DNA from: a virus
IMG/VR virus record: IMGVR_UViG_3300021389_000061
Coordinates: 1 to 37,473 of that record
Direction: 5' to 3' (one strand)
Length of the DNA: 37,473 nt
The notes beneath the pieces are model-generated. The model saw only the letters and a list, made by a program, of their open reading frames with translations. It ran no database searches and was not told the DNA's origin. Below, one piece after another: positions 1 through 37,473 of this stretch; the stretch's first letter is position 1; each line of letters starts with the position of its first letter. The translations under genes were made by a program, and so were the position numbers.

Positions 1-318
1 GAGTGTCGATTTATACCTATGTTTAAACAGACACGGTTACTTTTAATGGATTTGCAAAAACTGACCGGCAACTACCCGAAAGTGTTTATGCATCCAAAAA
101 CTGTGGCAACAGTGAGTGATCGTTTTGCTTTGATTTGTAAGCGACTTGGGATTGAAGATCTGCACATGCATGATATGCGTCACGCTGCTATTACGGGTTT
201 TATTAAACGTGGGATGAGTATCCCAGAAACAGCGCTTATTAGCGGGCATTCTGATTGGACTCAGCTAAAAACATACACCAACTTGCGGGCCAGTGATTTG
301 TTGGAAAAGTACAATTAA
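1..318 (+). CDS. int: Tyrosine-recombinase integrase, C-terminal part (cut by window edge)
   Basis: Only the last ~105 residues of a phage integrase are present. The frame is open from base 1, so the Met at base 19 is internal and not the real start. The catalytic end of the tyrosine recombinase family is clear: the HxxR box (HDMRHAAITG), the GHSDW box with the second conserved His, and the Tyr nucleophile in LKTYTNL, followed by a short tail. The enzyme would catalyse site-specific integration and excision between attP and attB. It reads rightwards and ends just before an intergenic operator cluster. The excisionase-like HTH gene at 654-848 faces it. This gene is the direct evidence for a temperate lifestyle. 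The missing N-terminal arm-binding domain lies left of the window. Confidence 0.93.
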   Translation, partial: ECRFIPMFKQTRLLLMDLQKLTGNYPKVFMHPKTVATVSDRFALICKRLGIEDLHMHDMRHAAITGFIKRGMSIPETALISGHSDWTQLKTYTNLRASDLLEKYN

Positions 319-509
319 GCTCAAAAATATAGGTATTTGTGCGAATTAGTTCGATATTGGTAAAAATAGCCCGTATGCCTTTATAAAGCGAGCTTATGTC
401 GTGACACCAACGATTACCTATATAGGTAAATCGATTACCTATATTTTGTCATTTGCGTGTTTTTAGCCGGGAGAAAGAGGTGGGATAATAGGCACTCGAA
501 GGAGAGCCT
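319..509. promoter_or_regulatory. Intergenic operator cluster downstream of int
   Basis: This 190-base gap holds a half-site ATAGGTAT at 329-336, a perfect 14-bp palindrome TACCTATATAGGTA at 415-428, and a longer near-perfect inverted repeat with ATAGGTA/TACCTAT arms at 422-442. A -35-like ATGACA on the minus strand lies at 452-447. The same ATAGGTA/TACCTAT words sit inside promoters elsewhere in the window, so this is probably a binding site for the same regulator. No convincing -10 is seen on either strand inside the cluster; a weak GATAAT at 484-489 could serve the 47-residue gene. The attachment site may also be here, as is usual beside int, but no core can be recognised without the host sequence. 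Confidence 0.6.
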
Positions 510-653
510 ATGGAAATCACTGACATCAATGCAATTTACGGACCCTTGTGCGGGGTCATCGGACTTATTATTGTTTTAGCGAAAATGCACAACGATATCA
601 GCACCTTAAAAGAAAAAGTGAAGACGCTGTTTGATATTCACAATAGCAGATAG
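510..653 (+). CDS. 47-residue single-span membrane peptide
   Basis: A short gene with a good ribosome binding site (AAGGAG, 499-504) ahead of the ATG. The product has a hydrophobic stretch at about residues 10-24 (YGPLCGVIGLIIVLA), followed by a charged helical tail with KEKVKTL. The architecture resembles small phage membrane peptides of unknown role, and it could be a small holin or a superinfection peptide, but nothing proves that. Its stop codon TAG (651-653) directly touches the stop codon of the facing HTH gene with no spacer, so the two transcripts converge there. It lies downstream of the operator cluster at 329-442 and so is probably under the same regulator. Confidence 0.6.
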   Translation: MEITDINAIYGPLCGVIGLIIVLAKMHNDISTLKEKVKTLFDIHNSR

Positions 654-848
654 TTACGCGGCAGCTAGGAAATTAGCAACATCTTCCGTTTGGAATAGGT
701 AAGCTTTGCCTATTTTTTTGAAAGGTATTTCAATTCTGTTTTGGGCAATTTGATGATATATCGTACCGCGTTTGATTTTTAAAAGAACAGCAAGCTCATC
801 GATAGTCATCATTGGCCCGTGGTCAGCCAAAAGTAGGTCAAGCATCAT
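654..848 (-). CDS. Excisionase/AlpA-like helix-turn-helix protein
   Basis: A 64-residue protein whose core (about residues 14-60, MTIDELAVLLKIKRGTIY onward) matches the MerR-like HTH_17 / excisionase fold: a TxxELAxxL first helix, KxxRGTIYxxI recognition helix, then a basic KIGKAYLF wing and a C-terminal helix DVANFL. Such proteins bend DNA as recombination directionality factors or act as small transcription regulators. The position beside the integrase favours excisionase. The start ATG at 848 has GGAG eight bases upstream; the Met at residue 14 is an alternative. It is the last gene of the long minus-strand transcript and overlaps the preceding membrane-protein gene by a few codons. Confidence 0.72.
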   Translation of the reverse strand: MMLDLLLADHGPMMTIDELAVLLKIKRGTIYHQIAQNRIEIPFKKIGKAYLFQTEDVANFLAAA

Positions 849-987
849 CTAAGTATCTCCAAATATATTTTAAAATGTTTGCAAACAGCGCTAGAGTAAT
901 CCCACTCAGCGCAAATATTATAAAAACAGGCAGCGACACTAGAAGATACGCAACCCAGATTAAATTACGGATCATCCCTTGGGTCAT
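838..987 (-). CDS. Small membrane protein, ~49 residues
   Basis: The frame is open to base 1137, but only the part from an internal Met (987 or 975) looks real. It is strongly hydrophobic: two adjacent segments (IRNLIWVAYLLVSLPVFIIF and ALSGITLALFANIL) form one long or two short membrane spans, ending in a short KYIWRYLDDA tail. The upstream part of the frame is an overlap of the DUF3310-like gene. The start at 987 has GGGAG directly against it, and the one at 975 has GGGAG about 12 bases upstream, so the start is uncertain. It overlaps its neighbours on both sides, typical of packed phage genes. Function unknown. Confidence 0.5.
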   Translation of the reverse strand: MTQGMIRNLIWVAYLLVSLPVFIIFALSGITLALFANILKYIWRYLDDA

Positions 988-1273
988 CTCCCATTGAGAA
1001 ACGTGTAAACCAAATTTTCTTTTTCTTGTCTGTTGTTGTGTCTTTGTGCTTTTGTCCTTCTCGCCATTGGTACTTGAAGGCGCTAAGTTCGCAGTACTCT
1101 TGGACCCGTTGAATGCCGTAGACAGCCACCATTGCATCTATGCACTCAATAGCAAGAGTAGTCCCGCCTCGTGTGACAGTTGCTGTGTAGTGCTTTGGCG
1201 AATGTACTTCTACGTCTGCATTAGGGTTAGCCATGCTAAGTCGATTCCAGTCTTCGGGGGTGGCATCACGCAT
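965..1273 (-). CDS. DUF3310-like nucleotide kinase-family phage protein
   Basis: A 102-residue protein with the signature of the phage DUF3310 family: SPKHYT near residue 25, then IECIDAMVAVYG, then a CELSAFKYQWREGQK block (residues about 61-75), matching the usual HY...E.ID......G...KY..R...K arrangement. Members are widespread in phages and sometimes labelled nucleotide kinases, without a firm activity; they usually lie among early metabolic genes, as here. The C-terminal tail is very Lys/Asp-rich. The start ATG at 1273 follows GAGATT; an upstream alternative is not seen. The gene is preceded by a 58-residue protein and overlaps the following membrane-protein gene. Confidence 0.68.
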   Translation of the reverse strand: MRDATPEDWNRLSMANPNADVEVHSPKHYTATVTRGGTTLAIECIDAMVAVYGIQRVQEYCELSAFKYQWREGQKHKDTTTDKKKKIWFTRFSMGDDPRDDP

Positions 1274-1282
1274 TTTTAATCT

Positions 1283-1459
1283 CTAATGTATTTGACGGGT
1301 TGCGGCAGACTCATACACCGCTAAGATTTTGTTATGCCCACTCGCAAGGGCGTCGTAGGCGTCTGTTTGTCTGTTGGGATCTAAGTTGTAAAGCATGGTT
1401 TTTAAAGCACCAAGAACTGCTCTTAGCTCTAGGTGATCAAGTTCAAATGTTAAATTCAT
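1283..1459 (-). CDS. 58-residue hypothetical protein
   Basis: A small frame beginning MNLTFELDHLEL and ending AATRQIH, with a good ribosome binding site (AAGGTAA, about seven bases before the ATG). The product is mostly helical in character, with no membrane segment, no cysteine and no recognisable motif. It is separated by only nine bases from the following DUF3310-like gene, so they are probably co-transcribed. The spacing, ribosome binding site and good fit between neighbours support it as a real gene. The function is unknown. Confidence 0.6.
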   Translation of the reverse strand: MNLTFELDHLELRAVLGALKTMLYNLDPNRQTDAYDALASGHNKILAVYESAATRQIH

Positions 1460-1549
1460 AGCATTTACCTTATTAGGGGTGCCCCGTTTTCACCACTGGT
1501 GGGGCTGACCAGCAATCAAGGTCAGGAATGTAACCTTGGTGATTTTTAT

Positions 1550-2224
1550 TTATGCAGCTTCTTGTTTCCCCATGCCGGAAATCGACGTATACAGTTCTTC
1601 TGCTTCTGCATATAACGCTTCGTTGCAAAGACCGGCGTATTCGACTTGAAAGTTGTGCCAAGTGTTGTTACCTGCTTTTTGCATAACGGTGCTGAGTTTC
1701 CATACGGAAGCAAAACGATCTGTGTTTTGGGTAGCAATTGTTGAGTTCCAAGCATTGCTGACGCCTAACTTTGTGCCGCTCATATACATTCGAGCTGGAG
1801 TGATTGGCTCACCTTTGTCACTAAGAAGCAGTACGTTGTGCGTACCAGTTTCTTGGATGTCATAATCGTTAGGGTTGCCGCTTTCTTTCAGTGCTTTATC
1901 AGCATCTAGTCGAGTATCAAAAATGCCGAAAAAACCGCCGCCTAAATCTCGTTTTTTGAACACATTGAATGTTCTTGAGTAATAGAGATTTACAACATAC
2001 AACTCGTCGAACAACTGATCGGTTGTTGATAAGTGCATCTGCCCTGCTTTTGCGCCAATTGAATCGACTTGGGGGCTCATTTTTTGAATGAGATTTAGCT
2101 TAGGAATCACGACATCTTGTGATGTGACGTTTTCGTTACCACGCGCTGAACCGCTTAAATGAGCAGGTAGATCATCGCCAGCAGTGTGCTTGACGAAACC
2201 GGGTAATTGGATTGCTTTTGACAT
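1550..2224 (-). CDS. Conserved-type phage protein, possible ssDNA-binding/replication accessory
   Basis: A 224-residue soluble protein beginning MSKAIQLPGFVKHTAG with an excellent ribosome binding site (AAAGGAAATACAA then ATG). The part from residue 38 (DVVIPKLNLIQKMSPQVDS) resembles a recurring phage family that starts with a short linker and then an 'IPKLNLIQ..SPQV' block, followed by an aromatic-rich beta core (ELYVVNLYYSRTFNVFK). In related phages such genes lie in replication blocks and are sometimes suggested to bind single-stranded DNA; that is inference, and I see no OB-fold signature that proves it. The C-terminus is acidic (AEAEELYTS), as in many phage SSBs. It lies below the replication genes on the same strand. 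Confidence 0.55.
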   Translation of the reverse strand: MSKAIQLPGFVKHTAGDDLPAHLSGSARGNENVTSQDVVIPKLNLIQKMSPQVDSIGAKAGQMHLSTTDQLFDELYVVNLYYSRTFNVFKKRDLGGGFFGIFDTRLDADKALKESGNPNDYDIQETGTHNVLLLSDKGEPITPARMYMSGTKLGVSNAWNSTIATQNTDRFASVWKLSTVMQKAGNNTWHNFQVEYAGLCNEALYAEAEELYTSISGMGKQEAA

Positions 2225-2265
2225 TTGTATTTCCTTTAGTTAGTTAATGAGTTGCTGAGTTATTT

Positions 2266-2694
2266 TTATGAGCTTCTGTAGTTCAATTTCTCTACGTCGC
2301 TCGCTATGACGAAAGGTACGGTTTCGCCTCCGGGTTGTTCCGAAAGGTGATTTACAAGTTCTTTTACTGCCGATGAATTAAAATCTCTTTTTAATAAATG
2401 CAGGTATTCGTTCTTGTAGATCCACGCTAAAAACTCCTCCCAAGACTCAGGGTCGGGCCTGTAGTGCGTTTCGGTTTTGACATTGACGGTACAACTGTCG
2501 TTGCCAGCTTTAGATATTCCTTGCTGACGCATGGCGTATCTAATTTGCTCTTCAATAAAGCGCTTTTTTGCTTTGAGTTTTTTCTCAGCAGCGCTTGCTT
2601 GTTTTATTTCTCCGTTTATTCCTGTCAGATCTAGTAAAAGTTCGTCGAGAGAATAATCAAGAAATATTGGTTCTTCTATTTGGGCTAGCTCCAT
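2266..2694 (-). CDS. Coiled-coil protein, Gp157-like
   Basis: A 142-residue protein. Residues about 15-60 form a charged helix (IKQASAAEKKLKAKKRFIEEQ) likely to be a coiled coil, followed by a small alpha/beta domain (residues 64-142). The pattern, a Lys/Glu-rich helix followed by a short basic domain, recalls the phage Gp157 family, but the match is loose and the role is unknown. The ATG at 2694 overlaps a TAATAT -10-like word and directly follows a palindromic operator (2696-2710), so the start may also be used on read-through mRNA from the upstream SNF2 gene, which ends 20 bases away. An AGGGA about nine bases before the ATG could act as ribosome binding site. Confidence 0.55.
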   Translation of the reverse strand: MELAQIEEPIFLDYSLDELLLDLTGINGEIKQASAAEKKLKAKKRFIEEQIRYAMRQQGISKAGNDSCTVNVKTETHYRPDPESWEEFLAWIYKNEYLHLLKRDFNSSAVKELVNHLSEQPGGETVPFVIASDVEKLNYRSS

Positions 2695-2695
2695 A

Positions 2696-2720
2696 TTAGG
2701 TAATCCCTATATTGTTAGGC
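2696..2720 (-). promoter_or_regulatory. Operator-containing promoter ahead of the Gp157-like gene
   Basis: Read on the minus strand, the 15-bp element ATAGGGATTACCTAA (2710-2696) matches the window-wide palindrome ATAGGTA-N3-CCTAT with two changes. It is preceded by TCGCCT six bases upstream (a poor -35) and followed directly by TAATAT (-10-like, 2698-2693), which overlaps the ATG at 2694. The arrangement matches the better promoters at 5.75, 20.15 and 26.45 kb, but the -35 is weak and the transcription start would fall past the ATG, so this may be an operator more than a working promoter. Confidence 0.5.
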
Positions 2721-4079
2721 GACTAAAATATCTAAAAGCTCATCGCTTCTGGATATCTTTTCATTTAGTAGATGGTACACATCCACTTCTTTTGTAGCGC
2801 GTGCAGCTATACAGATTGTTTCCGTTTTGACTGTCTGCCCAATCCGATATATGCGCCGATTAAACTGTTGGAATTGCTCGCTAGAGTATGTCGGCGTACA
2901 CCAGATGGTAGTGGCTGCTTTAGTCAAAGTAAGACCGTGTGCAGCCGCTTGTGGGTGGCAAAATAGAACTTTGATATTGCCTTCTTGAAAGTCTTTTACG
3001 GCTTGTGCCCTCTTTGCTGTAGACACGCTGCCATCAATAAACGCGTAAGAGAATTTGTATTTTTCAGCTAATTTACTGAGAGCTTCACGTTCATGTTTCC
3101 AGTTGAATGCAACTAGTGAATGTTCACGCTCAGAGACTAACTGCATTACTAATTCGTAGCGATCATTGTGGACTGGTACGGCTTTACCGTTTGCGTCGTA
3201 CACAGTGCCTGACAGAATTTGCAGCATTTTTTTTGTCCTCGCGCCTGCGTGAATGGCAGACAACAGTAGTCCACCATTTTTATCACGCAGGGTTGAGTCC
3301 TGTTCCATTTCCGCATACGCATCGAGTACTTTCTTAGGCATGTCAACTAACATCATGTGAATGCTGTTAGGGGGTATGTCAACACAATCTTCGAATTTGA
3401 ATCTAATATTTACGTCAGCTAACGCGTCAGCAACGGCGGCGGGTGCCCCCGGTTTATCGACCCATTTTACGTGGTCTTGATAACCTATAGCTTCAGGTGT
3501 ACATACTTGCGAACGGAATTGAAAATACTTGTTTCCAAGGCGGGTGCCTCGGTCAAGTATCATCATCGGATGCCACATATCTAGTACCGTATTAGGTATC
3601 GGTGTTCCAGACAGTAGCGTTCTATGCTCAAAGTTAAGGGAGACTTTGAGCATAGATTTACTACGCGCAGAAGTTCTATTCTTAAACGCAGTAAATTCGT
3701 CAATTACTAGATCGGTGAATCCATCTAAGTAACTTAGGTTTTTTTCAAGCCACTTTACGCCGTCGTGGTTGATGAGAACGATGTTTGTTTGTTGGTCGTT
3801 GAATGCCGAGTGCCGATTCTTATCAGGTTGGGTTGCAATGGCATACGTTAAGCTTGTAAACCGTTCAATATCATCAGCCCACGAAGCGCGTAAAATGGAT
3901 AGCGGCGCAATGACTAAACAACGACCGGCTGCTCCACGCGCAAATCGTTTTTGGTAGCTCATAAGAGTACCAAGCGTTTTACCTGTGCCTGGATCAGATG
4001 TATTGAGAATTAACTCGTGGTCATCTCCATACTTGGCCATTTTGGCTTGATGTGCGTAAGCAGTTGTTATCATCTCCAT
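2715..4079 (-). CDS. SNF2-family DNA helicase/translocase
   Basis: A 454-residue SF2 ATPase with both RecA-like lobes. Visible motifs: motif I DPGTGKT (residues 29-35), motif II VIDEF (DE at 127-128, continuing TAFKN in place of the usual AHxLKN), motif III LLSGTPIPN (about 155-163), motif V (AAAHGLTLTKA) and motif VI (QQFNRRIYRIGQ) near the C-terminus. SNF2 proteins translocate on double-stranded DNA; phage versions are thought to help replication or recombination. This one is the minimal catalytic core with no accessory domain. It follows an exonuclease and a PD-(D/E)XK nuclease in the same direction and overlaps the preceding membrane-protein gene by 10 bases. Confidence 0.9.
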   Translation of the reverse strand: MEMITTAYAHQAKMAKYGDDHELILNTSDPGTGKTLGTLMSYQKRFARGAAGRCLVIAPLSILRASWADDIERFTSLTYAIATQPDKNRHSAFNDQQTNIVLINHDGVKWLEKNLSYLDGFTDLVIDEFTAFKNRTSARSKSMLKVSLNFEHRTLLSGTPIPNTVLDMWHPMMILDRGTRLGNKYFQFRSQVCTPEAIGYQDHVKWVDKPGAPAAVADALADVNIRFKFEDCVDIPPNSIHMMLVDMPKKVLDAYAEMEQDSTLRDKNGGLLLSAIHAGARTKKMLQILSGTVYDANGKAVPVHNDRYELVMQLVSEREHSLVAFNWKHEREALSKLAEKYKFSYAFIDGSVSTAKRAQAVKDFQEGNIKVLFCHPQAAAHGLTLTKAATTIWCTPTYSSEQFQQFNRRIYRIGQTVKTETICIAARATKEVDVYHLLNEKISRSDELLDILVA

Positions 4080-4372
4080 TCGCCGGGAACATCAACCCAA
4101 CGATATGAACCACCTACTTTCATAAATTTTGAATGGCTGAATAATTTTTTGCCAAAGAACAAAACAATACTGACTAATAACCCGCAGAAAATGCCAGTCA
4201 TTAAGCCTGAGATTGTGCCTGATATGGCAAAAATCCACATGAGAGCGAGCGTGACAGCAACATCAACTATGATATCCATGCCTAGTAGCTTGCGAACGAA
4301 GCCTGAGCCGAACTTTGCAGCGAGAAAAGCTAGTGCGCCGCACACCATAAGACCGCCTATTAAGATTGTCAT
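4070..4372 (-). CDS. Membrane protein with three predicted spans
   Basis: A 100-residue hydrophobic protein with segments at about residues 1-20 (ILIGGLMVCGALAFLAA), 33-52 (DIIVDVAVTLALMWIFAISG) and 55-73 (ISGLMTGIFCGLLVSIVLFF), ending in a soluble basic/aromatic tail. Its ATG forms an ATGA overlap with the stop of the DEDDh exonuclease gene, and GAGGAG lies upstream inside that gene, so it is translationally coupled. A holin-like role is possible from size and topology but is not supported by position: it lies in a DNA-metabolism block far from the M15 peptidase. No function is assigned. Confidence 0.65.
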   Translation of the reverse strand: MTILIGGLMVCGALAFLAAKFGSGFVRKLLGMDIIVDVAVTLALMWIFAISGTISGLMTGIFCGLLVSIVLFFGKKLFSHSKFMKVGGSYRWVDVPGEWR

Positions 4373-4995
4373 TTTTTGTATTTCTCCTCTATTGGTAGTT
4401 TGTCAGTAGGAACATGAAGCATTTGTTGCAGCGCCCACACATCGTATGCAGCATCGTGCAGTGCGTTGTGATGAATCATGTTTTTTGGCCTTGTCAATTG
4501 TAGGTTTGTATTAAGACCTAGCGCCTCAAGATGAGTTCTAATGTCTCGTACTAGCCAGTATTTCCAAGGTGACGTTACGTTAAAGTCACGGAACATATCG
4601 TCCATGATACTCATGTCGAACGTCGGTCCTCTTGCAAACCATCGGGCTTTATTTTGAAGGAACGCAACTTGTATGACGTTATCGCCGCAAAACTTTTCAA
4701 ACACTCCATAGAATTTCCGGGGGTGTATTTGTTGTGCAGGGTCTACGTTAAGCACTCGTTGTGCTGCTTCGCCTTGTTTTGACCACCAATCAAGTGTGCT
4801 CTGATCAATATGCCGACCAGCATCTACTTGAGCTTGGGTGTCAAAAAAGAGTTCAATACCTCCTTCTACTATTTCATCGAATGATTGAACTTTTTCGATA
4901 TCGAATAAACAAATGCCAACTGATAGCACTACGGCATTTGCTCTGGTCGATAGCGTTTCTATGTCCATTGATACTGCTGTCAAGCTACGCCCCAT
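4369..4995 (-). CDS. DEDDh 3'-5' exonuclease (Rv2179c-like)
   Basis: A 208-residue protein of the DnaQ/RNase T fold. Catalytic residues can be placed: D11 and E13 in SMDIET (motif I), D127 in GPTFDMSI (motif II) and H176/D181 in HNALHD (motif III). The phrase DIETLST...VVLSVG is typical of the Rv2179c-like exonuclease family common in phages. It would degrade single-stranded DNA or RNA 3' ends with two metal ions. It overlaps the PD-(D/E)XK nuclease gene by 16 bases at its start and the membrane-protein gene by 4 at its end, so the three form a tightly coupled unit. The polymerase encodes its own exonuclease domain, so this is a second, separate activity. Confidence 0.85.
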   Translation of the reverse strand: MGRSLTAVSMDIETLSTRANAVVLSVGICLFDIEKVQSFDEIVEGGIELFFDTQAQVDAGRHIDQSTLDWWSKQGEAAQRVLNVDPAQQIHPRKFYGVFEKFCGDNVIQVAFLQNKARWFARGPTFDMSIMDDMFRDFNVTSPWKYWLVRDIRTHLEALGLNTNLQLTRPKNMIHHNALHDAAYDVWALQQMLHVPTDKLPIEEKYKK

Positions 4996-5738
4996 TTACA
5001 CACTTCGGTTTTGAGATGTGGGCACCACTTGCAATTGTATTTTGATGGGTTTGGTGTAAATGATGTGTCTGATGTCATTTGAATACCGCGCATGTCCCAT
5101 TTTGGGACAAACTGTTCAGCTTCTTCGCGTGTGTATTTTTTATTAAGTGTTTCGCCTTTGTCTAAATACCAGAATTCACATTCTACGTATTGCAGCAGCG
5201 GGAATCTTTTGAAAGCACCAATCGCGTATAGTTGTGCTTGTTGCAGATGGTTTATTTCGTTACCGAACTTTCTGCCTGTTTTGTAATCGATGATCGTTGC
5301 TGATTGATCGTCATGTTGCACGTATGCATCGAGCTTCATCCTGAGCCAAGTGTCGAGTGACGACCAGCCAGTTATTTCCCAGTCTCTTGTGAATCCCCAG
5401 TCTTGTTCCAAGATGACTTTGGCTTGGTTATATCTCTCTCGAAGGGTTGTAAATTCCGTTTTGAATTTTTCAAGCTCTTGCGGCAGATCGATAATATTGC
5501 CTTGAACGAATTCTTCTCCAAGGAGATGTATAGCTGTACCTCGGTCCATAGCTGCACTAGAAGGCTCTGGATGCTTTTCAACCTTTGACAGATATATTCT
5601 ATGAGGGCAGCTTTCATAATTTTTCAAAGCAGAGTAAGACCAGCTCGGTACGGAGCCAGTTTTAGCAGTAGCTTTCCTTAATGCATGGAGATCTTCTGCG
5701 GTTCTTTGGGGGTCGAATGTGAAACTCATCACAGTCAT
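4980..5738 (-). CDS. PD-(D/E)XK nuclease, Cas4/RecB-like with Fe-S cysteines
   Basis: A 252-residue nuclease. Motifs: SWSYSALKNYESCP near the N-terminus with C44, RGTAIH (H71), D137 in RMKLDAY, DYKTG (D151, K153) and QAQLY (Q167). The C-terminal cluster C236-x2-C239-x7-C247 together with C44 gives the four-cysteine set that holds a [4Fe-4S] cluster in AddB and Cas4 proteins. It is likely a DNA-end processing exonuclease for phage recombination or replication. There is no CRISPR array or other cas gene, so a Cas4 role is not implied. The -10 of its promoter overlaps the first ATG (5738) and no Shine-Dalgarno is seen; Met4 (5729) may be the start on a leaderless mRNA. Confidence 0.85.
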   Translation of the reverse strand: MTVMSFTFDPQRTAEDLHALRKATAKTGSVPSWSYSALKNYESCPHRIYLSKVEKHPEPSSAAMDRGTAIHLLGEEFVQGNIIDLPQELEKFKTEFTTLRERYNQAKVILEQDWGFTRDWEITGWSSLDTWLRMKLDAYVQHDDQSATIIDYKTGRKFGNEINHLQQAQLYAIGAFKRFPLLQYVECEFWYLDKGETLNKKYTREEAEQFVPKWDMRGIQMTSDTSFTPNPSKYNCKWCPHLKTEVCKWGVA

Positions 5739-5764
5739 AATAGGCTATACCTATATTTTGTCAA
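5737..5764 (-). promoter_or_regulatory. Promoter with perfect palindromic operator
   Basis: On the minus strand: TTGACA (5764-5759), 16-base spacer, TATTAT (5742-5737). The spacer and -10 contain ATAGGTATAGCCTAT (5754-5740), a perfect ATAGG-N5-CCTAT palindrome. This is the best sigma70 promoter in the window and the clearest copy of the repeated operator. The -10 overlaps the first ATG of the nuclease gene, so the transcript would start near 5730, next to the fourth codon, itself an ATG. Confidence 0.78.
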
Positions 5765-8280
5765 GTAGCTTTAGCACTAAATGGAACTACATTTAATGAA
5801 TTGTTGTGATTTAAAATGTCGTTTACATCGTCAATGTCCCAACCTGCAAGCCTCCACTCAACGCTGATGCCTGATCCGCGAAGCAATCCTTTTTTAATAG
5901 GTTGCGTTTTTATATTTGCAGAAGCTAGTTTTTTACCAAAAGCGTTGTCGAATTCAGAGAATCCAGCGATTGTGTTGTATAAGACGCGTAGCTCAGAAGT
6001 AAGCATTTTTTGTTCGGGCTGTGCTTTATATGTGTGCAGGGTTTGTATCAGAATTTCTTTAGCTCTTGGTATGTAAACGTTTGTTGTAAGGTTGTCTTCT
6101 AACAAAGGCGATAGGAAGTAAGCTAGATTTCCAGTTTTTAGATTGTAGAAGAATTCATCTTCTGCGGATTTGGATGCCATTATCATTTGTTGTTTGGAAT
6201 CTGTTACTTCATTTTCAAGATGCAGAGATTCGTTGTAAGTGTAGCTTTGTAAAAAAGCAGCGAAGTAAGGCAGCTCTGAACTAAGAATGTTGTCTTTTTC
6301 AGACTGCTTTAAGTTTAAGAATTTTGGAAAACTTTTCTTTAACGGTATTTCTTGTCTAGGGCAAATTCTAAAACGTCGGTCTGTATGATCTAAGACTACT
6401 GCGTCAAGATCATTAGTGAACACCATCCAGTTGACCCAGTTTCGTTCGTTAATCATAGAAGCATACATATTGCGGACTGGTTGTTTGTGTTCAGTGATTA
6501 AAGACTTAAAAGTATTAATGAGGCCAGAGTCGCGGTTTCCGTTGACTTTGAATTCATCTATTGCGATTACAACTGAGTCGTTAATGTACGCGTTGAAGTT
6601 GTCTCGCAGATCGTTCATCCGAGCGATTTTGGCGTATTTTTCTCCTAGCAGCGGTTCGATAATGCTTTTAAGCATTAAACCTTTTCCAGTTCCCTGTGTA
6701 CCTTGGAATACAAAACATATCCCGGTTTTATGTCTGCGTTGGACAATGTGAGCTAGCCAATTTATGAAATGCTCAAATTCTTCTGCGCCTACAAGATTGT
6801 TTTGATCTTTAATATTCTGGCCGCACGCGCTACCTATGATGCTTACAATAGTTGGGCAAAGTTCTGCAATCGTTGCGCCGTAACCGAACGAAACTTCTTT
6901 TAAGTGATTGGGCAATTCAGGCAAGTTTTCCATTAGTTCTGGCTGGCTGTAACGATTTAATTCTTGCTTTTGCCAGTTGATAGGTTCTATTGAAGTTGGG
7001 TCAAATCGTAAATTCCAAACGGGTAACGCTTCAGGCGCTGTGACACCAAACTCTGCACAAAAGTATTTTATTGGTCCTATTTGGTGCTTGACGTTACAAA
7101 GCGTGTTGATTGTATTTCTGTCTTTGTCTATCAATGCATAAAAGTAGTTAGAAGTTTGGAAGTCCATAAAAACAAGTGGTATTTCGCCTTTTTCGTTTGT
7201 GGCATTTTCTAAAGTACAGTAAGTAGCGATATGTTGTTCATAAGCTTCTTTGTCTGCTTTAGCAAAATCAAAAGCTGTTTCGCCTTTGAAGTTGTACATC
7301 ACTGTTGGGTTGTTGCGGAATGTCCAGTACGCGCCAGAGTCACCTGACCGCCCTGCCCCATGAACATTGTATCCAATGAACTCATCTCGTTCGTTATCCC
7401 ACGTTATGGAAACTAGATCTGGGTTAGTTATGTAAGATACAGATTCGCCTTGTATTTCTATTACTTTTTGTTTTTGCTTTTTTGCAGGCAACCCCATTTC
7501 TTTGCGGCAGATTCGTAATTGTTTTTCAATTTTATTTTCGATTTCAGTTATGTTGATTGTTTGCAAATAAGCATCAATGTCTAAAGTGTCGTTCACTGCT
7601 GCTAAAACACCGTATCTTTCGGCGTCAGATACAAATGGGTTGTCATTAGCATTGGTGAATGTTGGAGGGGCTATGTAGCAAAGTCGTCCTGCATCGTTGA
7701 CCATAATGTCTATTGGGTAACTGAGTGTCAGTCCAGTCGCATTAATTTTGATGTTATTGGCAAAAAATTCTGAATATAGATTTAAGTGTTTGCATACATT
7801 TTTTAGAAGCTTTGGCATGATTGGCTCAGAAAGCAACCAGAACACATGCATACTGATTGTGTTTGTTTTTATTCCAAAACTACTACTCGCTTGAAAAATG
7901 CAGGTAGCATTTTGAAATTGCAGAGGTAGTTTTTGCACAATAATGTCTACATATTTGCGTACATCAACGGCAGTAAACTTTTTAGAAGTGTCGATTTGCA
8001 TTGGGAGATTATCGACATCTAAAATAAATAGTTGCGTTGGTGCAAAACGATCGTGTGTTTGTTTACGTGATTCGTTGGTTAGCACTCGTTTTAGATCACC
8101 TGTGTGGAGAGCTTTTCCTTCCGCTCCTTGTTCTTTCAATACATCTAGTAAGGCGTAGCAATCATTTACGTTTACTGTGTTTGAAGAAACGTTTTTTGAT
8201 AATGGGTAAGCAGTTACACCTTTTTCACTGTATGTTTTAGAAAGAGGTGAATTACCCTGCAAATAAGTTAAACGTGGCAT
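5761..8280 (-). CDS. AEP primase / SF3-type helicase (DUF5906-like)
   Basis: An 839-residue two-part replication protein. The N-terminal part shows the archaeo-eukaryotic primase triad: DxD (D88, D90 in FILDVDN), SxH (S143, H145 in ISMHVF) and a later D191 in YPIDIMV. The C-terminal part is an AAA+/SF3 helicase: Walker A GTQGTGKG (527-534), Walker B VVIAIDEF (about 569-576), motif C MVFTND (619-624) and Arg finger DRRFR (634-638). The layout recalls the NrS-1-type primase-polymerase plus DUF5906 helicase. Here a separate family A polymerase is present, so this protein probably primes and unwinds. A good ribosome binding site (AGGAG) precedes the ATG; the polymerase gene ends eight bases upstream. 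Confidence 0.85.
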   Translation of the reverse strand: MPRLTYLQGNSPLSKTYSEKGVTAYPLSKNVSSNTVNVNDCYALLDVLKEQGAEGKALHTGDLKRVLTNESRKQTHDRFAPTQLFILDVDNLPMQIDTSKKFTAVDVRKYVDIIVQKLPLQFQNATCIFQASSSFGIKTNTISMHVFWLLSEPIMPKLLKNVCKHLNLYSEFFANNIKINATGLTLSYPIDIMVNDAGRLCYIAPPTFTNANDNPFVSDAERYGVLAAVNDTLDIDAYLQTINITEIENKIEKQLRICRKEMGLPAKKQKQKVIEIQGESVSYITNPDLVSITWDNERDEFIGYNVHGAGRSGDSGAYWTFRNNPTVMYNFKGETAFDFAKADKEAYEQHIATYCTLENATNEKGEIPLVFMDFQTSNYFYALIDKDRNTINTLCNVKHQIGPIKYFCAEFGVTAPEALPVWNLRFDPTSIEPINWQKQELNRYSQPELMENLPELPNHLKEVSFGYGATIAELCPTIVSIIGSACGQNIKDQNNLVGAEEFEHFINWLAHIVQRRHKTGICFVFQGTQGTGKGLMLKSIIEPLLGEKYAKIARMNDLRDNFNAYINDSVVIAIDEFKVNGNRDSGLINTFKSLITEHKQPVRNMYASMINERNWVNWMVFTNDLDAVVLDHTDRRFRICPRQEIPLKKSFPKFLNLKQSEKDNILSSELPYFAAFLQSYTYNESLHLENEVTDSKQQMIMASKSAEDEFFYNLKTGNLAYFLSPLLEDNLTTNVYIPRAKEILIQTLHTYKAQPEQKMLTSELRVLYNTIAGFSEFDNAFGKKLASANIKTQPIKKGLLRGSGISVEWRLAGWDIDDVNDILNHNNSLNVVPFSAKAT

Positions 8281-8288
8281 TAACGCTC

Positions 8289-10133
8289 CTATTTTGTGTA
8301 TCGATCAGTTACAAAGCAGTCAAGGTCTAAGACCAAGGAATCGTCGCACCATTCTGGGATGCGTCTAAAAGCGTTATCGATGATCGATAACGCGTATTGA
8401 GTTAAGTTTTTAGGGCAATGCACTACGATCTCATCGTGGACTTGCAAAACAATGTCTGCGTCTGAGGTATCGCAAAGCTTTTTGTTTACTTCCAGCATGA
8501 TGTCGCGCAGTACACATCGGGCAGCTCGCTGAACAATGTTCTCAGTTAGTTTGCCGCCATATATGTTTACTGGATATTTGCCGTTCCAATAGGTTGAATC
8601 TGTACCGGTAGGAGTCACTATTGATTTCAAGTTTGGAAAACTCATGTGCATACCATCGGGCATTAATAGTTGTTTGTACTTTACGGTTAAGCCACGTTGC
8701 TGATCACTAGCTGTTCGATCGTGCATTTTCATGAGATAGGTATCGCATTTTCGCCAGTAAGCTGGGATTGCGCGATATAAATTTCTGAATGTTTGAACAT
8801 ATCGTTGAGCGTCTTGTGCTGTTACGTCGTGAGTCAATCCTGCTGCGCCAGTAAGGAAAGTTGTTTGTAGTTTTTTCCAGCCCATTTGATAGCCAAGGCC
8901 GAGAACACAAACTTTTCCAATCCGGCGTTCTATTGTGTGTTTTTTACCTTCTTCACTTTGGTCAAAAGTGTCGCCAAAAACTTGTAACGCAAAATCAATA
9001 TAGGGATCACCTTTATTCTTGTAGATGCTTAATAGACGTTGATCTTGAGCAAACCACGCCAATAGTCGAGCTTCTATGTTGCTTGAGTCAGCTATGATTA
9101 AGTCATAACCGCGTTGGGCTTGTAGTGCTTGTCGCAGTGGGCTGGTACGTTTCAAGTTCTGCAAATTTATCTTGTTAGTACCGCTCCACCGTAAGGTATG
9201 TGCGCCAGCATACTTTAACGGGACACCTATCAGAGTGCTGTTGCTTCGGCAGTTTTCTAAGAACGTATTGGCTCTAGTGATTTCTTGCCTTGAAGCTATA
9301 GCGTTGCGTGCGTCCCAAACGTTCTTATACTGAGGGTGATCTTTTTGTAGCTTGATCCATTCCAGATCGGATTTGGAAAATGGCCACTTTAAATTGTCAG
9401 GATTTTTTAGTGTTGGTGACGGTACTTGCTTTATAGGTATTCCCTCTGATTGTATCCAGTTTGCAAATCGTTTACTAGAACTGAGAACCTTTTCTGGTAC
9501 GTTTTGGGCCGATATAAGCTGCTTTAGCGAAACTTCCAGAGTTTCTAAATACTCTCCCACTTTTCTAATATCGACTGATAGTTTAGGACAAAAATACATT
9601 TTGTGAGTAAGGGCCATTGCAGCCAGTTCTTCTTCAGGAAAAGCTTGGTACATTGTTTGAAACAATGCAAAACAGACATTGACATCGTTTATTGCATACT
9701 CTTGCAATGTGTAGAATTCTTCAGTTGTTAGCTCTTTCTTGCCTTTAGTGTCTGTTAGTCCACTGGTTTTGTGTGGGCCGTTGGGGAATAGACGCTTTGC
9801 TAGACCAGCTAGGCTGTTTTTTCCGAAAGGAAATAAAGCACGTCCCATTGCTAGGGTGCAGTAAGCCGTAGGTACGTCAATGGCGTAGTGCAAGGCTAAA
9901 ATGCAACCATCAAAAAACATATTGTGCGCGACGATGATGTCATCTTCTTCAATTAAGTTAGTGAGATATCGTTTGATGTCGGTTGATATGTATTTGGTTG
10001 GTTCGTCATTGATTTTGACTGCCACGCCGTGAACTTTAAAGTCGTCATGTTGTATATATTGCTCGTAACTGAGCTTGGTTAACGAGTATCCAGTTGCATA
10101 GTATGTTTCAAAATCTAGCGTTATTACTTTCAA
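8289..10133 (-). CDS. polA: Family A DNA polymerase with 3'-5' exonuclease domain
   Basis: A 614-residue replicative polymerase. The exonuclease domain is intact: D7/E9 (LDFETY), D75 (AHNMFFD) and D150 (YAIND). Polymerase motif A is ADSSNIEAR (D349, E354), motif B RRIGKVCVLGLGY (R403, K407, L411, Y415) and motif C VHDE (H566-E568). There is no 5' nuclease domain. Aligned on R754/K758/Y766 of E. coli Pol I, residue 762 is Leu (L411), the variant described as common in marine virioplankton and linked to temperate or slow-replicating phages. The start is TTG at 10133, five bases after an AAGGGG ribosome binding site; no ATG is available near it. Confidence 0.95.
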   Translation of the reverse strand: MKVITLDFETYYATGYSLTKLSYEQYIQHDDFKVHGVAVKINDEPTKYISTDIKRYLTNLIEEDDIIVAHNMFFDGCILALHYAIDVPTAYCTLAMGRALFPFGKNSLAGLAKRLFPNGPHKTSGLTDTKGKKELTTEEFYTLQEYAINDVNVCFALFQTMYQAFPEEELAAMALTHKMYFCPKLSVDIRKVGEYLETLEVSLKQLISAQNVPEKVLSSSKRFANWIQSEGIPIKQVPSPTLKNPDNLKWPFSKSDLEWIKLQKDHPQYKNVWDARNAIASRQEITRANTFLENCRSNSTLIGVPLKYAGAHTLRWSGTNKINLQNLKRTSPLRQALQAQRGYDLIIADSSNIEARLLAWFAQDQRLLSIYKNKGDPYIDFALQVFGDTFDQSEEGKKHTIERRIGKVCVLGLGYQMGWKKLQTTFLTGAAGLTHDVTAQDAQRYVQTFRNLYRAIPAYWRKCDTYLMKMHDRTASDQQRGLTVKYKQLLMPDGMHMSFPNLKSIVTPTGTDSTYWNGKYPVNIYGGKLTENIVQRAARCVLRDIMLEVNKKLCDTSDADIVLQVHDEIVVHCPKNLTQYALSIIDNAFRRIPEWCDDSLVLDLDCFVTDRYTK

Positions 10134-10142
10134 GGGGGCCCC

Positions 10143-10277
10143 TTACGTTGTTTTGTCAGCTACCCACAATGCAGTTTTATGTAGCATTTTTTTAGCTGTT
10201 ATAAATAACCCAGTAGATATTGAGCGAGTTGTTAACACAATTTCCCGGCTGGCCCGGCGCAATGTTTTGTTAATCAT
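10143..10277 (-). CDS. 44-residue basic hypothetical protein
   Basis: A small frame starting MINKTLRRASRE that overlaps the end of the VWA gene by eight bases (GATTAA stop against ATGATTAA) and ends nine bases before the TTG start of the polymerase. It is rich in Arg, Lys and Thr with a mildly hydrophobic middle (STGLFIT). The coupling on both sides, plus the lack of any other use for the 125-base gap, supports expression. It may mainly carry ribosomes up to the polymerase start. No family is recognised and no function is suggested. Confidence 0.5.
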   Translation of the reverse strand: MINKTLRRASREIVLTTRSISTGLFITAKKMLHKTALWVADKTT

Positions 10278-11043
10278 GGGCAATTTCCATTTTTATTGAT
10301 GTGCCAAATTTGAAGCGATCTACGTCTGTTGTTACCCAGATAACTGGATAATTTGGTTCGTCAAAGCTTGTGTTTGCATCGCCGTCGGTTAGATAAATAA
10401 CGCACGCAACATCGATGTGGTTATTTTCAATGTATTTGAAAACGGGGTCGAACCTAGTACCGCCGCCAACATCGACTTTTACAGGTGTATCGGGGATGTG
10501 TTCAGCGTCATCGTATTCGTGAACTTTTCCAAGCTGGGTTGAACACCAAGCAAAATGAATTTTTTCGGGTTTAGTGAGTTTCATTATTGACATGGTTTCT
10601 GACCAAAACTGAGAGCGTTCTTGAGGACTTGTCGATGCACTGGAGTCGGCAACGATAAATACTGGTCGCATTTTGGGTTCTGGATCGTAGCTAGGCATGT
10701 ATAAGCCCATAGAGATGTACTTTCTGTTGGGTGTAGACCAACTAACATCTTCACCACGCACCTGGTCCATCATGTTTTGTAAGACTGTTCGCCAATTGAC
10801 TTTGGATTTGAGCGTGTTATCTACAATTTCTGATTGCCAAGTGCCGAGCTTGCCTGCTTTTCTTGCTGTTGCTTCAGCATTAGCTAAACGCATTTTTATT
10901 TCTTGTTCATCAAGCTCGCTGGCATCTTTATCAGGGGTTGGCAAAGCATCCATGTTGAATTCGCCTGATTGGCCGGATTCGCCATTTGAATCGCTATTAT
11001 TTGCAGCGTTGTTTTGTTGCAACAGCGGGTATATTTGCTCCAC
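10270..11043 (-). CDS. VWA domain protein (DUF2201 C-terminal half)
   Basis: A 257-residue protein opening with GTG (11043), an acidic/Asn-rich linker (residues 8-60), a helical part, then a von Willebrand A-like domain. The metal-ion site is intact: DxSxS at D133-S137 (VADSSAST), T196 in GGGTRF and D220 in IYLTDGD. In DUF2201 proteins this VWA domain follows a metallopeptidase domain in one chain; here the metallopeptidase half is encoded just upstream in another frame. The opening EQIYPLL would continue the other frame's RGMSW naturally, so this may be the second half of a broken or frameshifted gene. The GTG start lacks a clear ribosome binding site. It would partner the MoxR ATPase. Confidence 0.78.
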   Translation of the reverse strand: MEQIYPLLQQNNAANNSDSNGESGQSGEFNMDALPTPDKDASELDEQEIKMRLANAEATARKAGKLGTWQSEIVDNTLKSKVNWRTVLQNMMDQVRGEDVSWSTPNRKYISMGLYMPSYDPEPKMRPVFIVADSSASTSPQERSQFWSETMSIMKLTKPEKIHFAWCSTQLGKVHEYDDAEHIPDTPVKVDVGGGTRFDPVFKYIENNHIDVACVIYLTDGDANTSFDEPNYPVIWVTTDVDRFKFGTSIKMEIAHD

Positions 11044-11441
11044 GACATGCCGCGATATTTTTCTTCACAGAGCCAGTCTGGAATTGGCGTATAACCATTG
11101 TCTTTTAGGATTAAGTTGATTGCATAGTCTTGTGCCATGTTGGCTAGCTTGGCGTCGGGAAATTGCATTTTTAGTTTAGGTTTGTAGTGGTAACTACAAT
11201 GTCCGAGTACTGGGTGCAGTCCTTCATGCGCCATGATTGTTTCGCGTTGGGGCGGCGTTAGCGACATAAAATATTTAGAGTTGATATATATTTTTTTGCC
11301 GTCTGTTGCTGCGGTAGGCACTTCATCGTGGTCCCATACTTTTTCAAGAGGCAGATGCAGTGAGGCCATAAACGGGTCGCTCATTTGACTTGAAATTGAA
11401 CATTTCGTGTAGGCTGCTTTGGCTAGGCTGTCTGACGCCAT
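10896..11441 (-). CDS. Metallopeptidase-like protein (DUF2201 N-terminal half)
   Basis: A 181-residue frame whose first ~133 residues match the putative metallopeptidase domain of DUF2201 proteins: DPFMASLHLPLEKVW, TDGKKIYIN, and the zinc signature AHEGLHPVLGH (H72, E73, H76, with H81). After RGMSW (near 11036) the reading becomes unlike the family, while the VWA frame one base back carries on sensibly; the last ~48 residues (SKYTRCCNKTT onward) look like out-of-frame translation. So the true product is probably fused to the VWA half through a -1 shift or an indel. The start ATG at 11441 has GGAG eight bases upstream, within the end of the DUF3150-like gene (98-base overlap). Confidence 0.78.
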   Translation of the reverse strand: MASDSLAKAAYTKCSISSQMSDPFMASLHLPLEKVWDHDEVPTAATDGKKIYINSKYFMSLTPPQRETIMAHEGLHPVLGHCSYHYKPKLKMQFPDAKLANMAQDYAINLILKDNGYTPIPDWLCEEKYRGMSWSKYTRCCNKTTLQIIAIQMANPANQANSTWMLCQPLIKMPASLMNKK

Positions 11442-12276
11442 TGATTATCTCCAGTTGTGAATTACAAAAGTCTATTGCGAGTGAAGTTGCTTTGATTGCT
11501 TGGTCGCGGTTTTTAGACACGCTTGAAAGGTCGATTCCTTTTAGCGAGTTAATTACAAAGTAAGCTGCACGATTTACTTCGGGTGAAGAAGTTAGTGCGT
11601 TTTTTGCTAAAACTCTTTCAGCAAGATTGATATTTGCTTCAAATCTGCTGGAATGCACACGCTCTGCTGAGGGTAGATCAACGAGGTGTGCGGACAATGC
11701 TTGCAGTAGGTCTTGTATTTGATAGCGATCGATTTCTACTGTTTGTTTGTCGCATCGTTGTTTGTATTGTTCAGCAAAAGTAGACATTTCATTGATCTTT
11801 GTAGCTCGCCAATCATCGACTTGCGGAACTGGTTCAAAATGAAATTCAAAACTAAATTTTTCTTCGAGTTCAGCAATGCTAGGTAGATCGTCTGGGTTGT
11901 ACATATCTCCGAGATGCTGTTTTGCGATCGCAGGTAAAAGGCTGTGTTGGTTAAGCAGGTCTTGTTTAGCTGATTCGAACCTAGCTTTGAAGTTGTTAAG
12001 TTCGTGAGTGATGGTAAACAGTTGCGAGGCAGGGAACATATTTCTAGCAGTCATCCACGGAACTGTCATGTTTTTTTCGTAAGAACGTGCTGCTGATTCG
12101 GCAGCGTTAATGGCGCTTAGAAAGCTTGTTGGTACGATTGGTCGATTAACCCGAGCCGCACGTTTGTCAGATTTTTTGAGCGCGTTAATTTCGGCTGATG
12201 CGTCACGATCGTGCTTGCGGCCATGCCATTTACGAATGACAAGATCGAGAGTTAGTGCTTCTTTTAGTAAGTTCAT
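11344..12276 (-). CDS. DUF3150-like protein of the MoxR module
   Basis: A 310-residue, mostly helical protein. The N-terminal phrase LDLVIRKWHGRKHDRDASAE resembles the opening of DUF3150 ('L.vr.WsGRKkl') and the later block (LNNFKARFESAKQDLL, then EKFSFEFHFEPVPQ) fits its 'F...k..fl......f.f.v.p' pattern. DUF3150 genes commonly sit beside MoxR ATPase and VWA genes in phages and bacterial islands; their function is not known. The ATG at 12276 follows GAGG eight bases away. Its end overlaps the start of the metallopeptidase half by 98 bases, an unusually long overlap that ties the two together. Confidence 0.68.
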   Translation of the reverse strand: MNLLKEALTLDLVIRKWHGRKHDRDASAEINALKKSDKRAARVNRPIVPTSFLSAINAAESAARSYEKNMTVPWMTARNMFPASQLFTITHELNNFKARFESAKQDLLNQHSLLPAIAKQHLGDMYNPDDLPSIAELEEKFSFEFHFEPVPQVDDWRATKINEMSTFAEQYKQRCDKQTVEIDRYQIQDLLQALSAHLVDLPSAERVHSSRFEANINLAERVLAKNALTSSPEVNRAAYFVINSLKGIDLSSVSKNRDQAIKATSLAIDFCNSQLEIINGVRQPSQSSLHEMFNFKSNERPVYGLTASAS

Positions 12277-12278
12277 TT

Positions 12279-12497
12279 TTAATCCTCAGTTTTAGTAATT
12301 CCTATTTGATATAACAGTTGGGACGCGTTCTCTGAATAACCGTCGTAGCGATCTTGAGCGTCTTCAGTTAGTACATAATTGCCTTCATTGTCTTCTTCGT
12401 ATTCGAGGCATTCCCATTCTTCTGCTAAAGCTAAGGCTACGGTGTCTACCATTTCGACGTAGCGTTCGGCTGATACAACGATTGGGGTATATTTCAC
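12279..12497 (-). CDS. 72-residue acidic hypothetical protein
   Basis: The frame is open further upstream, but the best start is GTG at 12497: GGGAGG lies four bases before it and GTGA overlaps the stop of the preceding 53-residue gene. An ATG at 12509 has no ribosome binding site. The product starts with KYTPIVVSAERYVEMVDTV and is rich in Glu and Asp (EEWECLEYEEDNEG). It is small, soluble and not recognised. It sits between the 213-residue unknown and the DUF3150-like gene, so it is part of the MoxR transcript; its acidity recalls phage mimic or inhibitor peptides, but that is only an impression. Confidence 0.6.
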   Translation of the reverse strand: MKYTPIVVSAERYVEMVDTVALALAEEWECLEYEEDNEGNYVLTEDAQDRYDGYSENASQLLYQIGITKTED

Positions 12498-12655
12498 ACG
12501 TCCTCCCATGTGTTGATGATGTCGCGGACTTGATCGCGTTTTATAAGTAGACGCGCGTTGACAATACGGCCTTGCTCTAACAGTTGATTTTCTATGTCTT
12601 CCAACTGTTCTTGCCATTCTGCTTTGGTGGTTGGATACTTAAAGGGTGAGTTCAT
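12494..12655 (-). CDS. 53-residue helical hypothetical protein
   Basis: Starts MNSPFKYPTTKAEW after a clear ribosome binding site (GGAG, eight bases before ATG 12655) and ends ...INTWEDV at a TGA overlapped by the GTG of the next gene. The middle (EQLEDIENQLLEQGRIVNARLLIKRDQ) is a charged amphipathic helix, possibly a small coiled-coil adaptor. No family is recognised. It is co-transcribed with the MoxR module. Confidence 0.6.
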   Translation of the reverse strand: MNSPFKYPTTKAEWQEQLEDIENQLLEQGRIVNARLLIKRDQVRDIINTWEDV

Positions 12656-12666
12656 TTTTAATTCTC

Positions 12667-13308
12667 CTACCCTGTTAATGCTTGTTTAACTAGGGCTGTT
12701 TTAATGCTTGCTAAGTCTTCATCAGCAATGTGATTGCTTAGGTTGTTTTTTAGTTTTGGCTTTTTGTTTACGTAGATTTTGTTTATAGCCCAATTCGGCA
12801 TATACATTTTTGCTTGCGGGATTTCTTTAATGAAAGTGTTTGCCCACACGTAGTTTTCAAGCGCTGTTTGCATAGCTTTTATTAGCTCTTCTAACGCAGC
12901 TATTTTTGGTTCTATTTTTTCTATTGCTGCAACGTAATCGCGTATTGCTTGGGGGCAATCAGAACTGTTTTCATCTACAGTTACATATTGTCTATCGCTA
13001 GCGTAACGATCTGTGTATAGCTGGTATTCAATAATCTCTTCAGGAATGTGGACGCATTTGTGCGTAATAACCCTGCCGGATGGCATTATTTTTGTTTGTA
13101 TACTGCCTATGTTGAATCTACCTTCTGTAAGTAATTTTGTGTCTGGACAAGCTTTAACCCATTCTTTTATTGTTTCAGGCACAAGTGACATCTCGAAGGC
13201 GTAGATCAAGCTGTCAGGTATTGTTAAAACTGGGTAAGTAGGCTTGCTTTGTGTAAGCTTTGTCATGATTTCTTGTTTGAGTTTATCGCTCATGCGTAGT
13301 TGGGCCAT
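12667..13308 (-). CDS. 213-residue hypothetical protein of the MoxR module
   Basis: A soluble protein starting MAQLRMSDKLKQEIMTKL with AAAGGAA about nine bases before the ATG, 13 bases after the MoxR stop. It has an N-terminal basic helix, a beta-rich middle (FNIGSIQTKIMPSGRVITHKC), and a long charged helix around residues 125-155 (YVAAIEKIEPKIAALEELIK) likely to be a coiled coil, then a basic tail. No catalytic motif is visible. Its constant position between the ATPase and its presumed partners makes it a candidate adaptor or substrate of the MoxR system, by context only. Confidence 0.6.
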   Translation of the reverse strand: MAQLRMSDKLKQEIMTKLTQSKPTYPVLTIPDSLIYAFEMSLVPETIKEWVKACPDTKLLTEGRFNIGSIQTKIMPSGRVITHKCVHIPEEIIEYQLYTDRYASDRQYVTVDENSSDCPQAIRDYVAAIEKIEPKIAALEELIKAMQTALENYVWANTFIKEIPQAKMYMPNWAINKIYVNKKPKLKNNLSNHIADEDLASIKTALVKQALTG

Positions 13309-13320
13309 TGATTTATTCCT

Positions 13321-14337
13321 TTAGATGATGTTTTGATTTTTAGGATCAGAGATCCACGCCAAGAACGTTGGCGATGAAATTAGTTCTTCGTGTCTAGCTA
13401 CCGCATCTCGTAGATAACCGACTTGGAACTCTTTTGGCATACGATCTGTGTATTGGATGATTTGTTGAAAGTTCAAAGGCGTAGTGTGCTCAACGAGTGT
13501 CGAGACAACAGCGTATTGAGTACCTACTTCAACAGGTATTCGACAGCTATGTGGATTAGCAACAATTTCATCGATGCTAGGGGCTGCGTGTTTTAGTTGT
13601 TGAAAAGCTAAGAATTTCATGGCTGCTTCAACACCGACAGCGCCACTTACAACTTTTAACAACCGTTGCGGGTCGATAGCCGCGCGTAAGCGTCGAGATA
13701 AAAGTGACCATGTACGAGGGCTACCCCAAGCTTCTGCATTTGGGTCAAAAGTCATGAAGTATTGCGGCATGTAGTCGAGGAACGCACTGATGTCTGGATT
13801 ACCGCCAGATGCTTGGTGGTATTTTTTCCAAGGCGCTAGGTCAGGCTCAAGCCAAAAGTGGTAAAACCTACTTTTTAATGCAGCAGGCATTTCGTATGTT
13901 GCTGATTTGTCTTCTGCTCGGTTGCCAGTAGCTACGTGGCACCAGCCTTCCGGCATACGCCAGTCATCTTTACGACCTTCTTGGATGATACCAAAGGTGC
14001 TGGTTTGAACTAAACGCTGTGCTTGGGGTAATTCTTCCCATAGCAGCACACCGCGTTCGCCATCGACTTCTGCCCGAGGAAGGAAGTTAGGCAAAGTCCA
14101 GCTAGTAAGCTTGCCTTGCTCAGTGTCTTCGACAAACGGCAGACCTTTAATGTCTACAACGTCCATCAAGTTGAGTTTTACTTCTTTTTTGCCGATGTTG
14201 AGGCGCTTAATAGTAGCGTCAACAATTGATGTTTTACCTGAGCCGGGAGGTCCGTGTATAAAAGTAGGGATGTTTAGACCTATGTTGATTTCTAATTCGT
14301 CGGTCAATTCCTGTTGATTAACAGTTTGTACGTTCAT
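13321..14337 (-). CDS. MoxR-type AAA+ ATPase
   Basis: A 338-residue AAA+ protein. Walker A GPPGSGKT (29-36), Walker B region GVLLWEE (residues 96-102, with Glu in place of the usual Asp before the catalytic Glu), sensor 1 VATGNR (N139) and Arg finger ALKSRF (R157). The DIKGLP insertion after the first beta strand is typical of the MoxR/CbbQ/NorQ branch. Such ATPases work with VWA-domain partners as chaperones or metal/cofactor-insertion machines. It leads a five- to six-gene module with a DUF3150-like protein and a metallopeptidase-VWA pair. It has its own promoter and operator just upstream (14354-14383), and a short leader with GGGA as a weak ribosome binding site. Confidence 0.87.
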   Translation of the reverse strand: MNVQTVNQQELTDELEINIGLNIPTFIHGPPGSGKTSIVDATIKRLNIGKKEVKLNLMDVVDIKGLPFVEDTEQGKLTSWTLPNFLPRAEVDGERGVLLWEELPQAQRLVQTSTFGIIQEGRKDDWRMPEGWCHVATGNRAEDKSATYEMPAALKSRFYHFWLEPDLAPWKKYHQASGGNPDISAFLDYMPQYFMTFDPNAEAWGSPRTWSLLSRRLRAAIDPQRLLKVVSGAVGVEAAMKFLAFQQLKHAAPSIDEIVANPHSCRIPVEVGTQYAVVSTLVEHTTPLNFQQIIQYTDRMPKEFQVGYLRDAVARHEELISSPTFLAWISDPKNQNII

Positions 14338-14353
14338 AAATATTCCCGTTTTG

Positions 14354-14383
14354 ATTAAAGAGGTGTTACCTATATATTTTATC
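14354..14383 (-). promoter_or_regulatory. Promoter/operator of the MoxR module
   Basis: Minus strand: operator ATAGGTAACACCTCT (14373-14359), one arm mismatch from the ATAGG-N5-CCTAT consensus, followed by TTTAAT as -10 (14359-14354). The -35 region reads GATAAA, which is poor, so an activator or the operator itself may be needed for strength. The transcript would start near 14347 and leave a leader of only about ten bases before the MoxR ATG. Confidence 0.6.
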
Positions 14384-14627
14384 GCTTGTTTTTTACATCG
14401 GAGGTTCCTTTGGGGTTTGGAGTTAGTTTTTCGCTTTCTAAGATGTCTTCGAGTATCAGCGAGCGCATTGCAGCAGCTTCAGCGCGTGGTAGTTTGGTAA
14501 ATAATTTGATGTCTGCTTTTTTGAGTTTGTATGTTTTCCAATACAGTGCTTCTGCGGGCTCAGTCTGTATTGTAAAAGCGTACGTGTTTCCGTCATCTTC
14601 GGTGTGGAACATCTCCCATTTACGCAT
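14379..14627 (-). CDS. ~82-residue hypothetical protein
   Basis: The frame is open to 14675; the likely start is the ATG at 14627 (MRKWEMFHTEDDGN), which overlaps the stop of the preceding 66-residue gene and has GAAG a few bases upstream; an ATG at 14639 is the alternative. The product is a small mixed alpha/beta protein (TYAFTIQTEPAEALYWKTYK, then KLFTKLPRAEAAAMRSLILE) with a Lys-rich end. No family is recognised. It is the last gene before the MoxR promoter. Confidence 0.55.
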   Translation of the reverse strand: MRKWEMFHTEDDGNTYAFTIQTEPAEALYWKTYKLKKADIKLFTKLPRAEAAAMRSLILEDILESEKLTPNPKGTSDVKNKR

Positions 14628-14820
14628 TGTTGTCTTCATATAGTATTTCGACAGTTTGCGCGATACGTTGATCAACTAGCTCGATGAACCAATCGGAGTC
14701 AAAGCTACGGTCTAGTTCTGTTTGCACTAAAGCTCTTATTTGCTCGCGCAGTGATGGGTGTACATCTAGGTTGGTTGCTATTTGTTCGTTTGATTCCACG
14801 GTTCTGAAGGATAGTTTCAT
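14620..14820 (-). CDS. 66-residue hypothetical protein
   Basis: Begins MKLSFRTVESNEQ and contains two amphipathic helices (LREQIRALVQTELD and FIELVDQRIAQTVEILYE), acidic overall. Its ATG lies two bases after the stop of the 63-residue gene, with no strong ribosome binding site, so translation probably depends on re-initiation. No motif is recognised; function unknown. Confidence 0.5.
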   Translation of the reverse strand: MKLSFRTVESNEQIATNLDVHPSLREQIRALVQTELDRSFDSDWFIELVDQRIAQTVEILYEDNNA

Positions 14821-14822
14821 AT

Positions 14823-15014
14823 TTAAAGCACCAAGTTTTTATTAGAATCAACAAAGTGTTCTGCTTCTTTGAGGTAGTTCACCAGAACACTTGGACTTAA
14901 CCCGAGGTGGGTACATAAACTGTTTTGCATTTCTTCGTTCTCCATTGCCAAGGCAACGGCGATGCTGGCGCAGACGTACAATGCGTTAATTTGAGCGGGT
15001 GCTTCTCCGGTCAT
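14823..15014 (-). CDS. 63-residue hypothetical protein
   Basis: Starts MTGEAPAQINALYVCAS after a strong ribosome binding site (AAAGGAGAAATAA then ATG). Residues about 10-25 are mildly hydrophobic (ALYVCASIAVALAM), then a polar helical part with a possible HTH-like turn (THLGLSPSVLVNYLKEA). The resemblance to an HTH is too short to call. The upstream side carries the tandem repeats at 15041-15107. Confidence 0.55.
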   Translation of the reverse strand: MTGEAPAQINALYVCASIAVALAMENEEMQNSLCTHLGLSPSVLVNYLKEAEHFVDSNKNLVL

Positions 15015-15152
15015 TTATTTCTCCTTTGTCGATTGTCGAGTGTCGAGTTACATTTATATGCGGCTTATAGTGTCGAGTGCTTACATTTACATGCGCTTCA
15101 TAAAGCGATTTTGGTTATGTATGGCTACAAAACATTTGCACGGTTTTTCGTT
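15015..15152. repeat. Two imperfect tandem repeats with a hairpin
   Basis: A 138-base gap between small genes. Two copies of a roughly 30-35 base unit lie at 15041-15070 and 15071-15105; both begin TGTCGAGT, then carry TACATTTA(T/C)ATGCG and end in a CTT.ATA(A)AG block. The second copy closes as a perfect hairpin (CGCTT, loop CATA, AAGCG; 15094-15107). TGTCGA is also seen just before the first copy, at about 15027. The GTCGAGTG word recurs in other noncoding stretches (18741, and GACGAGTG at 19244). It could be a protein-binding site, mRNA processing element or an origin iteron. Confidence 0.55.
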
Positions 15153-15371
15153 CTATTTGTATGCTTCTTCTTTAATGCGCCCCAACTCCTCTAGCACCAG
15201 CTCTTTGATTTCTTGATCTGTCATGACGGAATGTTTAGTTGGCTCTCCTACATTTATATATAGAGTCCAAGTGTTATTGTTTTCTTGAACTACATCTGCA
15301 TCATTCCAACTATCGTTGAGTGCGTGGTGAAGTACGTGCATGAGCAGTTCAACTGCTTCTATTTCACGCAC
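15153..15371 (-). CDS. 72-residue acidic hypothetical protein
   Basis: Starts with GTG at 15371, overlapping the end of the preceding 127-residue gene by eight bases; GAAGGG upstream is the probable ribosome binding site. The product (REIEAVELLMHVLHHALNDS...) is acidic, with a short beta part (NTWTLYINVG) and a C-terminal charged helix (DQEIKELVLEELGRIKEE). No family is recognised. Confidence 0.55.
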   Translation of the reverse strand: MREIEAVELLMHVLHHALNDSWNDADVVQENNNTWTLYINVGEPTKHSVMTDQEIKELVLEELGRIKEEAYK

Positions 15372-15747
15372 AGTAGGGCCCTTCGTCTGTAAATGTAGCT
15401 TCTAAGTAGCGTTTAAGTTCGGTTGTTGAGATTAACCACCCTTCAGGACTGTGCAATTCATAGGTGTCTAAGCTTGTTTCGATTTGGTTGATAGCTGTGT
15501 ACAACATGGTTTGCAGATACGTTATTTCTGCTACAAGTTGTTCATTTTTTTGAACGCGATCGTCTTCGGTGTATTCAGTGAGTAATTCACTGCATAACTT
15601 TTTAACAGAAGAGATTTTGTAAGTGTCTTTGGTTTTCCAATTGGTAGCGACTTGCACGTTGTTGTTTGTCAGCTCGTTACACAATACACGCACCAGGTCA
15701 ACCCAGTGTTGTGTGTTGTATATCTCTGGCGTCTTGTCTTTAATCAT
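15364..15747 (-). CDS. 127-residue hypothetical protein
   Basis: Begins MIKDKTPEIYNTQHW; mostly helical, with a long charged/hydrophobic helix (QKNEQLVAEITYLQTMLYTAI) that could be a coiled coil. It starts only about 25 bases beyond the T-run of the strong terminator at 15772-15841, and no promoter fits in that space, so its mRNA must come from read-through of that terminator. The ribosome binding site is weak (CTCGGGTT). No function is recognised. Confidence 0.55.
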   Translation of the reverse strand: MIKDKTPEIYNTQHWVDLVRVLCNELTNNNVQVATNWKTKDTYKISSVKKLCSELLTEYTEDDRVQKNEQLVAEITYLQTMLYTAINQIETSLDTYELHSPEGWLISTTELKRYLEATFTDEGPYCA

Positions 15748-15771
15748 AAGTAACCCGAGGATTGTGGAGGT

Positions 15772-15841
15772 AAAAAAAAAGCGACCCCCGACCCCTTTCG
15801 GGGCCGAAGATCTGCCAGAGAGTGCTCTCTCTGACGGGGGT
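15772..15841 (-). terminator. Branched intrinsic terminator (three-way junction)
   Basis: On the minus strand, directly after the 263-residue gene: an outer stem ACCCCCG/CGGGGGT (15841-15835 with 15790-15784) encloses two perfect hairpins, CAGAGAG-AGCA-CTCTCTG (15833-15816) and CCCC-GAAA-GGGG (15803-15792, a GNRA tetraloop), followed by CGC and nine T (15780-15772). Such a folded, GC-rich structure plus T-run is a strong Rho-independent terminator, more elaborate than usual. The A-run would make it much weaker on the plus strand. Confidence 0.85.
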
Positions 15842-15846
15842 GGACG

Positions 15847-16638
15847 TTAGTGCGTGGCATTACCTACCATGCCAAACGGCTCATTTGATGCCTGTTCGAT
15901 CTGCTGTTCGAGCTGTGTCGCTAGTGGATCGAGGATGTTGGCAAATTCATGCATGATGATGATGTCGGCTTGGATGTTTGGGTTACGATTGCCGAGCATG
16001 TTAAGGGTCTCTTTTTGGACTGAAGCTAGTCCTTTTTTGATGATCCGTAACAAGTGACGATCGGTGGGTACAAGATCAGTGTAGAACTCGCCAGCAAACG
16101 TCTTTGCATCTTCGATACGGTCATTACAGAAGTCGGTTAGCACTGCTGTCATGTCTTTGTATCGGGCTGCGTTAGATCGTTTTTTATCAAGTGCATCGCT
16201 CATGTAATCATCGATTGAGGGCTTGAACTTGTAGTCTTTTGGGAGAAGCTTTAACACGTTGCGGTATTGCGCTTGTATTTCTAGTTTCTCAGCGTTGGTG
16301 AGTTGATCAGGCACTTCGCAAGCAAGCTTGACAAAGAAGTCTGGGTTAAGTGAGTACTGACCGAAAGATGCTTGTAGATAAGCAATGTCTAGTACCCTGC
16401 CTGCATCACGTACATTGTCGAGGCAGCGATCGTAGTAGCCGAGTTGCTGCTCAGACATTACAAGGTCTGGGTCATTGGCTCGTTGGTTGTCGATGTCAGT
16501 GATGACTTTTTGGTTGTTGACGATATCGAACACTGCTTGGTTGCAGAGCGCTTTGAAGAATTGACCTTTGAAGGCAACAGTGTCGTCTAAGATTTCGATA
16601 GCTTTTTCGAATTGCACTTGGATGTTTTGAGTAGACAT
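15847..16638 (-). CDS. 263-residue unknown protein in a self-contained unit
   Basis: The frame is open to 16689, but the first Met overlaps the operator/-10, so the start is Met at 16638 (MSTQNIQVQFEKAIEIL), which has AAGGAAAT seven bases upstream. The protein is highly helical and acidic, with no membrane segment or catalytic motif that I can see; local pieces such as LKLLPKDYKFKPSIDDYMSDALDKK look like a structural domain. It has its own promoter with a perfect palindromic operator and its own strong terminator, so it is a monocistronic unit probably made in quantity. It might be a DNA-binding or regulatory protein, but nothing in the sequence shows it. Confidence 0.72.
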   Translation of the reverse strand: MSTQNIQVQFEKAIEILDDTVAFKGQFFKALCNQAVFDIVNNQKVITDIDNQRANDPDLVMSEQQLGYYDRCLDNVRDAGRVLDIAYLQASFGQYSLNPDFFVKLACEVPDQLTNAEKLEIQAQYRNVLKLLPKDYKFKPSIDDYMSDALDKKRSNAARYKDMTAVLTDFCNDRIEDAKTFAGEFYTDLVPTDRHLLRIIKKGLASVQKETLNMLGNRNPNIQADIIIMHEFANILDPLATQLEQQIEQASNEPFGMVGNATH

Positions 16639-16676
16639 ATTTTGATTTCCTTGATCCATAAAATTAACAATGTTTC

Positions 16677-16707
16677 TTTGAATAGGCAATACCTATATTT
16701 AAAGTGA
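16677..16707 (-). promoter_or_regulatory. Promoter with perfect operator ahead of the 263-residue gene
   Basis: Minus strand: TTCACT (-35-like) six bases before ATAGGTATTGCCTAT (16696-16682), a perfect ATAGG-N5-CCTAT palindrome, then TATTCA as -10. The leader to the ATG at 16638 is about 35-40 bases and includes a proper ribosome binding site, unlike the promoters at 5.75 and 20.15 kb. Confidence 0.65.
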
Positions 16708-16896
16708 AGCTAAAAATAACTCGAATTGTGCGTTGAGCATCTCTCGCTTCAGTTGTGGTACATCGGTTTTACTTAACACGCGCTCCTCCAGGCGCTCAAG
16801 TATTGTTGATGGGTCGGATAAACAGTTGATACCGTGCGCTGCTTCTGCGATGTCTCGTTTGTCCCAGATTCTTGCTGCTTGGTAGTCACTTAGCAT
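16699..16896 (-). CDS. 65-residue hypothetical protein
   Basis: Starts MLSDYQAARIWDKRDIAE with AAGGAAG eight bases upstream; its ATG overlaps the stop of the preceding 78-residue gene (TAATG). The protein is helical and charged, with a mid part (LERLEERVLSKTDVPQLKREML) that could form a short coiled coil. No family recognised; it ends just at the promoter of the 263-residue gene. Confidence 0.55.
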   Translation of the reverse strand: MLSDYQAARIWDKRDIAEAAHGINCLSDPSTILERLEERVLSKTDVPQLKREMLNAQFELFLASL

Positions 16897-17132
16897 TAGA
16901 TAGCTTCCTTTTCTAGTTTTAGAACCCTATTGACTAACGCGCGATCTAATCGTGAAAGCTCGTTGGCTATTAAGAATCCAGCGGCGTATGTTTGCTTGAT
17001 GGCTAACTCTAAGTTTCGCAATCTTTCAACACTTTTTGCGTTATCGATCCGTTTAATTATTGAAGCCATTGCACGTTGTCTTGCTTCCTTTGGTCCCATT
17101 GGATCAACCCTTTCTTTTACTACGTTCTCCAT
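16896..17132 (-). CDS. 78-residue basic helical hypothetical protein
   Basis: Starts MENVVKERVDPMGPKEARQR after AAGGAATAACGC. The product is a run of basic amphipathic helices (ASIIKRIDNAKSVERLRNLELAIKQT, then ELSRLDRALVNRVLKLEKEAI), consistent with a small nucleic-acid- or protein-binding helical bundle. No family is recognised. It is four bases from the preceding gene and overlaps the next. Confidence 0.55.
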   Translation of the reverse strand: MENVVKERVDPMGPKEARQRAMASIIKRIDNAKSVERLRNLELAIKQTYAAGFLIANELSRLDRALVNRVLKLEKEAI

Positions 17133-17135
17133 GCG

Positions 17136-17372
17136 TTATTCCTTTTTTAGTGAGTGGTAGTCCATGAAATCCATGAACAACTCAGTACATTCCACCTGTA
17201 GCTCCGTAATGCGGTGGATAGTGTATTCACCTTGAACGAAGTCTCGGTAGTGACCGTCTTTTGCTTTTTCCATGAATTCATCGATGGATTTGCATTGATC
17301 AAGCACTGTGTTGATACCTCGTATTTCTAGGTATTCACGTTTAGTTACCTGTTTCTTTTTGAAAGGCCACAT
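17136..17372 (-). CDS. 78-residue hypothetical protein
   Basis: Starts MWPFKKKQVTKREYLEIRG; its ATG overlaps the stop of the 148-residue gene (TGATG), so translation is coupled. Basic at the N-terminus, acidic at the C-terminus (LQVECTELFMDFMDYHS). The opening 'WPFKKK' is common in small membrane-associated or tail-less phage peptides, but no membrane span is present. Function unknown. Confidence 0.55.
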   Translation of the reverse strand: MWPFKKKQVTKREYLEIRGINTVLDQCKSIDEFMEKAKDGHYRDFVQGEYTIHRITELQVECTELFMDFMDYHSLKKE

Positions 17373-17818
17373 CAGGATGCAAGCTTGTCAAGAAACATAC
17401 TAAACATGCATGTCGTGTTGTTTGTAAGTGAAGCGTCGAGTATGTAGCTGCCGAGTGCAGGATCTCCAATGCCTGCTTTGTCTGCGCCGTCATACTGAGC
17501 GAACAGTTTGTATTCAGGGAACCACGTATTGAGGTAGTTTATAGCTGTAAACAACGCCCGCTTGTCTGCCGGTGTTCTGTCAAGCCGCTCGAACTTTACA
17601 AGCAAGTTGCAATAGTGCGAGTAGACTGGATAGTAGGGCCGGTTGGTGGTGTCTATGTGAGACATTGATCCCCAAAGTTTAGAGTCGTGCGGTATGCCGT
17701 CTTCTACATACCGTTCTAGGGTTGAATCACCGAACAATTGGTAGTTTTGGGTAGTCCATGTGTCTTCGGCTAAATCTCTACGAAACCCTCGCCCGTCGTC
17801 AGTATGTGTATAACTCAT
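17372..17818 (-). CDS. 148-residue hypothetical protein
   Basis: Starts MSYTHTDDGRGFRRDLAED, with GGGGGTGA as likely ribosome binding site, and overlaps the 88-residue gene by four bases (ATGA). The protein is aromatic-rich (PYYPVYSHYCNLLVKF, INYLNTWFPEYKLFAQY) and soluble, with no motif that I recognise. It is the longest of this small-gene cluster. Confidence 0.55.
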   Translation of the reverse strand: MSYTHTDDGRGFRRDLAEDTWTTQNYQLFGDSTLERYVEDGIPHDSKLWGSMSHIDTTNRPYYPVYSHYCNLLVKFERLDRTPADKRALFTAINYLNTWFPEYKLFAQYDGADKAGIGDPALGSYILDASLTNNTTCMFSMFLDKLAS

Positions 17819-18081
17819 ACATCACCCCCGGAGCCTGGTGTGTCTATGTATTCTGAAACGTCAGGCATGTACTCCATTAGCATCTCGTTGGCTTCCGTGA
17901 AGAAATCGAATGGGTTGACAGCAATAACGGCTACTATAAAAGCGGTGTTTGTTGCTGCTTGTATGACTGCATCTTTAGTGAGATTGCCTGTCCACGGTGT
18001 GACTAGGCTCCATGTGTATGCCCAATGCTTGTCAGGATTAGCTTTGTTCCACTGCGCTTTGATTGAATCTGCGTTAAACAT
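17815..18081 (-). CDS. 88-residue protein with a hydrophobic segment
   Basis: Starts MFNADSIKAQWNKANPDKHW after AAGGAGTAGCAA. Residues about 43-56 (AATNTAFIVAVIAVNPF) are hydrophobic and could enter the membrane; the tail is acidic (EYIDTPGSGGDV). It may be a monotopic membrane peptide. No family recognised. Confidence 0.55.
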   Translation of the reverse strand: MFNADSIKAQWNKANPDKHWAYTWSLVTPWTGNLTKDAVIQAATNTAFIVAVIAVNPFDFFTEANEMLMEYMPDVSEYIDTPGSGGDV

Positions 18082-18091
18082 TTGCTACTCC

Positions 18092-18325
18092 TTAATCAGT
18101 GAGGTCGATGATGCCGTGTTGATCTAGCTCGAATAAGGTGTAAACACCTAAGTCTTCGGCCATGTCTGCGGATGCTGATAAGTCAGCGAGTAATACACCG
18201 CCGATCGCTAATGCGATGTCGCCACGATTGTCTACTGCCCATTTACCGGCTGCTTTGAGCCGTTCCATGTTAAGAGTGCCGAGTGCCGCGAATAGTCCTG
18301 CTTTTGCTACGTTTGATTTATTCAT
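18092..18325 (-). CDS. 77-residue hypothetical protein
   Basis: Starts MNKSNVAKAGLFAALGTLN after AGGAGCAATAAGC. Ala/Leu/Gly-rich with a moderately hydrophobic stretch (GDIALAIGGVLLADLSASAD) and an acidic end. Could be a small peripheral membrane protein. Function unknown. Confidence 0.55.
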   Translation of the reverse strand: MNKSNVAKAGLFAALGTLNMERLKAAGKWAVDNRGDIALAIGGVLLADLSASADMAEDLGVYTLFELDQHGIIDLTD

Positions 18326-18327
18326 GC

Positions 18328-18570
18328 TTATTGCTCCTGAGTGTCATTAAAGTATTGTTGTGCGTACTGGTTATCTGACTCGGCCATCAGCACTTGTAGC
18401 TCATGGATTAGGTCGGGTAATTGATACCGTTGGATTGGCGTTATGGTTATGTAGCCACTGTCATGGAATTCAGTGAATTGAGGCCATGAGTCTGCGAGGT
18501 GTCTTGCAGAGCGTGCAAGATTAAGGTGTTTGGCTGGGCTTGCAAGATTATCGAATTGATTAAACTTCAT
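18328..18570 (-). CDS. 80-residue hypothetical protein
   Basis: Starts MKFNQFDNLASPAKHLN after AAGGATTCTATT, and overlaps the end of the 42-residue gene by 11 bases. Soluble, His/Gln-rich (DLIHELQVLMAESDNQYAQQYF). The middle (SGYITITPIQRYQLPDLI) may be a small beta part. No family recognised. Confidence 0.55.
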   Translation of the reverse strand: MKFNQFDNLASPAKHLNLARSARHLADSWPQFTEFHDSGYITITPIQRYQLPDLIHELQVLMAESDNQYAQQYFNDTQEQ

Positions 18571-18688
18571 AATAGAATCCTTCTACAGATGATGCGGTTA
18601 TGTGTAATTCGATGTCGTTTGGATCGTCGAAAGCTAATTCGGCAACAAACAATTCGAACTGTTGGTCCAGTGTTAATGTATGGTTCAT
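18560..18688 (-). CDS. 42-residue hypothetical protein
   Basis: Starts MNHTLTLDQQFELFVAEL with AGGAAT eight bases upstream and runs into the next gene, whose ATG lies before its stop. Strongly acidic and small (DDPNDIELHITAS). The overlap and ribosome binding site make it a likely real gene and the first of the 18.7-16.7 kb run. It follows a 560-base noncoding stretch. Confidence 0.5.
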   Translation of the reverse strand: MNHTLTLDQQFELFVAELAFDDPNDIELHITASSVEGFYYEV

Positions 18689-19251
18689 AGATTATTCCTA
18701 TTGATTTAAATGATATTGGTACAGGGCAGGATTGCCGATCGTCGAGTGACGATTTGCCTTGTTTTGGGAAGTTGAGTAAGATCAACGAGTTACGAGTGTT
18801 GTACAAGGCAGTACATGGTAGAAATCAGGGGATGAAATCTGCCATGTACCAGATAGCGGTTAGCTAAGGTATTGATATACATACTTTATTATTACTACTA
18901 TCATTAATATTTATATAAAATACATAGTAGAAAGGTGTTAAACAGACTTTATGTTTGCGATAAACGAAAACAAGGGTCTGAATAATGAAGAAAGAATGGA
19001 TATCGTTAAAAACGTTTTATATAGCACAGGATTTACACCTTCTGTGCCGTGTACCATGTGTTATGGGATTAACATTGGTATATAAAACAATAAGTTACAA
19101 GATAAAGGTAAACTAGCTACCATGTATTTCGCACTCTACATGCTTGGCACTCCCTACTCGCCACTTGTTAAGGTCCATCGTGACTCGAAACTCGAAGTCT
19201 GACGGGGGTGGGATCGTCGATCAATACTCTCAGATTGACGATTGACGAGTG
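18689..19251. other. 560-base noncoding region with hairpin, AT-rich tract and repeated words (possible origin or regulatory region)
   Basis: Seen here: an inverted repeat ATCGTC-GAGT-GACGAT (18738-18753); a 12-bp stem GTACATGGTAGA/TCTGCCATGTAC with one G-U pair and a 15-base loop (18811-18849); four ACCATGT-like words (18811 and 18841 in the stem, 19052-19059, 19118-19125); an AT-rich tract (18870-18935, e.g. TTATTATTACTACTATC); and a GACGATTGACGAGTG run near 19235. A promoter-like TTGATA near 18873 points right. The mix of iteron-like words, hairpin and AT-rich tract suits an origin or a control region between small-gene operons, but no single element proves either. Confidence 0.45.
18951..19085 (+). 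CDS. Possible 44-residue plus-strand peptide
   Basis: A short frame MFAINENKGLNNEERMDIV...CTMCYGINIGI inside the noncoding region. It has a CxxC pair (PCTMC) and a plausible length, and lies after the AT-rich tract and a rightward promoter-like TTGATA. The nearest AAGG is about 14-15 bases from the ATG, which is too far for a good ribosome binding site. It could be a small leader or regulatory peptide, or chance. Confidence 0.25.
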   Translation: MFAINENKGLNNEERMDIVKNVLYSTGFTPSVPCTMCYGINIGI

Positions 19252-19482
19252 TTAAGAGACCTTGTTGGGTATACAAGACCAATTCGGTATCTTGACCCAG
19301 TTGGAGGTGACGCCATGAGGCGTTTTCCGCAACGCTTGCGCTAGGAGCACAGCTTCTGCACGGCCCATTGTCATCTTGGCTCGATACTTGGCGGTCGCCG
19401 ATTGGATACAGACCAAGTGACGAGTGCCCTTCTTGGTTTGCATCGGCTGGATATACACTTCTTGGATGTTGAACTTGCTCAT
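19252..19482 (-). CDS. 76-residue basic hypothetical protein
   Basis: Starts MSKFNIQEVYIQPMQTKKG after a strong ribosome binding site (AAAGGAGATACCCA). Lys/Arg-rich with a beta-like first half (HLVCIQSATAKYRAKMTMG) and a helical middle (RAEAVLLAQALRKTP); it could be nucleic-acid binding. The ATG overlaps the end of the 36-residue membrane peptide gene. No family recognised. Confidence 0.6.
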   Translation of the reverse strand: MSKFNIQEVYIQPMQTKKGTRHLVCIQSATAKYRAKMTMGRAEAVLLAQALRKTPHGVTSNWVKIPNWSCIPNKVS

Positions 19483-19589
19483 TGGGTATCTCCTTTGTTG
19501 GATGTGGGGTGCGGCATTACGAACGTAAAGAACGAGATCGTTAGGACGATCGTGGATAGTGCGAATACGATGATTGAGTCGATAGGCAT
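19479..19589 (-). CDS. 36-residue single-span membrane peptide
   Basis: Starts MPIDSIIVFALSTIVLTIS with GGGGGAG six bases upstream. One membrane span (residues about 5-24) then a short polar tail (HPTSNKGDTQ). Its TGA overlaps the ATG of the 76-residue gene (CAATGAGC), and the ribosome binding site of that gene is inside this frame, a typical coupled pair. Function unknown; small toxic or membrane-modifying phage peptides have this shape. Confidence 0.6.
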   Translation of the reverse strand: MPIDSIIVFALSTIVLTISFFTFVMPHPTSNKGDTQ

Positions 19590-19592
19590 GAC

Positions 19593-19916
19593 TTACTCCC
19601 CCAACACTACTTTGGCTTGGGCGTACTGTTGCTCGGCATAGGCACGGTTTGCCCTAACTTCCTTCTCGTAGAGGTGGCCTTCGACCTGGCAGCGTCCGAT
19701 ATCGGTTAAGATCGCAGTGCCTAGGCCAAAGAACAGGCTACCTGTTACTGCTTCGACTGCGAGCATCGTTGCTCCTTGAGTACCTACTGACTTGGCAATC
19801 GCTTTAGGGCTCCATACCCCGCCGTCTTTGTCGTTGCTGTATAGCTGATTGACAATGCCGTGTGCCAATGCGGTAGTGGCGAGGGCTTTCGCTTTTGCTT
19901 TTGCTTGTTCGAACAT
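19593..19916 (-). CDS. 107-residue Ala-rich protein, possibly membrane-associated
   Basis: The frame is open upstream to 19970, but the good start is ATG 19916 (MFEQAKAKAKALATTALAH), preceded by AAGGAGATACATC. Ala- and Lys-rich at the N-terminus; residues about 46-70 (GATMLAVEAVTGSLFFGLGTAILTDIG) are hydrophobic enough for one hairpin or span. The C-terminus is charged (KEVRANRAYAEQQYAQA). It is the first gene of the leftward cluster and follows a ~220-base leader from the divergent promoter region at 20.15 kb. Confidence 0.6.
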   Translation of the reverse strand: MFEQAKAKAKALATTALAHGIVNQLYSNDKDGGVWSPKAIAKSVGTQGATMLAVEAVTGSLFFGLGTAILTDIGRCQVEGHLYEKEVRANRAYAEQQYAQAKVVLGE

Positions 19917-20129
19917 GATGTATCTCCTTGATACTGGTTGATGCCGTAAGTGGCACAAAAGGAATTCCACCTAGGTTCAATGCGATTGCGGATGGACAAG
20001 GTTCCATATACGAAAACGGGATTGAAGGTGGAACAAGTCCGAATAAGTAGAAAAACGTGTGTGCCGGAAATACCCCATATTTTTTTGCCAATTTTTTTGT
20101 ATCGTATTTTTCTCCTTTTATTGGTACAC

Positions 20130-20159
20130 TTGCCTTTAATTATAGGTAACACCCATATT
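20130..20159 (+). promoter_or_regulatory. Late-gene promoter with operator; overlaps a leftward promoter
   Basis: Plus strand: TTGCCT (20130-20135), 18-base spacer, CATATT (20154-20159), with ATAGGTAACACCCAT at 20142-20156 (one arm mismatch to the palindrome). The predicted transcript would start about at 20166, at the ATG of the next gene. On the minus strand, the same bases hold TATAAT (20143-20138), which with CATATA 17 bases upstream could drive the leftward genes. A regulator bound here would control both directions. Confidence 0.68.
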
Positions 20160-20164
20160 CTTAT

Positions 20165-20443
20165 ATGAAATTCGTGCCAGCCAAAAGAGAGAAGCTATTG
20201 CGCTCCATTGCTCGCACTGGGGGAATCCTTGAGTCACTGACTCACACCGGCGTCCATCGCTCGTCTTATTACAACAGAAGATCAAGGAGACCTGTTTTTG
20301 ACCATGCTGTTGAGATCGCTCTTTGTTATCACAAGACCAAAAAAGCCAACGAGGAACTCAGTTACCTAACCGCAGGTGCTTTCCCAACTTCAGCGCTTTC
20401 TGAATGTTTAGAGCGTCTGATTGAAATTGACAAAAAACAGTGA
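20165..20443 (+). CDS. HTH protein at the head of the late genes
   Basis: A 92-residue basic protein: KREKLLRSIARTGGILESL...TGVHRSSYYNRR (residues about 7-40) is a good helix-turn-helix, like the N-terminal DNA-binding part of small terminases, then a helical acid part. Since a fuller small terminase follows two genes down, this may be an extra DNA-binding factor or transcription regulator of the late operon. The ATG lies six bases after the -10 and no Shine-Dalgarno precedes it, so a leaderless mRNA is likely. Confidence 0.62.
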   Translation: MKFVPAKREKLLRSIARTGGILESLTHTGVHRSSYYNRRSRRPVFDHAVEIALCYHKTKKANEELSYLTAGAFPTSALSECLERLIEIDKKQ

Positions 20444-20780
20444 CACAGACTACGTTGAATACAGCATCAGGCTAATGGTGAGTAACGCCAAACTGCGCTC
20501 GATAGCGAAGAGTCTAAAAAGTGACTTGACCTGCATGTATGTACGCGAAATGTTGCTGAGTAACCGCTGGAGATGCGCCCAGACTAATGTGTTGTTCGAG
20601 TTTGACGGGAGTGGCCGCAACCCGTGGCAACCCAGCCTCGACAGAATAGACAACAAGAAAGGCTATGTAATCGGGAACGTGCAAATGGTCTGTTTGATTT
20701 ACAACCTCGCTAAAGGGATGTGGGGTCCAGAGACGATAGAAGAACTGGCTTTAATTATGTCGGAGAATAATCTTGCCTGA
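20421..20780 (+). CDS. HNH-endonuclease-like protein
   Basis: A 119-residue protein with the recognisable phage HNH-type core WRCAQTNVLFEF...NPWQPSLDRIDNKKGYVIGNVQMVCLIYNLAKG: the SLDRID, GY and N-V-Q-M-V-C...N..K blocks match the family that processes ends near terminases, though the usual CxxC zinc pairs are absent. HNH proteins beside terminase genes assist packaging in several phages. The start is TTG (20421), overlapping the end of the HTH gene; a second TTG at 20427 is the alternative. It is followed immediately by the small terminase. Confidence 0.7.
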   Translation: MKLTKNSDTDYVEYSIRLMVSNAKLRSIAKSLKSDLTCMYVREMLLSNRWRCAQTNVLFEFDGSGRNPWQPSLDRIDNKKGYVIGNVQMVCLIYNLAKGMWGPETIEELALIMSENNLA

Positions 20781-21294
20781 GACGATAGCTGATCGTGATA
20801 AGTACTTTCTACTCAGTGTTTATGAGCAAGAAAATTTATCTCCACTGACTCCGCAGAAAGAAAAATTTTTATTATATTTTTTCCGAGGAATGTCCGTCGC
20901 CAGTGCAGCTAACGGCAGCGGCTTAGAATTACAGAAAGGACGCGACCTTTTACAAAGCACCGCTGGGCAAACTCTTCTCTCGCAACTCAGAACTCGTGAA
21001 GCAACGGATCTTGTAATAACGCGAGAGAAGCTAACAGGTATGTTGCTTGAGGCGCATTCACACTCGGCAACCGCCACAGAAGAAGTGGCTGTCATCCGAG
21101 AACTAGGCAAGATGCATGATCTCTACGCAGACTCGAAACGGCAGGTAGAGATCAACGTAACTAAAACAATCACCAACATTAATCAGATTGAACGCGCCAG
21201 CGACGATGAACTAATGAAATTAGCTGGCTCGACAATCGACCTAGATCCATCGTCCTACGCCCTAGAGTATGAACAAGCGGATGTAGCCGAGTGA
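20773..21294 (+). CDS. terS: Terminase small subunit
   Basis: A 173-residue protein that starts with TTG (GGAG seven bases upstream) inside the end of the HNH gene. The N-terminal part (LTPQKEKFLLYFFRGMSVASAANGSG) is the usual HTH of small terminases; residues about 75-115 (VITREKLTGMLLEAH...EEVAVIRELGKMHDLY) are the typical central oligomerisation helices, and the C-terminus is acidic. The TerS ring binds the packaging site on DNA and loads TerL. It runs into TerL through a GTGA overlap. Confidence 0.85.
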   Translation: MPETIADRDKYFLLSVYEQENLSPLTPQKEKFLLYFFRGMSVASAANGSGLELQKGRDLLQSTAGQTLLSQLRTREATDLVITREKLTGMLLEAHSHSATATEEVAVIRELGKMHDLYADSKRQVEINVTKTITNINQIERASDDELMKLAGSTIDLDPSSYALEYEQADVAE

Positions 21295-23024
21295 AGATTG
21301 TCGAGCAACCATGTGCTAATTGCGAAAGCGTGCTGCCCACTACCCTCCTTTTACGAGGGCTATGTGCCGAGTGCCGAGCCAAGGCAGATCTAGCTGAGAC
21401 TAAGAAGAACCTCCCCGGATTAGTTGCCGACGGTAAGTTAATCCCCGGAAATGAAATGCCGATCACACGCAAGGCGTTAGGCAAGAAGCTTCAAGAGCAT
21501 GAAAAGCGACTGGAGCAAGAGTTTGAACCAAGTGCTCAAGCCAAAGCAGAGCTTGCTAAACGCGAGCTTGCTAGAAGACGACTGCTCCCGTTCGTAGAAA
21601 AGTTTACGCCGGACTATCAACCGGGCTGGGTGCATGTAGATATCTGCAAACGCTTGGAAGGATTCATGGAAGCAGTGGCGCGACGGGAATCACCTCGCCT
21701 GATGCTAGTCATGCCGCCCAGACACGGTAAAAGCCAGATCACCAGTAAACGCTATCCGGCTTGGGTGTTGGGCCATTACCCCAATTGGGAATTTATGAGC
21801 TGCTCATACTCAGGCGCTCTGTCCATGTCCTTTTCCCGTGAAGTACGTTCGGTCATGCGTGACCCCGCTTACCAACAGCTATTTAAGACTCGACTAGACC
21901 CTGACTCACAAAGCGTTGAGCAGTGGATGACCACAAACGGCGGAGGCTTAGTCGCGGCTGGTGTCGGTGGCGCGATTACGGGTAAAGGCGCACATATTTT
22001 AGTAATTGATGACCCTGTTAAAAACCGCGAAGACGCAGACAGCGAAACCGCACGGCGGAACACATGGGACTGGTATACGTCAACGGCGTATACCCGACTA
22101 GCTCCCGGCGGCGGCGTATTGGTAATACAGACGCGTTGGCACGATGACGACCTTTCTGGCCGGTTGGTGCAGGCGATGGAAGATGGCGGAGATGAATTTG
22201 AAATCGTTAACTACTCGGCCATAGCCGAAGAAGACGAGGCGTTCCGAAAGCAAGGCGAAGCGCTGCACCCACAGCGCTACGATGTAACAGCGTTGGATAG
22301 AATCCGCCGCGCTGTAGGTGAGCGGGATTGGCACGCGCTGTATCAAGGCAACCCCATCTCTGATGATGGCGCGTATTTCCAAAAACCGTGGTTCAAGATG
22401 TACGAACTACAAGAACTTCCAGATGCCGATGAACTGGTCTACTACACCGCTTGGGACTTGGCGATCGGCACTAAGGAAGAGAACGATTACACCGTGGGTA
22501 TCACTGTAGCATTAGACCGCTTTGATAAGTTGTGGGTTGTCGATATGCAGCGTGGTAAGTGGGACGGTATGCAGATCGTTGAAAAAATAATAGACACTTG
22601 GGAACAGTTTAGATCCCAGATTACTGGGATCGAACGCGGTCAGATTGAATTGTCGTTGGGGCCGTTTCTCCAAAAGCGAATAGCCGAGCGTAACGCTTGG
22701 GGGCTTTACGTAGAGCCTATGAAAACAGGAAGGCGAGACAAACAAGCAAGAGCACGAAGTATTCAGGGCATGTTACAAGCTGGGCATGTCTTCATACCGT
22801 CACCAAGCGAGTGCTCTTGGTCTCTTACCATGCAGAATGAGATGTTGCGATTCCCTGCTGGCGTACACGATGACATCGTGGATGCCTTTGCTTGGGTCGG
22901 ACTGCTTATTACTGACATGGCTCCTTCTCAGCCTAGGAAGCCGAAGAAGCCTCCTAGTTGGAAAGACAAACTTGATAAATTCATAAAGCCAACCAAGGAC
23001 GGTGGTTCTTGGATGACCGCTTAG
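21291..23024 (+). CDS. terL: Terminase large subunit
   Basis: A 577-residue packaging motor. It starts with GTG (overlapping the TerS stop). A putative zinc ribbon (C8, C11, C25, C28) precedes the ATPase: Walker A MPPRHGKS (about 141-148), Walker B ILVIDD (about 236-241), coupling motif in the TRWHDDD region. The RNase H-like nuclease follows with D389 (AWDLAIG) and HDDIVDAFAW near the C-terminus. TerL cuts concatemers and pumps DNA through the portal. The N-terminal Cys cluster is not a standard feature. The frame and length are normal for the family. Confidence 0.95.
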   Translation: MKIVEQPCANCESVLPTTLLLRGLCAECRAKADLAETKKNLPGLVADGKLIPGNEMPITRKALGKKLQEHEKRLEQEFEPSAQAKAELAKRELARRRLLPFVEKFTPDYQPGWVHVDICKRLEGFMEAVARRESPRLMLVMPPRHGKSQITSKRYPAWVLGHYPNWEFMSCSYSGALSMSFSREVRSVMRDPAYQQLFKTRLDPDSQSVEQWMTTNGGGLVAAGVGGAITGKGAHILVIDDPVKNREDADSETARRNTWDWYTSTAYTRLAPGGGVLVIQTRWHDDDLSGRLVQAMEDGGDEFEIVNYSAIAEEDEAFRKQGEALHPQRYDVTALDRIRRAVGERDWHALYQGNPISDDGAYFQKPWFKMYELQELPDADELVYYTAWDLAIGTKEENDYTVGITVALDRFDKLWVVDMQRGKWDGMQIVEKIIDTWEQFRSQITGIERGQIELSLGPFLQKRIAERNAWGLYVEPMKTGRRDKQARARSIQGMLQAGHVFIPSPSECSWSLTMQNEMLRFPAGVHDDIVDAFAWVGLLITDMAPSQPRKPKKPPSWKDKLDKFIKPTKDGGSWMTA

Positions 23025-23033
23025 AGGCTAACT

Positions 23034-25259
23034 ATGCACAAAGATACCAAAAGAGATCAGAAGACAATCGACGGTGAAGCTAAGACCGCCGAAGTTCAGT
23101 GGCACCGTTACGAAAGAGCGCGTGACCACGGGCATAACGAATATTTAGAGATGGCCGACAAATGCAACAATTTCTACATTGGAGACCAATGGGAAAAAGC
23201 AGATGCACAAGTACTTGCTGCACAGAAACGACCGGCGCTAACTATTAACATGATTCTCAGTACAGTAAATGCTGTGTTGGGTGAACAAACCGCAAGGCGT
23301 GTTGAGTTTAAATATAAACCACGGAACGGCGGCACTGAGGACACAGCATCTGTACTTACTAAATTATGTTCGGCCATTAAAGACGCCAATCACTATGACT
23401 GGGTGGAATCAGAGGTATTCGCAGATGGCATCATTCAGCATGGCCGTGGGTTTTTCGATATTCGCGTTGATTTTGATGACAACATGGTCGGTGACGTTGT
23501 TATACGAAGCGACGATCCGCGTGAGATCCTTCTTGACCCAGACGCTAAAGAATACGACCCAAACACATGGCGCGAGGTTTTTGAAACACGGTGGATGTCA
23601 GTCGATGAGATCGAGCAGATCTACGGCGTGGAAAAAGCAGAGCAAATAAAAAATATAGGCATTAACTCTAATCGGTTCTCTGCCGACTCGGTACAGTACA
23701 ATGAGGAAACGACTTTCGGCGATGCGCGAGATAGCGAGGAGCAATCTTCGTGGGCACGCTCGATGGAAGAAGAAAAGTCGGTTCGCCAAGTACGAGTTGT
23801 TGAAAGGCAGCACGTAAGGTACGAACCCTGCTACCGGTTCGTAGATCCCGAAACGGGCGACACTAAAAAAGTGCCCAACACTTGGGACACGGAAAAAATG
23901 GAGGAGTTCGCCTACCGCACTGGCGTTCAACTTATCCAAAAAGTAGAGAAGAAGGTCCGATGGACTACGACAGCAGACCGCATCGTGCTCCACGATGACT
24001 GGTCTCCGTATGAAACTTTCACCAAGATCCCGTTCTTTTCTTACTTTCGACGCGGCAAGCCCTTTGGTCTTGTCACCAATCTAATATCACCACAAGAACA
24101 GCTCAACAAATTATCCAGCCAAGAGCTGCATATCCTCAACACGACAGCTAATTCCGGTTGGATCGTGGAGGCAGGTACTTTAAACGGCATGACCGCTGAC
24201 GATTTACGCGACCAAGGTGCTGAAACCGGCCTAGTCATCGAAACAAACCCCGGACGGATAGGCGGATTGAGCAAAATCGAGCCAAATCGCCCACCTTCTG
24301 GGATTGAACGCGCTGCAATAAAGTCAGCACAATTTATAAAGGAGATTTCTGGCATAAATGAGGCGATGTTGGGCATGGAAGGCTCAGAAGTCTCTGGCGT
24401 TGCGCTCCAACAACAGACAATGCGGGGTCAGGTACAGATTGCCGTTCCTTTTGATAATTTACAGCGCTCACGCTATTTCGTTGGCCGAAAAATACTCGAA
24501 TTGGTGCAGCAGTTCTACACAGAACCGCGTGTTTTTGCGATTGCTACTGAAGGGATGGACTTCAAGGACGAAAAAGACCAGCAATTGGGTATCAATATCC
24601 AAGAAGCTACAGGCGAAATCATAAACGACATCACCGTTGGCAAATACGAGGTCGTTCTTTCCACTATGCCAGCTAAAGACAGCTTCGATGATAGCCAATT
24701 TGCGGAAGCGTTGTCTCTTCGGCAGGTCGGTGTGGCTATTCCTGATGATCGTATCGTCGAATACAGCCATTTGGCTAAGAAGTTTGAGTTGTCTGAGGAA
24801 ATCCGCCAACTTACTGGCCGTGGTGAGATGAGCGAGCAGCAGATGCAGCAGGCTCAGTTTGAAATGGAGATGCAAGCTCGCATGATGGCGGCAGAAACAG
24901 CTAAGGCTGAAGCTGAAGTCATGAAGCTAGAAGCCGAAACTATGAAGATCGCCGCCGAAGCAGCGATGCAAGAAGGTGGTGTTGACTCGCCTGAGTTTGA
25001 AATGCGCCGCGAAGAGATAGAAGCAGACCTTGTGAAAGCACGGGAGCAGTTACAACTACGCCGTGACCTCGCTTCCCTCTCAGCGCGTAGTCGCTTCGAC
25101 CAAACCGCCTTGTCTACCAAGGGCAAAATTATCCAAGACCGTGCTTCGCAACAAGAGAAACGTCGCACGGAATTGGTTAAGGGCGATATGACTCGCCAAA
25201 TGGAGCGGGAACGTGCCGCTTACCAGACACAACAACCCCAGAGGAAACCCCCAAAATGA
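23034..25259 (+). CDS. P22-like portal protein
   Basis: A 741-residue protein close in length to the P22 portal (725). The N-terminal part (NNFYIGDQWEKADAQVLAAQKRPALTIN) and later DPREILLDPDAKEYDPNTWREVFE match P22-type portals, with the stem and wing parts (SQELHILNTTANSGWIVEAG). The C-terminal 120 residues form Met/Gln/Ala/Glu-rich helices (QQMQQAQFEMEMQARMMAAE) comparable to the P22 barrel. The ring of twelve is the DNA gate and the docking point for TerL. GAGGCTAACT precedes the ATG. Confidence 0.9.
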   Translation: MHKDTKRDQKTIDGEAKTAEVQWHRYERARDHGHNEYLEMADKCNNFYIGDQWEKADAQVLAAQKRPALTINMILSTVNAVLGEQTARRVEFKYKPRNGGTEDTASVLTKLCSAIKDANHYDWVESEVFADGIIQHGRGFFDIRVDFDDNMVGDVVIRSDDPREILLDPDAKEYDPNTWREVFETRWMSVDEIEQIYGVEKAEQIKNIGINSNRFSADSVQYNEETTFGDARDSEEQSSWARSMEEEKSVRQVRVVERQHVRYEPCYRFVDPETGDTKKVPNTWDTEKMEEFAYRTGVQLIQKVEKKVRWTTTADRIVLHDDWSPYETFTKIPFFSYFRRGKPFGLVTNLISPQEQLNKLSSQELHILNTTANSGWIVEAGTLNGMTADDLRDQGAETGLVIETNPGRIGGLSKIEPNRPPSGIERAAIKSAQFIKEISGINEAMLGMEGSEVSGVALQQQTMRGQVQIAVPFDNLQRSRYFVGRKILELVQQFYTEPRVFAIATEGMDFKDEKDQQLGINIQEATGEIINDITVGKYEVVLSTMPAKDSFDDSQFAEALSLRQVGVAIPDDRIVEYSHLAKKFELSEEIRQLTGRGEMSEQQMQQAQFEMEMQARMMAAETAKAEAEVMKLEAETMKIAAEAAMQEGGVDSPEFEMRREEIEADLVKAREQLQLRRDLASLSARSRFDQTALSTKGKIIQDRASQQEKRRTELVKGDMTRQMERERAAYQTQQPQRKPPK

Positions 25260-26242
25260 GCGATAACGCCGCAGAAGCTGTACTAGATGAACCTGATTTT
25301 GCTGAAGAAACATTTGCTGGTGCCGATGAGCCGGAAAGCAGCACTGAACCCACTATTGATCGAGGAGATGTAGTTGCAGATTCAACGTCGGAACCAGTTG
25401 AGGAAGCAGTGGAACCTGCGCCAGAAGAGACCGAAGCTGAAAGAGAGCCAGGCGCTGAAGCTGAGGCTGAAGCCGAACCGGAAACCGAAGCAGTGGCTGA
25501 AGAAAGCAACAGGGATGCTTTCCAAATTCCTAAATCGAGACTCGATAAAGAAATAGCCCGTAAGAAAGCATTGCAGAACCAAGTAGAGGAATTGCAACGT
25601 AGGCTAGACGAACAACAGAACGGCGTAGCCCCCCAGCAAAGCGAATTTGTTTTTGAGGGTGGCGATGATCCGCGAAAGATGTTCGACAAAGTACTAGAAG
25701 GCGATCTGGATACTGCCAATGACTTGTTTTCCTCGATGGTGAGCAAAGCCGTCAATGCAGGAATTAGTTCCGCCACTCAAGGCATCGAGACACGCGTTCG
25801 AGATCAGGTGAAGCAGGTCCAACGGCAACAGACTGAAGGTGAGGTCGCCGAACAGCTTGAGAACACTTACGACTTTTATCGTGCTGACAGTGATGACTAC
25901 GACGAAGGCTTGGTCGAGGAGACTTTAGCGATCCGAGATAGTTTTATAAATCGCGGGTACGAGCCAGCCGATGCAATGAGGCAGGCTGCTGATTACGTCA
26001 TCAGGGTTAACAAACCCGAACTGATTGCTACGCAGGAGGCAGTAGCCCCCGCACAGCAAACCAGAAACCCCAACGCGGTTCAGAAGAATGTAGCAGCCGC
26101 CAATCAGCAACCACCATCCTTACCGACTTCTACCCAAGGCAGTAAAGCCCCGCCAGAGATAGATCTATCATCTTTGTCGATAGAAGAGTTCGACGCTTTG
26201 CCTAAAGCAACTTTGGCGCGTCTACGTGGCGATACTTTCTAG
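25256..26242 (+). CDS. Scaffold-like protein
   Basis: A 328-residue protein whose ATGA overlaps the portal stop. The first ~80 residues are very acidic with EAEAEAEPETEA-type repeats; residues about 95-120 are a coiled coil (DKEIARKKALQNQVEELQRRLDEQQNG); the rest is helical and ends in a basic-acidic mix. Position between portal and capsid and this composition are those of phage scaffolds, which guide capsid assembly and are then released. No protease is seen nearby. Confidence 0.8.
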   Translation: MSDNAAEAVLDEPDFAEETFAGADEPESSTEPTIDRGDVVADSTSEPVEEAVEPAPEETEAEREPGAEAEAEAEPETEAVAEESNRDAFQIPKSRLDKEIARKKALQNQVEELQRRLDEQQNGVAPQQSEFVFEGGDDPRKMFDKVLEGDLDTANDLFSSMVSKAVNAGISSATQGIETRVRDQVKQVQRQQTEGEVAEQLENTYDFYRADSDDYDEGLVEETLAIRDSFINRGYEPADAMRQAADYVIRVNKPELIATQEAVAPAQQTRNPNAVQKNVAAANQQPPSLPTSTQGSKAPPEIDLSSLSIEEFDALPKATLARLRGDTF

Positions 26243-26255
26243 GTGGTGCCAGTTT

Positions 26256-26315
26256 GCGGAGAGGGGGTCTCCGCGATAGGAGGCAGGGGGCTTCGGCCCT
26301 CTCCTCCACCTTTTT
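26256..26315 (+). terminator. Hairpin plus Rho-independent terminator after the scaffold gene
   Basis: Two structures: a perfect GCGGAGA-GGGGG-TCTCCGC hairpin (26256-26274) and, next to it, GGAGGcaGGGGGC-TTCG-GCCCTCtCCTCC (about 26279-26307) followed by five T after a short ACC (26311-26315). The second has a stable UUCG loop and the T-run of an intrinsic terminator. It should end or reduce the TerS-portal-scaffold transcript; the capsid gene has its own promoter downstream, so expression is split. Confidence 0.8.
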
Positions 26316-26333
26316 AATACAGGAGCACATACG

Positions 26334-26426
26334 ATGCATGTTGGAAAAAACAAGAAATGTACATTGAACGCCAGTGGGCCAAAAAGCAGACCAAAGCCAA
26401 AGCCACCAAAAACTAAGGGATACTAA
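26334..26426 (+). CDS. 30-residue Lys/Pro-rich peptide
   Basis: Starts MHVGKNKKCTLNASG with AGGAG nine bases upstream and ends PKPKPPKTKGY. Strongly basic. It lies between the terminator and the capsid promoter. Small Lys-rich peptides of this kind occur near capsid genes of several podoviruses; the role is unknown, and capsid decoration or DNA binding are guesses. The clear ribosome binding site supports translation. Confidence 0.5.
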   Translation: MHVGKNKKCTLNASGPKSRPKPKPPKTKGY

Positions 26427-26430
26427 TAGC

Positions 26431-26459
26431 TTGTGTAAAGTATAGGTAACGCTTATAAT
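26431..26459 (+). promoter_or_regulatory. Capsid-gene promoter with operator
   Basis: TTGTGT (26431-26436), 17-base spacer, consensus TATAAT (26454-26459), with ATAGGTAACGCTTAT at 26442-26456 (one arm mismatch to the palindrome). It lies about 145 bases before the capsid ATG, leaving a leader of about 138 bases that can form small hairpins (e.g. GGTCGCT...AGTGACC near 26550). GGAGG six to seven bases before the ATG is a strong ribosome binding site. Confidence 0.75.
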
Positions 26460-26604
26460 TCGATATACGTGGGGTCTACGATAGTGCCTAGTTGACCGAC
26501 TTACTTCAAAGACGGGCCTTGGTTTCAGCGCCGAAAAGCTGACGGTGGATAGGTCGCTCCGTAAGTGACCACGCAGACTAAAATTAATTTAATGGAGGCC
26601 GATA

Positions 26605-27720
26605 ATGGCTACTACTAATTTTGCTGCGCTGACCTCTGAGCAGAAAACCGCATGGAGTTTAGACTTCTGGCGGATGGCCCGTAACAACAGCTTTATTAAT
26701 CAATTTGCTGGTTCGGGCGCGAACTCAATGGTTCAGCGCGTAACGGAACTTAAAAAGTCCGAAAAAGGCGCTCGCGCCGTACTTACCTTGATTGCTGACT
26801 TAACCGGTGACGGTATCGTCGGGGACTATACCCTCGAAGGTTCAGAAGAAGCGATCAACAGCTACGATAAAGTAATCCGAATTGACCAACTCCGTAATGC
26901 AAACCGCATTGCTGGTCGTTTGGCTGATCAAAAGTCAATTGTGAATTTTCGAGAAACTTCACGCGACGTTTTGGCCTACTGGATGGCTGACCGCATCGAC
27001 CAAGTAGCGTTTTTAACGCTTGCTGGCGTTGCATACACTCAGAAAAATAACGGTGGTGCTCGCGGAGTCCTTGCTACTGGTAAGAACTTGGGCGACTTAG
27101 AATTTGCTGCTGATGTAGCAGCGCCTTCTGCTGATCGTCACTTCAAAAACACTTCATCTGGTTGGGTTGCTGGCGACACAACTACAGATGGACACTCCGT
27201 TATCACCTATTCTTCTCTTGTTCGAGCTAAAGCTCTTGCAAAAGACCGATATATGCGCGGTATTAAAACCGGTGCTGGTGAAGAAGTGTTCCACGTTTTT
27301 GTCACTCCTCAAGTCATGGCTGACCTGAAACTCGATAACGACTACATTTCAAATGTTCGGAATGCAGCTCCTCGATCTAAGTCCAACGAACTGTTTGCTG
27401 GTACTTCTAGCACAATGGTTGATGGCTTAGTCATCCACGAGTTCCGTCACGTTCCCAATACCTCTGCTCTTACAAGCGGTAACAAGTGGGGAGCCACAGG
27501 CACTGAAAACGGTTGCTCCGCTTTAATGTGTGGCGCACAGGCTTTGGGCATGGCCGATATTGGCAACGCATACTACGACGAAGATATGTTCGACTATGAA
27601 AACCAAACTGGTATTTCAGTCGGCAAAATGTTGGGTTTCCTGAAGCCTCAGTTCAACTCTATTTATAGTGGTTCTACTGAAGATTTTGGCGTACTCCGAC
27701 TAGATATGTTGTCTAGCTAA
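26605..27720 (+). CDS. Major capsid protein (N4 gp56 / DUF4043-like)
   Basis: A 371-residue protein beginning MATTNFAALTSEQKTAWSLDFWRMARNNSFI. The pattern of early residues (WRMARNNSFINQFAGSG), VTELKKSEKG and ...AVLTLIADLTGDGIVGDYTLEG matches the N4 gp56-like/DUF4043 capsid family with the HK97 fold (a DRIDQVAF central helix, FHVFVTPQVMADL, NQTGISVGKML). It is expected to be the most abundant virion protein, in agreement with its own strong promoter, long leader and flanking terminators. Confidence 0.8.
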   Translation: MATTNFAALTSEQKTAWSLDFWRMARNNSFINQFAGSGANSMVQRVTELKKSEKGARAVLTLIADLTGDGIVGDYTLEGSEEAINSYDKVIRIDQLRNANRIAGRLADQKSIVNFRETSRDVLAYWMADRIDQVAFLTLAGVAYTQKNNGGARGVLATGKNLGDLEFAADVAAPSADRHFKNTSSGWVAGDTTTDGHSVITYSSLVRAKALAKDRYMRGIKTGAGEEVFHVFVTPQVMADLKLDNDYISNVRNAAPRSKSNELFAGTSSTMVDGLVIHEFRHVPNTSALTSGNKWGATGTENGCSALMCGAQALGMADIGNAYYDEDMFDYENQTGISVGKMLGFLKPQFNSIYSGSTEDFGVLRLDMLSS

Positions 27721-27727
27721 GTAGCAC

Positions 27728-27756
27728 CCCCTCCCGCAAAGGGAGGGGTTTACCCC
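27728..27756 (+). terminator. Terminator-like hairpin after the capsid gene
   Basis: CCCCTCCC-GCAAA-GGGAGGGG (27728-27748) is a perfect eight-bp GC-rich stem, with only TTTA following; GGGG-TTTA-CCCC (27745-27756) is an overlapping alternative hairpin. Without a long T-run it is a weak or partial terminator or an mRNA-stabilising element for the capsid message. Confidence 0.6.
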
Positions 27757-27774
27757 CTGCTATGAGGTATTTGT

Positions 27775-28134
27775 ATGAACGAAATTATAAGCGACAAAGA
27801 CATGCGTGTAGCCTCATTAACAGGCTTTGTGATGCGCTTGACTGCGAACGAACCGAAGACCCCACCCAACGAAGAAATGCTCATGCTTGCGTTGACGCAA
27901 GGAGCGCGATACGTGGATGGTAAAACTGCACCCGCCCCGCCTACACCCAAACTCAGTACTGAGGCCGAGGTGTTTGAGGAAGTGAAGATGGCAGTCCAAG
28001 GTGTGTTCGAAGCTGGGGATCGAAAACAATTATCACCCGATGGTTCTCCCAAAATGGGCGTGATTAGAAAAGAAGTTCCCGCCGCAACAGTCGAGATGCG
28101 TGACAAAGCAGTTAGAGAGATAGCACAAAGCTAA
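27775..28134 (+). CDS. 119-residue hypothetical protein
   Basis: Starts MNEIISDKDMRVASLTGFVM after GAGGTATTTGT. Helical and acidic, with a Pro-rich linker (GKTAPAPPTPK) in the middle. It lies between capsid and connector genes, where small head or decoration/packaging accessory proteins are usually found. No family recognised. Confidence 0.55.
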   Translation: MNEIISDKDMRVASLTGFVMRLTANEPKTPPNEEMLMLALTQGARYVDGKTAPAPPTPKLSTEAEVFEEVKMAVQGVFEAGDRKQLSPDGSPKMGVIRKEVPAATVEMRDKAVREIAQS

Positions 28135-28149
28135 TAACTGGAGAAGCCG

Positions 28150-28845
28150 ATGGCTATATTAGGAACGGAATTAATCGACAAAGCGCGTCGAATTCTACAA
28201 GACACGACTACTGGGGGCACCCGTTGGCTAGACGCCGAATTACTCGGCTGGATCAACGATGCTCAAAGAGAGATCGTTTTAATCAAACCAAACTCAAACT
28301 CACTTGTGGCGAGCCATGATTTATCCGCCGGTACGAAACAAACACTACCCGCTGGTGGGTTGACCCTGCTGTCTGTGATCAGGAACACTGGCACAAATGA
28401 TAGCACCGATAGCTCTGTGCGTCGGGTTGACCGGAATATTTTGGATTCTGAAAACCCAACTTGGCACGGGACCACTGCATCAGACACGATCATCCATTAC
28501 ATCTTTGATGAAGATAACCCCGATGTTTTTTATGTGTACCCGCCTGCGCTGGCAGCATCATCCGGTGATGCCGCGTTGGAGCTTTCATATTCCTCCGCCC
28601 CGACTGACTTGGCAAACACAGCCGCTTCGATCGCCCTGAACGATATTTACGGCAACGTAATTCTCGACTATGTGTTGTATCGGGCCTACTCCAAAGACTC
28701 AGACTACGCAGGTAACGCTCAACGCGCTACCAACCACTACACTGCGTACAACAATTCTTTGGGCAACCGTGTCCAAGTGGAAAGCATCAGCTCCCCAAAT
28801 GCAGACCAAACAGGTCGCTGGGACACGAGTAGAGCGATGCGCTGA
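28150..28845 (+). CDS. Head-tail adaptor protein (DUF6682-like)
   Basis: A 231-residue protein: ELIDKARRILQDTTTGGTRWLDAELLGWINDAQREIVLIKPN at the start is the usual beginning of phage head-to-tail adaptor/connector proteins of the P22 gp4-like or DUF6682 type, followed by a beta-rich middle (VFYVYPPALAASS) and a conserved-looking C-terminal helix (VILDYVLYRAYSKDSDYAGNAQRA). The ring would sit under the portal. GGAG precedes the ATG and the next gene overlaps its end by one base. Confidence 0.72.
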   Translation: MAILGTELIDKARRILQDTTTGGTRWLDAELLGWINDAQREIVLIKPNSNSLVASHDLSAGTKQTLPAGGLTLLSVIRNTGTNDSTDSSVRRVDRNILDSENPTWHGTTASDTIIHYIFDEDNPDVFYVYPPALAASSGDAALELSYSSAPTDLANTAASIALNDIYGNVILDYVLYRAYSKDSDYAGNAQRATNHYTAYNNSLGNRVQVESISSPNADQTGRWDTSRAMR

Positions 28846-29477
28846 TGGCGAACTTTTCGGATTTTGTCCCTGAAGTTCTTGCAGCCGCCCCAGACTGCCC
28901 TAACCCGACGATCATTCGAACGGTTAGGGCTGCTGTGCGCGATCTATGCGAAAAAGCAGATTGCTACCGCTACACGTTAGAGGCGCAAACGGTACTACTG
29001 GGCTCTTCCGATGTTGAGTTAGATGTGCCTGCGTTTACAACGCTGCACAAAGTAATAAAGTTGACGTTAGGCAAGAATACGCTCGAAGCCACATCTGTGA
29101 CACTTGAGAACGACCGCGACCCAGAGTGGCGGACTCGTATTGGCACGCCTAAGTATTTTTTGCGCTCAACTGAAGATTTGAACAACGTAATAATTACTCC
29201 GAAAGCTGAAAAAGAATACAGCCTCGTCGGGGAGATAGCTTTAAAACCCTCACTTACCGCCACCGCTATAAACGATGTTTTTGTAGACCGTTTCTATCAA
29301 ACCATCATCGATGGCGCTATTTATAAGCTGCTGATGATAGCAAGCGCACCTTGGTATAACCCCCAACAAGGAAGTCAACACGGCGCAATGTTTTTACAGG
29401 GCGTGAGTGCGGCTTCGTCGCAGGCTCAGAATGACAACACTCCAAAAAGAAGAATCGTTAGGTATGGTGGTATATAG
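28845..29477 (+). CDS. Connector/neck protein
   Basis: A 210-residue protein: NFSDFVPEVLAAAPDCPNPTIIRTVRAAVRDLCEKAD at the start, then a beta-rich body with LDVPAFTTLHKVIKLT and a C-terminal IIDGAIYKLLMIASAPWYNP helix; this is the layout of a second adaptor or stopper protein in N4-capsid-type phages, next to the adaptor gene. Its end overlaps the start of the GNAT-like gene (29464-29477). Confidence 0.65.
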   Translation: MANFSDFVPEVLAAAPDCPNPTIIRTVRAAVRDLCEKADCYRYTLEAQTVLLGSSDVELDVPAFTTLHKVIKLTLGKNTLEATSVTLENDRDPEWRTRIGTPKYFLRSTEDLNNVIITPKAEKEYSLVGEIALKPSLTATAINDVFVDRFYQTIIDGAIYKLLMIASAPWYNPQQGSQHGAMFLQGVSAASSQAQNDNTPKRRIVRYGGI

Positions 29478-29916
29478 GGCAGTCGATGACGACCTGTGGG
29501 ATTTGGTTGCAGGCGGGGAGCTTATGCACGCCGAATCGCCTGTTTTCAGAGACGTACCTTTTGTAAAAAAAGAAGCCGCTGCTTTTGTATATAGCCATAT
29601 CCACGACGACAACAAGTGTTGTTTTTTAGCAAAAAATGAAATGGGTATCTGCGGCGCGATGTTAGGCATGGCAGTACCCGCGATGATGGGCTTAGAACTA
29701 CATGCCCACGAAGAGATTCTTTACGCATTACCGCAAGAAAGAGGCGAATCGGCAGGCAAAAAATTGATGGAGGCTTTTATCCACTGGGGAGAAGCCAAGG
29801 GCTGCAAAAGATTTTGGACGGGAAGTTCAACTGGAATAGATACCAAAGGCTACAACCAGTTAATCGACCAGTTTGGTTTTACAAAGGCAGGCGAGGTCTT
29901 CTACAAGCATGGGTGA
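29464..29916 (+). CDS. GNAT-like acetyltransferase
   Basis: The frame is open from 29407, but MVVYRAVDDDLWDLVAGGEL (29464) is the likely start; the open part upstream overlaps the connector gene. The phrase EEILYALPQERGESAGKKLMEAFIHWGEAKGCKRFWTGSS holds a GNAT-like acetyl-CoA loop (QERGESAGKKLM) and the later QFGFTKAGEVFYK end is typical of GNAT ends. Phage GNAT proteins of this type are found near connectors and lysis genes; the substrate is unknown, and acetylation of a virion or host protein are both possible. Confidence 0.7.
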   Translation: MVVYRAVDDDLWDLVAGGELMHAESPVFRDVPFVKKEAAAFVYSHIHDDNKCCFLAKNEMGICGAMLGMAVPAMMGLELHAHEEILYALPQERGESAGKKLMEAFIHWGEAKGCKRFWTGSSTGIDTKGYNQLIDQFGFTKAGEVFYKHG

Positions 29917-30283
29917 TCTAACTAGAAATTTGAGCCGAAGTGAATTTGAGTGCAAATGCGGGTGCGGCTTTGCAGCAGCAGACCATGAATTAGTAGAAGT
30001 GTTACAAGAAGTACGCGATAGGTTTGAAGCAACAACTGGAGAAAAGAAACCGCTGATAATTACAAGCGGCTGTAGATGCCCTACTCACAACCAAGCTGTT
30101 GGCGGGGCTAAAAAATCCAACCACATGCTTGGGATTGCAGCGGATTTTATGCTTATCGGGGTTGAGCCGAGCGACATCTACGACCATATCGACGGCGCAT
30201 TCCCAGACAAGTATGGGCTAATACTCTACCCGTCTTGGGTTCACTTAGACATGCGTAAGACAGCATACAGGGGACAAAAATAA
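29909..30283 (+). CDS. M15-type peptidase (endolysin candidate)
   Basis: A 124-residue protein with start ATG at 29909 overlapping the GNAT stop. The zinc ligands of the M15 family are clear: H72 and D79 in SNHMLGIAADF and H112 in WVHLD. An opening CxCxC motif (C15, C17, C19 in ECKCGCGF) and ITSGCRCPTHNQAVGG precede them, as in the small DUF882/Peptidase_M15_3 proteins. These cut cross-links in peptidoglycan and act as lysis enzymes or virion-bound hydrolases. No holin sits next to it. No signal peptide is seen. Confidence 0.85.
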   Translation: MGDLTRNLSRSEFECKCGCGFAAADHELVEVLQEVRDRFEATTGEKKPLIITSGCRCPTHNQAVGGAKKSNHMLGIAADFMLIGVEPSDIYDHIDGAFPDKYGLILYPSWVHLDMRKTAYRGQK

Positions 30284-30951
30284 TGTGCGGAAGTAAACCG
30301 AAAGATCCCGGCCCAAGCCAACAGGAAATGGCTCTGGCTACAATTAGCGCAGCCGACTACCAACGCTGGGCTAAAAAGGGCGCTCCTCTGGAGGCTTTCA
30401 GTGTAGAAGAAGCCACAGATCCTAATGTTCTTCGCGCTCGACAATCGATACTCGGCGGTCGCTCATCAGGCGATGTCGCACAAGCCGAAGTTGGGGCGCA
30501 GTATGCGGCTCGACAAGCAGCACTGCGAAGCGGCCAAGGGCTAACTTCCTCAAGCAACATGCTACCTATGACTGACACCAGTGCAGCAGCGCAAGTCGGG
30601 GCCGCACAATCGGCAGTCAGCGGCGCGATCGGGGGCCGCAATCTACAAGACGCCCAGCGACTCAACAGCTTGCAGTCTGGCGCTAAACAAGCTGGGAATA
30701 TGTATAAGGGATTAGCAGGCGCAGCAAGACGCGGCAATTCACGGAATATGACTGAACTTGCCAACAAAGCGCAAGAGAACGCGGCTCGTGGACAAGCCTT
30801 TGCAGACGTAGCTAAAGCAGGATTCAAGATCGGGGCGAAAAAGTACGGTGAGTACAAGGATGGACAAGAACAAGCAGCGAGAGATGACAACATAAACAAC
30901 GCCGAAAACGCAGATCTGTATTACGGCAACATGGACAATAGGTACGCATAA
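30283..30951 (+). CDS. Ala-rich virion protein (ejection-type)
   Basis: A 222-residue protein starting MCGSKPKDPGPSQQEMALAT; Ala and Ser/Gln-rich helical body (AQAEVGAQYAARQAALRSGQG, AAQVGAAQSAVSGAIGG), typical of ejection proteins of short-tailed phages such as P22 gp7 and T7 internal proteins. Its ATG overlaps the M15 stop (TAATG). No enzymatic motif. Inner core or tail-tube role is inferred from composition and position. Confidence 0.6.
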   Translation: MCGSKPKDPGPSQQEMALATISAADYQRWAKKGAPLEAFSVEEATDPNVLRARQSILGGRSSGDVAQAEVGAQYAARQAALRSGQGLTSSSNMLPMTDTSAAAQVGAAQSAVSGAIGGRNLQDAQRLNSLQSGAKQAGNMYKGLAGAARRGNSRNMTELANKAQENAARGQAFADVAKAGFKIGAKKYGEYKDGQEQAARDDNINNAENADLYYGNMDNRYA

Positions 30952-31730
30952 TGCCTTATTACTACACACAGCAAGACGGCGAAGGTACACCGAATATCCA
31001 AAACGGTAATCGCCCATACGATACTCAAGCGCAAGAAATCATGATGGATGGAGGGGGTTTTATCGGCCCCGGACTTGGACCGGGCGGCGGCGGACGCGGC
31101 GGCGGCGGGTTCCTCGCTAACTACTATGCAAATCAGTATCAAGGGCAGAACCTTGATCCGGGCAGCAGAACCAACGGCGCGGCAGGGCTATCCGCTCGGT
31201 ACGGGTTCAACCCCGGATACATAAACCCCAATGACCCAGACTCAGCGATGAACACCATCCTCCGGGGTGAGAACCAGTTCCGCAATAGATTGTACGGTCC
31301 TTTAGAAGACCAGATGATCGCCTCTCTCGGGCAAGGGGAACTTGTGCAGACCGCACGGGACTCCGCAGCACAATCAATGGGTGGCGCGGCAAACCGATCT
31401 AAACGCATGGCCTCTCGCTACGGCGGGTTGAGCACTTTGCAAACGTCGGAGATTGGCCGTAAGGCTAAGTTAGGCGATGCGACTGCGACTGCTGGGCTAG
31501 TCAACAATGCCCGGATCGACCAGAACCAACGTGACACTGAGGTTCGGCAAGGACTGGTGAATTATTTCAGAGGTGTGCAGGGCAACGCTATGGGCGGTCT
31601 CGGTGACGCAGCAAACTCTCAGGTAAGCCGAGAGAACTTAGTCCGACAACAACAAAGCGCTAGACGCGCTCAAAACATAGGCACGGCGGGGTCTCTCACT
31701 GCCGCCGCATTAATGCTAGCTTTCTTATAG
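30951..31730 (+). CDS. Gly-rich virion protein (ejection-type)
   Basis: A 259-residue protein: a Gly tract at residues ~35-53 (GGGFIGPGLGPGGGGRGGGG), then helical segments rich in Arg/Gln and Ala (MGGAANRSKRMASRYGGLS), and a short hydrophobic end (GTAGSLTAAALMLAFL). The last ~14 residues could insert in a membrane. Small Gly/Ala-rich virion proteins with a hydrophobic end are usual among ejection proteins that cross the host envelope. It overlaps the previous gene at one base. Confidence 0.6.
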   Translation: MPYYYTQQDGEGTPNIQNGNRPYDTQAQEIMMDGGGFIGPGLGPGGGGRGGGGFLANYYANQYQGQNLDPGSRTNGAAGLSARYGFNPGYINPNDPDSAMNTILRGENQFRNRLYGPLEDQMIASLGQGELVQTARDSAAQSMGGAANRSKRMASRYGGLSTLQTSEIGRKAKLGDATATAGLVNNARIDQNQRDTEVRQGLVNYFRGVQGNAMGGLGDAANSQVSRENLVRQQQSARRAQNIGTAGSLTAAALMLAFL

Positions 31731-31737
31731 GTGATTT

Positions 31738-33699
31738 ATGGCGCGATACGGATATGATTTTTCATCTGGGGTGATGGGCTTAATAGGACAACGCGAAAGG
31801 CTAGCTGCCGAGCAAGCTATGGCGGAAGAAGCTCAAATCCGTGCGCTCGAAGAACGTCAGATAATGGAGCAAGGGCTGTCTAGCAGAGCGCGTGATAAGG
31901 CTAGAAACGATATTGCATTCCGCAACAACGAAGCTCGCATTACACAAGAGAACGAAGCCCAACGCGCTGGCTTTGACGCGGATGTAATAACCACTAATTA
32001 TGAACGCGGGCTTGCTGACGCTAACCGGACTCGTACTCAAGCCAAGCGTGAAACACTAAGCAAAGGCTTAATAGGGCAATACAATTCACTCCCCGGTGTG
32101 CGAGGCGATCAGCCCACAGGCAGGGAAACCGTAAACTTTATGATGAACGCTATCGCATACGCGGATCTTCTCCCCGACGGAGACCCTGCGAAAGCAGGGA
32201 TAAAGAATGCGGGGACTCCTCAAGACGCTATGCGTTACATGGACAATTCGCAGGCGACAATAGGTAGAGCGGCATACGAGCAGCCCACGAACCTCGTTAA
32301 ACGAAGGAACCAAAACGACGCACTGGGACTAGCTGCTGGATATGGCCCGACTCAGACTTCAAAGCCTAACAACCCTGGAGCAACTTACCTGAAAGCCAGT
32401 GAGCAAGGGCAAAGTTTCTCCGACTCTATTAATGCATACGTTGCAGACAACCCTGCCATACAGAGAGACATTCGTGCGCGATCCGGTGTAAGAGACGACT
32501 CAGAAATTACTGCCGTGCCAAATGGCGACGGTGAAGTATCGTTTATGGTCGATTCAAAAAATACCTATGCAGTGGACCAAGCCCTAGGACGCGCTCGTTT
32601 ACTCAGAGAAGGCAACATGCCCGTGAATAATGGCGAGCGAGTCCAAGCTATGAATGATGGACTGCGGGGCAAAATGCGAGCTGCGGAAAACTGGCTAGAC
32701 GGCAACCGAGACGTTGCCCCCGGCGAGCAAGTGACCAGTAAAGTACCTCTCACTATGGGCGGAGGCAACGCGACTGACGAAGGCGCTATGCCCGTCTCAC
32801 TTAGCAAAGGCGCAGTCGATCAAATTATTACTGAATCTCAAAACGCTAAAGATCCAAACGAATACGTGGCTAATATGTGGGTGTGGGGCGAAGCATCTCC
32901 GCTACTTGACCGCGACGATTTCGACACGATATACGCGCAAGCATATACGACATCTAACGGAGATCCCGACAAACTTGCAGCAGCACTTGCAGACAGCATT
33001 AAAAAGGTCAATATCGCCGATTCTGGAGGGCTTGCTGATGAGGCCGCTGATGCGATGGCACAGGCCGCTAAAATGCGTGATGGCACATATACCGCTTCTC
33101 AACGCCCTGCCACAGAAGCAGCGAGCACAGCAACAAACAACGCACAGGTAATGCAAGCGCAAGGTAATGAGCGCAGGATGCCTGCCGAACAAGAATTGCG
33201 GGACAGGAGTTTAGGCAGAGACCTCATGGAATCGAGAGGCACTGATGCTGCTGCTCCGGCAGCATTTGTCGAGGCCCAATACAAGAAAGGGACCGAGAAA
33301 GTCCAACGGGCGCTCGAAGAATCGTTCGGTGAAGCAGATAACTTCTGGAGTTTTACGGATGGCGGTTACAACGCTTATGATGAAGCTAAAGGCACGAATG
33401 AGGAAAGCCGAAACAAGTCCTTGCTTGCCGATGCTAAAGTATCGATCACTAGCAACCTCGCCCCTTGGAAAGCGTATTTCGGAAAAGAAACGCTTACTCA
33501 GCAGGATTATGCCGAAGCAACCGCTATTTTTGCATTTATACAGAAGGACGCCCCTAAAGCCTTTTTCTCCTCCCAAACCGACAGGGAAAATACTGGGATT
33601 CTGGCTGTTAGTTTAGACGCGATAAAAGCTGCCGCTAAGAACAATGCAGAAAGACTTACGGCTTTTCGGACAGCTACCCGCAACGCTAATTTAAAGTAG
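31738..33699 (+). CDS. 653-residue internal virion protein
   Basis: Starts MARYGYDFSSGVMGLIGQRERL after AGGTGATTT. The N-terminal ~110 residues form long charged helices (AAEQAMAEEAQIRALEERQIME, KARNDIAFRNNEARITQENEAQR), the rest is mixed, rich in Ala, Asp and Asn, without membrane spans. Matches the size and composition of internal core/ejection proteins of podoviruses (like T7 gp15). No enzyme motif is visible. Confidence 0.6.
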   Translation: MARYGYDFSSGVMGLIGQRERLAAEQAMAEEAQIRALEERQIMEQGLSSRARDKARNDIAFRNNEARITQENEAQRAGFDADVITTNYERGLADANRTRTQAKRETLSKGLIGQYNSLPGVRGDQPTGRETVNFMMNAIAYADLLPDGDPAKAGIKNAGTPQDAMRYMDNSQATIGRAAYEQPTNLVKRRNQNDALGLAAGYGPTQTSKPNNPGATYLKASEQGQSFSDSINAYVADNPAIQRDIRARSGVRDDSEITAVPNGDGEVSFMVDSKNTYAVDQALGRARLLREGNMPVNNGERVQAMNDGLRGKMRAAENWLDGNRDVAPGEQVTSKVPLTMGGGNATDEGAMPVSLSKGAVDQIITESQNAKDPNEYVANMWVWGEASPLLDRDDFDTIYAQAYTTSNGDPDKLAAALADSIKKVNIADSGGLADEAADAMAQAAKMRDGTYTASQRPATEAASTATNNAQVMQAQGNERRMPAEQELRDRSLGRDLMESRGTDAAAPAAFVEAQYKKGTEKVQRALEESFGEADNFWSFTDGGYNAYDEAKGTNEESRNKSLLADAKVSITSNLAPWKAYFGKETLTQQDYAEATAIFAFIQKDAPKAFFSSQTDRENTGILAVSLDAIKAAAKNNAERLTAFRTATRNANLK

Positions 33700-33709
33700 A
33701 GGCTCCAGC

Positions 33710-36700
33710 ATGTCCGAGCAGGATGACGGGGGACTCTTTACTAACGCGTTTGGTAGAGGTGTAGACCAAACCCAGATGATGGGCTATGGCTTCGCAAATG
33801 CCATTGGCGATTTTTTTGGAGTCGATTCTTTAGAACGGTGGAGCCGAAAAGGTATCGAGCAGAACCTCGACGACCTGCGGCGTAACCCGCCCAAACTCGA
33901 ATCATGGGACGATATAGACTCCCTAAGTGATTTCGGCACTTACTTCATCGAGGCTCTTGGTGAAGGTGCCCCTACCCTACTTTCGGTAATCGGCACAGGT
34001 GGCGCTGGCGGAGCAGCCGCTATTGGCGCAAGGGCATTGGGTAACAAAGCAGCAGCAGCAACCCTTGGCAAATACATGAAGCGCGAGCTTGGAAAAGACG
34101 CGATCAAAGAATTTGCTAAAGCTAATGCCAAAGCAAAAGCCAAAGGCCAAGTGTTTGGGGCAGCAGCCGGTTCCTACGTACTCAACACTGGTGAAACACA
34201 GGTCGGTTTTGAGCAACGTGGCCTCGACAACCCCGGCACCGCATTCATTACAGGTGGCGTAAAAGCTGCCTTAGATATGGTCGGGTTGGCGGGTATACGG
34301 CAGGCGGCTAGGGCCACAGGCAAACCGGTCGAAGGCTGGATCGACATGCTTTCCAATCTTGGATCGACATTCGGCAAAGGTGCTGGAAGAGAAGCTCTCA
34401 CAGAAGCGATGCAGACTGTCGTGGACATGGGTGCTACCAACCTGATCGACCCAACCTACGAGCTTACAGACTACGAAAACCTAAAAGAGATCGGGGACGC
34501 TTTCTTAAAAGGCGGGATCGTAGGTGGCTCATTCGGCGCGGCGATGACCGTCCCAGCACAACTTTACGAAAAGTCCTTGTACGACAAGAGCAGGAAAGCC
34601 TCCGATCAACAAATGGAGAAAGATGCGTTTGGTTCTGAAGAGGAACAAGGACCGATAAAAGACGCAGACGATCTGGCTAATCAATACCCTGATCCAGAAC
34701 CATACGAATCGGAAAATTCAGAACCTTCAGCGGAAGAGTTCGACACTGCCGTGGAGGATATCGAAAGTGCAACTCAACCGACACCTAGAACTCCACCCCT
34801 TGATGCAGGGGATGTTGTACCGCTGCCGGAAGGCGAGACTGATATGCAGGCGCAAGCTACGGCGCTTGAGAATCCACAAAGCACCAAAAAGGCCATGTTG
34901 GTAGTACCGGGCAGTTTTGATCCTTACGAAAACGGTCGCCCACCGCCACTGGATGTAGAAAGAATAGCGATGTCTAACGGTGATGTCGTTTATACAAACG
35001 ACGAAGCCACAGCAGAGAAGGTACTAAGCAATGAACCGTCTGATCAACTCTATGGTGATATTTTATACAATAATCCGCAAGGCAAGCCGCAGGACGCAAG
35101 CCTTGTGGTTACAGCTACCGATCCCGACACGAACGGCGTTGCTTTTGAAATGGCAACAAATGAGGAAGGACTTGGCGCAACGCTTGAAGAAGCTCGTTTC
35201 CAAGCAGGATCGAACTTAAATGTAAATGTAATACAGGCGGAAGACGGTGTTAGCGCCGCGATGCAATCTATCGCAACTCGTATCTCGAAGCTCGTAGATA
35301 CAAAAGCTAATGGTCAGGATGAGGTGTCGGTACTAGCAATCGCGCAATTCATGAACACGCTCACCAACGATGCGAGCAATGCGGGCGATGTGAACACTGT
35401 CGGTAGGCAACAGTTATCCGCGATCACCGAGGGTTTAAAGAAAGATCCGGTTAATACAGCAAACCAGATTAACCAGTTCGTTTTTGAGCAGAATGCAGTC
35501 GAGCCAGAACCTACCCCTACTCGCCCTATGGAAGAGGCGCTTACAAATTTAACGAAACGAAAAAAGGGCAAGCAGCTTTTAAATACACGGTTAACTGAAG
35601 CTCTGACCGCCAACACGGAAATGACAGAGGAAGAAATAGCTGCCGTAGTCAACGCAGACATTCCGCAGCAAGCAGCATTTCTGGAACAGTTCGACAACGC
35701 AGACATTGCAGAAGCTATTTTAGGGGATACGCCTCAAAACGCCGCCGAGCTTAGAGACGCTAGCATTGAGCAGATTGGCCCAGATATAAAAAATGACACG
35801 TTCGACTCCACAGTCGAGAGAATTATAGCGTCAGAGGAAGGTCTTGAGTTTAACGCACGAGGCAGTAACCACATCAACAAGGTTGATCTTAGCTATGGAT
35901 CAAAAGCAGAAACCCCACAAGATCAGGCAAGTTTTGAGAACGCTACTTTTAACAATGTCGTCATCGCTTACAAAGAATTGCAGGACTACCTTAAAGACGA
36001 TAATCCAATTGTATCTCCACCGGTACGGGCGGGTTCCGAAGGAATTCTGGAGTTTGCGCCAGCTTCCGTTGTAACCAACAAACTTGTAATTGAAAACAGA
36101 AAAACCCCGCAGACAAACATCACACGGGGAGTGCCTTACACAACACCTGACTTACTAACCCACGATGTTTCTAAGAAAGCTGTGAAAGATGGCAAGCTAA
36201 GAATGGGCCTGACGAACAATAAGAACCCTGCGATACAACAACGTGCTAGGGCTAGTTTAGTTTATGCAACACCGCCAAAAGCCAAAAAACCCGTGCCTCT
36301 TTCCGTCACTGCTTTGACGGATGGTGGCATCGACATGCTTGTGGGGGAACGGCAAGAGTCACAGCAAGCTACCAACACCAACAAAGGCGAAGGCTACCTG
36401 CGGATGGTAGGAGAGCTTGAAACTAGGGGCTGGAAGTTCAATAAGAACAAAGAAGGCGAGACTGAGGCCACCCTCCCCAACCAAGTGATATACCACGGGA
36501 ACATTGTCAAAAACGATCCCGTTTTAACGCTTCGGAAGTCCAGAACTACACTTTGGGCAGCGCAGAAAAAGTCTGAAACCGAAGTCAGAGAAGAACGCGC
36601 ATTAGAAGCAATGGAGACGTTAGATGCCTTAACCGAGCTAGCCAATCAAGGCGGCTACAATAAAACTATCGTGCCTAGAAAGGTGCGGAATAACCAAGAA

Positions 36701-37473
36701 CCACAAGCTGTTCCCACCGAGCCTTTTCTCATCGAGCGATACAACGACGCAACGAGGAAAATGGAAGAGGCCAAGATCAAACAGATCAACGCCGAACGCT
36801 CTAAAGAGTTCAAGCCAAAGATGGCGTTTACCCCCAACGTTGAAACCGGACTTTGGGGCAAAGCAAGGACCGAAATAGAAAAGCGCAGAAAGACCGGGCA
36901 AGAACAGCGCCCTGAAGTCGAATTTGCAACGAACGGCAGCGACGTACTAGACCGACAGCTCAAAGAGACAAGAAAAGCTGAAGATAAAGAAAGGCAGGAC
37001 ACGTTTTACGTTGAGACGAATACTGGAACTGCGACCATTGACCCGAAGGCACCCGCAGAACGCAAATTAACTTGGCAACAGAACCCTAAGCTTTCGCCGG
37101 AAGCAACCGAAAGCCTCGCGCAATTAGACAAATTTTTAGACGAAGAACGCACTGTTTCACTTGAGTCAAGAACAGGAAAAGGCAAATCAAGAGTCGGCCA
37201 AGTACAGGGCATAGGCGAAAGCGTTACTCAAGACGATGTTGACTACGTGAGTTATGTTTTTAACCAAGCTGGGTTAGACACAGGCGAGGCAACATCTTTC
37301 TCTGAAACAAAAATTACTGTGATGAGTTTAGAGGCCATAGACTCTATGGCCGGACCCACGTTGGTTCCTTGGCGTAGATTTATAAAACAGCATTTTGCCG
37401 ATAATCCAAATACAAGGGCAACCACGTTTGGGACAGGTAAGCGAAGGATAATTATCATTCGCCCTTCTACCCA
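33710..37473 (+). CDS. Giant internal virion protein, 3' end beyond the window
   Basis: Open from ATG 33710 (GAGG eight bases upstream) to the last base, so at least 1,254 residues with no stop. It starts MSEQDDGGLFTNAFGRGVDQ. A Gly/Ala-rich hydrophobic part (about residues 88-116, APTLLSVIGTGGAGGAAAIGARA) and another near residue 275 (GGIVGGSFGAAMTVPAQ) could be membrane-active. After about residue 300 come acidic, low-complexity parts and many Lys/Glu-rich helical blocks. This is the pattern of the very large internal or polyvalent virion proteins of N4-like and related podoviruses that carry extra enzyme domains toward the C-terminus. No catalytic motif is visible in the part shown. Confidence 0.7.
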   Translation, partial: MSEQDDGGLFTNAFGRGVDQTQMMGYGFANAIGDFFGVDSLERWSRKGIEQNLDDLRRNPPKLESWDDIDSLSDFGTYFIEALGEGAPTLLSVIGTGGAGGAAAIGARALGNKAAAATLGKYMKRELGKDAIKEFAKANAKAKAKGQVFGAAAGSYVLNTGETQVGFEQRGLDNPGTAFITGGVKAALDMVGLAGIRQAARATGKPVEGWIDMLSNLGSTFGKGAGREALTEAMQTVVDMGATNLIDPTYELTDYENLKEIGDAFLKGGIVGGSFGAAMTVPAQLYEKSLYDKSRKASDQQMEKDAFGSEEEQGPIKDADDLANQYPDPEPYESENSEPSAEEFDTAVEDIESATQPTPRTPPLDAGDVVPLPEGETDMQAQATALENPQSTKKAMLVVPGSFDPYENGRPPPLDVERIAMSNGDVVYTNDEATAEKVLSNEPSDQLYGDILYNNPQGKPQDASLVVTATDPDTNGVAFEMATNEEGLGATLEEARFQAGSNLNVNVIQAEDGVSAAMQSIATRISKLVDTKANGQDEVSVLAIAQFMNTLTNDASNAGDVNTVGRQQLSAITEGLKKDPVNTANQINQFVFEQNAVEPEPTPTRPMEEALTNLTKRKKGKQLLNTRLTEALTANTEMTEEEIAAVVNADIPQQAAFLEQFDNADIAEAILGDTPQNAAELRDASIEQIGPDIKNDTFDSTVERIIASEEGLEFNARGSNHINKVDLSYGSKAETPQDQASFENATFNNVVIAYKELQDYLKDDNPIVSPPVRAGSEGILEFAPASVVTNKLVIENRKTPQTNITRGVPYTTPDLLTHDVSKKAVKDGKLRMGLTNNKNPAIQQRARASLVYATPPKAKKPVPLSVTALTDGGIDMLVGERQESQQATNTNKGEGYLRMVGELETRGWKFNKNKEGETEATLPNQVIYHGNIVKNDPVLTLRKSRTTLWAAQKKSETEVREERALEAMETLDALTELANQGGYNKTIVPRKVRNNQEPQAVPTEPFLIERYNDATRKMEEAKIKQINAERSKEFKPKMAFTPNVETGLWGKARTEIEKRRKTGQEQRPEVEFATNGSDVLDRQLKETRKAEDKERQDTFYVETNTGTATIDPKAPAERKLTWQQNPKLSPEATESLAQLDKFLDEERTVSLESRTGKGKSRVGQVQGIGESVTQDDVDYVSYVFNQAGLDTGEATSFSETKITVMSLEAIDSMAGPTLVPWRRFIKQHFADNPNTRATTFGTGKRRIIIIRPST

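Follow-up and report, generated by a model that had tools for sequence, protein, structure and literature searches.

Dispersed palindromic sites as predicted operators of a CI-like repressor in a temperate phage of an uncultivated family

In phage lambda, six operators are arranged in two clusters and the late genes are controlled indirectly through Q. The conserved inverted repeats of Streptomyces phage phiC31 are dispersed dyad repressor sites, some of them in promoters; phiC31 has a different repressor family and host group, and is set beside the phage studied here by description only. In P1, the single repressor C1 has 22 dispersed operators, including one at its own gene, and these 17-bp sites are asymmetric (ATTGCTCTAATAAATTT) (PMC8546580). 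L5 and its cluster A relatives carry more than 20 dispersed sites at short intergenic positions with an orientation tied to transcription, and among these relatives the motif and the repressor diverge together (PMC9283540, PMC6550527). The master repressor MrpR of SPbeta recognises a 15-bp element, SPBRE, in ten prophage promoter regions (PMC10516654).

We analysed the IMG/VR virus contig IMGVR_UViG_3300021389_000061 over its full 37,473 bp (the window). The phage is temperate and a member of an uncultivated family. Leftward replication and nuclease genes occupy positions 654 to 20,000, rightward packaging and structural genes follow from 20,165, and about 8% of the window is non-coding. A near-identity search of a phage collection with the window gave 0 matches, and the best isolate match by TerL, Aeromonas phage phiA008 (43%), has 0 of the three operator types described below. 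Close relatives were retrieved by TerL-based searches; all contigs compared are metagenomic and genes were called with a simple ORF script.

Six palindromic sites in the window are very probably operators of a lambda-CI-type repressor whose gene would lie next to the integrase, immediately beyond the contig end, as judged from sequence comparison. The resemblance to lambda CI lies in a CI-type HTH sequence, in invariant glutamines aligned with Gln33 and Gln44, and in a 17-bp dyad starting with TAT; unlike in lambda, operators stand singly at many promoters, those of structural genes included. P1 is alike in having one repressor with many dispersed operators including that of its own gene, but the P1 site is asymmetric whereas a symmetric 17-bp dyad of different sequence is found here, and P1 late genes are reached via the activator Lpa whereas these sites stand directly before packaging and capsid-type genes. 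L5 sites are 13 bp long, asymmetric and bound by a monomer of a two-domain repressor, with many proposed to block elongation, in contrast to the dyads in promoter spacers and lambda-CI-like repressor described here. MrpR has a degenerate tyrosine recombinase fold, whereas the candidate here is a CI-type HTH protein. In a limited literature search we did not find a system that joins a lambda-CI-like protein to a 17-bp promoter-spacer dyad, sites directly before structural genes and several operator alphabets that share fixed positions.

The initial annotation had listed six copies of the palindrome, and all six are present at the coordinates it gave (Table 1). Two of these, at 5740 and 16682, are perfect ATAGG-N5-CCTAT palindromes; the other four each have one arm mismatch, and the copy at 2696 also differs in the spacer. 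A loose pattern allowing up to 3 mismatches has 51 matches in the window versus 20.4±5.0 in shuffles. The weight-matrix scan that had been suggested as a check was made at high stringency with a matrix trained on 11 sister-phage sites only, without window data, and exactly the six sites took ranks 1-6 among the 37,457 positions of the window, against an expectation of 0.04 positions of this kind after shuffling. The six had been described as lying ahead of gene blocks; they do lie at gene boundaries (6/6, with 20142 overlapping only a spurious ORF), but several separate co-directional genes about 20 bp apart. The motif was to be doubted if it proved equally common in coding DNA: the top six are at gene boundaries, but the DNA polymerase gene contains two copies, at 9000-9014 and 9433-9447, with one mismatch each and scores just under those of the six. 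In many cases the distance from the end of the site to a start codon is at most 20 nt. ATAGGTA, said to be always nearest the −35, is so at all window sites but not in all relatives (ATAGGC is upstream at sister site A1:47967). When arm mismatches are sorted by gene direction across 23 sites of the TATAGG class, 0 fall in the upstream arm and 10 in the downstream arm.

Table 1. Predicted operators and associated features in the window
Feature	Position	Strand	Remarks
Tyrosine integrase, C-terminal part	1..318	+	cut by contig end; Pfam Phage_integrase 1.9e-9
Excisionase/AlpA-type HTH_17 protein	654..848	-	second element of lysogeny module
Operator 1 (predicted), ATAGGGATTACCTAA in gene direction	2696..2710	-	between genes 2715-4079 and 2266-2694; weak promoter TCGCCT-18-TAATAT; sister A1:4100 perfect
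Operator 2 (predicted), perfect, ATAGGTATAGCCTAT	5740..5754	-	ahead of RecB-like nuclease gene 4980-5738; sister A1:7132
Predicted promoter of operator 2	5737..5764	-	TTGACA (5764-5759)-16 nt-TATTAT (5742-5737); operator fills spacer, overlaps -10
Operator 3 (predicted), ATAGGTAACACCTCT	14359..14373	-	ahead of AAA-ATPase gene 13321-14337; poor promoter match; sister A1:15566 perfect
Operator 4 (predicted), perfect, ATAGGTATTGCCTAT	16682..16696	-	ahead of gene 15847-16689; TTCACT-18-TATTCA; sister A1:17414, plus G002:33457, same gene
Operator 5 (predicted), ATAGGTAACACCCAT	20142..20156	+	ahead of packaging block; TTGCCT-18-CATATT; sister A1:20035 perfect; also at G002:30733
Packaging block	from 20165	+	small HTH/TerS-like protein, HNH-like, TerS-like, TerL
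Operator 6 (predicted), ATAGGTAACGCTTAT	26442..26456	+	148 bp ahead of gene 26605-27720, inferred major capsid
Predicted promoter of operator 6	26431..26459	+	TTGTGT (26431-26436)-17 nt-TATAAT (26454-26459); operator in spacer

Two relatives, G005 (extended by 1,070 bp with the near-identical G003) and G031, overlap over 31.8 and 11.9 kb with 99.97-99.99% identity, and with these overlaps we closed a circular sister genome, A1, of 63,480 bp. A1 contains 11 perfect ATAGG-N5-CCTAT copies (control, 0), of which 9 are intergenic or just before a gene start; the copy at 1161 spans the end of the integrase gene and directly precedes the next ORF, and the copy at 1945 is within the excisionase gene. 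For all six window sites the orthologous A1 gene is preceded by a perfect palindrome. An exact scan of IMG/VR for ATAGGTAACRCCTAT returned 90 stretches, among which there were no evident relatives of the window phage beyond contigs of the sister lineage.

The annotation had proposed looking for a repressor gene to the left of the integrase, and in the sister phage a CI-like gene (L331:7055-7750) is present immediately to the left of the integrase gene (L331:7944-9017). Its 231-aa product matches HTH_3 in Pfam (4.9e-6), transcriptional repressors in PHROG (5.5e-16) and lambda CI in the PDB over the HTH (2.2e-5; 3kz3, 1lmb). The phrog_4 match spans residues 22-180, the Pfam search gave no Peptidase_S24 match, and a single-sequence structure prediction of the protein has a pLDDT of 37, too low for use. 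A perfect operator lies 74 nt upstream of the gene start (A1:62607), so that the 17-bp dyad is present at the repressor's own promoter in the sister. A CI-like gene is also found near the integrase in G008, G009 and G020. No divergent Cro-type gene was identified, and the sites are single and spread across the genome rather than forming the clustered operator triplets of a lambda-like CI/Cro switch. The window phage's own CI-like gene is expected just left of position 1, with a TQASF-like recognition helix and a preceding operator; the contig ends inside the integrase, before that position, which is why the annotation, correctly, saw no regulator in the window. A query with the integrase C-terminus toward the left end of the window phage found no relative: of the closest relatives, G001 and G006 match inside the window and the others gave no contig past the integrase. 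Two proteins encoded in the window were considered as the regulator and rejected, the small HTH-like protein at 20165-20443, which is a terminase small subunit by PHROG and whose gene sits in a regulated operon, and the excisionase-like protein at 654-848, whose HTH_17 is of the excisionase type.

A scan of 161 distant loci with the window letters gave nothing above chance outside the close cluster, and we therefore tried a letter-free dyad scan, which found other specificities. TATTAG-N5-CTAATA occurs in G007, G008, G018, G020, G021, G026 and G029, and TATAAG-N5-CTTATA in G009. We call the TATAGG class type A and the TATTAG class type B; type B site lists tolerate up to 2 mismatches. The 17-bp geometry and the positions are kept in these distant relatives while the letters are changed, and the Y and R beside the arms are kept throughout. 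As a test of prediction, G034, which was retrieved only through 69% CI identity to G008, has 10 perfect TATTAG-type sites, compared with 9 in G008. Operators keep the same gene families downstream across relatives. The inferred major capsid gene is the clearest case, with an operator 147-222 bp before it in eight phages (window, A1, G002, G007, G008, G021, G026 and G029), and a TATTAG-type site (G008:30864) stands ahead of the same RecB-like nuclease family as operator 2. The operators occur in integrase-bearing contigs; relatives of comparable length (42-58 kb) that lack an integrase carry 0-1 copies. The letters of the operator change jointly with the CI-like repressor. In lambda, Gln33, Gln44 and Ser45 have DNA-contact roles; both glutamines are invariant in the CI-like proteins, and the residue aligned with Ser45 is Ala with the TATAGG type, Gly with the TATTAG type and Ser with the TATAAG type.

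All six sites had been placed between a −35-like and a −10-like hexamer. The fit is strong at 5740 and 26442 and fair at 16682 and 20142, but poor at 2696 and 14359, so that promoter-spacer placement is clear at 4 of the 6 window sites; it is strongest in the second specificity, TATTAG. There, TTG lies exactly 11 nt upstream at 15 of 24 oriented sites and the T completing a TAATAT −10 is present at 23 of 24, giving a promoter TTGNNN-N17-TAATAT whose spacer is the operator. The mean −35 score is 1.81 for type B, versus −0.64±0.47 for shuffled flanks (0/500), and 1.29 for type A, versus −0.52±0.47 (1/500), scores that include a modest selection effect because each site had first been given the orientation of its downstream gene; in the opposite orientation the −35 score is at background. 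At one TATTAG-class position an ATG follows the −10 by 5-6 nt in 5 of the 6 phages compared, predicting leaderless mRNAs, and other sites have normal leaders.

We propose that TATAGG-Y-N3-R-CCTATA, a palindrome of 17 bp, is the binding site of a repressor dimer, with ATAGGTAACACCTAT as the predicted target of the CI-like protein encoded at L331:7055-7750. At most sites the operator would take up the whole spacer and part of the −10 of a sigma-70-type promoter, and bound repressor would thus exclude RNA polymerase; with the poor hexamers at 2696 and 14359, repression at these two may work otherwise than by promoter occlusion. One protein would silence the replication and nuclease operons, the packaging operon and gene 26605 at separate sites; in the sister phage its targets would further include genes of the tail region, lysis-type genes and the gene for the protein itself. 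Such joint shut-off of replication, packaging and capsid genes would keep the virus dormant. The comparative data back the annotation's idea of a single repressor at dispersed promoter operators, with binding and repression by the CI-like protein predicted from sequence.

The same repressor might instead use a mixture of operators and roadblocks as in L5, whose repressor acts at promoter operators and at intergenic stoperators (PMC9283540), with the sites at 2696 and 14359 stopping elongating polymerase rather than initiation. The poor hexamers at these two sites agree with this, as do the short distances (about 20-22 bp) separating the co-directional genes around 2696 and 5740. The sites are dyads, however, whereas L5 has an asymmetric site for a monomer; most TATTAG-class sites have a correctly spaced −35 TTG and a TAATAT −10; and weak sites may still be weak promoters. 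We regard such roadblocks as possible but rather unlikely. It is improbable that the sites are promoters for a phage-encoded RNA polymerase or activator that act as a lytic timing element. Such promoters would fit the directional placement of the sites, the AT-rich tract that immediately precedes them and the invariance of the upstream arm, every arm mismatch being in the downstream arm. They would not account for the strict dyad symmetry, which includes the Y/R positions, for the perfect copy ahead of the CI-like gene, for site letters that track the CI-like repressor, or for the absence of sites from integrase-less relatives with the same structural genes; moreover, we noticed no phage polymerase in those window genes that were examined.

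Translational control by an RNA hairpin near start codons is a very remote prospect. An ATAGG/CCTAT stem could form and many sites are close enough to a start codon, but the predicted transcription start is downstream of the palindrome, which would therefore be absent from the mRNA. Arm mismatches are usually non-pairing (one is a G-U case), positions 7/11 can be C-A or G-A, which do not pair, and the site is 147-222 nt from the start of the inferred capsid gene. We give equally little credence to the idea that a host regulator uses the sites, such as one of the GntR/FadR type that reads GGT-N3-ACC. Although this core resembles FadR/PdhR-type half-sites, the TATTAG and TATAAG classes lose it while keeping the positions, and each goes with a CI-like gene of the phage.

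The most likely reading is thus that a CI-type repressor acts at many separate sites on early and structural genes, in the style of P1, L5 and SPbeta, and that operator specificity has changed genome-wide. A bolder version, which we find slightly easier to doubt than to accept, is that a CI-type repressor over nearly every lytic unit, structural genes included, replaces a late activator or antiterminator cascade, that the operator alphabet was switched at all sites together at least 2 times (TATAGG, TATTAG, TATAAG) with positions fixed, and that some controlled genes, with a start codon 5-7 nt after the −10, are leaderless, which would fuse operator, −10 and start codon into one unit. Three or more operator alphabets, each with a matching repressor and all at conserved positions, exist side by side and thus form a natural series on the joint change of specificity, opening the question of how a repressor and at least 10 operators change specificity together. 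The operator signature separates temperate from integrase-less members of the family, and an uncultivated phage family gains a concrete proposed mechanism of lysogeny.

Both operator-like copies in the DNA polymerase gene of the window have counterparts with at most one change in the close relative G002 (positions 40583 and 40150 for 9000-9014 and 9433-9447, respectively), and the reconstructed sister genome A1 carries neither. Codon conservation is the simplest reason for their retention in G002; the copies may also function as roadblocks to elongating polymerase. Most operator sites in G002 (IMGVR_UViG_3300047373_000487) have one mismatch, with ATTGG replacing ATAGG at several sites, reflecting either drifting specificity or decay. 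The integrase region of G002 lies beyond the sequenced contig. Downstream of the integrase in the window, the three half-sites occupy a position equivalent to that of a perfect operator in the sister (A1:1161), and they could be an altered operator or else a portion of attP.

Positions of operator-like sites and associated features
Feature	Position	Location
Operator copy, one mismatch	window 9000-9014	within DNA polymerase gene
Operator copy, one mismatch	window 9433-9447	within DNA polymerase gene
Perfect operator	L331:9785-9799 (= A1:1945)	within excisionase coding sequence, sister phage
CGATTACCTATATAGGTAAATCGATTACCTATA: three half-sites, non-standard spacing	window ~412-447	integrase end to ORF 510-653
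Ribonucleotide reductase small-subunit gene (probable; sequence judged by eye)	G009:5976-6935	near lysogeny module
Start codon 5-6 nt past predicted -10	G008:44266, G021:33638, G026:22678, G029:724, G007:21758	gene preceding packaging operon

The TerL of contig L197 (CALKDE010000287.1), which is binned within a Pseudomonadales metagenome assembly, is 99% identical to that of the window, a weak hint of the host. The TATAAG-type phage G009 has a probable ribonucleotide reductase gene close to its lysogeny module.

In five TATTAG-type relatives, the gene preceding the packaging operon begins only 5-6 nt downstream of the predicted -10, a spacing that suggests its mRNAs may be leaderless.
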